Assembly: GCA_021735645.1 (NCBI GenBank)
Contig: JAIPGP010000008.1
Span: forward strand, 1 to 62,810
DNA from: Candidatus Cloacimonadota bacterium
GTDB taxonomy: Bacteria > Cloacimonadota > Cloacimonadia > Cloacimonadales > TCS61
Reading direction: 5' to 3'
DNA: 62,810 nt
Position numbers and translations under genes: made by a program. Positions within the stretch are counted from its first letter, which is position 1, and each line of letters opens with the position of its first letter. This document shows positions 1 to 62,810 of this stretch, one piece after another. The notes beneath the pieces are model-generated. The model searched no databases and was not told the DNA's origin. It saw only the letters and a program-made list of their open reading frames with translations.

Positions 1-135
1 AATATTGCTTCTGAAATTCAAAGAAACTTATCGTTTCATAATGTTTCATTAATAGACCTCCATTGAATATTTGATAGCAAATTTCCACCGAGTAATCTTA
101 TTGTCAAGTTTTACGGAGACAGCCGGATAGTCATT
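1..135 (-). mobile_element. 5' end of an IS1595-like insertion sequence, left copy (truncated by contig end)
   Basis: These 135 bases are a perfect inverted copy of the last 135 bases of the window. Read on the minus strand they hold a terminal stretch (AATGACTATCCGGCTGTCTC onward), a TTGACA box, a GGAGG ribosome site and an ATG at position 49 starting MKHYETISFFEFQKQY, which runs off the contig. The FxEFQK start resembles IS1595-family transposases; this family assignment is inference from 16 residues. The inner boundary lies at about 135, where similarity to the right copy stops. The cheA stop codon lies inside the repeat, so the element end supplies the last codon or two of cheA. Confidence 0.65.
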
Positions 136-2053
136 TTTTCTTAAAGACGGTGTTAACCATATCCTGGGGATTCAGGATAGGCACAATTTTGCCAGAACCC
201 AGAATAGTGGCACCAGCAATATTTCTAATACTTTTCAAGTGAGGATTAAAGCTTTTAACGAGTATTTCCTGTTCTTCTTCGATGCCATCGATCCTGATGG
301 CAATCTGCCTGCCTTCATCATTGATCAGCATCACCAGTAAGCGGTCAGATTTGGGGGGAGAGAAGCCTTTCTCTAAGATGCTTTCTAAACATGCCAAAGG
401 TACAAGCTCCCGCTCATAATAGATAATAGACTTATTCTCAATAGTTTTAATATCTTCTTTTTTTATCAGTAAAACCCGGTCGATGCGTGTAGTAGGAATC
501 ACATATTCACCATCTCCGGCATGCACAATAATCCCGCGAAAAGTTACAAGTGAAACCGGTAATTCTATCACAAACCTGGTGCCCTTGTCCTTTTCTGTTT
601 TCACCTCTATAGTACCCTCCAGATCATCGATACTGCGTTTCATGATCGCCAGTCCCAATCCCCTGCCGGATATCTCATTAACTGTATCACTGGTAGAGAT
701 GCCGGATCTGTAGATATACTGAATAAGTTTGTCTTCAGCTTCCAGATCCTGATTTTGGATTGTACCCTGGGCTTGAACAGCCATCTTGAGTTTCTTAAGA
801 TTTATACCTGCCCCGTCATCTTCGATCGTAAAGCGAATTCGTTTCTTATGCGAACGCTCCAGATTGATACTGATCACCCCCATCTCATCTTTTTGCTTTC
901 GTTTACGTTCTGCAGGCTTTTCTATGCCATGATCGATAGAATTTCTCAGAAGGTGTATAAGGGGGTTTTTTAACCGTTCCAGGATTCTACGGTCTATTTC
1001 AATTGCTTCTCCGCGAATGATCAGTTTCACAGACTTGCCATTTTCCCGTGATAAGTCCCGCACAATTTTAGGAAACAATTCCAGCACTTCCGAAAAAGGC
1101 ACCATCATAATCTTTTTTGTATCCCACAATAAAGTATCCACCTGCAGATTAATAGCTTCACTTTCATCTTCCCAGAATTTAAGCATCCGGGCTAAATCCG
1201 CTTCGGTCTTTTTTGCCAGAGTATCGCCCCAATGTAAAAATCTCAGTGTTTTTTGCAATGCCTTGTACTCCATCTGCGAGCAGCAATTTTCTGATTTCTG
1301 ACCTTTAATTTCACGCAGCAGGTTTACGCTGGGTATTATCTCCGAAGCTCCTGTTCTCCATCTGGCAAAGTGTTTCAGCATTACCTGTAACTGCTTTTTC
1401 ATCTGAATTGTGCTTAATTTAACTGCCAGCATCTCTTCCAGCTGCATAAGCAATTTATCGAGTTTACTGATTGAAACACGTATGGTTTCTCTGTCTTCCT
1501 GTTTCCAGTTATCATCCGCAAAAGTCTGCTGACTTACTATTTTTGGAAGAGATGTCATCCCTGCTGTTACGGGTTCATGCTCATACATTTCCTCATCGAT
1601 TACAGGCACAGCAGCATCTTCAGATGCACTATTAGAGCCATTTGAAAGCTTAATCAGCAGGCTTTTGAGACTACTTACAATACTGATAACATTATAGCTA
1701 ACGCTGCTATCTCCACCGATCCTGACTGCCAGAATCTTACGAATAAGATCAATGGAACGAAGCAGCAGGTCCACTCCTTCCGCATTCAAATGCCGTTCAC
1801 CTGATTTCAAAATAGAAAAAACTGTTTCCAGCTCCTGGCAAACCGTTTCCACTTCCAGAATGTCGACCGCACGTGATGCTCCCTTCAGGGTATGTGCCTG
1901 CCGGTAGATCAATTCCAGCAATTCCAGCCGCTCTGCCTCAGAATCTGCTTTCTCCAGAGCCAATAGACTGGTAGTCATTGTCTCTAATATCTCTTCTGCT
2001 TCAATTTCGAAAGCAGCAATTATCCGCTGCAGGAATTCATCCTTTTCGCTCAT
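131..2053 (-). CDS. cheA: Chemotaxis histidine kinase CheA
   Basis: This is the central kinase of a chemosensory array: it autophosphorylates on a histidine in its HPt domain under receptor control. The 640 residues show an HPt domain (about 1-115) with the AHTLKG box and His54, a linker (115-190), a dimerisation helix pair (about 190-330), an ATPase domain with N box (about 366-375), DDGAG (412-416) and GRGLGLAI (463-470), and a CheW-like domain (about 505-640). No clear P2 CheY-binding domain is visible in the short linker. It overlaps the upstream receptor gene by four bases (ATGA), so they are translationally coupled. The stop codon falls within the IS end repeat, so the natural C-terminus may have been altered by a few residues. 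It lies last in the operon; no cheY or cheB accompanies it here. Confidence 0.95.
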   Translation of the reverse strand: MSEKDEFLQRIIAAFEIEAEEILETMTTSLLALEKADSEAERLELLELIYRQAHTLKGASRAVDILEVETVCQELETVFSILKSGERHLNAEGVDLLLRSIDLIRKILAVRIGGDSSVSYNVISIVSSLKSLLIKLSNGSNSASEDAAVPVIDEEMYEHEPVTAGMTSLPKIVSQQTFADDNWKQEDRETIRVSISKLDKLLMQLEEMLAVKLSTIQMKKQLQVMLKHFARWRTGASEIIPSVNLLREIKGQKSENCCSQMEYKALQKTLRFLHWGDTLAKKTEADLARMLKFWEDESEAINLQVDTLLWDTKKIMMVPFSEVLELFPKIVRDLSRENGKSVKLIIRGEAIEIDRRILERLKNPLIHLLRNSIDHGIEKPAERKRKQKDEMGVISINLERSHKKRIRFTIEDDGAGINLKKLKMAVQAQGTIQNQDLEAEDKLIQYIYRSGISTSDTVNEISGRGLGLAIMKRSIDDLEGTIEVKTEKDKGTRFVIELPVSLVTFRGIIVHAGDGEYVIPTTRIDRVLLIKKEDIKTIENKSIIYYERELVPLACLESILEKGFSPPKSDRLLVMLINDEGRQIAIRIDGIEEEQEILVKSFNPHLKSIRNIAGATILGSGKIVPILNPQDMVNTVFKKK

Positions 2054-3669
2054 TTACTCACCTTATAGAAATCTATCAAATTCTGCAACCGCTCACCCAG
2101 ATGATGCAGATCATTAACTGAGGTGTTCGTCTGCTGAGTAGTAGCAGCAATCTGAGAGCTTGATTCGCGTATATTTTCCATAGCTATAACCACCTGATCC
2201 ATACCAATCAATTGCTGCTGGCTGGAAGAGGCTATCTGTACAGATGCCTGGGCGGCACGAATTACACTTTCAGAAAGCAGCTCGATTGCTTCCCGGGTTG
2301 CTTTAGTTAAATCCATTCCGGTAGCTACCACTCTACTGCCATCTTCGGTGGACATCACAACTTTATTGATTGATTTCTGTACTTCATTTAAAATACCACG
2401 CACTTCAGAAGTAGCTTCCTTAGAGCGATTTGACAAATGTTTGATCTCCTGGGCGACCACAGCAAAGCCCCGACCCTGATCTCCGGCTTTGGCAGCTTCA
2501 ATTGCGGCATTTACAGCCAGAATATTAGACTGTTCTGCCAGATCATTTACGGTAGCCGTTATCTCACCAATTGTATGGCTCAATTCACTCAAACTAAGTA
2601 CTACATTAGCTATCGAATCCATCTTTTGTTTGATAATTGCCATACTCTCTGCGGTCTCAATCACAGCTTTTCTGCCCTCTTCGGAAATCCGGGCATTCTT
2701 TTTGCCATCAGCAGATACTTCATTTGCTTTAGAATTAGAAACTTCCGCAGTCTGCTTCACTTCTTCGATCGTGGTAGTAGTTTCACCTATGGCAGTAGCA
2801 GTCTGTGTGGCACTGGCTGCCAGTTGCGAAACACCACTCATGATCTCACTTGAAGATGATGATAATACACCCACACCTTCCTTTATCTCAGATATCTGTT
2901 TATGCAATACTTTTTTCATAGTTATCAAAGACTTAATAAGCATTCCTACTTCATCACTTCGTTTTGACTCTGCCAATTCAACGTTTAAATCGCCTTCTGC
3001 AATTTTCTCAGAAGCGGCTGTAGCCCGTTGCAGGGGCTGGGCAATTGTGAGGATGAAATAATAAGTTAACAAAATTATTATGAGCAGGCTAAGACCGCCT
3101 ATCAAGAGAATTATCCTTCTTGTTCTCACGCTCCTCTGTTCCACATGCCGTAGATTGTACTCTAGATGCTTTTCTTCTTCTGCTCTAATCTCACCAATCA
3201 CACTGCGAAACTCATCCATGATATGTTTGCCTTCACCTTTACTCATATGCTGCCTGGCAGCCTCAATCCCATCACTCTCAACAATCCCGATCGTATATGC
3301 CATATCAGCCATCTTTGATCGAGCCAGTGTCTCCAACTGATCTAATAAACGTTCCTGCTCTTGGTGACCCTGAAATTTTAGTTTCAATTCCAGTAAATGC
3401 TCTTCTACATGCTCAGAAGCATGAATATAAGGCTCCAGATACTTCTCATTTCCAGTAACCAGATAACCTCGCTGACCCGTCTCTGCATTTGTGATATGTC
3501 CTTCAAATAAATTCAGATCACCTAATACTGACATAGTGGAAAATGTCTCGTCTGCATTGCGATCCATTTGTTTCACGTTACCAAGAGTCACAATACTCAA
3601 TATTGCTAATAAAACAAAAATTATCCCAAATCCTAATCCTATCTTAGTTCCAATCTTTAAATTCTTCAC
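2050..3669 (-). CDS. Methyl-accepting chemotaxis protein with CHASE3 sensor domain
   Basis: This is a transmembrane chemoreceptor. TM1 spans about residues 9-30. A helical periplasmic CHASE3-type domain follows, with the hallmark ETGQRGYLVTGNEKYLEPY at about 63-81. TM2 is at about 185-209 and a HAMP domain at about 210-262. The cytoplasmic signalling hairpin carries the conserved tip around SNILAVNAAIEAAKAGDQGR. The ligand is unknown; CHASE3 domains have no single known ligand. Translation starts at a GTG at 3669, seven bases after a strong GGAGG. It sits directly between cheW and cheA, so it is probably the dedicated receptor of this cluster. The C-terminus (FYKVSK) lacks the pentapeptide tether used by CheR/CheB in enteric receptors. 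Confidence 0.95.
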   Translation of the reverse strand: MKNLKIGTKIGLGFGIIFVLLAILSIVTLGNVKQMDRNADETFSTMSVLGDLNLFEGHITNAETGQRGYLVTGNEKYLEPYIHASEHVEEHLLELKLKFQGHQEQERLLDQLETLARSKMADMAYTIGIVESDGIEAARQHMSKGEGKHIMDEFRSVIGEIRAEEEKHLEYNLRHVEQRSVRTRRIILLIGGLSLLIIILLTYYFILTIAQPLQRATAASEKIAEGDLNVELAESKRSDEVGMLIKSLITMKKVLHKQISEIKEGVGVLSSSSSEIMSGVSQLAASATQTATAIGETTTTIEEVKQTAEVSNSKANEVSADGKKNARISEEGRKAVIETAESMAIIKQKMDSIANVVLSLSELSHTIGEITATVNDLAEQSNILAVNAAIEAAKAGDQGRGFAVVAQEIKHLSNRSKEATSEVRGILNEVQKSINKVVMSTEDGSRVVATGMDLTKATREAIELLSESVIRAAQASVQIASSSQQQLIGMDQVVIAMENIRESSSQIAATTQQTNTSVNDLHHLGERLQNLIDFYKVSK

Positions 3670-3693
3670 TTTAATTCCTCCTTTGGAAGTTCC

Positions 3694-4212
3694 TTAGACC
3701 TTCTCATCTATTATTATTCTTTTATCTTTAAAAAACTCCAGGGTATTAATGATTATCAGCCTGTCTTTGGTTACACCTCTAATCAAAGCTGACTTGATTC
3801 CGGCAATATTTGGCAGTTTTGCCTGCATTTCGTTCTCCGGCACTTCTTCCCTACCTGCCACTTCATCGCATAATATTCCAAATTTTATACCCTCATATCC
3901 TACGACGATCACCCGGTTCAGATTAGTGATCCCCTTATCCGGCAAACGAAAAAGCTTCTTAATATCCAATACAGCCAATATTTCGCCCTGCACATTAATC
4001 ATACCCAATATATAATCCGGTGTACAGGGTATATCTGTAAATCGTTTTAAGGCAATCACTCTGTCAACATATTCTGCTTCCAGACCATATTTCTCATCTG
4101 CCAGGAAAAAAGTGAGTACCGGTATGCAGACTCCCTTTTGTTCGGCAGATGGTATTGCTGCTGCCAGCGACTCTGCCCGTTGCTTTAATATCTTCTGATT
4201 TTCGCTTACCAT
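3694..4212 (-). CDS. cheW: CheW-like adaptor protein (copy 1)
   Basis: This 172-residue single-domain CheW protein links the receptor to CheA. After about 25 variable residues the CheW fold begins with VLTFFLADEKYGLEAEYVDR. The typical core IPCTPDYILGMINVQGEILAVLDIKKLF lies in the middle, and it ends with a GVTKDRLIIINTLEFF strand. The start codon lies one base after the cheR stop, with a purine-rich ribosome site inside the end of cheR. A second CheW (5665-6120) opens the operon. Two paralogous adaptors in a five-gene cluster suggest alternative coupling of receptors, as in Frz- or pilus-type chemosensory systems. That comparison is inference. Confidence 0.92.
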   Translation of the reverse strand: MVSENQKILKQRAESLAAAIPSAEQKGVCIPVLTFFLADEKYGLEAEYVDRVIALKRFTDIPCTPDYILGMINVQGEILAVLDIKKLFRLPDKGITNLNRVIVVGYEGIKFGILCDEVAGREEVPENEMQAKLPNIAGIKSALIRGVTKDRLIIINTLEFFKDKRIIIDEKV

Positions 4213-4213
4213 A

Positions 4214-5668
4214 TCACATTTCCTCTCTCAGCTCTTTCATCTTCCTGAAAATATCCGATACTATTAAATCCAGATAATCATCAATCAATTCCCTCTGATC
4301 GCTATTCTCAAGCAGACGCTCTACTTCCGCAAAACACCTGTCCCGCTCCTTAATGTCTCCCCGCTGATGTGCCAGTATTCCTGACTGATAATATGCTAAT
4401 ACATAGCCAGGTTCCATAGTTATTATATGTTCCAGCGTCTGTCTGGCTAATTTGTAGACTTTCTTTTTGATCTGCATTAGTGCCAGCAGAAAAAAGATAG
4501 TGCTCTGGGATTGCTCTGCTTTAATTATTTCCTGACAAAGCAGTTCTGCCTCATCATACTTATTCTGTTTCATTTTACTTTTAATTAACAACTCCTGAAA
4601 CTCTGCGGGTAATTCCAGCAGTGTTTTTGCTCTTTGCGATATCAGATTATCTACTCGCAGATAAAGCCCTTCCCGATACAAAAACCTTAATCTTTCAAAT
4701 CCTTTTTCAGCTGCACTGCTTTCTGGATCCACCTCAGCTGATGCAACAGGAGATGATTTCTCATTGTGCTTAATTTGCTCCGGTAAGGCACGTTCTATCC
4801 CGGAATGAATAAAAGGCTCAGATGAAAGGCTGTTCCTGATAAAAAAACTCCTGCCGGCATAAAATCGCCTGATGAACCGCTCACAAATATTTAAGCTTAC
4901 TTCTACCGGACTTAATACTAATAATCCTTCTTCCACAAGAGCATCATAAAAACCTGCCGTTATTTTTCTGATCAATTCCTGAGAAAAATAGATCAGCACA
5001 TTGCGGCAAAATATGATATTTACTCCCGACAACAGTGCTGGTTCAGTTGCCAGATTATGACTACGAAATTCCACCATTTCCTTTAAGCAATCACAAATCC
5101 GATAGCGATTTTCATCATCTTCTTCCACATATTTCATAAACCACTTCGGTGTCTTTCGAAAAGACCATTTGGAATATACTCCTGCTCTTGCCTTCTCTAA
5201 TACCAAAGGGTTAATATCTGTTCCCAAAATCCGTACCTGCCATTTTTCACGGTCTGGCAGCATCTCACGTATTAGTCCCGCCAGTGAATATACCTCTTCA
5301 CCAGAAGAACAACCCGCACTCCAGACAGTCAAGCGTCTTTCTGCTTTCCGGTTATGATAGATAAAATTATTGAGATATTCATTACGCAAATAATCGAATG
5401 CCTCACCTTCTCGAAGAAAATAGGTCTCCCCAATCGTTATATAGGATGCCAGTAATTCCAGGTCAGCACGCCTAAGCCGAGGACTCAGCAGCCAGTTAAT
5501 ATAACTTTCTGCCGTTTTATGTTTAGTCATAATTGCAACTTCCCAGATTTTCCGGCTTAATTCGTTGTCTCGCTTGGCTGTATATAGAAGTCCCAGATTC
5601 TCCAGCAGAAAAGTCTTTATCCGACTTAAATACGGTTCGTTGATTACTCTGGTCATACCGGGATTCAT
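4214..5668 (-). CDS. cheR: Chemoreceptor methyltransferase CheR with C-terminal TPR-like region
   Basis: SAM-dependent methylation of receptor glutamates. The N-terminal helical domain holds ETYFLR (81-86). The SAM-binding core shows SAGCSSGEEVYSL (about 117-129), GTDINPLVLEKA (about 149-160) and FCRNVLIYFSQ. After about residue 330, helical repeats resembling TPRs follow (for example QSTIFFLLALMQIKKKVYKLAR and YVLAYYQSGILAHQRGDIKERD), giving 484 residues against about 280 for plain CheR. TPR-extended CheR proteins are known from myxobacterial Frz-type systems and similar. It overlaps the upstream cheW by four bases. No cheB demethylase is present in the cluster, so how methylation is reset is unclear from this window. 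Confidence 0.93.
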   Translation of the reverse strand: MNPGMTRVINEPYLSRIKTFLLENLGLLYTAKRDNELSRKIWEVAIMTKHKTAESYINWLLSPRLRRADLELLASYITIGETYFLREGEAFDYLRNEYLNNFIYHNRKAERRLTVWSAGCSSGEEVYSLAGLIREMLPDREKWQVRILGTDINPLVLEKARAGVYSKWSFRKTPKWFMKYVEEDDENRYRICDCLKEMVEFRSHNLATEPALLSGVNIIFCRNVLIYFSQELIRKITAGFYDALVEEGLLVLSPVEVSLNICERFIRRFYAGRSFFIRNSLSSEPFIHSGIERALPEQIKHNEKSSPVASAEVDPESSAAEKGFERLRFLYREGLYLRVDNLISQRAKTLLELPAEFQELLIKSKMKQNKYDEAELLCQEIIKAEQSQSTIFFLLALMQIKKKVYKLARQTLEHIITMEPGYVLAYYQSGILAHQRGDIKERDRCFAEVERLLENSDQRELIDDYLDLIVSDIFRKMKELREEM

Positions 5669-6120
5669 TGGTTTATCACCTTATACAGCTTTTTGAACTC
5701 ACGGTCAGAAATAAATTTATCCAAATCATTGATCAATACCGTCTTATCGGCAAACTTAAAGATGCCCTTCACATAATCCAACCCTAAAAAGAACCGCTGC
5801 GCATCTTCTATCTCTTCCCCACTTTTTTCTACAATACCCTCTACTGCTTCCGCCCAGATTGCCAATACCCTTCGTGCTGTCCGGGCAATGATCAACATAT
5901 CACTTAAGCTCTCCTCACGTTCTTTAAGTTGAAACACCCGCCGCAGGTCTATTACTGGTATTAATTCTCCATGATAGTTCAATATTCCCTTCACATATTC
6001 CGGCTTGGCTGCCATATCCTCTATTTCTACACATTTCTCGATTCGCTCCACTTCCGCCAGGTTCAAACCAAAACGCTGACCACCTTCCCGAAATATCAGA
6101 AAACTATTAGCTTTTGCCAT
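5665..6120 (-). CDS. CheW-like adaptor protein (copy 2)
   Basis: A CheW-domain protein and the first gene of the chemosensory operon. Its core (FREGGQRFGLNLAEVERI, then AAKPEYVKGILNYHGELIPVIDLRRVF) follows the family pattern. I place the start at the ATG at 6120 (MAKANSFLIF) because AGGGGG lies at the right distance. An in-frame ATG 51 bases upstream (6171) has no ribosome site and would add a poorly conserved N-terminus. It is only distantly similar to the second CheW, so the two are not a recent duplication. The region upstream to 6378 is shared with the divergent M28 peptidase gene and holds a 9-bp tandem repeat. Confidence 0.9.
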   Translation of the reverse strand: MAKANSFLIFREGGQRFGLNLAEVERIEKCVEIEDMAAKPEYVKGILNYHGELIPVIDLRRVFQLKEREESLSDMLIIARTARRVLAIWAEAVEGIVEKSGEEIEDAQRFFLGLDYVKGIFKFADKTVLINDLDKFISDREFKKLYKVINQ

Positions 6121-6245
6121 CGAACGCCCCCTGTTTACATCGCATGGCATTTTGCTGCTGTCTTTCCTCATTGTAAACTAATTTCTCTTAATAACTTATT
6201 TTTCCCGACATCTGAGATTTATCTGGCAGCCTAAGAACCGCTGCC

Positions 6246-6290
6246 TATAGGACTTATAGGACGTATAGGACTTATAGGGCTTATAGGACA
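6246..6290. repeat. Five tandem copies of a 9-bp repeat (TATAGGACT type)
   Basis: Units start at 6246, 6255, 6264, 6273 and 6282, exactly nine bases apart. All begin TATAGG, with variable last letters (ACT, ACG, ACT, GCT, ACA). They lie between the divergent cheW and M28 peptidase genes. A related three-unit array with the same period occurs at 44010-44036, so this is a dispersed intergenic repeat and not chance. No function is evident; it could be a protein-binding array or a slippage-prone microsatellite. Confidence 0.8.
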
Positions 6291-6378
6291 TAAATGCAGC
6301 CATCCTCTATATGTCATCGATTTCTTGACAATATTGAAGAGGAGAATAAAAGGACAAAAATATTCTCAGGGAGGACTT

Positions 6379-7632
6379 ATGTTAAATCCTATGAAAGTTA
6401 TCAGGGAATTAGATTTTGTGAGGTTAAGCGGAACTGCTGGAGAAAAGGAAGCTGTGGAGATAATCTGCCGGTATTTGCAAGAACTGGGTTATACTCCTGA
6501 AATAGAGAAATTCAGTTTGAACAGCTTTGAGCCCGGAGCAGCAGCAATAGAGATAGATGATCACACATTTGCAGCCACTCCTTATGGATTAAATGAAAAC
6601 GTGGCAATCTCTGGAGAATTAGTCTGGCTGGATAATATTGATATGATCAAGCTCAATCGTGGTGGATATAAAGACAAGATTGTGATGAGCTATGGTTTTA
6701 GTCGCGGTATAGCTACCTTGCTTAAAGAATATGAAGTGGCAGGATATATCAATGTGGGGGGACCATTTCGTAAAGCGACCAGTTTGAGTCACCGTCAGTC
6801 TTCCTTTGAAAGTGGCTATACCCACTCCGTAACAGTGGATCATGACACAGCGATTAAATTAAAGAAATACAGTAATAAAACAGTGAAGCTGAAAATAAAG
6901 CAGACTGTGATGAAAAGCAAAGGGCATAATATAATTGTAGATATTCCTGGAGCTGGACTGGATAATACTCTCACTTTGGCAGGTGGTCATCTGGACAGTG
7001 TGGCTCATAGTCCCGGAGCCAGTGATAATGGCGGTGGAATCGTAACATTATTAAAGATAGCAGAATATTACAGTAAGCATAAATTGCAGCGAGATCTGCG
7101 TCTGGTATTTTTTGGGGGCGAGGAATTAGGTCTTCTGGGCAGTCAGAACTATGTGAAAGACCATTTAGAAGAGTTGAAAGCCCGACTGGGTTTAATGTTA
7201 AATATAGATGTGAGTGGAGATGCAATCGGTGTAGATGCCGTAGCAGTGATAGGTACAGATTTCCTGCTGGGCTATGTGGATGGCTTGATCAAGGAAACCG
7301 GCTACATGTTCCAGCGTAAACTTGATATTTACAGCAGCGACTGCATGCCGTTCAGCGTTTATGAATTTCCTTCTGTGAATCTGGCAAGATTCGGAGGCAA
7401 GGCTTCTCGTTATATTCACACTGACGGTGATAACTATAAAAATGTAACTAAAGAAGGTTACGAAAGTTGTATTAGAGTGGCGATTCATCTGCTGGATAGA
7501 ATTATCAATGCCGGAGTATATCCTGTGGATAGAGAGATTGACAGCAGTCTGCGTGAGAAAATAGAAAAATATATCTGGAATCTCACTTATGAAGAGCCAA
7601 AACTTGAATGGACCAAAAATTATAAAAAATAG
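6379..7632 (+). CDS. M28-family zinc aminopeptidase
   Basis: A cytoplasmic-looking metallopeptidase of the M28 type; there is no signal peptide. The metal and catalytic motifs are in order: GGHLDS (His204), the bridging Asp in SPGASDNGGG (about 216), the catalytic Glu-Glu in FFGGEELGLLG (248-249), Asp in NIDVSGD (about 277) and a final His in SRYIHTDGDN. An insert of about 100 residues (80-190) sits where PA or lid domains occur in relatives. The start at 6379 is chosen for its GGGAGG ribosome site; an earlier in-frame codon at 6325 lacks one. The TAG stop is followed, in the same frame and after only two codons, by the next gene's ATG, so the two are co-transcribed. Confidence 0.9.
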   Translation: MLNPMKVIRELDFVRLSGTAGEKEAVEIICRYLQELGYTPEIEKFSLNSFEPGAAAIEIDDHTFAATPYGLNENVAISGELVWLDNIDMIKLNRGGYKDKIVMSYGFSRGIATLLKEYEVAGYINVGGPFRKATSLSHRQSSFESGYTHSVTVDHDTAIKLKKYSNKTVKLKIKQTVMKSKGHNIIVDIPGAGLDNTLTLAGGHLDSVAHSPGASDNGGGIVTLLKIAEYYSKHKLQRDLRLVFFGGEELGLLGSQNYVKDHLEELKARLGLMLNIDVSGDAIGVDAVAVIGTDFLLGYVDGLIKETGYMFQRKLDIYSSDCMPFSVYEFPSVNLARFGGKASRYIHTDGDNYKNVTKEGYESCIRVAIHLLDRIINAGVYPVDREIDSSLREKIEKYIWNLTYEEPKLEWTKNYKK

Positions 7633-7638
7633 GACTAC

Positions 7639-10600
7639 ATGCGAAAATTTGAAAAGAAAATAGTTAAGCTGCGAAAATCGCAGAACCTGGTGACAACCAG
7701 CCGTTACCTGATTCTGGCAATAGCATTGTTCCTGATCATCCAGATACTTTTTTATGGTTTGTATCAGGCAAATTTAGGGAGATTACCCCAATTCTATACT
7801 GCATTCACTCTGAAAGTGCTACTGATCATGGGCTTGCTTTTTATGGCTGTGTCCTGTATGAGAGCCTGGATTAATGACCGAGAAGCTGCTGCCCTGCTGG
7901 ACAGATATAATCACGATAAGCAGGATACATATCAAAATGCCTGGGAACTATTACATCTGGAAAAACAGAGAAATGAATTGATTGAATTGGTGCTTTTCCA
8001 GGCAGATAAGAAAAGCGAATCTCAGGAAATTAAAGCAGACCGCAGTCCCCTGAAATCTATCTGGCAGATTGCAACAGCTATTGCAATTACTTTACTGATG
8101 ATCTTTATCTTTGACAGCCGGGGCTTAGCAGATTCAATTAGTTATTTCCAGCAAATGAAGCTGCCGCCTGAGCAGCACAAAGCATTTGTGGAAGTAATTC
8201 CCGGAAATATTGCCATTTCCCGCGGCAGTGACCTGCTGGTGGAAGTACTTAATGCCGAAGCAGGTGTGGAACATCGGCTGCTATGGAAACGTGAGAAAAT
8301 CTGGCGGGAAGAAGTGATCTTTGAGAACCGTAAACGCTTTGAGAATCTGGACCATTCCCTGAGCTACTGTGTGAAAACGCCCTATGCAGTCAGCGATACT
8401 TTCCAGGTGGACGTATATGACCTGCCTGTAGTGCAGGAATATAACGTGAAGTATGACTATCCCGCATATACAGGTATGAAAGGTGAACTGCTGCAAAAAG
8501 CCAGCGGACACCTGAAAGCTCTGTCGGGTACAGATATTACACTGTCTATTAAAGCAAATAACCCTATTGATACAGCTTTAGTGGTTTTTGATGATGGGGC
8601 TATGCTGCGAATGGACAGGCAGGGTAAAAGTGATTTTCAAGTCAAATTTGAACTTGAAAAAAACGGCTTTTATCGCGTTAATCTACAGGATTTTCTGGGT
8701 AATATGAATGATCGCGTGGAAAAAACTATGACTGCTATTCCTGATGCTTATCCGGAAATCGTGATACTTTCTCCCGGCAGAGATACGCTATTAGACCAGA
8801 ATATGCTACTGCCTCTTTCTATTCGCGCTACTGATGACTATGGCTTACAAAATCTGAAATTGAAGTATTACATTAATAATGAAGCAGAAGACAGCCTGAT
8901 AGTGCAGAAAGATATCACTGGCAGTGCTATTGAGCTGGAATACATCTTTAACCTCAATGATATCTGGCTGATCCCGGGAGACCGCTTGAATTACTGGCTG
9001 GAAATCACCGATAATACTCCCTGGGGACAAACTACCCGCAGTGAAAGGTATATCGCCCGGTTCCCTTCTATTTCGGAGATTTATGCTGAAATAGAAGCAG
9101 AAGAAGAAGCTAAAACAAATTATCTGGAGAAACTCTCGGAAGACAGTGAGCTTTTACAGAAAGACTTCGAAGAGAAACGCCGGGAATTGATGAAAAAGGA
9201 AGATTACGACTGGGAAGATAAAAAAGACCTGGAAAACCTGATGCAGAAACAGGAAGAGCTATCTGAAAACGTTGAAAACATGGCAGAAAGCTATCAGGAC
9301 TTAGTTGATAAAATGCAGAATAACCAAGCTCTTTCCCAGGAAACTCTGGAGAAGATGCAGCGTATCCAGGAACTGATGGAAGAAATCTCCAGCGATGAAA
9401 TGAAACAGGCTATGGAAGATATGCAGAAAGCCATGGAGAATATGGACCCTGAAATGATGCAGAAAGCTATGGAAAACATGAAATTCTCCATGGAGGACTT
9501 CTCCCAGCAGATAGACCAGACCTTGAAACTTCTGGAGGACATCAAAAAAGAGCAGACTATGCAGAAAGCTCTGGAAATTGCTGAAGAAATGGAAAAAATG
9601 CAGTCTGATTTAAATGAGCGAACTGAAGAAGGCTCTGAAAGCAGCGAGAAACTGGCAGAAGAGCAACAGCAGCAGCAGGATAAACTGGCAGAACTGCAGA
9701 AACAGATGGAAGAAGCTCTGGCTCTACTTGATCCGCAAAAGGACAGCAAGGTACAGGAGCAAATGCAAAACCTGATGGAAAGCGGGATGATGGACAGCCT
9801 GGATAGTGACATCAGTTCCGCCAGCCAGAAATTGCAGCAGCAGGAAATGAGCCAGGCACAGCAATCGCAGCAAAATGCAATGAGTAAAATGCAGAGATTG
9901 CGCTCGCACTTAGAGAATATGAGTTCTATGATGAGCATGAGCGGCTCAATGGACATCGCTGCTGCATTGGATGTAGCTATCCGCAGCTTTATTTTTATGA
10001 GTCGCCAGCAGCAGAACATTAGCTCCAGTTATGCCCGTGACCCTTTCATAATATTACCTGACCTGATCGCAGAATTTGAAGGGATAAATCTTGCCCTGCA
10101 GAAACTTTATGCCGTGCCTATGATCGTACTGGCTCTGGGTCCTAAATTCGTTTATGATGTAAATTATACTATGGCAGAATTCAGAGAGCTTTTTCAATAT
10201 ATCAATGATGCCAAGTCCGGCAAAGTAGCCGAATATCTGCTTAATATCCAAAAAGGGATAAATATGATGATCTATGATCTGATGCAGAGCAGCCAGAATA
10301 TGCAGCAGGGTGGTGGCGGAGGTGGCATGCAGTCACTTATGCAGCAATTGCAGCAGATGAGCGAGCAACAGATGATGATGAATATGATGACCCAGCAAAT
10401 CTATCAGCAGATGATGCAGGGTGGTAAACCCAGCCAGCAGATGCTGCAGGAAATGCGCCGGCTGGCAGAAGAAGAAGAACGACTGGCTGAGAACCTGAAA
10501 AGATCACTGCAGAACAATCCGGAAGCCCAAAAACAGACAAGCTCTATCAACAAGATGATAGAAGACCTGGAAGGTATATCCCGCAACTTGAAACGCGGCA

Positions 10601-10863
10601 AGATTGATCAGGACTTGATAGATACGCAGGAGCGGATTCTTTCCCGACTGCTCGATGCCCAGAAATCTATTCATAAACGAGATTTCAGTAAGAAACGCAA
10701 AGCTGAAACCAGTGACTTCCTGGATTGGGATACGCCGGAAGAAATCCAGCTTAAATTTGATAAACTAAGGCAGAAAGCACTTCTGGAAGAGAATTACCAG
10801 AATTATCCCCAGGAATATCAGGAATTGATCAGAGAATATCTGAAGCGCTTAAATAGTGAATGA
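7639..10863 (+). CDS. DUF4175-like large membrane protein with long coiled coils
   Basis: 1074 residues. The N-terminus has two hydrophobic helices (about 22-45 and 55-75) and a third near 142-160, followed by a beta-rich periplasmic-type region (about 170-480) with LRATDDYGL-type strands. A very long Met/Gln/Glu-rich coiled coil (about 490-1050) follows, containing GGGGGG and Q-tracts. This organisation matches the DUF4175 family seen in Bacteroidetes/Chlorobi-like and Cloacimonadota genomes, where the gene often lies beside TPR and transporter genes. The function is unknown. It follows the peptidase by six bases and ends TGA, 34 bases before a transporter gene. The low-complexity part biases codons toward CAG and ATG but there is no sign of breakage. 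Confidence 0.8.
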   Translation: MRKFEKKIVKLRKSQNLVTTSRYLILAIALFLIIQILFYGLYQANLGRLPQFYTAFTLKVLLIMGLLFMAVSCMRAWINDREAAALLDRYNHDKQDTYQNAWELLHLEKQRNELIELVLFQADKKSESQEIKADRSPLKSIWQIATAIAITLLMIFIFDSRGLADSISYFQQMKLPPEQHKAFVEVIPGNIAISRGSDLLVEVLNAEAGVEHRLLWKREKIWREEVIFENRKRFENLDHSLSYCVKTPYAVSDTFQVDVYDLPVVQEYNVKYDYPAYTGMKGELLQKASGHLKALSGTDITLSIKANNPIDTALVVFDDGAMLRMDRQGKSDFQVKFELEKNGFYRVNLQDFLGNMNDRVEKTMTAIPDAYPEIVILSPGRDTLLDQNMLLPLSIRATDDYGLQNLKLKYYINNEAEDSLIVQKDITGSAIELEYIFNLNDIWLIPGDRLNYWLEITDNTPWGQTTRSERYIARFPSISEIYAEIEAEEEAKTNYLEKLSEDSELLQKDFEEKRRELMKKEDYDWEDKKDLENLMQKQEELSENVENMAESYQDLVDKMQNNQALSQETLEKMQRIQELMEEISSDEMKQAMEDMQKAMENMDPEMMQKAMENMKFSMEDFSQQIDQTLKLLEDIKKEQTMQKALEIAEEMEKMQSDLNERTEEGSESSEKLAEEQQQQQDKLAELQKQMEEALALLDPQKDSKVQEQMQNLMESGMMDSLDSDISSASQKLQQQEMSQAQQSQQNAMSKMQRLRSHLENMSSMMSMSGSMDIAAALDVAIRSFIFMSRQQQNISSSYARDPFIILPDLIAEFEGINLALQKLYAVPMIVLALGPKFVYDVNYTMAEFRELFQYINDAKSGKVAEYLLNIQKGINMMIYDLMQSSQNMQQGGGGGGMQSLMQQLQQMSEQQMMMNMMTQQIYQQMMQGGKPSQQMLQEMRRLAEEEERLAENLKRSLQNNPEAQKQTSSINKMIEDLEGISRNLKRGKIDQDLIDTQERILSRLLDAQKSIHKRDFSKKRKAETSDFLDWDTPEEIQLKFDKLRQKALLEENYQNYPQEYQELIREYLKRLNSE

Positions 10864-10897
10864 TGAGTTTATATAAAAAATTATTGGGAGATTTTTT

Positions 10898-12637
10898 ATG
10901 AGCGTAACTGAGCAATGGACAAGCAAGAAGACTTTTATTCTGGCGACGATAGGTTCAGCAATTGGTCTGGGCAATATCTGGCGTTTTCCATTTAAATGTT
11001 ATGAAAATGGGGGAAGTTCCTTTTTAATAGCCTATGTGATAGCTTTACTGATAGCTGGCGTTCCTGCTATAGTGATGGAACTCAGTCTGGGGCATAAATA
11101 TCGTTTATCTGCCCCATATGCATTATCGCGGTGGAAAAAGGGAACACAGTGGATTGGCTGGTGGGCAGTTTTGATTGGTTTTCTGGTTGTATGCTACTAC
11201 ATGGTCATAATGGCATGGTCTTTGAATTACACAGTTTTTGCTGCCGATCTATCCTGGGGAAATGAGCCTGGGAATTTCTTTTTCAATCAATATCTGCATA
11301 TTTCTGAAGGTCCATTTCAATTAGGCAGGGTGCAGGTGCCAGTTTTAATTGCCTTACTTATAAGCTGGGTTTTAGTGTTGTTTTCTATCTGGAAAGGGGC
11401 TAAAACAGTATCCAAAGTTGTCTATATTACCGTTGTATTACCCTGGTTGCTACTGCTGGTATTCGTCTATAAAGGAGTAACGCTTCCGGGAGCAAGACTG
11501 GGACTGGTCTATTATCTGAAGCCCCATTTTGAAACCCTGGCTGACCCCAAAGTATGGATGGCAGCCTTTGGGCAGGTATTTTATTCTCTATCCATAGGAT
11601 TTGGGATAATGATGGCTTATGCACGTTCATTACCCAAAGGCAGTGATGTGATAGGCAGCGCTTTGATAATAGCTCTGGCAGATGCAGCAACTGCATTTAT
11701 TGGCGGTTTTGCGGTATTTGGCTGTTTGGGTTATTATGCACAAGCTTCAGGGCAGGCAGTTTCAGAAGTGCTAAAAGGTGGGGTTAGCTTGGCATTTGTC
11801 ACTTATCCCACAATCATAAATTCTTTACCTGCGTCCTGGTTGTTTGGAGTGATGTTCTTTTTGATGCTGCTTACTCTGGCAGTAGATTCTGCCTTTTCAC
11901 TGGTGGAATCACTGGCAAATGGGCTGGTGGATAAATTTGGCTGGAAACATCAAAAAGCAATCATTCTAATTGCCATAGTTGGGATTGCACTGGGTTTAAT
12001 ATTTACCACTCAAGCCGGTTTGTATTGGCTGGATATTGTTGATCGCTGGCTGGAATTCTTTGGAGTGGCAGTTATCGTACTGCTGGAATGCTTTGTTATT
12101 AGTTGGCTGGGAAAAGCAGACAAGTTACGAAAATATTCTAATAGCTTTTCCGATGTGAAATTTGCACGTTGGTGGGATATATTAGTGAAGTTCCTGATCC
12201 CTGCTGTATTAATTGCATTAATAATTTCTGACGGCTTGAGTCTGTTTAAAAATGGTTATGGTGATTATCCTAAAACCGCATTATTGATTGGCGGTTGGAT
12301 TCCAGTATTTCTCTTACCGATTATTGCCCTGTTAATTGGCAGTTCCAGTAAACAGGAGAAAGATACAGGACAAAAAGTGCTCACACCCCAGCAAGATTTT
12401 TCGGGTAAAAAAGGTTTCAGCAGATTTTATTATTATCTGTATGGCTTACTGGCTGCTGGTGCTATAGTTGTGATAATTGGCTTTGCAGTCCCTTCTTTAC
12501 TAACTGAAGCTCTCACAATATACTTGATACTGGCACTGTTGGGTGGAGCAGTGTATTTTAGTATTATCACCAGTCTTGATGATGTATCCCGGAAAAAATG
12601 GATTCAGGAAAAATTAGATTATTCAGGAGAAGAATGA
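10898..12637 (+). CDS. Sodium-dependent neurotransmitter symporter (NSS) family transporter
   Basis: An Na+-coupled amino-acid type transporter of the LeuT fold. The diagnostic TM1 sequence TIGSAIGLGNIWRFPF is at about 16-31, followed by NGGSSFLIAY and GVPAIVMELSLGH. About twelve hydrophobic helices span the 579 residues, with extra membrane segments near the C-terminus (LYGLLAAGAIVVIIGFAV). The substrate cannot be read from the sequence; small amino acids or tryptophan-like substrates are usual for bacterial members. A GGGAG site precedes the ATG. The stop overlaps the start of the following TPR gene (ATGA), so they are coupled. Confidence 0.92.
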   Translation: MSVTEQWTSKKTFILATIGSAIGLGNIWRFPFKCYENGGSSFLIAYVIALLIAGVPAIVMELSLGHKYRLSAPYALSRWKKGTQWIGWWAVLIGFLVVCYYMVIMAWSLNYTVFAADLSWGNEPGNFFFNQYLHISEGPFQLGRVQVPVLIALLISWVLVLFSIWKGAKTVSKVVYITVVLPWLLLLVFVYKGVTLPGARLGLVYYLKPHFETLADPKVWMAAFGQVFYSLSIGFGIMMAYARSLPKGSDVIGSALIIALADAATAFIGGFAVFGCLGYYAQASGQAVSEVLKGGVSLAFVTYPTIINSLPASWLFGVMFFLMLLTLAVDSAFSLVESLANGLVDKFGWKHQKAIILIAIVGIALGLIFTTQAGLYWLDIVDRWLEFFGVAVIVLLECFVISWLGKADKLRKYSNSFSDVKFARWWDILVKFLIPAVLIALIISDGLSLFKNGYGDYPKTALLIGGWIPVFLLPIIALLIGSSSKQEKDTGQKVLTPQQDFSGKKGFSRFYYYLYGLLAAGAIVVIIGFAVPSLLTEALTIYLILALLGGAVYFSIITSLDDVSRKKWIQEKLDYSGEE

Positions 12638-14409
12638 AAAATATCATTATTGTTATCATTATCCTTGTACTTGTAAATACTCTCTGGGGACAGCAGGTTC
12701 AGGGACTATCACGCGCAAATGCCAATAAACCGGAAAGTGTTTATGATGAAAAAGAGATCATGAAAAAACAGGCGGAACGCTATTCTGCCAGACAAAAATA
12801 TGAGCAGGCAAACACGATCTACCGTGAATTGATGGAGAAATATCCTGATGACTGGGAAATCGTGGAAGACCTGCTTACTAATCTGATGCGGGTTTCAAAC
12901 TTTGAGGAAACAGCAGAAATTCTGGAACTCAAAAAAGATGCTCTCCCCCAATACAACTATCTGAAGCTGAAAATTCCTCTCCTGATCAGGGACGGTGAAA
13001 CCAAAGAAGCTTTCAGGCTGGGTGATCAATACCTGAAGGAGTTTAAAAATAATGTGAATGCTTATCTGGAGATGTCACAAATTTACTCCGGCAGCAGGCA
13101 ATATGAAAAAGCTGCTCAGGTACTGGAAGATGCCCGGAAAGTTACAAAGGATGACTACCTGTTTACCCTTGAACTGGCTCGTGCCTATCAAAACCAGTCC
13201 CAAAATCAGCAAGCCGCTGCAGAATACCTGAAACATCTGGAAAGAAATAAAAATTATCTCCATTATGTGATGAACAACCTGAAAGGCATATTAAACCGTG
13301 ACAGCACAGTAATCAAAACCATTAAACAGGTAAGAGAGAACACTGATAACAAGGAAGTGCAGGAAGCTTATGCTCTCTGCCTGGCTTATCTTAAGAATTA
13401 CCAGGAAGCCTTAATAGAATATCAGCAACTGGATGAGATAAAACTCCTCAATTTCGCAGAGGAACTTAATAAAACCGGCAATTACGATGTTGCTTTGCAA
13501 GCCTATCAGCAGTATGAATTACGGGTTGATGATCCTGATTTAAAAGCTGAAGTGCAAATTGCCAAAGCAGAAATTTATCTACAGCAGCATAAATATGACC
13601 TGGCAGAAAACGAACTTATGCTGGTGTATAACAATGAAAAACTGCTAAGTGGCAAATATCGCTACCGCACTCAGGCTGCAAAAGTCTCGCGATTGCTTTT
13701 GGCTGACCTCTGCATCCGCCTGGACAGATCACCTAAAATGGTGATCAAATACCTTACAGAAGCCGCCCAATATGCCCTTAATGATATGCAGCGGAAAGAA
13801 ATCGAATTTGCCGTAATTGATTATCGCCTTAAAACCGGGGACCTGGATACAGCAGGTGCTCAACTGGCGGAATTGCTGACCGATGAAGAACCCGGCACTG
13901 ATATCTATAAACAAAGCATCTATTATACCTGGCAAATTGCTCTTATGCAGCAGGATGCCCTGGCAGACAGTCTTCTGGGCGAGCTTATACTAAGCCTGCC
14001 AGACAGCAAGCTTACCACTCAGGCTTTATATCTTACGCAGATCATTTCCAGTTTACCGGAAGAATACCATCCGCAGCTCTTCGAAGCCTGGAGATTACAC
14101 GGTTTATATAAAAATCAGGCAGCCTTAGCTATCCTGACAGACATTTATGAACTTTCCGGTGATGATGAAATTCAGCTTCTGGCAGCCGAATGGCAGCAGG
14201 ATATTGATAGCTCTCTCTCACTCATCTGGTGGCAAAAAGATTTTGAAAATGAATTGCTGAAGGAATATGCTGACCTGCAAATTTTGCAGCAGACCACTCC
14301 TGACAGCCTCAGACAAGAATTTATCACCGATTTCCTCAAGGAAAACCCGCAATCGATCTTTGCCCCCAGGTTTCGCAATGAGCTTAGTAAAATAATTAAA
14401 GGAAGGTAA
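12634..14409 (+). CDS. Exported TPR-repeat protein
   Basis: 591 residues from the ATG at 12634, chosen because CAGGAGAAG precedes it and the resulting N-terminus (MKNIIIVIIILVLVNTLWGQ) is a good signal peptide. An upstream in-frame codon at 12598 would bury this signal. The mature part is made of helical pairs with TPR periodicity, for example YEQANTIYRELMEKYPDDWE and NAYLEMSQIYSGSRQYEKAAQV. It probably acts as a periplasmic scaffold. It overlaps the transporter stop by four bases and is followed three bases later by a small membrane protein gene. The co-transcription with the DUF4175-like protein hints at a shared envelope complex. The specific role is unknown. Confidence 0.8.
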   Translation: MKNIIIVIIILVLVNTLWGQQVQGLSRANANKPESVYDEKEIMKKQAERYSARQKYEQANTIYRELMEKYPDDWEIVEDLLTNLMRVSNFEETAEILELKKDALPQYNYLKLKIPLLIRDGETKEAFRLGDQYLKEFKNNVNAYLEMSQIYSGSRQYEKAAQVLEDARKVTKDDYLFTLELARAYQNQSQNQQAAAEYLKHLERNKNYLHYVMNNLKGILNRDSTVIKTIKQVRENTDNKEVQEAYALCLAYLKNYQEALIEYQQLDEIKLLNFAEELNKTGNYDVALQAYQQYELRVDDPDLKAEVQIAKAEIYLQQHKYDLAENELMLVYNNEKLLSGKYRYRTQAAKVSRLLLADLCIRLDRSPKMVIKYLTEAAQYALNDMQRKEIEFAVIDYRLKTGDLDTAGAQLAELLTDEEPGTDIYKQSIYYTWQIALMQQDALADSLLGELILSLPDSKLTTQALYLTQIISSLPEEYHPQLFEAWRLHGLYKNQAALAILTDIYELSGDDEIQLLAAEWQQDIDSSLSLIWWQKDFENELLKEYADLQILQQTTPDSLRQEFITDFLKENPQSIFAPRFRNELSKIIKGR

Positions 14410-14412
14410 AAA

Positions 14413-14643
14413 ATGAAAACTAATTCGTTAATCATCTGGCTGGTTGTAATTATCATTCTGGCATTACTAATTCGATTTGCCGGATTTGTTTTAATAGCTG
14501 CTTTCAAATTATGGTATATCACTATCCCAATAATCCTTTACATTGTTTTTAGAAGCAATGGAAAAAAAGTGAAGGAAGATAAAAAGGATAATGTGGAGGA
14601 TGCTGATTTCGAGGTAATTGACGAGGATGAAGAAAAGCAGTGA
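14413..14643 (+). CDS. Small membrane protein
   Basis: 76 residues with two hydrophobic helices (about 6-32 and 35-47) separated by one turn, then a charged tail rich in Lys, Asp and Glu (KKVKEDKKDNVEDADFEVID). I do not recognise a family. GGAAGG is close to the start and the gene lies three bases after the TPR gene, so it belongs to the same operon. Its 3' end overlaps the start of the recombinase gene by 17 bases. Confidence 0.65.
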   Translation: MKTNSLIIWLVVIIILALLIRFAGFVLIAAFKLWYITIPIILYIVFRSNGKKVKEDKKDNVEDADFEVIDEDEEKQ

Positions 14644-15538
14644 TTCCCTGAACAGGCATCATAACAGAGCCTGGCTGAATAACTACCGCTTCTATCTGGA
14701 AGCCGAACAGGGATTGGCAGATAATACAGTATATTCCTATTTCCAGGATTGCCAGGAATTTATTAATTATATCAGTTGCAAGCTGGAAGATACTACTTCC
14801 CCGGACGTGATCAGCTATCTGGCTTCGCTGCAGGCGATAGGTTTTGCCGCCAGCACAGTAGCCCGAAAACGCTCTGCCATCAAATCCCTGCTCACCTTCA
14901 TGGCAGAAGAAGACGTAGTGCTCAAACTCAATCTCACAGACATCCCCGCTATCCGTTATGACCACAAAATCCCCGACGTTCTCACACTCAAAGAAATGCT
15001 GAAACTGCTGGACTCTATACCCCTGGATACTCCCCTGAACTGGCGGAGCAAAGCCATGCTGGAACTCATGTATGCCAGCGGATTACGCATCTCAGAAACA
15101 ATAAATCTCACAACACATGATGTTTATTGGGATGAAAAAGTCGTGCACGTGTTTGGTAAAGGACGCAAACAGCGGGTAGTTCCAGTTGCAGAAAAATCAC
15201 TGGATTTTCTCAAAGTTTATGTTCAGGATTACCGGCCTGTTCTCCTTAAATTTCACCAGGATGACACCCTCTTTCTGAACCGCTCAGGTAAGCCGCTCTC
15301 CCGGATGGGTGCCTGGAAAATCTTAGATAAACTGGCTGTCACTGCAGGCATCAGCAAAAACGTGAGTCCTCACACTATTCGCCATTCCTTTGCCACCCAT
15401 CTGGTAGAAGCTGGAGCCAATCTCAGAATTGTCCAATTGCTGTTAGGACACGTGAGCATAAATACTACTCAGATATATTCCAATATCAATAAACAGTTCA
15501 TCATCAAGGAGCATCGCCTCTATCATCCCAGAAAATAA
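14627..15538 (+). CDS. xerD: Tyrosine recombinase XerC/XerD
   Basis: A site-specific recombinase of the chromosome-dimer-resolving type. The N-terminal SAM-like domain (about 10-95) precedes the catalytic domain. The active-site set is visible: Arg in ASGLRISE, Lys in GKGRKQR, HTIRHSFATHL (His/Arg), His in LLGHVSINTT, and Tyr in QIYSNI. The length (303 residues) is typical of XerC/XerD and no phage- or integron-specific extension is seen. The ATG at 14627 gives the usual Xer N-terminus; a TTG at 14618 is an alternative. Whether it is XerC, XerD or a single XerH-like enzyme cannot be decided here, so the symbol is tentative. Confidence 0.9.
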   Translation: MKKSSDSLNRHHNRAWLNNYRFYLEAEQGLADNTVYSYFQDCQEFINYISCKLEDTTSPDVISYLASLQAIGFAASTVARKRSAIKSLLTFMAEEDVVLKLNLTDIPAIRYDHKIPDVLTLKEMLKLLDSIPLDTPLNWRSKAMLELMYASGLRISETINLTTHDVYWDEKVVHVFGKGRKQRVVPVAEKSLDFLKVYVQDYRPVLLKFHQDDTLFLNRSGKPLSRMGAWKILDKLAVTAGISKNVSPHTIRHSFATHLVEAGANLRIVQLLLGHVSINTTQIYSNINKQFIIKEHRLYHPRK

Positions 15539-15603
15539 CTGCTGCAAAGTTGTGAGTAGAAAAAAAAGCTTGAACAAATATAGCCCACTTTCACATTTGA
15601 CCT

Positions 15604-15622
15604 GTCCTTAATTATTAAGGAC
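15604..15622. repeat. Perfect 19-bp palindrome upstream of tRNA-Arg
   Basis: GTCCTTAATTATTAAGGAC: two perfect nine-base arms around one base, 22 bases before the tRNA. It could be an operator or a hairpin; there is no T-run, so it is not a convincing terminator for the xer operon. Confidence 0.6.
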
Positions 15623-15643
15623 CATAGGTGAGGTAAAATTCGT

Positions 15644-15720
15644 GTCCCCGTAGCTCAGCTGGATAGAGTGTTTGATTCCGGATCAAAAGGTCGTGCGTTC
15701 GAATCGCGTCGGGGATACCA
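15644..15720 (+). tRNA. tRNA-Arg (anticodon CCG)
   Basis: The cloverleaf folds fully. The acceptor stem is GTCCCCG with CGGGGAT, the D arm GCTC-AGCTGGATA-GAGT, and the anticodon stem TTTGA/TCAAA with loop TTCCGGA, giving anticodon CCG. The T arm is GTGCG-TTCGAAT-CGCGT. A genome-encoded CCA ends the gene (77 bases). It would read the CGG arginine codon. Confidence 0.95.
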
Positions 15721-15725
15721 TTTAT

Positions 15726-15764
15726 AAAAAGGGTTGGAAGCTATCCCGACCCTTTTCTTTTTTT
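15726..15764 (+). terminator. Rho-independent terminator after tRNA-Arg
   Basis: An AAAAGGGTTGG / CC(C)GACCCTTTT hairpin (one G-T pair) followed by CTTTTTTT, immediately after the tRNA. Confidence 0.85.
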
Positions 15765-15920
15765 AACATCCTTCCAGCTCTCCTTGGTCTGCCATATTTT
15801 TTTAATACAAATTAGCCCAAAAATATAGACTTGGTTCATATAAAAAAACCAGGTCAATAACGTTTACACAATTCACTTTGTTCACAAATACTCCCCTCCC
15901 CAAATAGATAAATAATTCTC

Positions 15921-15959
15921 CAATTGCGGTAACATTTTTCATAAAATTATACTAATATG
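15921..15959 (+). promoter_or_regulatory. ECF-type promoter motif upstream of small secreted protein 1
   Basis: CAATTGCGGTAACATTTT is followed by TACTAATAT (15950-15958). The gap between GGTAACA (15928-15934) and TACTAAT is 15 bases. The same two blocks, with a 16-base gap, stand before the second small secreted protein gene (17888-17926). The layout (-35-like GTAAC block, T-rich spacer, -10-like block) suits an ECF sigma promoter, and an ECF-like sigma gene lies between the two. The weakly similar flanking sequence reaches about 60 bases upstream in both. The -35/-10 roles are inference. Confidence 0.65.
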
Positions 15960-16031
15960 TGATAAAGGGTATATTATTTAGAAAAAAGGAAAAATCGCTG
16001 TTGCGATTTATAAAACAAGGAGGATGTAATA

Positions 16032-16397
16032 ATGAAGAAATTAGTATTCATTCTGTTGTTTCTAGTGATTACGTTATTTGCCAGTGCAGTTTCTCTCTAT
16101 GTACACATCGATCCAAATGGTACTACATGCCACAAAATCGTTATTACATTAAACACAGACGAAGGAATGGAAATATTTCCAGTGTACGGTCAATGGTTTC
16201 CTGGGCAAAGTTATTTTTTTTCTGTATATGAGCCCCAGCCAGTGAACAGTATAAATGTATATGGAAAAAACACCATTACTGGCATCTCGGATACATATTT
16301 AATAACCAATCCGAGTCCATACTTCCCTAACCATGCTTACATCTATTTACCAGCAGGTGTAAAGCCTCCAATTGGGGAACCCGGCACCCCTGATTAG
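16032..16397 (+). CDS. Small secreted protein 1 (signal peptide, Pro-rich acidic tail)
   Basis: 121 residues. A classical signal peptide (MKKLVFILLFLVITLFASA, cleavage near 19) precedes a beta-rich domain of about 85 residues with one Cys (TTCHKIV), ending in a Pro/Gly/acidic tail (KPPIGEPGTPD). No family is recognised. AGGAGG lies at a good distance from the ATG. The gene has its own ECF-type promoter motif and its own terminator. The short size, secretion signal and tail recall the interrupted gene at 18247-18615, suggesting a loose family. A role in envelope stress or cell-surface signalling under the adjacent sigma factor is inference only. Confidence 0.75.
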   Translation: MKKLVFILLFLVITLFASAVSLYVHIDPNGTTCHKIVITLNTDEGMEIFPVYGQWFPGQSYFFSVYEPQPVNSINVYGKNTITGISDTYLITNPSPYFPNHAYIYLPAGVKPPIGEPGTPD

Positions 16398-16407
16398 AGA
16401 TTATGGA

Positions 16408-16440
16408 GCCTGCCTGATCATATTCAGGCAGGCAATTTTC
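16408..16440 (+). terminator. Rho-independent terminator after small secreted protein 1
   Basis: Perfect ten-base arms GCCTGCCTGA / TCAGGCAGGC around a six-base loop, followed by AATTTTCTCTC. It lies ten bases after the TAG stop. Confidence 0.85.
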
Positions 16441-16610
16441 TCTCAATATTTAGAAGAAGTTATTATTAATGCGTCTATATTGCATATGTCTATTTTATAA
16501 GTTCAAATAGAATATTATTTTTTAGCTGCATAACATTTTTCACTTTACAAATATTCATAATTTGAGATTTTTTAATTTGTGTAACCTTGTATCTGGGAGA
16601 TGTGAATAAT

Positions 16611-17675
16611 ATGCAGACAGAGAATAAGATGTATGATGTATATCATCAAGTAAGCAGCGAATTGCAAAAAGAAGCAATTGGATTAATGGGGAATAATGCT
16701 GTCAGTCATGAAATTGTATATAGAATATTATTAGCACAAGTCAAAACAGGCATTTCAAGTGAATATAGCGTACAGGTTGAAGCTGATAAATTTATTAAAG
16801 AATTGCAATCGTATTGCTATAATTTTGCCTTAAAACTAACCAGTGAACCGGAATTAGCAAGTGATATAGCCCAGGACTCTATAATTGAGCTGTTCAAAAA
16901 TATTGATAAAGTAGAATTTATAAAAGGCTGGCTGAAAAGCACTGTTTATAATAAAACCATGACAGCTATTAAAGAAAAAATTAATTTCCGAACATTGCTC
17001 TCAGAATTGGAGCAGGTGCAATCTCAATATCCCGATCTCAGCGATTTAGATGAGTCTAAATTGATAAAGACCATACCAGAAGACCAAGTTAAAGAACTGC
17101 TTTCTGAAGCAGACTATTTAATGTTTAAGGATATTAAAAAATATTCTAATCTGAAAGAATATTCAGAAGCTGCCGGTATTAGTTACGGCACCGCTAGAAA
17201 ACACAGTCATATTATCCGCAGAAATCTTAAAGCTGCCTATTTACGCCAACATGGCTGGCAGGCTAAGCCGGAGATACTCACTTATAAGCAGTATGACAAC
17301 CTAAGAAGGTTTGTGCACCGCTTACTGGACTTCAGCAGAAATAATGAGGTTCGCAGGTTAAAACGTTATTGCTCAAAGATCAACTTTGAAGAAGTGCAGA
17401 ATTGCCTCAGCCAGATCACTCAGATAAGTGACTGGGGAGTGAGATACTTAGGTGAATACAAATACGAGCTCGTGATTTGGGATAAAAATAACTGGCAGAT
17501 AACCATACTTATGATTATCTGTGTCCCTCCTGATAAAGCAATTTCCATTTTATCAAGTAAGACCTTGAAATGTATGGGTAAGATGGAAAATAAATATAAT
17601 AAGAAAATCCCTCTGCATAAAGGGCTAATTACCTTAAAACTTGATGAATTAGTAGAGTATCTATCCAAACCTTAG
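16611..17675 (+). CDS. ECF-like sigma-70 family factor with C-terminal extension
   Basis: 354 residues. Residues 63-124 resemble sigma region 2 (YCYNFALKLTSEPELASDIAQDSIIELF, then GWLKSTVYNKTM, the place of the DNA-melting and -10-reading helix). Residues about 180-212 form a region-4 type helix-turn-helix (EYSEAAGISYGTARKHSHIIRRNLKAAY). An extra 140-residue C-terminal domain of unknown kind follows, ending in beta strands. Similarity to ECF factors is distant and is my reading of the motifs. No anti-sigma gene is adjacent. The ATG at 16611 has GGGAGA ten bases upstream; a GTG at 16602 is an alternative. A TGCATAACATTTTTC stretch at 16527-16541 resembles the -35 block of the neighbouring promoters, so self-activation is possible. 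Confidence 0.65.
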   Translation: MQTENKMYDVYHQVSSELQKEAIGLMGNNAVSHEIVYRILLAQVKTGISSEYSVQVEADKFIKELQSYCYNFALKLTSEPELASDIAQDSIIELFKNIDKVEFIKGWLKSTVYNKTMTAIKEKINFRTLLSELEQVQSQYPDLSDLDESKLIKTIPEDQVKELLSEADYLMFKDIKKYSNLKEYSEAAGISYGTARKHSHIIRRNLKAAYLRQHGWQAKPEILTYKQYDNLRRFVHRLLDFSRNNEVRRLKRYCSKINFEEVQNCLSQITQISDWGVRYLGEYKYELVIWDKNNWQITILMIICVPPDKAISILSSKTLKCMGKMENKYNKKIPLHKGLITLKLDELVEYLSKP

Positions 17676-17887
17676 CCAGAGAAGACTATTTATACTGTTA
17701 TTTCAGTTTGAATTCAAGATAAAATGTTAATATAACCCAGATCAAGATTTCTGGATAGGCAGCCTTGGAAAAATTCTGGAAAAACATTCACAATTTTTGT
17801 CTTTGAAAGTGATTTAATGCCTCCCTTTTCTGTAAAATAAGTTAACTTTGTAAACATAGTAAACTCAGCGAAAATATATTCTTTCCT

Positions 17888-17926
17888 CAATTGCGGTAAC
17901 ATTTTAATCTTTTTTTTTACTAATAT
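17888..17926 (+). promoter_or_regulatory. ECF-type promoter motif upstream of small secreted protein 2
   Basis: CAATTGCGGTAACATTTT, a T-rich spacer and TACTAATAT (17918-17926), 24 bases before the ATG at 17951. It is the twin of the motif at 15921-15959, with one base more spacer. A stretch of identity this long in otherwise unrelated AT-rich intergenic DNA is unlikely by chance. Confidence 0.65.
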
Positions 17927-17950
17927 TTGAAAACTCAAGAGGAGAAAATT

Positions 17951-18145
17951 ATGAAAAACTGGCTGATTTCGATCGTTATTATCTTTATGATGATTTACGT
18001 TGTCCCCTGTCAAGCTGATTACCCCAAGGATATTCCATTATTCACTGGTGACATCAATGATCCGGGTATTTTTATTGTTGATTTTGAAGATGAGTATGTT
18101 CTGGTAGAATCAGATGGTATAGTATATTGGTATCCGAAAGAATGA
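17951..18145 (+). CDS. Small secreted protein 2
   Basis: 64 residues. A signal peptide or N-terminal anchor (MKNWLISIVIIFMMIYVVPCQA) is followed by about 42 acidic and aromatic residues (ADYPKDIPLFTGDINDPGIFI, then VDFEDEYVLVESDGIVYWYPKE). The VVPC-Q could be a weak lipobox, though Cys-Gln is atypical. The ATG at 17951 has GAGGAG upstream; an earlier in-frame codon (17927) overlaps the promoter motif and is rejected. No family is recognised. The shared promoter motif ties it to small secreted protein 1 and the sigma factor. Confidence 0.6.
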   Translation: MKNWLISIVIIFMMIYVVPCQADYPKDIPLFTGDINDPGIFIVDFEDEYVLVESDGIVYWYPKE

Positions 18146-18246
18146 TTTCGATATGCTAGATATTAAATAATGTTTGACAAAGATATTTTATAACAAGACC
18201 TGATACCTTGTTTATCTCTATAAAAAAAATAATACAGAGGTAATTT

Positions 18247-18615
18247 ATAAAGAAGATACTTTTTGCCATTCTATTAATGGCATTCGCAGCTGTAGCATTT
18301 TGTTCTTACGAATTTGTGGTAACGTCTAATGCGGCAGGAACTGTTGATATTTCACTTGAATTCCAAGGAGAGCCATTACTCAATGGACAGCATACTCTTA
18401 CTTTTAACGCAGCTGGTACTCAACAGTTTTCACTTGCGCCAGATGGAGTTCCTGATTGTGCTTAGATACATGGTGAGGGTGCTTGCAGACCAGCTGATCA
18501 TGACTATCAAACATTGAGTCCTGTATTACCAGTGACTTTTACTAATTATATTACAGTAGATATTGATGGCATGAGTCCACCACCAGATCCCGGAGAAGGG
18601 GAAACTGAAGATTAA
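18247..18615 (+). pseudogene. Small secreted protein 3, ATA start and in-frame amber
   Basis: An open frame translating as KKILFAILLMAFAAVAFCSY, a clear signal peptide, begins after an AGAGG site, but the codon where ATG is expected (18247) is ATA. The frame reads 72 codons to TAG at 18463. It then continues in the same frame for 49 codons (IHGEGACRPADHDYQTLSP, then LPVTFTNYITVDIDGM) to a Pro-rich acidic tail (SPPPDPGEGETED) and TAA. The continuation looks protein-like and pairs a Cys before the amber with one after it. Either this is a gene decaying by two point changes, or the sequence has errors, or an ATA start and amber readthrough are used. The first is the simplest reading. It starts 101 bases after small secreted protein 2. 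Confidence 0.6.
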
Positions 18616-18627
18616 ATAGGAGGTAAC

Positions 18628-20862
18628 ATGAGGTATCAGGTTTTAATTTTAATATTTATGGTATTGATAATATCATTAAATGCAATGAATTGTGAATATG
18701 TAACCCGGTTTGGTGAGAGTAACACTTCTATGAGATTGAACAATATGATCATAGAAAACGGAAAGCTTTATTTATGCAAGGAGTTCGGAATAGATATTTT
18801 TGAGATTGAAGGCGACGGTGAATTAACACTTTTAAATACAATACATGTTGATGATGTTAATAATTTTGCCATAGATAATAATAATCTATATTTTTCCTGT
18901 TGGCCTTTTGGTAGTGATACTTGGGATACCATAATATATAAATATGATGTAAGTGATCCCGAGCAGCCGGTAGAGACGGGTCAGATGGAATTGGATTATC
19001 CACCCTATACTATGTATATCTGGCATGATATGCTTACAATAGTTGATTTTATCTTAACCCGTCAGTTACTCTACTATGATCCTGAAACTTTGGAATACAT
19101 AGATAATGAGGAAGGTACATTTCTAAAACCTTTTTATGGAGAATACTGGTGCACAAGTAATCCTGATTCACTTACCATTTATGATTTGAGTAATCCCTTC
19201 GATGCGTTAGAAGCTACATCAATTGATCTGGGATCGGTTTATAATGGTTATAATCATGTATGCAGGCGTATAACAGATGACCTTTATGTGGTTTATAGTC
19301 AGCTTGAAATGTCACTTTGGGATACTTCAGATTTTAGTAACTGGCAATTGTTAAACCAGTTTCTATTTCCGGTGTACGAATTTCTGTTTTATGATCTTAA
19401 TATAGTGATCTGGGATGACAAAATATTATTACCCTTAGTTGAAGAAATGTTAGTTGTTGATATCAGCGATCCGGAATCACCTCAGGTGCAACAAGTTCTA
19501 TATTCTGCTCTTTCTAATCCAACTAACTGCCTGAAATACGGTGAAAAGATATATCTTGTAGATAACTATATGGGAATTCAAGTTTTTGATATTATAGATA
19601 ATGTAATTGAAGCTGGTTAAGTTTGTACTGAATTTCCAAGGATCATGAAGGGGGAGGTAAAAGACAATTATGTTATCAGGGAGACCTGGGCAAAAAGCTC
19701 AGCTATTCCTGATATGAATATCTGGGATGTTTCCAGTCCTGATCAGCCTGTACCTATAGATGAACCTTCTTTAGGAGAGTACAGGGTTTCCTATAATATA
19801 GCAGGCAATACACTGGTATTGAAAAACAGGGAAAATTTTCATATAGAGTTATATGATATTTCTAATTTACCGGAAATAGAATATTTAAGTCATATAGACT
19901 ATTATAATAGCGAGTATGATTTAATGAGTGGTTCAATTAATATATTTGATGATGATCTAAATTCTCTATATCTAAAAAAACCTCCTGGTATTTTTACTTG
20001 TTATAATATCAGCAATCCAGAGGAACCAGAGTTTTTGTTTGAGATTATAGAGGAAGACTATTTAATAATGAATAAGCAGGATGACTATATCTATTTCTAC
20101 GAATCATATAATGGTGATGAAGGTGATCTAAAAATATATAGTGGAATAACCAGCAATAATCCGCAACTTGCGGCTCATTATCCAAATTTTTTCCCAGATA
20201 ATTATTGTGCAGAAATATTGGACAATAAGCTGTTTATTAGTTATTATTTTGATTATGATACAACGCAGGTCTATAATTTAAATGGAACAGAAATGCCTGA
20301 ATTTTCCTGTAATCTCTATTCAGATTGTAGTGGCAGAGTATATTCTTATGGCAGTGAATACCTGATTTGTTCAAATGATGAAGTTAAGAGCTTTTTTATC
20401 CCGGAAAACCCTCCTGAATATATAGAAGCAAATTGCCATATAGGAAGGTTCGATTTTGTTAATGATGTTGAGATTATTCAGAGTGGTACAGAAGATTACC
20501 TCTATATTTTTGATCAATGCTATACAGAAGTCTATCAAATTGAAAGCACTAATAATAACGAAGATTTAATTACTGAAAGCACTCAGATAATTCCTTATCC
20601 CAATCCCTTTTCTTTTGCTGATACCCAAAACATTTCATTCTTACCAGCAGGTGATTGCAGAAATCTTAACAGTGAAACAAAGCTTTCCATCTATAACATT
20701 AAGGGGCAGCTTCTCCATAATGAATACTTCCAGCCCGGCAGAAACGATATAACCTGGGACTGCCAACAAAAAAATGGTAATAAAACCCCATTAGGCATAT
20801 ACCTCTACAAAATAGAAAGCGACTCATATACAGATTTTGGCAAATTCATTATAGCCAAATAG
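18628..20862 (+). pseudogene. Secreted LVIVD-repeat protein with C-terminal sorting domain, interrupted by an in-frame stop
   Basis: A 330-codon frame with signal peptide (MRYQVLILIFMVLIISLNA) and LVIVD-like beta-propeller repeats (YKYDVSDPEQPVETG, LVVDISDPESPQVQQVL) stops at TAA 19618-19620. The same frame resumes at once and runs to 20862 with more repeats (MNIWDVSSPDQPVPID, then CYNISNPEEPEFLFEI). It ends in a FlgD-Ig / Por-type sorting domain (PYPNPF, then KLSIYNIKGQLL, then GIYLYKIES). The bases between (19621-19644) also translate sensibly, so this is one gene of about 744 codons split by a nonsense codon. An AGGAGG site serves the first half; a GGGGGAGG before a second ATG region could allow restart, but without a signal peptide. 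Confidence 0.7.
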
Positions 20863-21030
20863 AACCCAGCTAAGTTATTGATTTGAGATGATGTTCCCAT
20901 CATATCGAACTTAAGTACATTCAATACCATACCCGGTAAACAAACTCCATTGATTGATCCGGTTAACAATGTTCACGATGTTCACTGCGTTCAAAATTCC
21001 TATGCTGGAAAAATAAAAAATACTGATCGG
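20863..21030. other. Intergenic stretch before the IS21 remnant
   Basis: Short inverted and direct repeat fragments (GTTCACGATGTTCAC) are present but no gene. It may contain the worn left part of the IS21 element; I see no istA coding sequence. Confidence 0.4.
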
Positions 21031-21300
21031 ATATTCTGGCTTAGGGAAAACACGTTTAGTAATTGATGAAATGGGTTTTCTGACATTGAAACCAGAGCAT
21101 TCCAGCTTGTTTTTCAACTCATTAATAAGTTCTATGAATTTCGGTCAATCATACTGACTTCAAATAAATTGTTCAGCGAATGGGGCAGCACATTTGGAGA
21201 TCAGGTAATTGCAACAGTAATATTGGACAGTTTACTTCATCACGCAGAGCCAATCGTTATGCAAGGTGACAGCTACAGAATGAAAGGTAAAATGAGCTAA
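21031..21300 (+). pseudogene. istB: Degenerate IS21-family helper ATPase (istB) remnant
   Basis: One frame gives GYSGLGKT (Walker A-like) fused directly to RLVIDEMGFLTLKPEHSSLFF, the IstB Walker B segment, so the middle of the protein is deleted. A one-base shift near 21110-21115 moves to a frame reading FQLINKFYEFRSIILTSNK, then LFSEWGSTFGDQVIATVILD and HHAEPIVMQGDSYRMKGK to TAA at 21300. This is the standard IstB C-terminus (TSN..FSEWG..FGD...A..LD..LHH......G.SYR.K). The combination of deletion and frameshift means a dead element. Confidence 0.8.
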
Positions 21301-21304
21301 CATA

Positions 21305-21356
21305 TCTGTACCAGTTTTGAGTACCAAAACTGTACCAATTTAGAATGCCATTGACA
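21305..21356. mobile_element. Right terminal region of the IS21-family remnant
   Basis: Two imperfect direct repeats, CTGTACCAGTTTTGAGTAC and CTGTACCAATTTAGAATGCC, end in ATTGACA just after the istB stop. Repeated binding sites ending in CA are normal for IS21-family ends. The boundary at about 21356 is approximate. Confidence 0.6.
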
Positions 21357-21435
21357 GAAGAAACAGAAATATGCACTATCAGAGACTGTCGGAGTTATAA
21401 CTGATGGCGTGCTTACAAAAGGAGGTATGCTAAAC

Positions 21436-21940
21436 GTGAGAGAGTTTTTATGTTGAGGTTGGCAACCTTAATGGAATCCTATAAGTGTAAACGAAATGGA
21501 ATTCAGGCGTAAAGCAGTCGGAGATGCTCGTAGTAGTGATGATAGCTGTGCAACATAACGCAGCAGGAGCGAAGGGGCATTACTTCAAAGAAATCTACAA
21601 GAAAAGGAGAATGTTGTGATTGATGTAAATCTAACAAACAAACCAAAATCAGCCATGAAGGCTGAAGACAGAGTTCGCTCTTTTCAACGTAAGTTATATT
21701 CCAAAGCCAAACTGGAAAAAGAAAGAGTCAACGAAAATGTAAGCTTTCTCGCCAGGTCGCTTATGAGAGATTGGTTGAGTATTATTGACTATAAAACCTC
21801 TTAAACAGGTTCCGTTGTTGAAACTGTGAAAGCTTGGTAAAGAACTTTGTCTGAAAGCCGTGTGCGGGAAAACCGCATGCACGGTTTGATGATGGGAACA
21901 GGGAATGCGAATCCTGAACCTGTCTCTACTCTACTGGTAA
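21436..21940 (+). mobile_element. Group II intron with a nearly deleted reverse transcriptase gene
   Basis: The clearest part is domain V at about 21855-21887: an AGC triad opens a stem CCGTGTGCGG, a GAAA tetraloop closes it, and CCGCATGCACGGTT returns with a two-base bulge. A domain VI-like hairpin (ACAGG to CCTGT, with an unpaired A in CTGAACC) follows and the 3' end is probably CTAC near 21934. Upstream, GTGAGAGAG then GTTGAGGTTGGCAACCTT resembles the 5' end and first domain I stem, and GGAGATGCTCGTAGTAG then GGAGCGAAGGGGC resembles the exon-binding region. The whole is only about 500 bases because the intron protein gene is almost all missing. End points are estimates. Confidence 0.75.
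21616..21804 (+). pseudogene. Remnant of group II intron reverse transcriptase (LtrA-like) N-terminus
   Basis: From a GTG the frame reads MIDVNLTNKPKSAMKAEDRV, then RSFQRKLYSKAKLEKE. The R..QRKLY.KAK pattern is the usual start of intron-encoded reverse transcriptases. It stops after 62 codons, against about 400-600 normally, with no RT catalytic motif. It sits where domain IV would carry the gene, confirming an internal deletion. Confidence 0.65.
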
Positions 21941-22342
21941 CAAACTTTTTAATACAATCGTCCTAATTCTAATTAATTTATATCTCGTAACTGCAATTAA
22001 CACATCATTTTTTCACCAATATCTATCAAAAAGCACTTCAAATTCTTTCATACCCCCCAATTTTACATCTTGCATTATCTATTTTCTATTACTCCTTACT
22101 CCCTGTGGGTTCCCTGTGGCTTTTGATAGTTTATGATCAATAGCTGTAACATTAGTTCTGAATTAAATTTTCTGTCTCAATGAATAACAAATCTAATTCC
22201 TCTTATCCTCTAATTTCTGCAGAGAATCACGCCATTGACAGTCATATTAGTCCTATTAACCTTATTTTATCAGATAATCGGGCTAAAGATTGCTCTCGAT
22301 TCGCCAATGAGATGTCTTGAGGAGTCCAGAGCTTGATGATCT
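21941..22342. other. AT-rich intergenic region without recognisable gene
   Basis: Low-GC DNA with many stops in all frames. A GCTGTAACATTAG at about 22143 recalls the -35 block of the ECF-type promoters but has no matching -10 block at the right distance and no gene behind it. Nothing else is supported. Confidence 0.5.
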
Positions 22343-24244
22343 TTACTTTAATAAATTCATTTTCCTGATTACTGAATGTTCCCCAGTTTTTAAACTATAC
22401 AGATAAATACCGCTTGGCATTAGCTTTCCCCGGTCATTTCTGCCATCCCAGATCAAAGAGTATTCAGATGCCTGCAGATGCTCAGATACCAGTTCTCTGA
22501 TTTTTTGCCCTTTCAAATTATATATTTCCAGTTTCACATCCGCAGACTTGGTTAATAGAAAACTTATCTTTGTCTGGGGATTAAAAGGATTGGGAAAGTT
22601 TGAAAGCTGCATAGTCCCAGATACTTCATTCTGATCTTCAGACACAACAAGATTAATTTCTACTTCATTAGATGGTGCGGTTTCATAGGCGTCATTATAT
22701 AATGCTGTTACCCAGTAAACATGCAGTCCCGAGGAAGCAAGCTCATCCAGGCATTCCACTTCTTCGGTTTGAATGATCAATTCAGAATCGCGATAAACTC
22801 TATACAAACTGACATTAGTCCCTTCAGGAGCCTGCCATTGGCAATATACATTTCCCCCCTCTATTTCTGCTGTGAAATCTGCTGGTGGAATCAAAGAAAT
22901 AGATACTTCAGCAGTATTTGACATTTCTGATTCTGAATCCCCATATACTGCAGTTACCCGAAAACTATAATCACCTTCATCAAGCCCGGTGATGATATAT
23001 TGAGTATCGCTTGCAGGTATTTCTTCGATCATCACTCCATAATTATAAATCCTGTAATTAGTAAGATTCATAAAAATTCCACCCTGATTGTTATGATCCC
23101 AAAAAAGATTAACATCATTAACATTCAATACCTGGGCAGTTAAATTTTCCGGCGTTGACATCTCTCCACTATAAGTTGTTGCCAGTCGCAATTGCTCTTC
23201 AATATTATCATGATAAGTAATGAAGGGATGATTATTATAGATATTTAAGCAGATAGCCGGTTGCCACATGTCTATAGTATCAAGCACTTCTGTTTCCCAG
23301 TTATCAGCAGTACCCCAGGCGTGTTTGATCAGGCAGGCATTATGAGCAAAATAAGCTATGTGCATTATGCCATCATCATCTATCTGGATCTGGTTATCCC
23401 AGCCGATCTTATTCTGCTGGACACCGGGATCAATTATATAGTTTACCCATTCTCCACTGTTTTTTGTACAAAATCGCAGGTCATAATTCCCTTCCCCGGC
23501 ATAATAGTAACTGATCTGGGGACGGTCCTGGTCATCCAGCGCCAGATATGATTCTCCCATAGCCGGCAGCGTCGTATCAATCTGCCATGCTTCTCCATCC
23601 CAGTGAGTTAATGTATAACCCGGAAGCCAGGACAATATCCAGGGCAGGTCTTCACTATCCAATACAATGCTGCAGACAGTACCTCCCGCACCTTCGATAG
23701 ATTCTATCTGCCATTCATCATCGATTTTTCTGGCGTAACGCAAATTACCTTGATTTAATCCCGTATAAGCAATATGCGTTACGTCGTTTTCATCAACAAC
23801 CAGCCGCAGCCAGCTGGATGATATTGTTATATTGTCCACCTGCTCTATTGTCCACTCTCCGTCATAAAAAGCATAACCAAGATACTGCCCCTGCATTAAA
23901 TAGGCTACATGCAAATTCCCGTCACTGTCTATGCCCACTCCTGGTGCGGTATTGATCCCTAATCCGGCTGGAGCTACATCCTCTGTTATCCAATTCTCAC
24001 CATCCCAGCAGGTGTATTTTAGCTGTGGACTGGAAAGACGTGGATGATAAGAAAATATGTGCGGATTACCACTGGCATCAAAAACAAATTCTGAACCAGC
24101 TACACTGCCATTATATCCCCCGGATAGTTCTGCAACATCATAAATACTCCAGGTTTGGGCTAAAAGCAAAACAGGTAACACTCCTAAAAATAAGAGCGTG
24201 ATAACTTTAGAAAAATTGATATAGAAAGAACCCCGAATTTTCAT
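22343..24244 (-). CDS. Secreted protein with FN3-like domains and C-terminal sorting domain
   Basis: 633 residues. After a long N-region, a signal peptide (VITLLFLGVLPVLLLAQTW) leads into about 330 residues of short repeated beta units (GIDSDGNLHVAYLMQG, VDENDVTHIAYTGLN, IDDDGIMHIAYFAHN), which look like a beta-propeller. Two FN3-like domains follow (about 365-455 and 455-540, with LTAQVLNVNDVNLFWDHNN and DFTAEIEGGNVYCQWQAP). The end is a FlgD-Ig / Por-type domain (NFPNPFNPQTKISF, LEIYNLKGQKI, GIYLYSLKTG), typical of cargo for a type IX-like secretion route. It probably acts at the cell surface or outside the cell. The ATG is preceded by AAGGAG. Substrate and partner are unknown. Confidence 0.85.
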   Translation of the reverse strand: MKIRGSFYINFSKVITLLFLGVLPVLLLAQTWSIYDVAELSGGYNGSVAGSEFVFDASGNPHIFSYHPRLSSPQLKYTCWDGENWITEDVAPAGLGINTAPGVGIDSDGNLHVAYLMQGQYLGYAFYDGEWTIEQVDNITISSSWLRLVVDENDVTHIAYTGLNQGNLRYARKIDDEWQIESIEGAGGTVCSIVLDSEDLPWILSWLPGYTLTHWDGEAWQIDTTLPAMGESYLALDDQDRPQISYYYAGEGNYDLRFCTKNSGEWVNYIIDPGVQQNKIGWDNQIQIDDDGIMHIAYFAHNACLIKHAWGTADNWETEVLDTIDMWQPAICLNIYNNHPFITYHDNIEEQLRLATTYSGEMSTPENLTAQVLNVNDVNLFWDHNNQGGIFMNLTNYRIYNYGVMIEEIPASDTQYIITGLDEGDYSFRVTAVYGDSESEMSNTAEVSISLIPPADFTAEIEGGNVYCQWQAPEGTNVSLYRVYRDSELIIQTEEVECLDELASSGLHVYWVTALYNDAYETAPSNEVEINLVVSEDQNEVSGTMQLSNFPNPFNPQTKISFLLTKSADVKLEIYNLKGQKIRELVSEHLQASEYSLIWDGRNDRGKLMPSGIYLYSLKTGEHSVIRKMNLLK

Positions 24245-24311
24245 AATATAACTCCTTAATAATTTTTAACTGCTGGTTAAAAATCATTTATCTAGGGAAG
24301 TTGTCAATATC

Positions 24312-24338
24312 TTTATTAGCTGGCGGTGAAAAATTATT
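24312..24338. promoter_or_regulatory. Candidate operator shared with the trmB/efflux intergenic region (copy 1)
   Basis: TTTATTAGCTGG followed by CGGTGAAAAATTATT lies in the gap between the trmB-like gene and the sorting-domain gene. The same two blocks in the opposite order (AGTGAAAATTTATTAGCCGG) occur at 25194-25213. A shared regulator site is inference. Confidence 0.3.
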
Positions 24339-24353
24339 CTCTGAGTAGTCTCA

Positions 24354-25160
24354 TCAATCAGATATTTCCTGCGGAGACAAATTATCAATAAGTGGCTTTG
24401 ATTGTTGAAGATAATAGCTAAAAAGTTCAGTAAAGGCGGCAGCAACATCTTCATGATGGACGATTATGGCAGTTGATGAATGTCTGGCAGGAATTTTATC
24501 TCGAGTATTAATAACCACTGCTTCCTGATCAAATATGGCGATTTTAAGCGGGATGTGGTTACAGATACGCACATCTACTCCAGCAGCCTGGAAATTTTGC
24601 ATAGCTTTAGCCAGTATAGAATCCTGCAAATCTTTCTTATCATAGAGATAGATATAATCAATTTTCGGATTAAACTCACCAATTTCTCCCACAGCAAATT
24701 TTTCGGAATTCATAATGAATGGTGATTTAAGGAGACATTTAACAGTATGCTGACTTTGCATTTCGAGCTGATTAACCCGTTCAATAATCAATTCATCGTT
24801 TTTAATCACTTCTACATAATCCACCGGGTCATTTTGACCATTATACTGCTGATAAAATTCTGTAATTTTGGCTGTGACCTGCTGCAATTCAGACATTTGC
24901 TTCTTCAGAGCATTAGCTTGCTTGGATAGAGTATCTTGAGGATTAATCGCTTTATAACGTTTTTCATTTCCGGCTATACGCCGGCAAAAATCTTTCTTTT
25001 CCAGTTTATCCAATGTAGTATAGATTTTTGAGCGGGGAATTTCCGTAAGTTTTGCCAACTCAGTAGCTGTTAAGCTCTCCTGCTGCAGCAGAAAGAAATA
25101 GGCTCGTTTTTCATAATCAGAGAGATCAAGTTTTTCCAGACTTTCTTTGATTTTATTCAT
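24354..25160 (-). CDS. TrmB-family transcriptional regulator
   Basis: 268 residues. The N-terminal winged helix (about 8-75) matches TrmB regulators: LDLSDYEKRAYFFLLQQESL, then TATELAKLTEIPRSKIYTTL and DKLEKKDFCRRI. A coiled coil (about 75-105) and an effector domain (VIKNDELIIERVNQLEMQSQ, then HSSTAIIVHHEDVAAAFTELF) follow. TrmB proteins are commonest in archaea and usually sense sugars or other small ligands; the ligand here is unknown. The gene is divergent from the HlyD-MacB-TolC operon, which is the natural target. A TTGACG box lies upstream on its own strand. GGAG serves the ATG. Confidence 0.85.
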   Translation of the reverse strand: MNKIKESLEKLDLSDYEKRAYFFLLQQESLTATELAKLTEIPRSKIYTTLDKLEKKDFCRRIAGNEKRYKAINPQDTLSKQANALKKQMSELQQVTAKITEFYQQYNGQNDPVDYVEVIKNDELIIERVNQLEMQSQHTVKCLLKSPFIMNSEKFAVGEIGEFNPKIDYIYLYDKKDLQDSILAKAMQNFQAAGVDVRICNHIPLKIAIFDQEAVVINTRDKIPARHSSTAIIVHHEDVAAAFTELFSYYLQQSKPLIDNLSPQEISD

Positions 25161-25193
25161 ATATTTTGCTCCACTTTATATTTTTTTACTAAC

Positions 25194-25213
25194 AGTGAAA
25201 ATTTATTAGCCGG
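25194..25213. promoter_or_regulatory. Candidate TrmB operator in the divergent promoter region (copy 2)
   Basis: AGTGAAAATTTATTAGCCGG lies between the divergent trmB-like gene and the efflux operon. It shares GTGAAAA(A/T)TTATT and TTTATTAGC(C/T)GG with 24312-24338. It overlaps the likely promoter of the regulator. Evidence is similarity only. Confidence 0.35.
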
Positions 25214-25394
25214 AGCTTTCGTCAACTTTTTTCTGGAAATGATGCTTTAGCTCAGTGCCAATAAAGGGCTGCTAATTTACAATGAATACATTCAACCTGG
25301 CAAGAATGAAATTAAAGGATAAATTGACAAATATAGCAGAGATTTGAGTAAGCATTTGTCTAAGAAGTAAAATACAGAGAAGGCAGGTAAGGTT

Positions 25395-26657
25395 ATGGCA
25401 AAAGTGAGGAAGAAGAGGAAGAAATTTCCCTGGTTATTGATAGTAATAATATTGATCATTGTACCGGTGGTCTATTTTAAATTTATTCAGCAGGATACAG
25501 GCAGCAAAGTGAGTTATGAGACGAGTGATCTGGAGACAATGGATCTGGAGAGCACTGTATCAAGCACAGGGACACTGGCAGCAGTAGGAACGGTGGAAGT
25601 GGGCACGCAGGTATCTGGCGAAATAGCCAGTGTATTAGTGGATTATAATGATAAAGTACGAAAAGATCAGATGCTGGCGATCTTAGACCAGACTACCTTG
25701 AAATCGAGTTTTCGAGATGCTCAGGCGAGTCTGAAACGGGCACGGGCACAATATGAACTGATGCAGGTAAAATTTGTCACCGATAGCACTCTTTATGCCA
25801 AAGAATTACTTTCTGCTTATGAATATAAAAGTAGTCAGACAGATTTGATCAATGCCGAAACCAATCTGATATCTGCAGAAATATCTCTGGAGAAAGCTGA
25901 TCAGAATTTGAATGAATATGCCATAATCCGTTCACCTATTGATGGTTTAGTAATATCCCGTGAAATTGAGGCAGGTCAAACTGTGCAGGCAAGCATGTCT
26001 GCCCCAACATTGTTTATATTGGCGGAAGATTTAGGTCAGATGGAAATAGAGGCACTGGTGGATGAGAGTGATATTGGTTTGATAGCGGCGGGTCAAAGTA
26101 TTCGTTTTAGCGTGGAAGCATATCCCGATGACGAATTCACAGGAGTAGTCAATCAGGTGAGATTGCAATCAAAAGCTGTCTCGGATGTGGTTCATTACAC
26201 CGTGATCTGTACTGCCGATAACAGCAGCAGAACTTTATTACCAGGAATGACAGCAACCATAGAATTTATCGTGGATTCTCGCCAGCAGGTGCAGACAGTG
26301 CTAAACAGCAGTTTTAGCATAACAATGCCGGAAGAAGTATTAGCGAAGTTGCGAGAAGAAATGAAAAAGAAAATGGAAAACAGTGAGCGACCTCCAGAAG
26401 GGAAGCTGCGACACAGAGACAGGAGTGTAAATTCAGAAGATACCGGTATGCTCTGGTATATGGCAGAAGACGGCAGTATAGGCAGGGCAATAGTGGAAAA
26501 AGGCTTGAGTGACGGCATACATACCGAAATATTAAAAGTCCGTAACTTGCCGGAAAACGCCAAAATCATCACGAAAGTGAATGGCAACAGCTCGACAGTT
26601 AAGTCCAGCAGTTCTAGAAACCAGATGTCTGGCGGTCATCGACCTGGATTATTCTAA
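25395..26657 (+). CDS. Periplasmic adaptor (HlyD / MacA-like membrane fusion protein)
   Basis: 420 residues. One N-terminal membrane helix (about 13-30) is followed by a lipoyl-like half-motif (GTVEVGTQVSGEIASVLVDY), a helical hairpin (LKSSFRDAQASLKRARAQYE), the second half-motif (AIIRSPIDGLVISREIEAGQ) and beta-barrel domains (about 215-300). It bridges the MacB-type ABC transporter and an outer-membrane TolC channel. A charged insert (about 315-350, REEMKKKMENSERPPEGKLR) and a Ser-rich C-terminus are unusual. It is the first gene of a four-gene efflux operon divergent from the TrmB regulator. Confidence 0.92.
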   Translation: MAKVRKKRKKFPWLLIVIILIIVPVVYFKFIQQDTGSKVSYETSDLETMDLESTVSSTGTLAAVGTVEVGTQVSGEIASVLVDYNDKVRKDQMLAILDQTTLKSSFRDAQASLKRARAQYELMQVKFVTDSTLYAKELLSAYEYKSSQTDLINAETNLISAEISLEKADQNLNEYAIIRSPIDGLVISREIEAGQTVQASMSAPTLFILAEDLGQMEIEALVDESDIGLIAAGQSIRFSVEAYPDDEFTGVVNQVRLQSKAVSDVVHYTVICTADNSSRTLLPGMTATIEFIVDSRQQVQTVLNSSFSITMPEEVLAKLREEMKKKMENSERPPEGKLRHRDRSVNSEDTGMLWYMAEDGSIGRAIVEKGLSDGIHTEILKVRNLPENAKIITKVNGNSSTVKSSSSRNQMSGGHRPGLF

Positions 26658-26674
26658 TCAAACAGGGAAAACAC

Positions 26675-27412
26675 ATGAATAAAGTAATAGAAATGCGAGG
26701 AATAGTCAAGAATTATCAGATGGGTGAATTAGAAGTACGCGCCTTGCGTGGGATCGACCTGGAGATAGTCAGTGGAGAATTTGTGGCAATCATGGGGGCT
26801 TCAGGTTCCGGTAAATCGACCTTGATGAATATCATCGGCTGTCTGGACGTTCATTCGGAAGGAGAATACTATCTGGATGGAGAAAATATCCAGGATATGG
26901 AAGCAGATGATTTTGCCGAGATCAGGAACGTCAAAATCGGCTTTGTGTTTCAAGGTTTTAATCTGCTGGCCAGAACAACAGCTCTGGAGAACGTGGAATT
27001 GCCATTATTATATAATAAATCAGTAAAAATGCGCGAAGTAGTTACTAAAGCGGAAGCCGCTTTGAAACTGGTAGGTCTGGGAGATCGAATGGATCATGAT
27101 CCTAGTCAGCTTTCGGGAGGACAGCAGCAGCGGGTAGCAATTGCCCGGGCACTGGTGAATAATCCTGCTTTGATACTGGCAGATGAGCCCACCGGCAATC
27201 TTGACAGCAGGACATCTGTGGAAGTGATGAAGCTTTTTCAGGATTTAAACGATAAGGGCATCACCATTGTGCTGGTAACACATGAGCGAGATATAGCAGA
27301 ATATGCCCAACGAAAAGTGGTTTTAAAGGATGGTCATAAAATAGAAGACAGTCCGATAACAAAGCGGCGTATTGCAGCTACCGACCTGCAAAATATACCG
27401 GAAGAGGGCTAA
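26675..27412 (+). CDS. MacB-type ABC transporter ATPase
   Basis: 245 residues with all ABC motifs: Walker [11 protein letters not shown] loop in FVFQGFNLL, signature [15 protein letters not shown], Walker [13 protein letters not shown] and switch His in LVTHE. It is a LolD/MacB-class ATPase energising the FtsX-type permease encoded next, either for drug/peptide efflux or for export of an envelope component. It lies 17 bases after the adaptor gene and overlaps nothing; the permease gene starts one base after its stop. Confidence 0.95.
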
Positions 27413-27413
27413 A

Positions 27414-28631
27414 ATGCGATTATTAGTATTATTAAAAATAGCTCTGAAAAGCATATTAAAAAATAAAATGCGTAGTTTTCTGACTTCGCTGGGCATCATA
27501 ATTGGCGTTTGCTCCGTTATCGTGATGGTAGGCGTTGGTCAGGGTTCACAGCAAAAAATAGAAGATTCTATTTCTTCCCTGGGAACAAATCTGATCTTGG
27601 TTTTTCCAAATTATTCGAGAGTAGGGGGAGTAACTTCCAGCCGCAGCAGTCGTCAAAGTCTGAAAGCTGACGATCCGCAATATCTGGCAGAAAATGGCGA
27701 GTTTATTCTGGCAGCAAGTGGCAGTATCCGCTCCAGACAGCAGGTGGTGGGAGGTGATAGTAACTGGAATACCGAAGTGGAAGGAGTGGATCCGGGCTAT
27801 TTAACGATAAAGAGTTGGGCTATAGAAAGTGGAACATTTTTTACAGAGCGGGATAATAAATCCAAGAAGAAAGTATGTGTATTAGGCAAAACAGTGGCAG
27901 ATGCCCTTTTTCCCAATACAGATGCAGTAGGTCAGCGCTTGCGAATTGGCAATAAACCTTTTATGATCATAGGTGTACTTACCGAGAAAGGAGAGACAGC
28001 TATGGGTAATGATCAGGATGATATCATCCTGGCACCGACAAAAACCGTGCTGACACGCCTGAGGGGAAGAGACTATTTGAACCAGATATATGTTAGTGCT
28101 ATCAATGAAGATGCTATAGAAGCCGCTCAGGCAGAAGTGACATATCTTCTGCAGCAAAAACATGGGATAGAAGCTGGAGAAGCTGATGATTTTATTGTCC
28201 GTACCCAGACAGAGATCACCGATATGGCATCAGAAACCTCAAAAACACTTACGCTGCTGCTGGCAGCTATTGCTGGAGTTTCACTGGTAGTAGGTGGAAT
28301 AGGCATTATGAATATCATGCTGGTATCTGTAACAGAGCGAACTCGAGAGATCGGTATCAGGCTGGCAATAGGAGCAAGAAGCAATGATGTGCTGCGTCAA
28401 TTTCTCTATGAAGCCATCACACTGAGTCTGGCGGGAGGTTTTCTGGGGATCATGCTGGCATTTGGCATCAGCAGCTTTATGAACAGGTTTACAGAGATCA
28501 ATACAGTGATCAATCCTCAGATAGTAATGGTGGCAGCATTATTTTCCGGAGCTGTAGGTATCTTTTTTGGTTATTATCCCGCCCGAAAAGCAGCAAGATT
28601 GAATCCAATTGATGCATTACGTTATGAATAG
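27414..28631 (+). CDS. MacB/FtsX-type ABC transporter permease
   Basis: 405 residues from the ATG at 27414 (an earlier in-frame codon at 27372 lies inside the ATPase gene and is rejected). TM1 at about 22-45 includes SFLTSLGIIIGVCSVIVMVG. A periplasmic MacB_PCD domain (about 55-240) follows, then three more helices with the FtsX signature GIMNIMLVSVTERTREIGIR and LNPIDALRYE at the end. Together with the ATPase and adaptor it forms a MacAB-like tripartite pump, whose outer-membrane partner gene directly downstream is interrupted. Confidence 0.95.
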   Translation: MRLLVLLKIALKSILKNKMRSFLTSLGIIIGVCSVIVMVGVGQGSQQKIEDSISSLGTNLILVFPNYSRVGGVTSSRSSRQSLKADDPQYLAENGEFILAASGSIRSRQQVVGGDSNWNTEVEGVDPGYLTIKSWAIESGTFFTERDNKSKKKVCVLGKTVADALFPNTDAVGQRLRIGNKPFMIIGVLTEKGETAMGNDQDDIILAPTKTVLTRLRGRDYLNQIYVSAINEDAIEAAQAEVTYLLQQKHGIEAGEADDFIVRTQTEITDMASETSKTLTLLLAAIAGVSLVVGGIGIMNIMLVSVTERTREIGIRLAIGARSNDVLRQFLYEAITLSLAGGFLGIMLAFGISSFMNRFTEINTVINPQIVMVAALFSGAVGIFFGYYPARKAARLNPIDALRYE

Positions 28632-28640
28632 GAGAAATTA

Positions 28641-29942
28641 ATGAAAAAATTAATAATCGGCATCATCCTTATGACTTTTTTGTTTCTGGCAGCAGAGGAT
28701 CTTGATCTGGAAACTTCCTGGCAAATTTTACTGCAGAATAATCCGCAGGTTAAATCTGAGAAACTCAATATTTCTGATCAAGAGGTTAATCTTAAACTTG
28801 CTTTATCCGATATGTTACCGTCCGGTAGTATGAGTGCTTCTTATCATCGTAACGGTGATGAACTTGATGAAGATAGTATGGGATATGGTATGTCATTATC
28901 TCAAACACTTTATCAGGGTGGAAAATTATATATTAACTATCAGAATTCTCAAAAATCACTGACTCAGGCAGAACAAAGCTATCAGACACTGCTGCTGGAT
29001 CTGCGCATGCTGCTGGAAACGAAATATTATTCCGTACTGGAGAAGCAGGAAAGCCTGATTCTGGCTTAGGAGGAACTTGACTATAGCAAAAGCAATCTGA
29101 AAGCAGCAGAGATGAAATTTAATAGTGGCAATATTAGCTTTAGTGAATTATTACAGTTCCGCAGCATGTCAGCTCAGCAGGAAGTATCAGTTTTAAAAGC
29201 CAATAATAGTCTGCAAATTGCCCTCAGTGATCTGGCAGGTTTCCTGATAAAAGATAATGATTTCAATTTGATGAATATTTCTTTCACGCAATATGATGAA
29301 GCTGTTCAGGAACTGGGAAGCTGGCAGATATCTGATCTGAATAATATTGAAACTTCTTTAATAGAATATGCCCGGGTAAACAATCCTGCTTATCAAACCG
29401 GCGTTATTGAGGTGGATATCAACGAATCAGAAGTTAAATCAGCCAAGGGCAGCTTTTTACCTTCAATATCGATGAATTTAAGTAAAAACTGGAATTATCA
29501 GAACTGGAGTGATAGTCCCGAAGGTTCACTCAGTCTGGGTATCAGTGCTTCGGTGCCAGTATTTTCCATTTATGATAACTATCTGAATTACACAAAAGCC
29601 AGAAATAGTTACAGGAAAACGGAACTGAGCCATGAACAATCAGGAATTGATCTAAAACTTAAAATCAAGAGCGGGATCCTTAATCTGGTGGCATCAATAC
29701 TGGAAATAGAGGCTACAGAAACTGCCCGTGAATATTCGGCATTGTCTTATGAGGCAGCACAAGAGCAGTTCAAAAATAACATGATAACAGCCAATGAATT
29801 GCTGAATACCCAAATTAGCTTACGAACGGCAGAAAACGGTCTGAATACTTCAAAATATTCCTTTCTGAATAATAAAAGTGAACTACAGAAAAGCCTGGGA
29901 ATATTAGAAGAATCAGAACTCTGGAAATTATTGCTTAATTAG
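28641..29942 (+). pseudogene. TolC-like outer membrane efflux protein, interrupted by an in-frame amber
   Basis: The first 142 codons encode a signal peptide (MKKLIIGIILMTFLFLAAE) and the start of an OEP/TolC fold (SWQILLQNNPQVKSEKLNIS, then YGMSLSQTLYQGGKLYI). TAG at 29067-29069 interrupts, but the same frame goes straight on (EELDYSKSNLKAAEMKFNSG) and completes the second half with the repeat helical hairpins to TAG at 29940. Joined, the protein is about 433 residues, the normal length. There is no frameshift; one base change accounts for the break. Either the outer-membrane partner of this pump is dead or the amber is suppressed, or it is a sequencing error. Confidence 0.8.
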
Positions 29943-30059
29943 CAGGTAGATAAAGATAATAATGTTCATCGTGCAGCCAGGCTTGAGCTTCATTCCTGAA
30001 AGGCTCGTACATGATTGCGAGCATCAGTGATATTATGGTATAAAAAAGTATCCTTGTAA
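29943..30059. other. Convergent intergenic gap
   Basis: 117 bases between the convergent efflux and HAD-kinase operons. No clear terminator hairpin with a T-run is seen. Confidence 0.4.
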
Positions 30060-30893
30060 TCAATTCTCCTGCCTGACGTTATATTCCCTCACAATTTCTG
30101 TTAGCGGACTGTTATTATGTGAAACTGTCACTTGAAATTCTTTTTTTAAATCTACTGGAGCATTTTCAGTTACAAAACTTTTGCCAGCAACTCTGAGCAT
30201 GTCAATGTCATTGTAATCATTTCCCAGGCAAAGTGTGTCTTGGATATTTATATTGTGCCTGTTACACAACCACTTCAGGGCATTACCTTTCGATACATTT
30301 TTAGGGAATATTTCCATCCAGTCGTATTTGTAACTAATTGGAGAAGTAGTGCGAATTACCTTAAATTCGGGTAGAATCTGACGGATTTGAGCAATTCTGG
30401 GTGAATTCTGAGGCAGGAAAACTAGAAATTGAGAAGCTCTACCTAATTCGTGTAAGTCTTGGGGCAGATTAGTAGCAAAACGATGATACCAGCCCCAGCG
30501 AATCAGGAAATCAGGATGACCCGTTCCGGCATCAAAGCAGGTAACAAAATGATTATCAGGCAGAACATTATGGATCATGAAATCCACTTTTTCAGCGAGG
30601 AGGAATTTTGTCAGAAATACTACTTCGGATTTTTCCAGATAATGTTCCCGCAGAAATTCATTAGTTCTGAAATCAATAATCCCCAGGCCGGTAGAAATAA
30701 TAGCGTAATCAATCCCAGTAGTAGAAGATAATACCTGCCTGGTAGAATACAAATTTCTACCTGTTGCTATGGCACGTACTACACCAGCCCTGCCCAGTTC
30801 TGCCAGAGTGTTGTGGTCTTGTTCGCTGATCATGCTCTGGAAGTTTAATAAAGAGCCGTCTAAATCCATCACAACAAGTTTCATACTACCCAT
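30060..30893 (-). CDS. Cof-type HAD-family phosphatase
   Basis: 277 residues of the HAD superfamily, class IIB: motif I VVMDLDGSLL, motif II region IATGRN, Lys in KGNALKWLC and motif IV LGNDYNDIDMLRVAG. Such enzymes remove phosphate from sugar phosphates or from pyridoxal 5'-phosphate and related metabolites. It lies one base after a pyridoxal-kinase-like gene, so a role in vitamin B6 metabolite turnover is plausible but unproven. It is the last gene of the long minus-strand run. The first ATG (30893) overlaps the upstream stop region; an ATG three codons later is an alternative start. Confidence 0.85.
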   Translation of the reverse strand: MGSMKLVVMDLDGSLLNFQSMISEQDHNTLAELGRAGVVRAIATGRNLYSTRQVLSSTTGIDYAIISTGLGIIDFRTNEFLREHYLEKSEVVFLTKFLLAEKVDFMIHNVLPDNHFVTCFDAGTGHPDFLIRWGWYHRFATNLPQDLHELGRASQFLVFLPQNSPRIAQIRQILPEFKVIRTTSPISYKYDWMEIFPKNVSKGNALKWLCNRHNINIQDTLCLGNDYNDIDMLRVAGKSFVTENAPVDLKKEFQVTVSHNNSPLTEIVREYNVRQEN

Positions 30894-30894
30894 T

Positions 30895-31767
30895 CTATAA
30901 TTCCAGCTTTTGTATTTCCAGCTGCGTACCGGATTTCAGCAGTTCGGGCAGCAAGGGTTCAAAATAGATACCTTGACGGCGATCTGTGACATAATCCAGC
31001 GAAAATCCTATGGCATCATACACAAAGTGGGCGGCTTTCTCGATAGCATTTGATAGAGGAATATTCTGCATAAGACAACCTGTAATGATGCTGGTGAACA
31101 TATCTCCAGTTCCGGGGAAATTTCCCGGCAGGTAGCTGCATGACATTTTCCAGTAATCATTAGCAATTTTATCATAGGCAAAAGTACAGGTTTTATTTGC
31201 CTCCTCATAGCCGGGTACGCTGGTGATGATCACAGTTTGAGGGCCCATTTCCACCAGCCTTTGCAGCCATTCTATCACAGATTCCCGGCTCAGGAGCTGC
31301 TCTGTTTTTTCATCCAGAAGAAAAGCTGCCTCTGTGAGATTTGGCGTGATCACCTGAGCACTTTTCACCAGTTCCTGCATGGAACTTATAATGTCAGGTG
31401 AAAACACTGAATATAATTTCCCATTATCACCCATCACAGGATCAATCACATTCAGGCACTTGTCTGCCGCTGTTTCACTTATCAGTTTCTGTACTATTTT
31501 CACCTGCCGGGGTGAACCCAGAAATCCACTATAGATAGCATCAAATTTAAGTCCCAGTTTCTGCCAGTGCTCTATGATCTCATCCATAAACCCGCTCAGG
31601 TCTTTCATTCTGGTCTGGGGAAATTCACTGATAGCAGAGAGCACCGCAGTAGGCATGGGGCATACCTGGATACCCATAGTAGATAAAATGGGTATCACCA
31701 CAGTGAGTGATGCTTTGCCAAAACCGGAAATATCATGCACAGCAGCCAATCTTTTGATATCCTTCAT
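30895..31767 (-). CDS. Pyridoxal/pyridoxamine kinase (PdxY/PdxK-like)
   Basis: 290 residues of the ribokinase-like PfkB fold, B6 kinase group: AVHDISGFGKASLTVVIPIL at the N-terminus with the short GMQ-like variation (GIQVCPMPTAVLS), DPVMGDNG, TPNLTEAAFLL and the catalytic GTGDMFTSIITG. It would phosphorylate pyridoxal, pyridoxine or hydroxymethylpyrimidine. It starts one base after the stop of the GNAT fusion gene, with GGAG inside that gene's end, and is followed by a HAD phosphatase. Confidence 0.88.
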   Translation of the reverse strand: MKDIKRLAAVHDISGFGKASLTVVIPILSTMGIQVCPMPTAVLSAISEFPQTRMKDLSGFMDEIIEHWQKLGLKFDAIYSGFLGSPRQVKIVQKLISETAADKCLNVIDPVMGDNGKLYSVFSPDIISSMQELVKSAQVITPNLTEAAFLLDEKTEQLLSRESVIEWLQRLVEMGPQTVIITSVPGYEEANKTCTFAYDKIANDYWKMSCSYLPGNFPGTGDMFTSIITGCLMQNIPLSNAIEKAAHFVYDAIGFSLDYVTDRRQGIYFEPLLPELLKSGTQLEIQKLEL

Positions 31768-31768
31768 C

Positions 31769-34700
31769 TCAGCTCCATTTAATATTCTTTAAAACCTGTA
31801 ATTCCTCAGCTGTCATTTTGTCATCAGAGAGTACTATATACAATGGCTGAGATACTTTGATCTCTCCTGCCGGTATATTATTGATCATGCTATTATAATC
31901 CACTGTTCCCATTCGGCTGCCGACAGATACGGAGAGGTGGTCTTTTACGGGAAAGAAATTCAGATGAAAATTGCATCCTTCAAACTCAGCATCAGCCAGC
32001 TGCAATTTCCCTTTTCTCATGCTTCTTTCTGATATTTTTAGTATTGTATCATCACAAGTTATGTGAACAGGCTGTTCTTCAGTGATATGAATATCTGTTG
32101 AAGAGCAGAAATGCGTGAAGTAGGCACCAGCCGTATCAAGAATTTCGCTGAATAAAGCAATCACATCCTGTGAAGGACTCGCCAGGTAATTATACCGGAC
32201 TGTGAGACCTTCCAGATGAGGTACCTTTTCATTGAACTTCACAGTATAGCTGAACCCCTGCCAGGTATTGTGCCAGTTATCCAGTCGCTTTTCATTTTTC
32301 AGCACAAATTCCTGCTGTTCCAGAAGGGCAGTAGCACACTGATATGGCTTTATGTAAATTCCACCCCGCCAGTGATTTGACCAGCCTCTGATGATTGTTT
32401 CCGGAAATGAACTGCTGAGTATTTCTTTATCTTTGTATTTAAGCGAGAACACGCCGGCAAAGAAGTCTGGGCCAGTTTTCAGTTCCAGCTTTTCACCTTT
32501 CAGGGCAACTATCTTATTCCCGGCCTCTTCATATTCACTAAACTGCATTTGCTGCAGGCAATTCCGGAAAGTAGTCTGCTTAAAGGAATAGCTCTGAGAA
32601 GCTTCTTCAATTTCCAGTTTGAGCTTGCGAGCCCAGGCAATTTTCTGCTGCCAGGCACCACTTACATATTTGTCCTCAGCAAGCAGACTTTCATCGCCAT
32701 ATAATTTAAGAGTTCTCTCATCTACACTGTCAGTCATCTCTGAATAACGAACACTTACATCCTCATCACAGAAAGGATTGCCTTCATTGACCAGCAGTTC
32801 CTGTACTTTACAATAATCGGGATAATCTCTGTTGCCGAAGTGCCAGTAGTAGTAATCCTGCCAGTTCTGGAACTGATTGAAGATATACACCTCTCCTGTA
32901 ATTGATCTTTTCTCACCAGGTTTCAGCTCTCCTACTTCATAAAGCACGCGCTGCCACCATTCACCAAATTTCAGTTTATGCGAAGCAGACCAGGAAACAG
33001 CTACAGAAAGACCTTCCGTCTGATAATAATACCAGCCAGGTAGAATTTTATCTGACTCCAGCTTAAACCAGTTCTGGTTTTTCTCCTGCTCTGTCATTTT
33101 CAGCAGCTTGCCATCATACACAGCATGTGTGAACGCGGAATTATAGCAGGTTTCCAAATGCTGCAAATCAATGTTTTTATCACTGATATTCTCAATTTCA
33201 AAGTTATGCTCTACTATGTTATTATACTTCATTTTGAAGATATTGCACAGCCGCAAATGACCTTTGCCGCTACTGTAATACAGCTTCATTAGTACACCAT
33301 CAATCAGGTTTTCAAAACTGACCGATTCAGGAACTGCCAAGGTGAATTCCTTATCATATGGCTTACTCAGTTTGGGAACTCTCATAAACAGCCAGTAATT
33401 GGAGTCCAGCACATTTATGAAAAGCACATTGCTGCTACCTTTCCGAACATGGCTAAGCCGGAGCGAACCTTTTTGCATAAACCAGTAGTCCTGACCTTCA
33501 CCATAAATGATAGTATCCAGTTCAGGAATAGCTAACCTTAGTCTTCTATTATAAGAAACATTTTCAGTATCACTGGCAACATCTACCTTAATACGCTCAT
33601 CATAGAAGCAGCCTTTTTCCAATTTTGCCTGCAGCATGATCGTCTGGGTTTCCAAAGGCTGTAATTCCGTGCTAACCTCTTTTTTCTCAAAATGCAAAGA
33701 CTCTGAATCTATCAATACCGTAGAAAATTGTCTTATCTCTTTAAGGTTGTTTTTCAATTGCAGATACAGATCAATGACACCAGGGTTATAGAATCTGTTC
33801 ATTTCAGCTTTCAAATTAACCTTAACCGGAGCTTGAGGTTTCAGACCCAGTTTAAGAGGAAGAGATTTGCCATTGATCTTCAGATTGGCAATCACAGCTG
33901 GGCTTTCATGATCCTTAATCTCATAATCGTCTATTACTTCTATCCAAAACGACTCTGTTCTGCAGCCTGTTAATGAAACAATTCTTTTTTCAGCAGCAAT
34001 AATGTCTGCTTCACCGGCAATCTCTATCTCAATATTCAAAGGGCCTGCCAGATTGCTTGTCATTTCCAGCTGCACTTCCGCTTTGCCGTAAAAGACTTTG
34101 CAGTTCCCGGCAAGCAGTTTCAGGTCAAAATCATTGCAGCGAATTTGGCACAATCCTTTGGCATCGGCATTAATTACAGCTTCCAGAAAAAGATCATCTT
34201 TCTTCCAGCAATAATGAAAATATTCAAAGCCGTCTTCCATTTTACCGTCCGGCTCCAGACATAGATCACAAGCTAAATCTGCGTACCAGTCTAATTGAGC
34301 AAACCAGGGCTGTAATAACTCCAGATTCAGTAATAAAGGCAGATAATTCATCATATACATGGAAGAATTGCTGGTTTGCCAGCAAAATCCGGTCTTTTTG
34401 TATAAAGGTACTGCCTTGGTATTTCCGCTCCAGGAATGCAGGTCTAATCTATTATAGCCCTGTTGAATAGTTTTCTCCAGAGCTTTCAGCAATAAGGCTT
34501 TGCCATATTTCCTGCCCCAAAACGCTGGTATCACATTCAGGAGAGGAATATAAACTGCTTTTTTATCTTTGTATTCTTCCAGCTTGCAGTAGCCTAACAC
34601 CTTTTCATTATTGTCAATAACCAGGTACAATACCAGGCTGTCTGCGGTAGTTTCTTCATTGAGCACCTGTTGCTCTGTCATATCCCACATATCACCGTTC

Positions 34701-34804
34701 CAGCCTTCAGCACTGGCATTCCACATATCCGCAATAGAAGCAGCATACTTTGGTTCAAATTTTACAATTCGTGCTCCTTCCAGTTTTATTTGTTCTATTT
34801 TCAT
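31769..34804 (-). CDS. Giant GNAT acetyltransferase fusion protein
   Basis: 1011 residues. The first 150 are a GNAT domain (FEPKYAASIADMWN, YLVIDNNEKVLGYCKLEEY, PAFWGRKYGKALLLKALEK, YKKTGFCW), which would transfer an acyl group from CoA. The remaining 860 residues look like several beta-sandwich domains with many aromatic residues (GWYYYQTEGLSVAVSWSASH and SNHWRGGIYIKPYQCATAL); I do not recognise them, though the fold pattern recalls carbohydrate-active proteins. No signal peptide. The start at 34804 has AAGGA upstream; a codon at 34831 lacks one. The gene start overlaps the methyltransferase gene by 50 bases, an unusually long overlap. Similar long GNAT proteins occur in Firmicutes, from memory and unverified. 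Confidence 0.7.
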   Translation of the reverse strand: MKIEQIKLEGARIVKFEPKYAASIADMWNASAEGWNGDMWDMTEQQVLNEETTADSLVLYLVIDNNEKVLGYCKLEEYKDKKAVYIPLLNVIPAFWGRKYGKALLLKALEKTIQQGYNRLDLHSWSGNTKAVPLYKKTGFCWQTSNSSMYMMNYLPLLLNLELLQPWFAQLDWYADLACDLCLEPDGKMEDGFEYFHYCWKKDDLFLEAVINADAKGLCQIRCNDFDLKLLAGNCKVFYGKAEVQLEMTSNLAGPLNIEIEIAGEADIIAAEKRIVSLTGCRTESFWIEVIDDYEIKDHESPAVIANLKINGKSLPLKLGLKPQAPVKVNLKAEMNRFYNPGVIDLYLQLKNNLKEIRQFSTVLIDSESLHFEKKEVSTELQPLETQTIMLQAKLEKGCFYDERIKVDVASDTENVSYNRRLRLAIPELDTIIYGEGQDYWFMQKGSLRLSHVRKGSSNVLFINVLDSNYWLFMRVPKLSKPYDKEFTLAVPESVSFENLIDGVLMKLYYSSGKGHLRLCNIFKMKYNNIVEHNFEIENISDKNIDLQHLETCYNSAFTHAVYDGKLLKMTEQEKNQNWFKLESDKILPGWYYYQTEGLSVAVSWSASHKLKFGEWWQRVLYEVGELKPGEKRSITGEVYIFNQFQNWQDYYYWHFGNRDYPDYCKVQELLVNEGNPFCDEDVSVRYSEMTDSVDERTLKLYGDESLLAEDKYVSGAWQQKIAWARKLKLEIEEASQSYSFKQTTFRNCLQQMQFSEYEEAGNKIVALKGEKLELKTGPDFFAGVFSLKYKDKEILSSSFPETIIRGWSNHWRGGIYIKPYQCATALLEQQEFVLKNEKRLDNWHNTWQGFSYTVKFNEKVPHLEGLTVRYNYLASPSQDVIALFSEILDTAGAYFTHFCSSTDIHITEEQPVHITCDDTILKISERSMRKGKLQLADAEFEGCNFHLNFFPVKDHLSVSVGSRMGTVDYNSMINNIPAGEIKVSQPLYIVLSDDKMTAEELQVLKNIKWS

Positions 34805-35612
34805 CGGTATTATCCTTTTGTTTCTGCCCAATCAGTATGTATGATAAAGGCAATTTCATACTCCTCTGCTCTAACCATTCCATACCACAGGAGATATCTT
34901 TTTCATATTCCCCCATGAATCTGATCTCGATCTGATTATCGATTAGTGCCATTAGTATCTCAGAGAGAGTATAGGTGAATTCATAATGCACTGGTGCTTC
35001 ATATTCTGCACCACCATAATAATCCAGGCTGTCACTCCATTCCCATGCTTCAGAATGAAAATAGGGCTGAGTGATCTCTACTTTGGTCTCAGCATCACCT
35101 TCCCAGGGCATTAGATTAGAGAACGGGTGAGAATCATAAATAAAGAACTGCCCACCCGGCTTCAATAATCTATTTACTACGGCAAAGAAACGTCTGATAT
35201 CAGGCAGCCACACTAGACCGCCAATGGTCATATAGACCAGATCAAAGCTGCCATTATATTCATCTCCCAGGTCATAAACATCACTGCGAAGATATTCTAC
35301 ATCAATATTGCACGCTTTAGCGCGATCCACCGCTCCCTGGATGGCAGCATCACTGATATCCACGCCCAGGCAATAACGGGCTCCCATATTCTTGAGCGAA
35401 AGCAGTTCTCTGCCATTATTACAGCAGAGATGAATAACCTTCTTGCCCTCTAAGCCCAGTTCCCTCAGCTTGCTCAGCTCGGGTTCCTCTTGTATGATAT
35501 AACCTGGCTGCCTGAAATTTTTATCCCATTCATCTTTCTTTGCCTTTTGATGATAGGGCATCACGGCATTCCAGGCAATCCGGTTCTTTTCAGTATATTC
35601 TTTTAAATTCAT
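34755..35612 (-). CDS. SAM-dependent class I methyltransferase
   Basis: 285 residues. Motif I is degenerate but placed properly (VIHLCCNNGRELLSLKNMG), motif II GVDISDAAIQGAV, then YLRSDVYDL, DLVYMTIGGLVWLPDIRRFF and LLKPGGQFFIYDSHPF. These are Methyltransf_11/25-type features of small-molecule methyltransferases. The substrate is unknown. The start overlaps the aminopeptidase stop (ATGA) and its 3' end runs 50 bases into the GNAT fusion gene. The last 20 residues are polar and probably unstructured. Confidence 0.85.
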   Translation of the reverse strand: MNLKEYTEKNRIAWNAVMPYHQKAKKDEWDKNFRQPGYIIQEEPELSKLRELGLEGKKVIHLCCNNGRELLSLKNMGARYCLGVDISDAAIQGAVDRAKACNIDVEYLRSDVYDLGDEYNGSFDLVYMTIGGLVWLPDIRRFFAVVNRLLKPGGQFFIYDSHPFSNLMPWEGDAETKVEITQPYFHSEAWEWSDSLDYYGGAEYEAPVHYEFTYTLSEILMALIDNQIEIRFMGEYEKDISCGMEWLEQRSMKLPLSYILIGQKQKDNTDENRTNKTGRSTNCKI

Positions 35613-37639
35613 TTCATCCGGTCTAATTCTTCCAGAGGTTCATTTAGTTCTTCTGTGCCAGGCACCACAAACCGTCCGTCCCTGATAATATCAAAGCGTT
35701 CTCCGCTCTCACTCACTGCTGTGATGTATGCCAGTTCTTCATAGGGCAGAGTGATATCTGTATGCTTATTTGTATATGCCTTATTGATATCTGTTTTTCT
35801 GAGAATACTCACATCGTTATCCCTGGCAGTGATCTCCTTGCCATCCGGATTGAAAACCGGTTTGTCTTCTTCCCAGCTAAAGCAGGTATCACCTATTGCA
35901 AAATGAGGACCCATCTTTTCGATGATCAGCACAGGCATCTGAGGTAAAATATTAAATTTCTTTGCCATCAGATAAGCAAGGGTATTGGTTCCTATGGCAA
36001 ATTCACCTAAAGGCAGTTCAGTATGCGGCAGAAACAGACTTTCAAAGACATATTTATGATTTTTTTCGGCATCTTCATAATTTGTGCAGGTATATTCCTT
36101 GGCAAAGCCGTCTTTAAAGATCAGCTTTAAGTTATCATAATGCAGATCATCAAGATAAATATCCGTTACGTGCAATACGCCATTAGTTCCCATTAATTGC
36201 GGAGAAGTGAATACTTCGCCTACTGGAATATTTACATCTGCCCCACAATTGCAAAAGTTGCTCTGCTTTACCGGCTCTTGTAATTTCTGCATCTGTACGC
36301 GAATATCGGTCAGGTTTTCACCTTTACCTTTCACTTCCACATAATCCGCTTTATCCAGCACATCAATGATCTTCTGCTGAATTGTTTCCCAATGTTCGGA
36401 ATCAAGCATATTTATTTCTGCCGTATTTTCAAATATCTCTGTAAACTGAGACCCTATCTCCGGCAAGGGGAATCCGATGATGCAAAAACTTGTCTCAGAG
36501 CGGGGAGCATATTTGTCCATGATCTGACTTTTGTTTATATTCAGCGTCTTCATTAATTGCTGCTGCTCTTTATCAAGCTTAAGACATTCATCTTTCTGTT
36601 CAGGAGAAAACAGCTTCTCTCCAAATCTGTCAAAATAAATACCACCGGAATACCCTTTGAGCAAATCTGCGATTCTGGCACTTGATTCAGTAAACAAACT
36701 GATCGATTGTTTCACCATCTCATCTGTTAGATAGATGGCACTATCCCAGCGGTGATCATAGTTGTACTGAGGATTTACCTTAGTGCTGCCCACAAATGAT
36801 ATCAAGGATTGCAATCCGTATTCTTTTAACATGCGAATCACTTTCCTCACGATTTGCTCCTGTCCGATATTATACATAATTGCGACAGTATTTTTTTGCC
36901 GGTAATCCTTGTTATCATTCTCAAATCCCTTTATATAGGCATCTACTAATGTTTTAGCAAGTAAATTGGTCTTATCCTGAGGATAGCTATTCAAGAATCT
37001 GGCAGTTTCTATTTCATTGGGTCCTATATAATGCAGATACTGGTATAGATAACGCAAATCAGTCAAATCTGATAATTCTACAATTTCCAGATACGGTCTG
37101 TGATCGGGAGAATATTGCCTTCTTTGCTGATATTCGCTTCTATCTTCATCCCTGCGCATCATCGTCTCGCTGATGATTTCTTTCCAAACAGCTTCTTCAG
37201 GCTTCGCCTGATACAATTTAAACAGCATACTACCTAAAAGAGTTACCTCAAAATGTTGGTTTTCAAGGGCTTTGTGATACAAAGGCTGGATCATTGCCGC
37301 CACGCCTGCAGCCAGTTTGCCCATCCCTTCTCCAAATTCGGCTGCCGCATATACAGGATTGAAAAAACTGGTGCTGTATTCCCGGCTGGTAACTCCCGAA
37401 AACAGTTGCTTATTTAACGCCTGCAATTCTTCTATTTTGTGATTAAGATAAAAACTCTCTGTCCAATCTTCTATCAATTGACAACTCATTTTATATTTTA
37501 ATCCCAGCGCATGAAAATATCTTTGCCAGCTGTCCGATAATTCCTGTGTTTCCTCCAGCATCTGCTCACAATTCTCCAGGGCTATGTCATATTCCCCTTC
37601 GTATCTCTGATTCAATTTGTACTTCAAAGCTTCAAACAT
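35609..37639 (-). CDS. M29-like aminopeptidase with long N-terminal extension
   Basis: 676 residues. The C-terminal half matches the M29 (aminopeptidase T/S) pattern: VEVKGKGENLTDIRVQ, the metal ligand Glu in VGEVFTSPQLMGTNGVLHV, Glu in LGEFAIGTNTLAYLMA, and EKMGPHFAIGDTCFSW. The N-terminal 280 residues are helical and are not part of the usual 410-residue enzyme. It would be a cytoplasmic metallo-aminopeptidase. AGGAG precedes the ATG. It sits nine bases after hflX and is translationally coupled to the methyltransferase. Confidence 0.75.
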   Translation of the reverse strand: MFEALKYKLNQRYEGEYDIALENCEQMLEETQELSDSWQRYFHALGLKYKMSCQLIEDWTESFYLNHKIEELQALNKQLFSGVTSREYSTSFFNPVYAAAEFGEGMGKLAAGVAAMIQPLYHKALENQHFEVTLLGSMLFKLYQAKPEEAVWKEIISETMMRRDEDRSEYQQRRQYSPDHRPYLEIVELSDLTDLRYLYQYLHYIGPNEIETARFLNSYPQDKTNLLAKTLVDAYIKGFENDNKDYRQKNTVAIMYNIGQEQIVRKVIRMLKEYGLQSLISFVGSTKVNPQYNYDHRWDSAIYLTDEMVKQSISLFTESSARIADLLKGYSGGIYFDRFGEKLFSPEQKDECLKLDKEQQQLMKTLNINKSQIMDKYAPRSETSFCIIGFPLPEIGSQFTEIFENTAEINMLDSEHWETIQQKIIDVLDKADYVEVKGKGENLTDIRVQMQKLQEPVKQSNFCNCGADVNIPVGEVFTSPQLMGTNGVLHVTDIYLDDLHYDNLKLIFKDGFAKEYTCTNYEDAEKNHKYVFESLFLPHTELPLGEFAIGTNTLAYLMAKKFNILPQMPVLIIEKMGPHFAIGDTCFSWEEDKPVFNPDGKEITARDNDVSILRKTDINKAYTNKHTDITLPYEELAYITAVSESGERFDIIRDGRFVVPGTEELNEPLEELDRMK

Positions 37640-37648
37640 ATTATCTCC

Positions 37649-38926
37649 TTATATTTTCCATTGGATAAATTTTTGCATATCTTCCTCATTTATAAGCACT
37701 TCCATTAAAACACCTTCTTCCTGATACTTCCTTTCCAATACCACTCCCAGCTTATTCAAGTGAGAGATTGTCTTCTGTTCCTGATGAGGTACCAGGATTT
37801 TTATTACGTGTGCAATATTCAATTTTCTATCTACTACATCAAGTAAAATTTCTAATCCCAGTTCTTTTGCTGCAGAAACTAATAGCGATTCAGGATATTT
37901 TTCCAGAATTTCTTCTTTTTCTTCGGCTGAGATCAGATCAATTTTATTGAAAACGATCAGGCTGGCAATATTTTCTGCCTTGATTTCTGATAGTACTGTT
38001 TCCACATCATTAATATGGGTTTCAAAATCTTTATCTGCAGCATCAACGACGTGCAAAAGCAGGTCTGCATCTATCACTTCCTGCAGGGTTGCCCGGAAAG
38101 ATGCCACCAGATGATGGGGCAATTTTGAGATAAAGCCCACCGTATCAGATAATATCACATCTTTACCCTTTCCCAGGTTCAAGGCTTTGGAGGTTGATTC
38201 CAAAGTGGCAAACAACTTATCTTCCACCAGCACCTTGGCATCTGTGAGAGCATTGAATAAAGTGGATTTCCCCGCATTAGTATATCCCACAATGCACACT
38301 TTCTTAAAATGCGAAAACCTGTATTGCCTCTGCACTTCCTTCTGGCTCGCTATCTTTTTTAAGTCTTTTCTGGCTTTACTGATCTTCTGCCTCACATAGC
38401 GTCTATCCAGCTCCAGTTGTGTTTCACCGCTGCCCCGCGAGGTCCCGCCGGTTTTAGCTGTGCCCCGCTCCCTGTCCAGATGCTTCCAGAGATTTCGCAA
38501 ACGCGGCAGCTCGTATTCATACCTTGCCAGATTTACCTGTATAACGGCTTCTTTGCTCCTCGCATGCTGCTGAAATATCTCCAGTATCACCTCTGTCCTA
38601 TCCAATATCTCTACCTCAAACTTTTTACTGATATTGCGTATCTGAGAAGGCTGAAGGTCATTATCAAAAATCAAAATATCGCCTGCCGCCATTTTGGCGG
38701 TGACTTCCTCCATGAAACCGCTCCCGGTATAAAGTGTCTTGCTGGGATGATCACGCTTCTGGATATTAATACTTTCTGTCTCAAGTCCCATCGTCTGCAC
38801 CAGCAGCTTTAGTTCCTGCATCGATTTTTCCTTTTCTTCCAGCAAACCTTCACAAATCCCGATCAAATGCGCCTTAGGCAGTTTTGCCTTAACTTCTTTT
38901 AATCTACTGTTTTCTGATTGACTCAT
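37649..38926 (-). CDS. hflX: Ribosome-associated GTPase HflX
   Basis: 425 residues. The N-terminal HflX domain (about 1-170) includes the Gly-rich GTAKTGGTSRGSGETQLELD signature. The G domain shows G1 GYTNAGKST, G3 DTVGF, the family-typical LPHHLVASFRATLQE, and G4 FNKIDL. HflX splits stalled ribosomes during heat or antibiotic stress in other bacteria. Its place beside two ABC exporter genes, behind an attenuator-like leader, is notable because HflX and ABC genes are both antibiotic-response genes elsewhere. GGAGG precedes the ATG; the ABC gene ends eight bases upstream. Confidence 0.96.
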   Translation of the reverse strand: MSQSENSRLKEVKAKLPKAHLIGICEGLLEEKEKSMQELKLLVQTMGLETESINIQKRDHPSKTLYTGSGFMEEVTAKMAAGDILIFDNDLQPSQIRNISKKFEVEILDRTEVILEIFQQHARSKEAVIQVNLARYEYELPRLRNLWKHLDRERGTAKTGGTSRGSGETQLELDRRYVRQKISKARKDLKKIASQKEVQRQYRFSHFKKVCIVGYTNAGKSTLFNALTDAKVLVEDKLFATLESTSKALNLGKGKDVILSDTVGFISKLPHHLVASFRATLQEVIDADLLLHVVDAADKDFETHINDVETVLSEIKAENIASLIVFNKIDLISAEEKEEILEKYPESLLVSAAKELGLEILLDVVDRKLNIAHVIKILVPHQEQKTISHLNKLGVVLERKYQEEGVLMEVLINEEDMQKFIQWKI

Positions 38927-38934
38927 TATGCCTC

Positions 38935-40752
38935 CTATATCGCCTGATACATCTCTTCCATAAACTGATTACGGTAAAGCTGCCAGTAATGTCCCTGTTT
39001 TTTCATTAATTCTTCATGGTTTCCCATTTCCAGTATCTTGCCCTTGCTTATCACCAGTATCCGGTCTGCTGACCTGATAGTTGAAAGCCTGTGAGCTACG
39101 ATGAAGCTGGTTCTGTCATTCAGTATCTCTTGAATAGCTTTCTGAATGATCTGCTCTGTTTCTGTATCTACTGATGAAGTTGCTTCATCAAGCACAAATA
39201 TTGCCGGATTGCCAATTATAGCCCGGGCAAAAGATATTAATTGCTTTTCTCCCGAAGAAAGACCTGCACCACCTTCACCCACTTCACTGTCATAACCCTT
39301 TTCCATTTTTGAAATAAAGTTATGAGCATTCACCAGTTTAGCTGCCTGCACGATCTCTTCTTCACTTGCTTCCAGATAGCCGTAACGGATATTCTCACGT
39401 ATTGTCCCGCTGAATAGATGCGGCGTCTGCAGCACATAGCCAATCTGAGATTGCAGCCAGAGCAAAGGTCGCTCCCGGTAATCTACACCATCAATTTTAA
39501 TGCTGCCCTGCTGAGGTTCATAAAACCGGCAGATCAAGTTCACAATCGTGCTCTTCCCTGACCCGGTCTCACCTACCAGAGCTATATTCTCTCCGGATTT
39601 TATCTGCAGATCAAAGTCCTCTAATACACGCTCTCCATCCTTATATTCAAAGCCTACACCTTCAAAACTAATAGACCCTTTTATCTCCGGCAAGCTTTCG
39701 CATACACCATAATCTGAAGTCTGATACCTGACCATAACTGCTGCACTATCCTTGATCTCGACCTCTTCATCCAGCAGCGAGAAGATGCGCTCAGCTGATG
39801 CCTGTGCATTCTGCAATTCCGCAAAGATCCTGCCTATCTGATATAAAGGCTCCATCATTATAGATATATAACTGATAAAGGCAGATAGCGTACCCAAGGT
39901 CACTGTTCCCTGCATTACACCATTGCCCCCTTTCCATAATACCAGAGATGTCCCTGTCATTCCCAATATTACCAGTATGGGCAGAAATATGGCAGAGATC
40001 ACTGCTGCCCGTACTGAGACGCGGAACATCCTGCCGGTAAGTTTCTGGAAGTCAGTTAAATTCTTATCTTCCAGCACCAGTGTTTTGGTTGTGATAGCTC
40101 CTGATATACCTTCGCTAACTGCTCCGGTAATTTTGGAATTAGTTTTGCGAACTTCACGATAAGATTTCAGGATCAGCTTGTGAAAATAGAAGGTAGCTAC
40201 TCCCATCACAGGCACAATGGTTAAACTTAGAAGTGCCAGACGCCAGTTCAAAAGCAGCATTGCCACTATATTACCCACCAGAAGCACACTGCCCCACACC
40301 ATATCCACCAGACCCCAACTGATGATCTCACTTAATCTTCCCGTATCAGAAGTCATCCTTGCCATTATCCAGCCTACCGGAGTCCGGTCAAAATACCTGA
40401 ATGCCAAGTCCTGCAGCTTCCTGAATCCATCCCGCCTGATCCGGTAGCACAATCCTATTTCTATTTTGCCTGCCCAGACAATAAAGAAGTAGATATTGAA
40501 ACTCTGAAGCACAAATATCCCCATGAATCCAGCTATGAATAATCCGATTCCCCCTGTCTTTCCCGGTATAATGAATTCATCTATCGCCCAGCGGTTAAAG
40601 AGCGGATAGATAATATCCACTCCCGCTGTCATTATCATTAAGAAAGATAATATCACCAGATTTTTCCACATAGGCTTCAAATACTCGACAATCTTTTTAA
40701 AAGTTGCCGGGTCAAACTGTTTATTATAATCATACTCTTCATAACCTTGCAT
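38935..40752 (-). CDS. ABC exporter half-transporter (MsbA/LmrA-like), second subunit
   Basis: 605 residues: a type I exporter membrane domain (about 20-310, six helices) and an ATPase domain (about 355-600) with Walker A GETGSGKST, Q loop VLQTPHLFSG, signature LSSGEKQLISFARAI (SSGE variant), Walker B IFVLDEATSSVD and HRLST. The ATPase domain keeps canonical Glu after Walker B. It pairs with the gene upstream, probably as a heterodimeric multidrug or lipid exporter. The 155-base gap to that gene contains two REP-like elements. Confidence 0.93.
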   Translation of the reverse strand: MQGYEEYDYNKQFDPATFKKIVEYLKPMWKNLVILSFLMIMTAGVDIIYPLFNRWAIDEFIIPGKTGGIGLFIAGFMGIFVLQSFNIYFFIVWAGKIEIGLCYRIRRDGFRKLQDLAFRYFDRTPVGWIMARMTSDTGRLSEIISWGLVDMVWGSVLLVGNIVAMLLLNWRLALLSLTIVPVMGVATFYFHKLILKSYREVRKTNSKITGAVSEGISGAITTKTLVLEDKNLTDFQKLTGRMFRVSVRAAVISAIFLPILVILGMTGTSLVLWKGGNGVMQGTVTLGTLSAFISYISIMMEPLYQIGRIFAELQNAQASAERIFSLLDEEVEIKDSAAVMVRYQTSDYGVCESLPEIKGSISFEGVGFEYKDGERVLEDFDLQIKSGENIALVGETGSGKSTIVNLICRFYEPQQGSIKIDGVDYRERPLLWLQSQIGYVLQTPHLFSGTIRENIRYGYLEASEEEIVQAAKLVNAHNFISKMEKGYDSEVGEGGAGLSSGEKQLISFARAIIGNPAIFVLDEATSSVDTETEQIIQKAIQEILNDRTSFIVAHRLSTIRSADRILVISKGKILEMGNHEELMKKQGHYWQLYRNQFMEEMYQAI

Positions 40753-40769
40753 AAAATCTCCCTGCTAAA

Positions 40770-40807
40770 ACCTTGCGAATGATCGAATGACCTGCGCAAT
40801 GCTTGAT
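40770..40807 (+). repeat. REP-like palindromic element, copy 1
   Basis: The 38 bases starting ACCTTGCGAATG and ending GCAATGCTTGAT differ at four positions from 43005-43042. TTGCGAA at one side and a TTCGCAA-like arm at the other form a stem. It sits between the two ABC genes. Confidence 0.7.
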
Positions 40808-40870
40808 CACAATTCTCTTGAACTTCTCAATTTGATTACTAATTTCCATTTCTATATCTCCAGTGCGACT

Positions 40871-40900
40871 ATTGCGAAGGTCGGATGACCATCCGCAGGG
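40871..40900 (-). repeat. REP-like palindromic element, copy 2 (inverted)
   Basis: On the minus strand it reads CCTGCGGATGGTCATCCGAC then CTTCGCAAT, close to the copies at 40770 and 43005 but diverged in the centre. Together with copy 1 it makes a head-to-head pair, as in BIME arrangements. Confidence 0.55.
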
Positions 40901-40907
40901 TCTTTAT

Positions 40908-42710
40908 CTAAGCTGTTCCACTTGCCTCAAAACTGCTCTGAAGTTTCCATATCCTTTGATATATTCCACTTTCCAGAACCAGCTCCTCATGCTTGCCGCT
41001 CTGGATTATTCTGCCGTCTTCAAGTACAAATATCCGGTCTACTTCCGCTATCGTGGTCAATCTGTGAGATATGATTATCGTTGTCACTTTCTCACTTCTG
41101 GAGCGTAATCGCTCCCGTATTTTGCGGTCTGTCTCGGTGTCCACTGCCGAAAGCGAATCATCAAAGATCAGGATAGATGATTCCTGCATCAGCGTTCTCG
41201 CCATCGCTATCCGCTGCTTCTGCCCACCACTCAGCGTCACTCCCCGCTCTCCTACCAGCGTCTCATAACCTTTATCAAATTCATTGATCACTTCATGCAC
41301 TGCTGCCTGTTCTGCTACCCTGATTATGCCATCATGTGAATAATCACAGTCAGTTACTCCAATATTCTCCTCAATACTGCGGGAAAAGAGGAAAGGCTCC
41401 TGCAGCACTATCCCGATATTCCGCCGGATATAGTGTTTATCCAGCTCACGCAGTTCTCTGCCGTCTATTTTAATTGAGCCCTTTTGATATTCATATAAAC
41501 GCGGTAATAAATGAACCAGACTCGATTTTCCGGAGCCGGTAGCACCTAAAAATGCAACTGTTTCACCCGCTTCTATCTTCAAACTCACTCCTCGTAAAAC
41601 CGGCTTATCAGCTTCATAGCCAAACCACACATCATCAAATTCTATACTTCCTGCCATAGGCTTGCCCTCATTCGCTCCCAGTTGCTCTGGCTTCTCCTGC
41701 AAAATCTCATCTATTCTGCCAATCGATACCGTACTTTTGCTGATATCCACTAATATCCTGCCCAGATTACGGAAGGGCCAGATCAGCATGCCAATATAGG
41801 AAGTGAATGCCATCATTGTTCCCAAAGTGATCTTCCCCGTTGCTGCCTGCCAGGTTGCCAGTCCTATCACCAGCACCATCTGCATACCGCACAATAGATC
41901 AGAAAATGACCAGAACATTGCCAGATTCTTCATCATCCGGTAGAGCTGCTTGGTATAGTCTGTATTCTTAACATCAAACTTATCAATCTCATAATTCTGA
42001 GCAGCAAACGCTCTCACTACCCGCACTCCGGTCACGTTCTCCTGGATCACACTGTGCATCCTGCTCTCAGATTTTTCCACTTCTTCAAATACTCCGCGTA
42101 TCTTCCGATAGAAATAAAACGAGAAAAACATGATAAACGGCATCAAAAGCATAGAATATAAAGTTAATTCCAGACTCATCGGCAGCATGAAACTTAATGC
42201 AAAGATCAGCATAAATAGCGTTCTGCCTATCTCTACAAGCTGCACTGCCAGCATCCGCCGCACCGTTTCTATATCTGAGGTGCTACGCTGGATCAAATCT
42301 CCCGTCTCCACTTTCTGATGATAACTATAAGGCAGCTTCTGGATATGATCATAAAGCCTGTCCCTCAGTCTTCGGGCAATATTCTCCGATGCTTTCGCAC
42401 TCCATTTCCCCTTCAAAAACTGCGAAAAACCTCGTATCGCTGCCAGAAACATCAGTATTAATGAACATACCCACAAATTTCCTATCAAATACTCGCGACC
42501 GCCCAGCCCTCCAAATATCCACCTGATAACCGGGTCTATCCAGGTCTTGCCGTCCAGAACCGTGCTGCCGATGATATTATCTACTGTCACCCGCAGCACC
42601 AGAGGCCAGATAAAATTTACCAGTGCCGCAACTGCAACTGCAAATATCGCAAATATATAAAGATGCCTCTCCCCTCGCATCAATTTCCATAACCTGCCTA
42701 AATTCTTCAT
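40908..42710 (-). CDS. ABC exporter half-transporter (MsbA/LmrA-like), first subunit
   Basis: 600 residues from the ATG at 42710, chosen for a GGAGG seven bases upstream; earlier in-frame codons fall in the terminator hairpin. There is a six-helix membrane domain (about 10-310) and an ATPase domain with Walker A GATGSGKSS, signature LSGGQKQRIAMARTL, Walker B ILIFDDSLSAVD (Asp where Glu is usual after Walker B) and switch His in ISHRLTT. The Asp-for-Glu change is a common sign of the non-canonical site of a heterodimeric exporter. First gene of the nine-gene minus-strand run; the leader in front looks like an attenuator. Confidence 0.93.
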   Translation of the reverse strand: MKNLGRLWKLMRGERHLYIFAIFAVAVAALVNFIWPLVLRVTVDNIIGSTVLDGKTWIDPVIRWIFGGLGGREYLIGNLWVCSLILMFLAAIRGFSQFLKGKWSAKASENIARRLRDRLYDHIQKLPYSYHQKVETGDLIQRSTSDIETVRRMLAVQLVEIGRTLFMLIFALSFMLPMSLELTLYSMLLMPFIMFFSFYFYRKIRGVFEEVEKSESRMHSVIQENVTGVRVVRAFAAQNYEIDKFDVKNTDYTKQLYRMMKNLAMFWSFSDLLCGMQMVLVIGLATWQAATGKITLGTMMAFTSYIGMLIWPFRNLGRILVDISKSTVSIGRIDEILQEKPEQLGANEGKPMAGSIEFDDVWFGYEADKPVLRGVSLKIEAGETVAFLGATGSGKSSLVHLLPRLYEYQKGSIKIDGRELRELDKHYIRRNIGIVLQEPFLFSRSIEENIGVTDCDYSHDGIIRVAEQAAVHEVINEFDKGYETLVGERGVTLSGGQKQRIAMARTLMQESSILIFDDSLSAVDTETDRKIRERLRSRSEKVTTIIISHRLTTIAEVDRIFVLEDGRIIQSGKHEELVLESGIYQRIWKLQSSFEASGTA

Positions 42711-42724
42711 TACCTTATCCTCCA

Positions 42725-42766
42725 TAAAAAAAATCCCGGGAAACCTGAATCCCCCGGGATTTTTGT
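42725..42766 (-). terminator. Terminator hairpin directly before the ABC exporter gene
   Basis: On the minus strand ATCCCGGG (42753-42760), loop, CCCGGGAT (42733-42740) and eight T residues, ending just before the GGAGG of the ABC gene. No gene lies upstream on this strand except the leader peptide, so the hairpin must act on the ABC transcript. Its loop holds ATTCAGG, complementary to a segment 34-40 bases upstream. Confidence 0.8.
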
Positions 42767-42890
42767 TAAACAAAAATGGTGGAATTCAGGCGTTTTTTAC
42801 CTCACGCTACTGATCCCACCAATATATATTCTGCCTGCGGCAGCTTATTGATTTTTTCTTAGTTTTGCTTTCTAAGTAGATCAGTTGCGA

Positions 42891-42926
42891 TTAGTTGTTT
42901 CGCAATCTACCTGTAAAATTAATCAT
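42891..42926 (-). CDS. Putative 11-residue leader peptide
   Basis: ATG-initiated frame MINFTGRLRNN then TAA, with AAAGGAG six bases upstream, the best ribosome site in this intergenic region. The coding bases form most of a stable hairpin, so a translating or stalled ribosome would change the folding of the leader. Too short to be recognised by homology. Confidence 0.45.
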   Translation of the reverse strand: MINFTGRLRNN

Positions 42927-43004
42927 GAATTACTCCTTTAAATTTATTTGGTTACAAAATCTCTTATTACTTGCAATCCTGTCAATAAAAAAAATACTAC
43001 CAAA

Positions 43005-43042
43005 ACCTTGCGAATGGTCGAATAACCTTCGCAATGGTTGAT
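43005..43042 (+). repeat. REP-like palindromic element, copy 3
   Basis: ACCTTGCGAATGGTCGAATA followed by ACCTTCGCAATGGTTGAT. The arms TTGCGAA and TTCGCAA are exact inverted repeats. 34 of 38 bases match copy 1. Confidence 0.7.
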
Positions 43043-43088
43043 ACCTCCGTGTGGTCAGTGTGGTCAGTGGTTAAAATTGAATTGCTTT

Positions 43089-43152
43089 ATGTAGCTTAAT
43101 CCTCCCGGATTAAGCCTTTTATTTCCATCAAACTGGAAAGTTTGATCTACAT
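43089..43152. repeat. Palindromic element folding as a perfect three-way junction
   Basis: The outer stem is ATGTAG (43089-43094) with CTACAT (43147-43152). Inside are two hairpins: CTTAATCC/GGATTAAG with loop TCCC, and ATCAAACT/AGTTTGAT with loop GGAA. All arms are perfect. It may be a dispersed palindromic repeat or a transcribed structure; only one copy is seen in this window. Confidence 0.7.
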
Positions 43153-43582
43153 CTAACATGCCTTCTTGCTTCACATCATATTTTTTCGTGGTATTCGCGG
43201 CTTTCGCGGCTAAACAATTCTTACATTATACCTTTTCAATCGATTCTCCCAGTTATATATCTCTCTTAATTATCATATTACGCTACTAATATAAATTGTA
43301 ACCATAATGTAACAGTCTAATTTTCCAATTAATATAGCTTTAACCCATGCCTGTTACGTTTTTCGCACTTTTCAACAAATACATGCACAATATTTTTTTT
43401 TGTGAGGTAATGCCGTAAATTACTATGTCACAATAAAATAAGACGCTTTCCACTCAACACATTTATTTGACTAATCTGCATATTTTTCAATAGGTTAGAT
43501 ATTTCAAAAATATTAGTAATTTATTTATTGTATTTTAACATTTCTCTGGTAGATTTTTATATTGATGACATGGAGGAATATT

Positions 43583-44014
43583 ATGAAAAAAAGAATTCTC
43601 TTTGTATGTGTGCATAATTCTGCCCGGAGCCAGATGGCAGAGGCATTTTGTAATCAGCTTGGTGGTGATCAGTTTAGGGCAGAAAGCGCCGGGCTGGAGC
43701 CAGGCAAGCTTAATCCCCAGGTTGTGAAAGTGATGCAGGAAGTTGGGATAGATATATCAGGGAATGAATGTAACAGTGTATTTGATTTCTTTAAGCAGGG
43801 AAGATCATATTCTTATCTGATCACTGTTTGTGATCAGAACGCCGCTGAACGCTGTCCTGTCTTTCCCGGGCTTGTGATCGATGGCAGGCTTCACTGGAGC
43901 TTTAAGGACCCGTCATCTTTCACTGGTGATGAAAAAGAAATTCTGGAGAAAACCCGTGAAGTCAGGGATGAAATTAAGCAGCAGATAATGGAGTTTATGG
44001 AAAATATTTTATAG
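43583..44014 (+). CDS. ArsC-type arsenate reductase / low-molecular-weight phosphatase
   Basis: 143 residues. The N-terminal loop CVHNSARSQ (Cys-X5-Arg-Ser) is the catalytic P-loop of the thioredoxin-coupled ArsC / LMW-phosphatase fold. [20 protein letters not shown] and [11 protein letters not shown] follow, the latter giving the further Cys residues used in the redox relay. The length is typical. No arsB, acr3 or arsR gene is nearby, so arsenate resistance is plausible but unsupported by context. The ATG at 43583 has GGAGG upstream; an earlier codon at 43562 is rejected. Confidence 0.88.
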
Positions 44015-44041
44015 GGCTTATAAGACCTATAGGTCTTATAA
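44010..44041. repeat. 9-bp repeat array (3 units) containing a 24-bp perfect palindrome
   Basis: Units TATAGGGCT, TATAAGACC and TATAGGTCT share the period and consensus of the array at 6246-6290. The last two units with flanks form the perfect palindrome 44018-44041 (TTATAAGACC, TATA, GGTCTTATAA). It overlaps the arsC-like stop codon and may act as a hairpin between the convergent genes. Confidence 0.75.
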
Positions 44042-44068
44042 AAAATTCCCGCTGGTGGCAGGTTGAGA

Positions 44069-46261
44069 TTATTTCAGCAGCAGGGTTTTTTGGGTGAGTA
44101 TTTTGTCGGGCAGGGTTAGTTTGAAAAAGTATATGCCTGAGGAGACTGGCTGATTTTGATCATCATTGCCGTTCCAGGGCGTTATGTGTTCACCTTCTGC
44201 TAAGATTTCGTCTATTAAGGTAATTATTTTTTGTCCTCTGAGGTTATATACAGATAGTCTGGCTGGCTGGCTGCTTTCCAGGGTGAAGCTCACTGATGTG
44301 AGGGGATTCCAGGGATTTGGGTAGATATGCATATCTGTGGCTGCAGCAGGTGTGATCTCATTATTATCCTGGGCGGAAGATGAGAAATTAAGGGTTTCAG
44401 GTTCAAAAGGCGAGCCGATAGTAGCATTGTCATCAAATAATATTGATTGCTGCGTAGAGTACACTTCATCAGCAGAAGCATCATAAATATTAAAGAAGAT
44501 GTCATCGTCATTTGCATTACCAATAATTGTAAAATACCAGAAACCGTCGTAATGAGGTGGATTAGGAGGTTGCCACGAAGCAATACTGCGGCAATCAGAA
44601 TCGCCATCTTCACCAAAAGCTGCTGCCAGATTTCCATTGTCACCAGTGAAAACTTCACTATCCAGCAGAATATTTGCCATATAAACCATGGAATACTGGG
44701 TACCACTGATCAGCTCCCAGAAGGGTGGATCATCAGTAGGTGGAGTCTGCGGCTGATGATTGCTTTCTCTGGAACCATAAATCAATTGTGCAGGAGAAGA
44801 CATATCTATTTTATAGCCGGTGCCGGGTTCCATTTGCAGAAGATCTCCAACCCAATAGCCGGGCGGGTTAATATAATTGGCAGACTGAGCCTGCGTTTTC
44901 ACCTGGATAACCTCAGGAACAACGCTGCTGAGAGCCGTATCAAGATCATTTATCAATTGCGGATAATAGGCGATCCAGTTCCAGTCAGCAGTTAATGATA
45001 TGGGTGTATCTGTCGCAACAGGTACACCTTCCAGAGAGAAATCATTGTAAGCCTCAGACATGTATATGAGATAAGATTCACCATCGCTGATCTGGGTAAG
45101 GTCACCCAGCCAGGTATCAATAGATTCGTAATAAATAACAGATTGAGCCTGGTTTTTAACTTGATATACATAAGGCTCAAGTGAGCCAAATACGCTTTCA
45201 ATGGCAGTATCCGGGGGATGCACATTAAAGGAAATCCAATTCCAGGCAGAACCCAGATCAATGTATTGGGTTACATTCAGATCAGCATTGATCATGAGAG
45301 GGTCTGATGGCGAACCAAGGGTAGCATCATTCTCAAAAACAATGGTTTCCAGACAATCATAAACAGACTGACTACTGCTGTCATATACCTGAAAAGAAAT
45401 TGTGTCCGCTTCTGTATTACTTACAATTGTGAAAAACCAGTAACCTTCCCAGTAAGGCGGATTGGGTTCCTGCCAGACAGCTACACCCCTGCAATCATCA
45501 TCAGGACCAAAAGCAGCAACATGATTATATCCATTACCGGTCAGTGGTTCTCCGGTGATCAGCACTTGCGCCATCACCACCATATTGTATTGTGTACCGC
45601 TGAGAGTCTCCCAGTCGATCAGGTTAAAATCAATATTTTCAGTTGCCTGCCCCTGGAGAACAACCACATCTGCAATAGTTTCCGGATTATAGCCAGTCAA
45701 AGTAGCGGTCACAATATAGCTGCCCGGTTCAGAAGGAAGCTGGTAGTGACCATATATACTGGGTTGAACAGAATAGTAGCCATTTGATATAACCACATCC
45801 TGAATATTTCCGGCAGGGGGAGTAATTGTGCATAAGCTTACGTTTCCAGAGATCATACTGGTATCTACACTCAGCAGTTCCGGTTCGGAAGGAGTGCCAA
45901 TATTAGCATTGTTTTGAAATTCATAAGACTGTAGACATTCCAGCACACTGTCGATATCAGCATCATAGAACTTGAATGTAATAGTTTCACCGTTGATATT
46001 ACCTACGATATTATAGTACCAGAAGCCATCAGGATCATAATCCTGCCAGCCGGCAATAGCACGGCAGTCAGCATCTCCCCCGGGACCAAAGGCAGCAACC
46101 ACAGGTTCATTTTCATTGGTAAGAAAAGAGTCATTATAAGCAATACGGGCAAATAAGATCATGGAAAATTCTGTTCCCGTGATAGGCTGCCAGTCCGGTG
46201 GATCGGCTGCCAGAAACAGGGAACAAAGGCATAACATGATAATAATAATATAATTTTTCAT
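44069..46261 (-). CDS. Secreted multidomain protein with triplicated domain and sorting signal
   Basis: 730 residues from the ATG at 46261 (GGAGAG upstream; a codon at 46300 lies in the terminator hairpin). A signal peptide (MKNYIIIIMLCLCSLFLAAD) leads to a domain of about 100 residues present three times (WQPITGTEFSMILFARIAY, WETLSGTQYNMVVMAQVLI, WELISGTQYSMVYMANILL), each with AAFG, a Cys-Arg pair (DCR) and a GFWY(F/Y)-type strand. A CarboxypepD_reg-like domain (about 130-210) and two WNWI(S/A) repeats (about 330-490) lie between copies. A FlgD-Ig / Por-type domain (YPNPWNP, LSVYNLRGQKI, GIYFFKLTL) closes it. Related units occur in the upstream beta-helix protein. Surface function unknown. 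Confidence 0.82.
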   Translation of the reverse strand: MKNYIIIIMLCLCSLFLAADPPDWQPITGTEFSMILFARIAYNDSFLTNENEPVVAAFGPGGDADCRAIAGWQDYDPDGFWYYNIVGNINGETITFKFYDADIDSVLECLQSYEFQNNANIGTPSEPELLSVDTSMISGNVSLCTITPPAGNIQDVVISNGYYSVQPSIYGHYQLPSEPGSYIVTATLTGYNPETIADVVVLQGQATENIDFNLIDWETLSGTQYNMVVMAQVLITGEPLTGNGYNHVAAFGPDDDCRGVAVWQEPNPPYWEGYWFFTIVSNTEADTISFQVYDSSSQSVYDCLETIVFENDATLGSPSDPLMINADLNVTQYIDLGSAWNWISFNVHPPDTAIESVFGSLEPYVYQVKNQAQSVIYYESIDTWLGDLTQISDGESYLIYMSEAYNDFSLEGVPVATDTPISLTADWNWIAYYPQLINDLDTALSSVVPEVIQVKTQAQSANYINPPGYWVGDLLQMEPGTGYKIDMSSPAQLIYGSRESNHQPQTPPTDDPPFWELISGTQYSMVYMANILLDSEVFTGDNGNLAAAFGEDGDSDCRSIASWQPPNPPHYDGFWYFTIIGNANDDDIFFNIYDASADEVYSTQQSILFDDNATIGSPFEPETLNFSSSAQDNNEITPAAATDMHIYPNPWNPLTSVSFTLESSQPARLSVYNLRGQKIITLIDEILAEGEHITPWNGNDDQNQPVSSGIYFFKLTLPDKILTQKTLLLK

Positions 46262-46277
46262 AATAACTCTCCTATGC

Positions 46278-46308
46278 AAAAAGACCCCGGATAAAATCAT
46301 CCGGGGTC
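46278..46308 (-). terminator. Strong rho-independent terminator at the end of the pilus-like operon
   Basis: Perfect ten-base arms GACCCCGGAT / ATCCGGGGTC around a six-base loop, followed on the minus strand by TTTTTGC. It lies 17 bases after the beta-helix gene and immediately before the ribosome site of the next gene, leaving no room for a separate promoter, so the next gene may depend on readthrough. Confidence 0.88.
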
Positions 46309-46325
46309 ATTATCAAAATATCAGT

Positions 46326-49300
46326 TTATTTCATTAAGATGCACTTGCGGGTAATCTGATTGCTGCCGGATTGCAGTCTATAGAAATAGATACCCGAGCT
46401 TTGGTTATCAGCACTCCAATTGATAGTGTGTTCACCAGCGTCCTGATGTGAGTTGACCAGAGTTTCCACCAGCTGACCCTTTACATTATAGATCGAGAGA
46501 TTTACCATTCCGCCTTCGGGGATATTATAACTGAACATGGTCGTAGGATTGAAGGGGTTGGGATAATTGCCATTAAGTACAAACTGGGAGTTAACAGGAA
46601 CTTCTCCTGTCTGGAAATCAATCTTAAATAAGTTAGCGGGATTACCCACTATGCTGTCTGCTTCGAATCTGATAGAATTAGTAGACGTTATCGTAGTTTT
46701 TGCAGCATTATCATAGATTCTGAACTCCAGCAGCTCAGGTGCATCACCAGTGATTGTGAAATACCAGAAATCATTTTCCAGTTTACCAATGCTGCGGCAT
46801 TTGCCTTTATTATCGAAAACACCTGCTGAATATTGAGAGTCATTAGTGATCGCATTTTCATTAGCAGTCAGCTCAGCCATCAAGATCATATTTGATAGAT
46901 TGCCAGTTACTGGCTGCCAGTTTGCCAGATTAGAAACAGGTTCTATATCCTCAGCAGACCGTACTTCTTCTGTTTCGGGAGGATATACCAGAAAGAGTGG
47001 TTCATTTGGAACTTCGGGCCAGCTAAGTAAATATGCTTTACCAGCTTCCATATTTTGCAGATCACCAATCCAGGCGCCAAAATACACCGCTGACTGAGAC
47101 TGGGTTTTGAGGCAGGTACTATCAGGTATGGAAATACTCTGAAGAGCTTCCGCAATTGGTAAAGTAGTCTCAGGAATATAGCTTATCCAGTTCCAGCCCT
47201 GCTCAATATTTATGGGATGAGTAATAGGATTGATCATCTCACCGTTAAAAGTGAAACCAGCAAAATCATTGTGCATCTGAATCTTATAGCCAGTATCCCA
47301 GCTAATATTATGTAATCCGCCAACCCATGAAGTGCTGGGGATATCATACTGAGCAAAAGAAGTTTGATTTTTCACATGGAAAATATCAGGGACATCATCC
47401 AGTACGTCAAAAACACTGGATACAGAAGAATTTACTGGAAGCCTGTTAAAGGAAACCCAGTTCCAGCCTTCTACCAGATCATAAGTAACATCTGTAAGAG
47501 GAGAATCTATTGTGAGATCGAGACCAATATCATAAAGACCGTCCTCAAAGAATACCATTTCATTGCATACTTCAATATCACCTGTTTCTGAATTATAGAA
47601 ATCAAACCAGAGCAGATCGGTTCCGCTATTATCATCACTCACAATAGTGATATACCAGAAACCATCCAGAGCATAGAAATTATCCCAAAGGAAATGACTG
47701 CCAGCTACCCAGGTGGCATTACCGCGGCATTGTTCAATAGTCCCGGTTTCATCATACCCAAACGCGGCTAACTGGTTGCTGCCGTCATTGCCCACAAATG
47801 CTCCATCATAAGTAACTGTGGCATATACAATCATGCTGTATTGAGTGCCTTCAATCTGTTCCCAGCCACCAATAAGAGTGAAATTAATGTCTGGAGTAAT
47901 CTGGAAAGCTGTAACATTGATATTTTTCTGGGTAAGCAGAGAAAATCCGTCCAGAGAAGCAGTAACATCATAAACACCATTTAATAAATCGATTTCATAA
48001 GTGCCGTCTGCTGCAGGGGAAGTAGTCACATCTCCGGCAGAAATGATTACATCTTCTACATCTCCTGCACCATTGATCAGATCTACCACTCCTGTAATTG
48101 TCCCTTCATTGGTGATCAAAGGCAGATAGAAATCAATGTCTTCGGTCTGTTGTCCTGAAACGACAATTATGCCTGCCTCAGTTTGAGTTTCATAACCAGC
48201 AAGACTTGCCGTTACAGTATAAACCCCCGGGCTTAAACTTAGAGTATATTCATAATATAAAATTTCCTGTGTAAATGGGTCTAAAACTGCATAAGGATAG
48301 GTGGCATAAGCACCTGCCTGGATTAAAACAGCAGTGGGGTTTCCAATACCTTCTACAGTTACTACACCCACTATTTCTCCCGGAGGTGGAGGAGTAAGCT
48401 CAATGTCCAGAGTAATCAGTTGAGAAGCTACTTCTACAGATTCAAAAGTTTCTGTGCTGTATCCCTCCAGAACAGCTACTACTTCATAGGTGCCTGAAGG
48501 AAGGGTAAACATATAGCTCCCGCTGTTATCAGGATTAGTGACATATTCCGTATTAGGTGGCGCAAGCAAAGTTGCAGTAATTTCCACATCTTGAACTTCG
48601 CCATTTCCTTCGATCAGTGTAACTGTGCCCTGAATACCTGTTTGAACGAAATAAACCGCTCCCATATCAGCAATTGTGCCGTCAGGATCAGCAGCTCCAT
48701 TAGGATCACCTGCATCAATACAAGGAGACATGGTCTCATCGTGTGTGGGCATATTGTCCCAGGAAAGTGAATAATCTCCAATTGCAGGATTGGTGAATAA
48801 TGGGTCTGCTGTGATACAGCCAATACCATAATAGCTTTGACCTGAGCCTGTAGCCAGGTCAGAATACGTAATATTGCAGGTTGTTCCCTGCTCAACATAT
48901 ATGGCATTATAAGCATTATTCCAGACAATAGAATTAACCATATTGATCACAGAGCCATATAGACAGGCAATAGCAGAACCGTTCTGATTAGCTAAATTTC
49001 CCACCATAGTAAGCTTTGTAAAAGTGGGAGAAGAGTTATTAAATACAGAAATACCAGCACCATTCCAGTTTGTAGTGTTTCCAGCTATCAAGACACGTGT
49101 AAATACCGGATTAGAAGCAAAGCAATTGACACCACCACCATCATAAACAGCAAAATTATCAGTGATTTCAGAATCAGAAAGAATAATATCTGAACCATTT
49201 AAATAGATTCCACCACCAGCACCGCTGGCAACACCACCTGTGACCTCGACAAAATTCATCTCAATATCAGAATTCTGGAGATACATGGTTCCACCTGTAG

Positions 49301-49766
49301 TGGCACTGTTATCACTAAATGTGCAATACTGAATCAATAATTCGGAAGAATTCAGGCAGTATAAAACACCACCCTGATAATCAGAAGAAATACCAGTAGC
49401 TCTTCCATATTCAAGGTTGCAATAAATTAGTTGAGATTCGTCCTGTCCTGTAGTTGTAGTATTAAGAAATCTCAATCCATGCCAGCCAGCTACATCGTCA
49501 TCCGCGGTAAAGATAATCTCATTTCCATTAGTTCCTACTGCCAGAATTTGACCAAGGACAATAAACTTGTAGTGACCGGTGAAATTTACGGTTACACCTG
49601 CATCAATGGTTAAAGTAGTTCCGGCATCAATTTGGATTTCTCCATTTACATTATAAGGACTACCAACCAAATTCCAGTTCCCGCTAACTGATCCCGCCGG
49701 GATTTCAGTATCTGCGAAAAGCACAAAACTTAGTGCCAGTAAAACAAAAAATACACATCTTTTCAT
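46326..49766 (-). CDS. Secreted beta-helix protein with CarboxypepD_reg-like repeats and sorting domain
   Basis: 1146 residues. A signal peptide (MKRCVFFVLLALSFVLFADT) is followed by a right-handed parallel beta-helix of pectate-lyase/Omp type (about 20-370; GGTMYLQNSDIEMNFVEVTG, GGGIYLNGSDIILSDSEITD), then three Cna/CarboxypepD_reg-like beta-sandwiches (about 375-640). A module shared with the downstream protein (WEQIEGTQYSMIVYATVTY, WNWVSFNRLP repeats) and a FlgD-Ig / Por-type C-terminus (NYPNPFNPTTMF, LSIYNVKGQLV, GIYFYRLQSG) complete it. Likely a surface adhesin or polysaccharide-binding protein. Seventeen bases after the lipoprotein gene, so it is the last gene of the pilus-like operon. 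Confidence 0.85.
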   Translation of the reverse strand: MKRCVFFVLLALSFVLFADTEIPAGSVSGNWNLVGSPYNVNGEIQIDAGTTLTIDAGVTVNFTGHYKFIVLGQILAVGTNGNEIIFTADDDVAGWHGLRFLNTTTTGQDESQLIYCNLEYGRATGISSDYQGGVLYCLNSSELLIQYCTFSDNSATTGGTMYLQNSDIEMNFVEVTGGVASGAGGGIYLNGSDIILSDSEITDNFAVYDGGGVNCFASNPVFTRVLIAGNTTNWNGAGISVFNNSSPTFTKLTMVGNLANQNGSAIACLYGSVINMVNSIVWNNAYNAIYVEQGTTCNITYSDLATGSGQSYYGIGCITADPLFTNPAIGDYSLSWDNMPTHDETMSPCIDAGDPNGAADPDGTIADMGAVYFVQTGIQGTVTLIEGNGEVQDVEITATLLAPPNTEYVTNPDNSGSYMFTLPSGTYEVVAVLEGYSTETFESVEVASQLITLDIELTPPPPGEIVGVVTVEGIGNPTAVLIQAGAYATYPYAVLDPFTQEILYYEYTLSLSPGVYTVTASLAGYETQTEAGIIVVSGQQTEDIDFYLPLITNEGTITGVVDLINGAGDVEDVIISAGDVTTSPAADGTYEIDLLNGVYDVTASLDGFSLLTQKNINVTAFQITPDINFTLIGGWEQIEGTQYSMIVYATVTYDGAFVGNDGSNQLAAFGYDETGTIEQCRGNATWVAGSHFLWDNFYALDGFWYITIVSDDNSGTDLLWFDFYNSETGDIEVCNEMVFFEDGLYDIGLDLTIDSPLTDVTYDLVEGWNWVSFNRLPVNSSVSSVFDVLDDVPDIFHVKNQTSFAQYDIPSTSWVGGLHNISWDTGYKIQMHNDFAGFTFNGEMINPITHPINIEQGWNWISYIPETTLPIAEALQSISIPDSTCLKTQSQSAVYFGAWIGDLQNMEAGKAYLLSWPEVPNEPLFLVYPPETEEVRSAEDIEPVSNLANWQPVTGNLSNMILMAELTANENAITNDSQYSAGVFDNKGKCRSIGKLENDFWYFTITGDAPELLEFRIYDNAAKTTITSTNSIRFEADSIVGNPANLFKIDFQTGEVPVNSQFVLNGNYPNPFNPTTMFSYNIPEGGMVNLSIYNVKGQLVETLVNSHQDAGEHTINWSADNQSSGIYFYRLQSGSNQITRKCILMK

Positions 49767-49782
49767 AGTATCCTCCTATTTT

Positions 49783-51627
49783 TTAAGGTTTAATTTTAAT
49801 AATTTTTACACCTGCGTTATCGGTTAGATAAACGTAACTGCCAGCCAGATGGATAGAAACAGGTTCCGTATCTAAAGCCAGACTGCCCAGAATGTAGGCA
49901 TTACCCGGATCACTAATATCTATCACATGAAATCCTCTTTCGATATCTGAGATATATATGTAATTATCTTCAGCATAAACACCATTCGTAAATCCTCCTG
50001 TTGCTATATTTTTGATTATAACCGGGGACGACAAATTGCTGATATCAATAATTTCAAGACCTTCCTCTCCATTTGATAAAAAAGCATAATCTCCCTGGAC
50101 AAATACATCATTTGCCAGTCCGGACACCGGCAAAGATGCTACCTGTGATGGAAAATAAGGATCGGTTACGTCAATGATCTCCAAACCATTATTCAAACCA
50201 TTTGCCACAAATGCATTTACGCTGCCATTATTCTCCTGCACATAAATCTTTCGGGCATCATTAAGAGGAACATTGGAAACTGATACCGGTATGGAAGACG
50301 CTATATACATAATGGTCATGCCATTAGCACCTTCTGCTAAATATGCAAAATCACCCTCTACATACAAATCCTTTGGTATCCCGATTGTTTCCGTGACATT
50401 GGAAATTATCGGAGTCTGAAACGATGTGATATCCACTTTCTGGATACCACCCACAGCAGTAGCCAGACTTTGCGTGGCTACATATACAAAATTATCCTTC
50501 ACAAAGGATGAGAGCGTCCTGTCTCCCCAAAGCTCCTGATAATTTGCCACTGCTCCGGGACTGGAAGGATTGCTGCAATCTAGTATCAGCAGACCTTCAT
50601 AACCATCGGAGATAAAAGCTGTCCATTCCGGGATAAAGATATTATCCACCGGAATAAAAATATCATAGGCAGAACCGGAGGTGGGATAGGAACCGATAAT
50701 TTCCAGATTAACACTCAAAGTATCAATATTGGAATTTCCGGACAAAAATACACCCTTATAAGCTTTTAACCGGTACTGTAATACTCCACAAGGCAATAGA
50801 TTGTCATCAATATAAGTGGTTGTATTGCTGTCGATTAGGCAATAATTTGTTTCCCAGTCCAGGTTGCCTGTTTTCTTATCAATGATAAAACCGTCTTCTC
50901 CCTCACTGTTGTCCTGCCATTGCAGACGAATTTTATTTAAGTCAGGAATAGTGCAGCTCAGACCTGAAGGAGAAAGCAAAGTGGCGAAATGCTCCTTAGT
51001 CAGATAGCCAGTCACTGAATTTCCTACATATGCATATACTCGATAAGTAATAGTATCAAAGAGATTCACATTATCAGTTATCTGCCAGTTATTAGGGGCA
51101 AGCAGAATATAGCCATTTTCCCACTCCTCATCATTAACCTTTCTATCAACCACATATCCCTCTTCACCCTGGCAATGATCTTGCCAGGAAATCTCCATGG
51201 CTGATTGTGATACCTGTGTTATCAGCATATCTGTGGGATAAGTATATTCGGAAAAATAGGCAATTACTTCCGAATAGGCAGAAGTAAGTCCCAGCGTGGA
51301 ATTATAATATCGTACTTTGTAGGCATACACTAAACTGTCACTTGTAGGGATATAATCAATCAATTCGTGTACATCGCTTTCCAGTATCACATAGTTTTCT
51401 ACCCAGTTAGCAGTACCGCTTTTCCTGGCAACCTGATAAAATATGGTATCAGTACCTGTGCTTTCGTGTATCCAGGATAGTTTGATACTGAAATTTGTAA
51501 GTTTTTCAATATCTAATCCTACCGGAATATCTCCATCCTCAGGAGCAGTTGATGAACCACACCCAGTCAGTAACAAAAACGTAACCAGTAAGAAAATTCC
51601 TTGGCATATCCATCTAAATGATTTCAT
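49783..51627 (-). CDS. Lipoprotein with FN3-like domains and LVIVD repeats
   Basis: 614 residues. An N-terminal lipobox (LLLTGCGSS, Cys at about 23) marks a membrane-anchored lipoprotein. Three FN3-like domains (about 35-310; IEKLTNFSIKLSWIHES, MEISWQDHCQGEEGYVVDRK, IRLQWQDNSEGEDGFIIDKK) precede LVIVD beta-propeller repeats (YEGLLILDCSNPSSPGAVAN, GLEIIDVTDPYFPSQVASL, GFHVIDISDPGNAYILGSL). It follows the secretin gene by four bases, so it could help the secretin in the outer membrane or decorate the machine. No resemblance to known pilotins is seen. Confidence 0.82.
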   Translation of the reverse strand: MKSFRWICQGIFLLVTFLLLTGCGSSTAPEDGDIPVGLDIEKLTNFSIKLSWIHESTGTDTIFYQVARKSGTANWVENYVILESDVHELIDYIPTSDSLVYAYKVRYYNSTLGLTSAYSEVIAYFSEYTYPTDMLITQVSQSAMEISWQDHCQGEEGYVVDRKVNDEEWENGYILLAPNNWQITDNVNLFDTITYRVYAYVGNSVTGYLTKEHFATLLSPSGLSCTIPDLNKIRLQWQDNSEGEDGFIIDKKTGNLDWETNYCLIDSNTTTYIDDNLLPCGVLQYRLKAYKGVFLSGNSNIDTLSVNLEIIGSYPTSGSAYDIFIPVDNIFIPEWTAFISDGYEGLLILDCSNPSSPGAVANYQELWGDRTLSSFVKDNFVYVATQSLATAVGGIQKVDITSFQTPIISNVTETIGIPKDLYVEGDFAYLAEGANGMTIMYIASSIPVSVSNVPLNDARKIYVQENNGSVNAFVANGLNNGLEIIDVTDPYFPSQVASLPVSGLANDVFVQGDYAFLSNGEEGLEIIDISNLSSPVIIKNIATGGFTNGVYAEDNYIYISDIERGFHVIDISDPGNAYILGSLALDTEPVSIHLAGSYVYLTDNAGVKIIKIKP

Positions 51628-51631
51628 AATA

Positions 51632-52717
51632 CTACTTCTTACTCTTTCTGATCAGAACCGAATCGATCAATTCAGCTTTGATAATAATTACAAGCTCTTT
51701 TTCTGTTACATTATGCAATTCATAGCCAAATACATACCGTAAACCAAACACCCACCAGGGTAAGTCCTTAAGGATTGGTACTCCCCCTCGAGAACGGGTT
51801 TCATCTTTGTCATACAATCCGCCAATCGTAGTCTCTTCACCATCATACATGGTAATTGAACTGGTAGCTCTGCTCTTAGTGATTTCAGTAGAAACTTCGC
51901 CGGGAATAGCAGAAGACCTTTCCACAACTATTCTCATATTAATTGCTTCATTGCCATCTTCATCAGCAATTATGGTGGGAACCACGTCCAGGATCACACC
52001 AGTTGAAAAAAACTGGTCAGTTGTATTACCTGCGTCATCCACAGTTTTTATAGAGAAATCCTTACCTACCTGAATAAAACCTTTCTCACCCGAGTCCACG
52101 TAGATAGATGGTTTTGCCAGCACTTCACCATCCTGATTTTCTTCCAGAATAGCCATTAATACATCCACAGAAATTCTCTGATTACCCGATTCTGTGGTGC
52201 TGCCAGCACCTGCCTGAAATAAATCAGAACCAATAGCTGTAGCACCGCCAAAAGCAATACTGCCAGAAAAATCGACTGCACCATCAATGATTGATGCCCA
52301 GTTGATACCAATATTATCTGCTACGGTCTTCTTAATTTCCAGAACTGAAGCACTGATCTTCACCTGCCTTTTTTGCATGGTCTCTTCACTTTTGTCTTCC
52401 ATTGCTCCCGAATCGCTGATCAGAATTGTGCCTGCCCGTTCTTCTATGCTCAAATTGTGGATTCTACAAATAATCTCCAGAGCATCTTTCCAGTATGTAT
52501 TTTTGATAGGAACACCCAGAACTGAATTAGATGATGACAGGTTATATATCTTCTTCTTTTCTGCTTTGATTGAAATCCTTTCTATTGCCAGCAAGGCATC
52601 ATTGATTGTAGTGGTTTTGCTCAGCGAAATGGTATTATCCTGTTCTTCCCTGCAGACCAGTTGCCAGGTTAGTGTAAACAAAAATATCAGAATCATCAGT
52701 TTTTTATACCCGATCAT
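51632..52717 (-). CDS. Short secretin (PilQ/GspD-like outer membrane channel)
   Basis: 361 residues. A signal-type N-terminus (MILIFLFTLTWQLVCREE) is followed by a single STN/N0-like domain (about 28-100; TINDALLAIERISIKAEKKK) and the secretin domain (about 120-350). The latter has VLEIKKTVADNIGINW, the substrate region VLAKPSIYVDSGEKGFIQVG, SKTEV-like VERSSAIPGEVSTEITKSRA, and DGEETTIGGLYDKDETRSRG with GVPILKDLPWWVFGLRYVFG at the end. Usual PilQ or GspD proteins carry further N1-N3 domains and exceed 600 residues, so this is a minimal secretin. Four-base overlap with the PilO/P-like gene. Confidence 0.9.
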   Translation of the reverse strand: MIGYKKLMILIFLFTLTWQLVCREEQDNTISLSKTTTINDALLAIERISIKAEKKKIYNLSSSNSVLGVPIKNTYWKDALEIICRIHNLSIEERAGTILISDSGAMEDKSEETMQKRQVKISASVLEIKKTVADNIGINWASIIDGAVDFSGSIAFGGATAIGSDLFQAGAGSTTESGNQRISVDVLMAILEENQDGEVLAKPSIYVDSGEKGFIQVGKDFSIKTVDDAGNTTDQFFSTGVILDVVPTIIADEDGNEAINMRIVVERSSAIPGEVSTEITKSRATSSITMYDGEETTIGGLYDKDETRSRGGVPILKDLPWWVFGLRYVFGYELHNVTEKELVIIIKAELIDSVLIRKSKK

Positions 52718-53601
52718 TGATTTCCTCCAGTTCCGATATAGTAAATCTTCTCCTCTTTTCCGCCACCTCTCGTATTCATCATAAAACTCACCCGGCTCTC
52801 TTCTGAATTCACCTCAGTTAATTCACCGTCTATCACTTTATCACCTGAGATAAGAATTTGCATTATTCCCTGTCTATCCCGGAATATTGCTTCTTCTCCT
52901 GAAACGGCTATCAAACTAAGATCATTTAGATTCAATAACCCCACATTACGATCTCTGAGTGCTTTCTCGGCTGCCAGTTTATTTTCCAATAGCCCACAGG
53001 TAAATAATCTACCCACTTTAGGGTTAGTTTTGATCTTCTTCAACTTGGTTTCCACTTTCTGTGGAACAGCATTTTCACTGATAGAATCAAGCATAAAAGA
53101 ATAATTTACTGTATCAGATACCGTAATCTCCGGTGAAAATATTGCCAGATTATATATGTAATAAATTGAGCTTTGTTTCTCAAGATTTGAAATCAGCTGA
53201 TATATTTGATTTAAACCGGCTGAGCCTTTGATTAAATATGAGTTGGTAATCATTCCGCCATCATGCTTTTGCTCGGAATAATTGAAATTAAACACCAGAT
53301 CATCCTTCATTATACTCAGAATATCCAGTAGATAATTAAAAGTGATCGGTGGACTATCGTATTTCAATATTGTTTTATTAAATTTCTCTACCAGTTTTTT
53401 GATTCGTTCCAGTTCTTTCATCTGCTCCAGATTCAGTGCAGATTCTTCACCAATTTTTTGGATTTTACTCTCAATATCTGCTATTTTACTTGTTAGATCA
53501 GCAATATTCTTCTGATTTTTTTTTTGATACATAGTTCCCGCTACTACTACCAGCAATAGCAGTACAAATACGATCAATGTTATCCTTAAAGCATTATTCA
53601 T
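52714..53601 (-). CDS. PilO/PilP-like inner membrane protein
   Basis: 295 residues. One membrane helix (about 5-25), a coiled coil (about 28-75), a ferredoxin-like PilO-type domain (about 80-170; ITFNYLLDILSIMKDDLVFN, IYQLISNLEKQSSIYYIYNL), then a C-terminal small beta domain (about 205-285; LLNLNDLSLIAVSGEEAIFR, DGELTEVNSEESRVSF) that looks like a PilP or GspC HR domain. Such a fusion would link the inner-membrane alignment complex to the secretin. It overlaps the upstream gene by eight bases and the secretin gene by four. Confidence 0.75.
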   Translation of the reverse strand: MNNALRITLIVFVLLLLVVVAGTMYQKKNQKNIADLTSKIADIESKIQKIGEESALNLEQMKELERIKKLVEKFNKTILKYDSPPITFNYLLDILSIMKDDLVFNFNYSEQKHDGGMITNSYLIKGSAGLNQIYQLISNLEKQSSIYYIYNLAIFSPEITVSDTVNYSFMLDSISENAVPQKVETKLKKIKTNPKVGRLFTCGLLENKLAAEKALRDRNVGLLNLNDLSLIAVSGEEAIFRDRQGIMQILISGDKVIDGELTEVNSEESRVSFMMNTRGGGKEEKIYYIGTGGNQ

Positions 53602-55675
53602 GGTAATCCGCCAGTTTGTCCAATAAACTCTTTGCCTTGGGTATCACATCACTCTTAGGATATTTTCTGGTTAAAAGATTCAGGTTCACTATCGCCAGAT
53701 AAGGTCGATCAGTTTTTCTGTAAATCTGAGCCTGCTGATACAAAGCATACGGCTCCATCGGACTTTCTACACTTAATACTTTATCAAATAACCGCTCTGC
53801 TTCAGTAAGTTTCTCTCTTCTCAAATAGATTTCACCCAATAAATAACGGCAATTGATTGCCAGTATATTACGGGGATATTTATCAATGAATTCCTGAGCT
53901 TTGATAATCAGCTCATCATGCTTATATTCATAATAATACTCTGAAATCTGACGGTACTCTTCCAAAACAGGATCAAGCTTCATGGCATGTTCGTTGTTTG
54001 CCGATGATGCCGATTCAGGCTTCTCAACTTGACCACTGCCGGTTGCTTCTGCTGGCGGACTATCGGTAGCTTCTTTCGGCTTTTCTCTGGTTTGCTGCTC
54101 ACTTACATCACCCCAGCTTTGCACAATAGGCAACGCTGGTAGATAACGATATCTTATTTCAAATGTCCAGATTATCTGGTTCTCCCATTCGCTTGATTGT
54201 ACGCTTTTTATGGTTCCTTCCGGGAAACAGCTCGATATTGTGACTATGTTTTCCCGCTTTGTAGTTGACCCAAATATCGAAAATCCATCACTATTACCCT
54301 GTATATTCGTCAACCAGCTTACTGGATTCTGTTCAAACATCTTAGTGAGACTTTCCAGAATCTGAGACCAGATTGCCTTATTGTTATATAATGATTTCAT
54401 TTTATCTAATTGATTACTTAGCCTTTGTATCTCATCCTGAATTCCTGGCCCTGGATCATGCTCAGATTTTATCTGCTCATACTCACCTTTTTTGGTCTCA
54501 TATTGCATTTCCAGAACATTTAGCTGATTCTGTATATCCATGATATTATTCGTAAAGGTAAAGCTGATCCCCAGCAGAATTGCTAACATGAGAAAGCTAT
54601 GCCAGGAAAACTGAACTATTTTCTGGCTCTTTATTACTTTCTTTTCCAGGAAATTGGTCTGAAGTATCTGAGTTGATTTACTATGTAATATTTTACAGGC
54701 AATTGATATTGGTATCACATAAGCTGCCAGCTCTTCCTCGGGCAATTCCTCACCCAGTTCTTCTGCAAAGAGTAAATCACTAAATTTGAATCTACTTACT
54801 TCTGCCGCGGGAAAAGTATTGGCAATCGCATCGATCATCGCATCCTGACAGTATTCTCCGCAAACAATCACCTTCTCTACATGAGGAATTTCCATCTCAT
54901 CCTGATATAATGCCAGGCGGGAACATATCTCATGCTCCAAATCAATTGATTCTGAACTGGTTAAGATTGGCAGACTTTTGACAAATTCGTCGCCCTTCAT
55001 CAAAATGCCTTTCTTATAATCAAAACCCAGGTAGATCACCAGTAGATCATCTTCTTTGTTCAATTCATAGTTCATCCGGACAGCATTGATCAGCGAAATG
55101 TCATTGCTGTCTATCAAACTATAATAATATTTTCGCTCACTTTGAATCTGATTGTATTTCTGTAAATAGCTGAATAACCTGTTCTCTCCCTTATGGATTA
55201 ATATACAAGTCTGATCCTGAGCGGTTTGCACCAGTCCCCACATCACTTCTTTATCACGCATTTCATCTGCATTCAAAAGATTCAGCTTTATCAGATCACG
55301 CCGGGATAAACTTCGTATTGATCTATCCAGATAGTTTATCGATAGTTTCTCATCATTGGCATTAAGTCCAATTCGACCCTGGTTTAAAGGAAAAATACTT
55401 AAAAGATGCTCATGCGGAGAAATTACTGAGTCTAATTCGCTTTCTTCTCCTAAACTTATACCCGGAAGTGATTCCATTATCAGCTCTTCACTCTCAATTT
55501 CCGGGGTCTGGGTATCAAAATTACGACCACCCTCATGATAAATGGAACATTCCATCTCGGTTTTTTTTAGATCAATCAATATCGGATGCCCATTACTATT
55601 GATGATCTGAGCAATCTTCAATATTGGTCCATCTTCAAAGATCCCAAAATAATATTTCCGAGTTTTTTTTGCCAT
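53594..55675 (-). CDS. PilM/PilN-like protein fused to C-terminal TPRs
   Basis: 693 residues in three parts. Residues 1-340 resemble an actin-like PilM domain, cytoplasmic (LLVIYLGFDYKKGILMKGDE, EKVIVCGEYCQDAMIDAIAN). One membrane helix (about 355-373) and a coiled coil (about 375-440) plus small domain (to about 520) resemble PilN. A Pro/Ala/Glu-rich linker (about 522-560) leads to helical repeats (about 570-690; NILAINCRYLLGEIYLRREK) of YfiO/TPR type. In standard pili PilM and PilN are separate proteins; the fusion with TPRs is unusual. Order and overlaps with PilT-like and PilO-like genes support the assignment. Confidence 0.78.
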   Translation of the reverse strand: MAKKTRKYYFGIFEDGPILKIAQIINSNGHPILIDLKKTEMECSIYHEGGRNFDTQTPEIESEELIMESLPGISLGEESELDSVISPHEHLLSIFPLNQGRIGLNANDEKLSINYLDRSIRSLSRRDLIKLNLLNADEMRDKEVMWGLVQTAQDQTCILIHKGENRLFSYLQKYNQIQSERKYYYSLIDSNDISLINAVRMNYELNKEDDLLVIYLGFDYKKGILMKGDEFVKSLPILTSSESIDLEHEICSRLALYQDEMEIPHVEKVIVCGEYCQDAMIDAIANTFPAAEVSRFKFSDLLFAEELGEELPEEELAAYVIPISIACKILHSKSTQILQTNFLEKKVIKSQKIVQFSWHSFLMLAILLGISFTFTNNIMDIQNQLNVLEMQYETKKGEYEQIKSEHDPGPGIQDEIQRLSNQLDKMKSLYNNKAIWSQILESLTKMFEQNPVSWLTNIQGNSDGFSIFGSTTKRENIVTISSCFPEGTIKSVQSSEWENQIIWTFEIRYRYLPALPIVQSWGDVSEQQTREKPKEATDSPPAEATGSGQVEKPESASSANNEHAMKLDPVLEEYRQISEYYYEYKHDELIIKAQEFIDKYPRNILAINCRYLLGEIYLRREKLTEAERLFDKVLSVESPMEPYALYQQAQIYRKTDRPYLAIVNLNLLTRKYPKSDVIPKAKSLLDKLADYHE

Positions 55676-55683
55676 TATTTATC

Positions 55684-56898
55684 CTAAGTGTATTGCATTA
55701 ATTGTGCTATTCTCACTTTGCTGTTTGAAAAATTTATCGCGGTTTCTTTTGTGATTAGTCCTTTGCGATATAATCGGAATAAATCCTGTTCCATTGTCAG
55801 CATGCCGCGTGTCTGTCCCTCATTCATCATCTGATATATTTCCGCCAGATTGTTATTGTGAATTGCTGCACGTACAGAACTGTCTACCGATAAAATTTCC
55901 CTGGCCATCACTCTGCCCTTCGTCCTCCCCGGCAGCAGTCGCTGAGATATTACGATACTGAGTGTGTCCGCCAGCCGATGACGGATCCGGTCCTGCTCAT
56001 TTGCCGAAAATTCGGCAATGAAACGGTGCAGTGTATCTGTCGCCGAACTGGTATGCAAAGTAGAAAAAGTTTTATGTCCACTATCTGTGATCTCCAGTGC
56101 AGCAGCAATTTCTGTAGAATTCCTGATCTCGCCTATCACGATCATATCAGGGTCCTGGCGTAAGGACTGAATAATTCCGCCCGCAAAGGAATTCACGTCT
56201 GTACCTACCTCCCGATGCCTCACCAGGCATTTCTTGGAAGGATGAATATATTCGATCGGGTTTCCTATTATAATGATCTCACCATTATTTCTGGAATTAT
56301 TATAGTCAATAATGGCATCAAGTGTTGTACTCTTTCCCGAACCGGTTAGTCCCGTTATCAAAGTAAGACCATACTTCTCCTTATCCATATCAAGCCGTTC
56401 TATTACAGCCTGTGAAAAACCCATACTATTTAATGACATGGGAGTTGCATTTATTAACCGCATGTTTAGAGCCAACCCGTTTTGATCAAGATATATATTT
56501 CCACGAGCTCGACGATTTTGCTCTCCGGATTCCGGATTTATCGCCAGATCAAGGGCTCCATTTTTCAATAGCATTTCCAGATATTCCTCTTCCACAAAAC
56601 TTAAAATAAATATCTCTTCGTCAACTTTTCGCAGGTTGCCATATTCCGCAATAGGTGCCTTATTCCCATCAATTCTCATCCAGACCTGCCGTCTGCATCC
56701 GGCAGCGCCCATATCAAGATCCGAAGCTTTTTTGCCCGACATTAATTCCAGAAAATGGGCTGTCAACTGGTCACTATAATTCTGCCAGGTCCGGTTCTTC
56801 ATCATTAAATTATGCAAATACCGCAAACGAGGACGACCCTTCAGCGGTATTTCCTGCATATCTGCTTCACTTATATTATACTTTAGTTCCATCTTCAT
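55684..56898 (-). CDS. PilT-like ATPase with altered Asp box
   Basis: 404 residues of the type II/IV secretion ATPase family. Walker A GLTGSGKSTT (about 183-192), Walker B DPDMIVIGEIR (about 250-260) and His box SGHKTFSTLHTSS (about 273-285) are intact. The Asp box, normally EDPIEY, reads GNPIEYIHP, so both acidic residues are gone. The N-terminal PAS-like domain carries an extra 40 residues at the front. By family it would power pilus retraction. Whether it hydrolyses ATP normally is uncertain. The 3' part of the upstream regulator gene overlaps its start by 23 bases. Confidence 0.85.
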   Translation of the reverse strand: MKMELKYNISEADMQEIPLKGRPRLRYLHNLMMKNRTWQNYSDQLTAHFLELMSGKKASDLDMGAAGCRRQVWMRIDGNKAPIAEYGNLRKVDEEIFILSFVEEEYLEMLLKNGALDLAINPESGEQNRRARGNIYLDQNGLALNMRLINATPMSLNSMGFSQAVIERLDMDKEKYGLTLITGLTGSGKSTTLDAIIDYNNSRNNGEIIIIGNPIEYIHPSKKCLVRHREVGTDVNSFAGGIIQSLRQDPDMIVIGEIRNSTEIAAALEITDSGHKTFSTLHTSSATDTLHRFIAEFSANEQDRIRHRLADTLSIVISQRLLPGRTKGRVMAREILSVDSSVRAAIHNNNLAEIYQMMNEGQTRGMLTMEQDLFRLYRKGLITKETAINFSNSKVRIAQLMQYT

Positions 56899-57748
56899 TC
56901 TCTTTTGTCACCTTTTCATAACCCACGAATAATCCCAGCTTTCCCAGAGCACTTTTCCAGCGCTGATAAAATATATACATCAGATTTATGGTATAACGCT
57001 TTAAGGCTCTTTCATCCCGAAATCTAAAAAATTCCATGATCTGCTGCCTTCTAAAATGCCGTACCCTCGCTTCTGTTACCGCCCGTAAGCCGGTAAATAA
57101 ATAACTGATATTTAAAAAAGATTCCTCGCCCCAACATTGACCTGCATAGAGCGATTCTACTTTGATCGTTCCCAGTAACACACCCAGTTCGCCAGACTCT
57201 ACCAGTATTATGCTGCCATTCTTATCATCCATGGGAACAATATCTCCAGGCTGATAATGTCTGATTATTGATATCTCTTCAAATTGCATTACATCATCAG
57301 CGGAAAAACCCTTTAGCATCTGAGGTAAAGTCCTTTCCAGCTTGGATTTGGTGCCCGTCTCGAGTATATCAGGAGAACCCAGACTTTCTGCATAGGCAAA
57401 TCCTCGCCGCACTACATCCAGAAATTCATCTGCCATTATTGGTTTGGCTATATAATGAAATGCCCCTTCCCGAATAGCCCGTACGGCATTCTCCAGTGTT
57501 GAAAAACCGGTGGTGATTATGATCACTGCAAATGGATGACGACGTTTGATCTCTTTCATCAATTGCATACCATCCATCCGCGGCATGCAGATATCAAGTA
57601 CATAAAGATCAAACTTCTGATATTCCAGCTTCTCAAGAGCATCTTCCCCATCTACTGCAGAAGTGGTCAAATACCCCTCGTCTCGCAGAAATTCTTCTAA
57701 TAAATCTCTGATATTCTTATCATCATCTACTATTAAAACCCTTTTCAT
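56876..57748 (-). CDS. Response regulator: receiver plus cNMP-binding-like domain
   Basis: 290 residues. The receiver (1-120) is complete: acidic DDD at 8-10, phospho-acceptor Asp52 (YVLDICMPRMDG), Thr79/80 and Lys102 (YIAKP). A cyclic-nucleotide-binding-like beta-roll follows (about 150-250; EISIIRHYQPGDIVPM, GSIILVESGELGVLLG, AGQCWGEESFLNISYLFTGLRAVTEARV). No DNA-binding helix-turn-helix is clear at the end, so it may act by protein contact or as a second-messenger sensor. It lies between a degenerate kinase and a PilT-like ATPase, which suggests control of the pilus machine. No known two-domain system with this exact order comes to mind. Confidence 0.85.
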   Translation of the reverse strand: MKRVLIVDDDKNIRDLLEEFLRDEGYLTTSAVDGEDALEKLEYQKFDLYVLDICMPRMDGMQLMKEIKRRHPFAVIIITTGFSTLENAVRAIREGAFHYIAKPIMADEFLDVVRRGFAYAESLGSPDILETGTKSKLERTLPQMLKGFSADDVMQFEEISIIRHYQPGDIVPMDDKNGSIILVESGELGVLLGTIKVESLYAGQCWGEESFLNISYLFTGLRAVTEARVRHFRRQQIMEFFRFRDERALKRYTINLMYIFYQRWKSALGKLGLFVGYEKVTKENEDGTKV

Positions 57749-57750
57749 AT

Positions 57751-58593
57751 CTACTCCTCAGAAGTGATCGCACTCTTCTGCCTGAAACTCTCCATACTTT
57801 CTAATATTGCAATCATTTTATTTACCGAATCAGCTATCTCATTGCTGCTCCGAGCTAAATCATCATTCTCAAATTCCGCTGCCGCCTTCTTTATCCGCTT
57901 CAATGATAAGGATACTACACATAATTGCGTATTTATATCCCGATCAATCCACACGATATCTTTCACAGCCTCACATAACTTATTCATATTCTTATTTTCT
58001 TCGCTTACTTTGTCAAGTCTTTCACTAACTAATACCTTCTCTTTCTCCGATTCATGCTTATCTATACCAGCATTCACAGTTAGATCGTTTAAATAATTTA
58101 CTATAAATCCGATTACGCAGAACAATCCCGAATACGATAATAAATAGATCGTGCCAAAATCCTCCCAGCTCCCTGTAGGCGACTCCAGCCAGCCCAGCCG
58201 GTAACTCGCTATCAAACCCAGCAATGAAAATGTGCCTATCAAACCTGTCGTCACTCCACCCGTCCGGGGGATCAATAAACTTGCAGTTATCACCGGGATT
58301 AAGTATAACCAGCTGAAATAACTACCTGGACCTCCGGTCAAGTGAACTGATAAAGTAGCAAATACTATATCCAGTACTATCTGAATAATTATTGCAAACT
58401 GACTTTCACCACCTTTCTGTAGATGAAAATATAGATTCAATGCCACTAATCCGCCAAAAACTCCCAGATATACTAAAGGTTGATAAGCTCCGGAATTGTG
58501 CAATAATTCCAGTGTTCCCACACACATTACTACCAGGATCATAAACCAGCGCAGGTTTGACCACCATTTTAAAATCTTTTCTCGATAATACAT
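57751..58593 (-). CDS. Membrane sensor with degenerate histidine-kinase dimerisation domain
   Basis: 280 residues. Six hydrophobic helices (about 15-35, 38-58, 65-88, 92-112, 115-132, 150-168) resemble the PilS-type sensor. A coiled coil (about 178-210) leads to a helical pair (about 211-270), ending without a catalytic ATPase domain. The H-box position reads DRDINTQL (about 217-224) where kinases have (S/N)HEI(N/R)NPL, so the phospho-acceptor His is Arg. It cannot be a working kinase by itself. It may sense membrane state and bind the neighbouring receiver. It follows the LamG gene with no gap and is three bases before the response-regulator gene. Confidence 0.7.
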   Translation of the reverse strand: MYYREKILKWWSNLRWFMILVVMCVGTLELLHNSGAYQPLVYLGVFGGLVALNLYFHLQKGGESQFAIIIQIVLDIVFATLSVHLTGGPGSYFSWLYLIPVITASLLIPRTGGVTTGLIGTFSLLGLIASYRLGWLESPTGSWEDFGTIYLLSYSGLFCVIGFIVNYLNDLTVNAGIDKHESEKEKVLVSERLDKVSEENKNMNKLCEAVKDIVWIDRDINTQLCVVSLSLKRIKKAAAEFENDDLARSSNEIADSVNKMIAILESMESFRQKSAITSEE

Positions 58594-59715
58594 CTAGATT
58601 CTCCATTCCACTAATTTTGGCATCTTTATCCCATCATAGATCATCAATTGCATCAATTGACCGATTGTCATCACATCTGCTATTGAACGCATTGAATCCA
58701 GTGATCCATTGACTCCGGACTTTCTTCCCTGGCCATTTGGTGCTCCCACAATATGCCCGATCGTTAAAACACTGCTATTGGATTTTGCTGGCATGCCTGT
58801 TGCATTAATACTATTTATTGCCCAAAGATCAGCATCCACCACACCTACCATGATCTCCTGTTTTTGCATATTTAGAACTCCTACAATAAAATGCCAGGCA
58901 AGAAAGTCCATTTGATCTTCAGCAATTTGTAAAGTAACACTTTCATTGCCAATATTGGTAACGACAAAAAACCGAAGATCAATTGTTGGATGACCTACAA
59001 ATTTTGTTTTAGCATCCAGCGTAAATCCAGTGATCTGATTACCCTGATCATCAGAAGTTTCTGTGATAATATTACCAAAATCTACAGGTCCTACCTGTTC
59101 AAATTTTACCCAGGTTGCAATTGTCAGCATATCATCATATTCTTCAGTTATATCTGAACCCATGTCCACATAATCCTCATCCCCATCAAAGGTTAATCCG
59201 GAACCATACATACCTTCTATCCAGCTACTGTCATCCATATCGATCATGGTCCCATCATAACCAAAATCAGATAGATCTGTTAAAGTTGTGCCGGAACCCT
59301 CATCCATTGTATAATAGCCAAACTGATCTTCGGGCTGAGTAATAAAAAAATCTATTAAGGCTCGTGAATTTGAGGCTATAGACTGACCGGATTGCCAGCT
59401 TTTGATATAAGGTATCACCTCCACTGTATCACCTGCTACCGGTATATAACATATGCTGTCTATCTCACCTATACTTAACGCAAATTGCGGCGTATTCCAG
59501 GTTTGTGCCACGCCCTGCATTATCACTTCTCCGGATTGCAGCTTCTGCATGCCATAGCTGAGAGCATAGCTTCCCAATAATTCCGTCTGCATATTCAGGA
59601 GGCTGTGGTCTAAGGAATCATTAATTTTGGTTAAATTACTCTGTAAGTTGCTTAAATTTGTGCCTATCACTAATGCCATTAAGACAACTAATATTAAATT
59701 AATTTTTCCCATCAT
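58594..59715 (-). CDS. Membrane-anchored LamG-domain protein (pilin-like N-terminus)
   Basis: 373 residues. The N-terminal hydrophobic helix (about 4-20; INLILVVLMALVIGTNL) and following amphipathic stretch resemble a pilin-like stalk without a GFTLIE processing site. Residues about 125-360 are a concanavalin/LamG-type lectin domain (FGYYTMDEGSGTTLTDLSDF, GLTFDGDEDYVDMG, DDMLTIATWVKFEQVG, GSLDSMRSIADVMT). It is a paralogue of the next gene upstream but lacks its Gly-Asn arrays. Placed in a pilus-like operon, it may be a minor pilin or tip adhesin that binds carbohydrate. That role is inference. Confidence 0.78.
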   Translation of the reverse strand: MMGKINLILVVLMALVIGTNLSNLQSNLTKINDSLDHSLLNMQTELLGSYALSYGMQKLQSGEVIMQGVAQTWNTPQFALSIGEIDSICYIPVAGDTVEVIPYIKSWQSGQSIASNSRALIDFFITQPEDQFGYYTMDEGSGTTLTDLSDFGYDGTMIDMDDSSWIEGMYGSGLTFDGDEDYVDMGSDITEEYDDMLTIATWVKFEQVGPVDFGNIITETSDDQGNQITGFTLDAKTKFVGHPTIDLRFFVVTNIGNESVTLQIAEDQMDFLAWHFIVGVLNMQKQEIMVGVVDADLWAINSINATGMPAKSNSSVLTIGHIVGAPNGQGRKSGVNGSLDSMRSIADVMTIGQLMQLMIYDGIKMPKLVEWRI

Positions 59716-59765
59716 AACCTCCTAATTATTTTTTTTCTGCTCAAGCAGACATTACCATGTTTCCG

Positions 59766-61301
59766 CTAAATTTTCCAATCCCTCAAAACTGGCTTCATCA
59801 CTCCATGATAAAGCATTAGTTGACGCAATTGCTGAGGGGTCATGGCATCTGCTATCAATCTCAAAGCATCTATTGAGCCATCAAAACCGGAATATGTTAC
59901 CGGACAAGGTCCATAACCGTGGCAATTTCCATGCCCCCAGCCCCAGGCATAGGCATTCCCATTGCCATTTCCACCGTTACCATTGCCATTAACATTATTG
60001 CCATTACCATTACCACTATTGCCATTGCCATTGCCACCGTTACCATTACCATTACCCCAGCCATAATGATTGCCGTTATTACCATGCCCATTGCCTTGAC
60101 CATAGTCACCATCTGCATCCAGGATACTGCCAAGCGTGATATTGCTTGTTGCGTCTCTGGCTGGTAAGGAAGTGGCGCTTATGGACTCTACTGCCCAGAT
60201 ATCTTCATCCACTAAGCCTAAACTTATTGTCTGGTCTTCTGTATTTACTACTACTGCTATATAATGCCAGTCAAGAATATCTATTTCCCAGTCATATACT
60301 CTTAAATCCACATCCTCTAAGCCGCTGGATGTAACAATTTCAAAATGGAAATCTATATATTCATCTCCACTATTTCCATTGCCCCAGCCATAGTGATTGC
60401 CATTATTGCCACCACCCCAGCCCCAGCCCCAGTGGTTGCCGTTGCCGCCATTTCCATTGCTATTTCCGTTCCCATTTCCACTGTTTCCGTTGCCGTTGCC
60501 ATTACCGTTGCCATTACCATTGCCGTTACCATTGCCATTACCATTACCATTGCCATTGCCATTACCGTTGCCCATATTACTTTCATCAAAAGTAACTTTC
60601 ATTTCTAAAGTAAAACCGGTAACCTGATTACCATCTAAATCTGAGTTCTCGGTTAGTATTGTGCCCCATTCTCCATGATTCCCGCTGTCTATGGCTATCC
60701 AGGCAGCCAGAGTCAGCAGATCGTCATATTCCTGAGCAATTTCTTCTCCCAGATACACATTATCATCATCACCGTCAAAATCCAAAGCATAAGAATCCAC
60801 TCCTGTTACCCAGTCTGTATCATCCATATTCACCAGTGCTCCATTATAGGCATAACCAGAGCTGTCGCTTAATACTCCACCTGCTCCATCATCAAACATA
60901 TAATAGGCAAACTGCTCTTCTGGCTGAACAATATTGAAGCCCAATGTAGCTGAAGACACTCTGCTGTTTTCTCCATCTACAGATTCACCTCTGATATAAG
61001 GAATTATCTTCACGGTATCGCCTACTCCTGGAATATATTGAATACTGTCAATATTGCTGGACATCACTTCAAAATCATCAGCAATCCAGGTTACTGGCAC
61101 ACCTTCCAGTAATACCTCTCCCGATTCCAGTTTGTGGATGCCATAATTCATGGCAAAACTTCCCATTGATTTCATCTGGAAAGTCTCATGGTACTTGTTC
61201 ATCTCTGCCGACAAGTTCGCGGCATTTTTGCTCAAACTGCTAAAGTTTGTTCCTACAACAATCACTACTATAAACACAATAAAAATATTAATTCGTCCCA
61301 T
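59766..61301 (-). CDS. Membrane-anchored LamG-domain protein with two Gly-Asn repeat arrays
   Basis: 511 residues. An N-terminal helix (INIFIVFIVVIVVGTNF) and pilin-like stalk are followed by a LamG-type domain (FAYYMFDDGAGGVLSDSSGY, YALDFDGDDDNVYLGE, DLLTLAAWIAID, GFDGSIDALRLIADAMTPQQ). Two loops carry low-complexity inserts, about residues 243-313 (long GN runs) and about 399-463 (GN runs with His/Tyr/Trp). The paralogue downstream has short loops at the same two places, so the arrays are insertions into exposed loops. Two Cys (GNCHGYGPCP) close the second array. It may bind polymer or metal, or phase-vary in length; unproven. Confidence 0.8.
   Translation of the reverse strand: MGRINIFIVFIVVIVVGTNFSSLSKNAANLSAEMNKYHETFQMKSMGSFAMNYGIHKLESGEVLLEGVPVTWIADDFEVMSSNIDSIQYIPGVGDTVKIIPYIRGESVDGENSRVSSATLGFNIVQPEEQFAYYMFDDGAGGVLSDSSGYAYNGALVNMDDTDWVTGVDSYALDFDGDDDNVYLGEEIAQEYDDLLTLAAWIAIDSGNHGEWGTILTENSDLDGNQVTGFTLEMKVTFDESNMGNGNGNGNGNGNGNGNGNGNGNGNGNGNGNSGNGNGNSNGNGGNGNHWGWGWGGGNNGNHYGWGNGNSGDEYIDFHFEIVTSSGLEDVDLRVYDWEIDILDWHYIAVVVNTEDQTISLGLVDEDIWAVESISATSLPARDATSNITLGSILDADGDYGQGNGHGNNGNHYGWGNGNGNGGNGNGNSGNGNGNNVNGNGNGGNGNGNAYAWGWGHGNCHGYGPCPVTYSGFDGSIDALRLIADAMTPQQLRQLMLYHGVMKPVLRDWKI
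59914..60106 (-). repeat. Gly-Asn coding repeat array 2
   Basis: About 190 bases of imperfect six-base units (GG(C/T)AA(C/T) in coding sense), encoding GNGNGG/HYGWGN-type repeats. Variation is mainly synonymous, so selection on the peptide or replication slippage is likely. Confidence 0.85.
60365..60575 (-). repeat. Gly-Asn coding repeat array 1
   Basis: About 210 bases of six-base units encoding uninterrupted GNGN for about 25 dipeptides, then GNS/GNG/HWGWGWGGG variants. The longest pure run is at about 60480-60570. Confidence 0.88.
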
Positions 61302-61310
61302 CTTATCCTC

Positions 61311-61883
61311 CTATATTGCTAGGTTTGGGAAATACTTGCGTATTACCAGTGTTCTCGCTCTCATTGTATCAGTATTATATTGTCCCTGATACACCGCCAG
61401 TATGATCTGAATAGACCTGATCTGTGCTCTGCCTACCGCTGTAGCCAAAGCTGCACTACTTATTTCATTTCCATCTATATCAAAATAAATTATCTCTATC
61501 GGAGCAGCTAAATAGATGGGTCCTATATCTGGTTTTCCGTCTATCTGCATATTCAAAGAATAACCAAAATTTGCATCTTCACCTCCTGTATTAATTTTCA
61601 CTAAATATATCGTTTCATCACCTTCATCCAGTTTTGTATTCAGCCACACAGTATTCGACAGGGCGGCTGGAAATGCCTCCACTGCTTCCGGCAGCTCATA
61701 ACCCACTTTATCCATCAAGTAATCATCAATTATATTGCTGACATATTCCAGCTCGGTGATGATCTGCATCTCACCTTTCAGGATCATATTATTTTCCTGT
61801 ATTGTGATCAAAGAGGTAAACATGGTCACCATCAGCAAACCGCCTATTATTGTTGCACCTATTATATCTAATAAACTTTGCAT
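61311..61883 (-). CDS. Pilin-like membrane-anchored protein 2
   Basis: 190 residues. A hydrophobic helix near the N-terminus (about 5-26; DIIGATIIGGLLMVTMFTSL) then an amphipathic helix (ENNMILKGEMQIITELEYVS) and a beta-rich domain (about 75-180; NTVWLNTKLDEGDETIYLVK, RAQIRSIQIILAVYQGQ). This is the layout of a PilW/GspJ-type minor pseudopilin but without a recognisable prepilin peptidase site. It starts one base after the preceding gene's stop. The function follows from context only. Confidence 0.6.
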   Translation of the reverse strand: MQSLLDIIGATIIGGLLMVTMFTSLITIQENNMILKGEMQIITELEYVSNIIDDYLMDKVGYELPEAVEAFPAALSNTVWLNTKLDEGDETIYLVKINTGGEDANFGYSLNMQIDGKPDIGPIYLAAPIEIIYFDIDGNEISSAALATAVGRAQIRSIQIILAVYQGQYNTDTMRARTLVIRKYFPNLAI

Positions 61884-61884
61884 C

Positions 61885-62316
61885 TTAGATACCCATATCC
61901 GCGATTAATTTCTGTAATGGGTTTGCAGCAGTACCCATCCACAGCGTATCTCCAATCCCCGGATTGCAGGCTATGCGCAGATCAAATCTCAAAAAATTAC
62001 TCTCCGATCCCACATCGGTGCCTATTGAATCACACCAGTTTGACTCTACATTGATATGATAATCTATGTCCATCAAAGTTATTAGTCGCGTGGTATCTGC
62101 CCAGGTTGTCTCTAATTCATCAAATGACACCAGATCCGCTATATATGAAAACTCGATCTCCTGAAACACTCCCTCTGCCAGCTTCAATGCCTGTAACCGG
62201 GCAAACTCCCGATTATGCATATCATACCAGCGGAATAAATTATTGTAATATCCCAGCATCATAGTAGAAAATAATAATATCGCCAGTAGCACTAACATTG
62301 TCTGTCCATAAGCCAT
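61885..62316 (-). CDS. Pilin-like membrane-anchored protein 1
   Basis: 143 residues. It begins MAYGQTMLVLLAILLFSTMM, with GQ followed by a hydrophobic helix as in PilX/PilV or Tad-type minor pilins, then a helix (REFARLQALKLAEGVFQEIE) and a beta-rich C-terminus with two Cys (NWCDS, RIACNPG). No Glu5 or GFTLIE motif is seen. It lies three bases after the truncated ATPase gene, so it is part of the same operon. Confidence 0.6.
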   Translation of the reverse strand: MAYGQTMLVLLAILLFSTMMLGYYNNLFRWYDMHNREFARLQALKLAEGVFQEIEFSYIADLVSFDELETTWADTTRLITLMDIDYHINVESNWCDSIGTDVGSESNFLRFDLRIACNPGIGDTLWMGTAANPLQKLIADMGI

Positions 62317-62319
62317 ATC

Positions 62320-62675
62320 TTATCCCTCCGAAGTAGCATAAGCTACTTCCTTTAATGATGTTATTCCTTCTTTTATCCTCTCTACTCCAGATTGTCTGAG
62401 ATTCAGCATTCCTTTTGAAGCAGCGATTTTTTTTAACGTCTCTTCGTCAATTTCATCACCAGATTTAATTATTGCCTGCCTGATCTCTGGATAAAAATAA
62501 AGCGCTTCTGTTATTGCACATCTTCCTTTATATCCACCCTTACACTTTGGACATCCTTTTGGGTTTTCCTGATAGGCAAGTCCTGCATCCAAATCTTCCT
62601 GGGTAAGACCAAGTTCAAGAGCCGCAGGCCAAAATTCTTTATCAAGAGGCTGCTTGCAATGTTTACATAATCTTT
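62320..62675 (-). pseudogene. PilB/GspE-type ATPase, C-terminal fragment cut by the IS element
   Basis: The frame reads RLCKHCKQPLDKEFWPAALE, then LGLTQEDLDAGLAYQENPKG, CPKCKGGYKGRCAITEALYF and so on to TAA at 62320. The paired CxxC motifs (CKHC and CPKC) and the G(Y)KGR(C/T)AI(T/Y)E stretch are the zinc-binding C-terminal part of GspE/PilB assembly ATPases. The catalytic parts are missing because the IS end replaces everything upstream of the RLC codons, creating a TAA across the junction. In the genome this ATPase would be broken unless another copy exists or the junction is a misassembly. Confidence 0.88.
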
Positions 62676-62810
62676 AATGACTATCCGGCTGTCTCCGTAA
62701 AACTTGACAATAAGATTACTCGGTGGAAATTTGCTATCAAATATTCAATGGAGGTCTATTAATGAAACATTATGAAACGATAAGTTTCTTTGAATTTCAG
62801 AAGCAATATT
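62676..62810 (+). mobile_element. 5' end of an IS1595-like insertion sequence, right copy (truncated by contig end)
   Basis: The 135 bases match the reverse complement of 1-135 perfectly. The transposase start is the ATG at 62762 with GGAGG upstream; 16 codons (MKHYETISFFEFQKQY) remain before the contig ends. The insertion lies inside the PilB/GspE-type gene. Target duplications cannot be seen because the other end of the element is absent. Confidence 0.7.

Follow-up and report, generated by a model that had tools for sequence, protein, structure and literature searches.

A putative type IV filament operon of Cloacimonadota encodes apparently leaderless pilins

What kind of type IV machine is encoded by an operon that combines pilus ATPases, lectin-like subunits and a short secretin, and how are its pilins made? 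We analyzed a stretch of 62,810 nucleotides (hereafter the window) that forms one end of a contig from a Candidatus Cloacimonadota bacterium (GCA_021735645.1, JAIPGP010000008.1). As stated in the preliminary description, the genes form a single minus-strand run closed by a strong terminator (Table 1); the intergenic gaps are -23 to +50 bp. Two pilin-like proteins (PL1 and PL2), two membrane-anchored LamG-type proteins, a PilT-like ATPase, a secretin of 361 residues, an LVIVD lipoprotein and a beta-helix sorting protein were likewise recovered, the LamG assignment by orthology; the earlier gene list had omitted the sensor and the response regulator. The lipoprotein gene follows the secretin gene in several genera, and the beta-helix protein has orthologues in L008 (80%) and L009 (62%).

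Table 1 Features of the operon in the window.
Feature	Position	Strand	Basis or remark
End of multicopy insertion sequence interrupting pilB	62676..62810	-	terminal inverted repeat AATGACTATCCG
8-bp target-site duplication AAAGATTA	62668..62675	-	identical 8 bp present on contig C135
PilB2, assembly ATPase, C-terminal part	62320..62667	-	T2SSE 1.9e-9; 72% to L009 PilB
PL1, minor pilin-like, 143 aa	61885..62316	-	starts MAYGQ, leaderless
PL2, minor pilin-like, 190 aa	61311..61883	-	D/E6 in 18/18 orthologues; synteny
X1, minor-pilin scaffold and LamG module with Asn-Gly-rich inserts, 511 aa	59766..61301	-	alignment
X2, minor-pilin scaffold and LamG module, 373 aa	58594..59715	-	MG start at 59712
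PilS-like membrane sensor, 6TM, without detectable kinase domain	57751..58593	-	PF25323 3.7e-9
Response regulator, REC and cNMP-binding domain	56876..57748	-	PF00072 3.6e-30, PF00027 6.5e-4
PilT2, retraction-type ATPase	55684..56898	-	TIGR01420 303 bits
PilM-PilN fusion with C-terminal TPR	53594..55675	-	ybgF-type TPR 7.9e-13
PilO-like protein, possibly PilP-like C-terminus	52714..53601	-	family members: T2SSM_b 1.6e-4, PilO 0.0034
Short secretin, 361 aa	51632..52717	-	PF00263 7.4e-28
LVIVD lipoprotein	49783..51627	-	PF08309 3e-26
Repeat/beta-helix protein, CarboxypepD_reg and T9SS sorting domain	46326..49766	-	PF13620, PF18962, TIGR04183
Intrinsic terminator, 11-bp stem	46283..46308	-	strong; closes operon

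The operon runs on upstream on the next contig, C135, which carries two histidine kinases, an NtrC regulator, a 140-aa major pilin, PilC and most of PilB. PilC and the major pilin, initially taken to be missing, are therefore both encoded, and a system without a major pilin is rejected. The PilB/GspE ATPase is present as described, but the window holds only its last 116 residues, the remainder lying at C135:109-1578. Another 22 near-identical copies of the insertion sequence in pilB occur in the genome, mostly at contig ends. Its end in the window and the end of C135 form a perfect inverted repeat of 12 bp, and PilB is in frame across the empty site. Since pilB is interrupted in the source genome, this copy of the operon may be inactive. 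The insertion-sequence ends and target duplication found in pilB on both contigs could even mean that the source genome is losing the system and that the locus is a remnant. We take this as a serious possibility, though the lesser one, as every other operon gene is open, pilB is intact in the same-genus genome G088 and the source genome is a MAG, which may mix strains.

The major pilins begin with M-G-x-Q-Q, followed by a hydrophobic helix (MGxQQ family). Among 54 distinct pilins Gly2 and Gln5 each occur in 53, the one without Gln5 having Glu5. Upstream of 53 of the 54, an in-frame stop is reached without an alternative start, which leaves no room for a leader peptide and rules out mis-called start codons; a Shine-Dalgarno motif is often found. 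The top seven PDB matches of a pilin profile (48 rows) are type IV pilins (best 3.3e-4), in a register that places three residues ahead of mature position 1. The leader is thus at most two to three residues long, compared with the 6-26 residues reported for class III signal peptides (PMC4471445), which have Gly-1 and usually Glu5. An AlphaFold model of the pilin had a pLDDT of 64 and yielded no match in a Foldseek search. One pilin scanned against NCBIfam also gave no match, so such leaderless pilins have probably been overlooked in annotation.

The same property extends to minor subunits. PL1, whose place in the gene order is constant in the Cloacimonadota loci that were read, has a hydrophobic helix from residue 5-6, Gln5 in 9/9 orthologues and no upstream start, and the X proteins start with MG[KR], again without a leader. 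PL2 may carry a short leader because its glycine is at position 9. For the pilins as for the minor pilins X and PL1, translation thus begins at the mature N-terminus or no more than about three residues before it, which would make a prepilin peptidase unnecessary.

The distribution of the peptidase (PF01478) and of N-methyl pilins (PF07963) was cross-tabulated over 396 Bacteroidota-phylum genomes, 127 of which carry both the pilin and PilMN. PF01478 is missing from 112 of these carriers; the 15 that have it all have PF07963 pilins as well, two have PF07963 alone and 110 have neither. The search recovered PF01478 in 51 genomes and in 12/14 controls. Near-complete single-contig genomes contain the operon and lack a prepilin peptidase, and in the near-complete carriers G434, G322, G319, G367 and G204 no peptidase rose above chance at E<=10. 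Where PF01478 occurred in the loci read, it belonged to other gene clusters, of T2SS-like or Tad type. Neither the operon nor its conserved neighbors in these loci offered a candidate peptidase; a conserved 588-aa neighbor in several of them is, by eye, an aspartyl-tRNA synthetase. Most Cloacimonadota, including the source genome, have a prepilin peptidase, which in the source genome sits in a second, canonical locus only. The combination of leaderless pilins with no dedicated peptidase, the most unusual property of the operon, had gone unnoticed in the preliminary description.

Could this nevertheless be an ordinary type IVa pilus, with pilins cut after Gly2 by a borrowed or unrecognisably divergent prepilin peptidase? 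Gly2 is nearly invariant, like Gly-1 of prepilins, and PilD exists in most Cloacimonadota. We consider this quite improbable, however, as most carriers lack PF01478 despite a search that detects it elsewhere, PilD follows PF07963 pilins, the loci offer no candidate and a two-residue leader is far under the reported length (PMC4471445). An unrelated peptidase could act on the pilins.

PilB2 scores 403 bits against the PilB model TIGR02538 and 374 bits against GspE, both under cut-off, and the nearest model of the operon's PilC platform protein (PF00482 2e-25) is GspF. The nearly equal scores of PilB2 and the nearness of PilC to GspF, together with the Cytophaga 'T2SS', a T4P-like secretion system from the same wider group (PMC6668835), would suit a type II-like secretion machine with a periplasmic pseudopilus and no surface pilus. 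Against it, PilT2 occurs in nearly every complete locus, and according to a 2014 review Tfpa were until then the only systems with an identified PilT (PMC4471445). PilT2 falls just short of the TIGR01420 cut-off of 319 bits and forms its own clade, sister to PilT; the PilB2 and PilT2 clades are distinct from canonical and Cytophaga-type ATPases, and the Cytophaga-type locus coexists separately with the operon in the same genomes. The secretion reading is therefore unlikely. A Tad pilus was rejected, as TadA sequences lie far from PilB2 in the tree.

For the alignment complex, the family profile of the PilM-PilN fusion matched PilN of M. xanthus (4.9e-8) and Thermus (0.008) and PilM at 0.17. 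The PilM/N-TPR fusion described previously thus holds for PilN and TPR and weakly for PilM, and of the proposed PilO/P fusion the PilO-like part stands while hhalign and profile comparison did not confirm a PilP-like part. Comparing single sequences by hhalign with the genome's own canonical PilM, PilN, PilO and PilP was uninformative, and the assignments of PilM, PilO and PilP are weak. The secretin aligned with the canonical PilQ of the same genome (hhalign 1.7e-13); in relatives its length is mostly 354-463 aa, with one of 586 aa.

The locus recurs. The Cloacimonadota loci read repeat the order pilin-PilC-PilB-PL1-PL2-X-sensor-regulator-PilT-PilMN-PilO-secretin, and the core order pilin-PilC-PilB-PilT-PilMN-PilO-secretin is found in Balneolia, Rhodothermaceae and Ignavibacteria. 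The pilin is present in 89/125 Cloacimonadota and 129/396 Bacteroidota-phylum genomes; pilin and PilMN occur together in 127 genomes and 6 are discordant. The preliminary description would have taken a recurrent locus of ten or more genes that lacks a PilA-type major pilin as support for a distinct system; recurrence of a distinct type IV filament locus with more than ten genes is supported, but a major pilin is part of it. The fused PilM-N and short secretin, singled out as special, are real, but they are common to the FCB-wide system as a whole and not peculiar to LamG loci. Our preferred reading, with a probability of about 0.7, is that the operon encodes the form which an ancient, dynamic type IV filament of the FCB group takes in Cloacimonadota, with pilins born mature and adhesive minor pilins. 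With equal confidence we propose that this FCB-wide filament class dispensed with the class III leader and prepilin peptidase and makes its pilins mature.

X proteins consist of a minor-pilin scaffold, for which the N-terminal part of X1 gave profile matches across the phylum, and an exchangeable C-terminal domain that is either LamG or bactofilin/DUF7305-like. A pilin-type helix followed by a LamG domain was detected by Pfam in 11/39 X proteins. Direct Pfam searches of X1 and X2 did not match LamG, and the call in these window copies derives from 44-62% identical orthologues with Laminin_G_3 and from the match of a profile to a chain of solved structure; X2 is 62% to the fifth ORF of L009 (Laminin_G_3 1.2e-5). 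An AlphaFold model of the LamG subunit had a pLDDT of 37. LamG genes are present in relatives, in several Cloacimonadota genera. Such subunits were thought unique, but Streptococcus sanguinis PilC was already known as a modular pilin with a ConA-like lectin module and demonstrated glycan binding (PMC9934059). The LamG-bearing X is a minor subunit, probably at the tip, and its module is likely a glycan-binding adhesin. A structural or protein-binding role, suggested by the bactofilin/DUF7305-like domains that replace LamG in many lineages, seems less likely given that the closest architecture, S. sanguinis PilC, binds glycan (PMC9934059).

Under our preferred reading, the operon products are predicted to form a filament. 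PilB2 would extend and PilT2 retract a pilus of small MGxQQ-family pilins on the PilC platform, while the PilM-PilN fusion and PilO would align it and the short secretin would serve as its exit. N-terminal processing would be at most methionine removal. Glu5 of type IV pilins normally pairs with the N-terminus, and Gln5 may stand in for it here. PL1, PL2 and X would make up the minor-pilin set. Tip subunits have no acidic residue at position 5; X, also non-acidic there, may sit at the tip and display the exchangeable domain, in this case LamG.

According to reviews, all type IV filaments conserve the removal of the leader by a dedicated prepilin peptidase (PMC4471445, PMC10191384), and the open-licence literature searched yielded no account of leaderless pilins or peptidase-free type IV filaments. 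If our reading is true, a step thought universal in the superfamily is dispensable, and the purpose of the leader (blocking early assembly, topology, N-methylation) becomes testable. Leaderless pilins could also account for genomes such as Melioribacter roseus, reported with pilB, pilC, pilT and pilQ but without pilA and pilD (PMC3534657).

Compared with known systems, the operon resembles the type IVa pilus in its PilB, PilC, PilT, PilN and secretin homologs (probably also PilM and PilO) and its N-terminal-helix pilin, but it lacks the leader, Glu5 and dedicated prepilin peptidase, its PilM and PilN are fused and its secretin measures only about 360-460 aa. The Akkermansia pilus proteins Amuc_1098/1101 match the PilM-like fusion and the secretin weakly in NCBI models, all far under cut-offs. 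The Cytophaga hutchinsonii-type 'T2SS' is likewise T4P-derived, found in Bacteroidetes and equipped with a divergent pilin (PMC5553014, PMC6668835). Its locus, however, contains an N-methyl pilin and a prepilin peptidase and its ATPase falls in a separate clade; no PilT was seen in the Cytophaga-type loci read. Identity of the two was rejected on the ATPase clade, the presence of PilT2 and the lack of a peptidase in the operon. S. sanguinis PilC is closest to X, as it joins a pilin moiety to a lectin-type module and its gene lies beside other minor pilins, but it is made with a class III signal peptide and also contains an Ig-like module (PMC9934059), whereas X is leaderless from its MG[KR] start and its domain is swapped between lineages.

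The operon occupies one end of contig C106 in a genome of 3.77 Mb. Thirteen minus-strand genes, of which a PilB remnant is the first and the beta-helix gene the last, follow one another with intergenic gaps of at most 50 bp, and a strong terminator closes the series. The single operon of the preliminary description holds, and most of its gene calls were correct, but it had overlooked two regulatory genes that sit between PilT and the LamG genes. Beyond the terminator, the next gene encodes a relative of the beta-helix protein's C-terminal repeats, and homologues occupy the same place in two other loci (L008 and L009).

A single insertion sequence accounts, with one end each, for the final bases of the window and of contig C135, which carries the upstream remainder of the operon. 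Its ends share AATGACTATCCG as an inverted repeat, and next to each stands an identical 8-bp target duplication, AAAGATTA. Elsewhere in the genome the window end has 22 further near-identical copies, mostly at the ends of contigs. On C135, PilB is a 489-codon frame whose final codons are already insertion sequence, and the reconstructed empty site gives an uninterrupted PilB reading frame. A same-genus genome (G088) encodes an intact PilB of 596 aa, with the pilin through PilT2 and the start of PilMN, the PilM-PilN fusion, on one contig. Taken together, C135 content, insertion-sequence ends and the G088 locus show that the locus does have a major pilin and PilC and that pilB is broken in this assembly.

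Features and their positions.
Feature	Location	Remarks
Gene after terminator	window 44069-46300	
Asn-Gly-rich tracts, LamG1	window 59954-60056 and 60447-60572	
Insertion-sequence end with 8-bp target duplication	window 62668-62810 and L007 (C135 end) 1-143	splits pilB
Upstream remainder of operon	C135	2 histidine kinases, NtrC-type regulator, 140-aa pilin, PilC, most of PilB
Second, canonical type IV pilus locus, same genome	L005 9174 to L006 4415 (G000:C3)	leader-bearing PilA, PilD
SprA homologue	G000:C9:6668-10708	
Pilin matches, genome G119	G119:C134:10747-20937	

Of 54 distinct pilins of this system, 53 have Gly as residue 2 and 53 have Gln as residue 5, where the sole exception has Glu. 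In 53 of the 54, the stretch from the upstream in-frame stop to the MG start holds no ATG, GTG or TTG, and in many an AGGAG-type motif stands immediately 5' of that start. Among the minor pilin-like proteins, Q5 is present in 9/9 PL1 and D/E6 in 18/18 PL2. The best seven PDB matches of a 48-pilin profile are all type IV pilins, in a register that leaves three residues ahead of mature position 1; published prepilin leaders have 6 to 26 residues (PMC4471445), and the canonical PilA of the same genome, with PilD in its locus, has one of about 10.

In an even sample of 396 genomes from the Bacteroidota phylum, 51 matched the prepilin peptidase family PF01478, as did 12 of 14 controls. The pilin occurs in 129 of the 396, PilMN in 131 and both in 127; these cross-counts, and those with PF01478 and PF07963 that follow, presume one identical genome set behind each same-centre, same-size search, as shared handles indicate. 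Fifteen of the 127 carriers have PF01478, all of them with PF07963 N-methyl pilins; two have PF07963 alone and 110 neither, a near-complete association (Fisher p = 1e-17). Across all 396 genomes, PF01478 and the MGxQQ pilin are independent (p = 0.75). The PF01478 loci read lie away from the operon and resemble T2SS-type or Tad clusters. In five near-complete single-contig genomes with the operon (G434, G322, G319, G367, G204), PF01478 had no match better than chance at a cut-off as loose as E <= 10.

Up to where each contig stops, and with the odd gene uncalled, Cloacimonadota loci with machine genes follow the order pilin-PilC-PilB-PL1-PL2-X (1 to 3 copies)-6TM sensor-REC/cNMP-PilT2-PilMN-PilO-secretin; the pilin profile matches in 89 of 125 genomes of the phylum. 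Named MAGs of Balneolia, Rhodothermaceae and Ignavibacteria have all or some of the core order, pilin-PilC-PilB-PilT2-PilMN-PilO-secretin, and so do 18 of 20 regions read around pilin matches in the 396-genome Bacteroidota sample. Recurrence in relatives, a check proposed earlier, is borne out, though not for a locus devoid of a major pilin. PilB2 and PilT2 each form their own clade in ATPase trees, and the Bacteroidota clade of PilB2 is separate from the Cloacimonadota sequences, as vertical descent predicts. In one Cloacimonadota family (L042, L047, L048) PilMN reaches about 940 residues by a C-terminal extension, versus about 690 here, and genome G119 has 15 pilin-profile matches, many arrayed on one contig.

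The LVIVD lipoprotein gene follows the secretin gene in several genera, and its product may sit with the secretin in the outer membrane. The genome encodes a SprA homologue (449 bits) and hence probably has a type IX secretion system. As the beta-helix protein bears a T9SS sorting domain, its export is probably through that system, not through the pilus machine.

Judged from sequence, the system has this parts list and no leader, and most Bacteroidota-phylum carriers lack the peptidase. It seems to be a type IV filament class working without leader peptide and prepilin peptidase, a more surprising feature than the proposed LamG fibre; the original observation is partly confirmed. By homology, PilB2 would extend and PilT2 retract a filament passing through the secretin, with minor pilins at its tip. 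Gln5 would stand in for Glu5, N-methylation may have been lost, and the sensor and REC-cNMP pair might exert control.

X, which includes the LamG subunits, is by its sequence features a minor-pilin scaffold: MG[KR], a hydrophobic helix in which residue 5 is not acidic, and a conserved region some 120 residues long. It starts with MG in 41 of 42 proteins. Pfam assigns Laminin_G_3 to 11 of 39; others have a bactofilin or DUF7305-like C-terminal domain. In Bacteroidota loci L073, L074 and L092 the corresponding slot is filled by PL1/X-like or PL1/PL2/X-like genes; outside Cloacimonadota, where the per-protein Pfam readout covers L014, LamG was seen on no member. The Asn-Gly-rich repeat tracts within the LamG region of LamG1 are absent from orthologues. 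LamG might bind glycan. The proposed lectin-tipped fibre is plausible, though not without precedent: modular pilins occur widely (PMC8179133), and an S. sanguinis pilin with a lectin module has been assigned to the pilus tip by modelling (PMC9934059). LamG in this system adds a new example of the modular-pilin idea.
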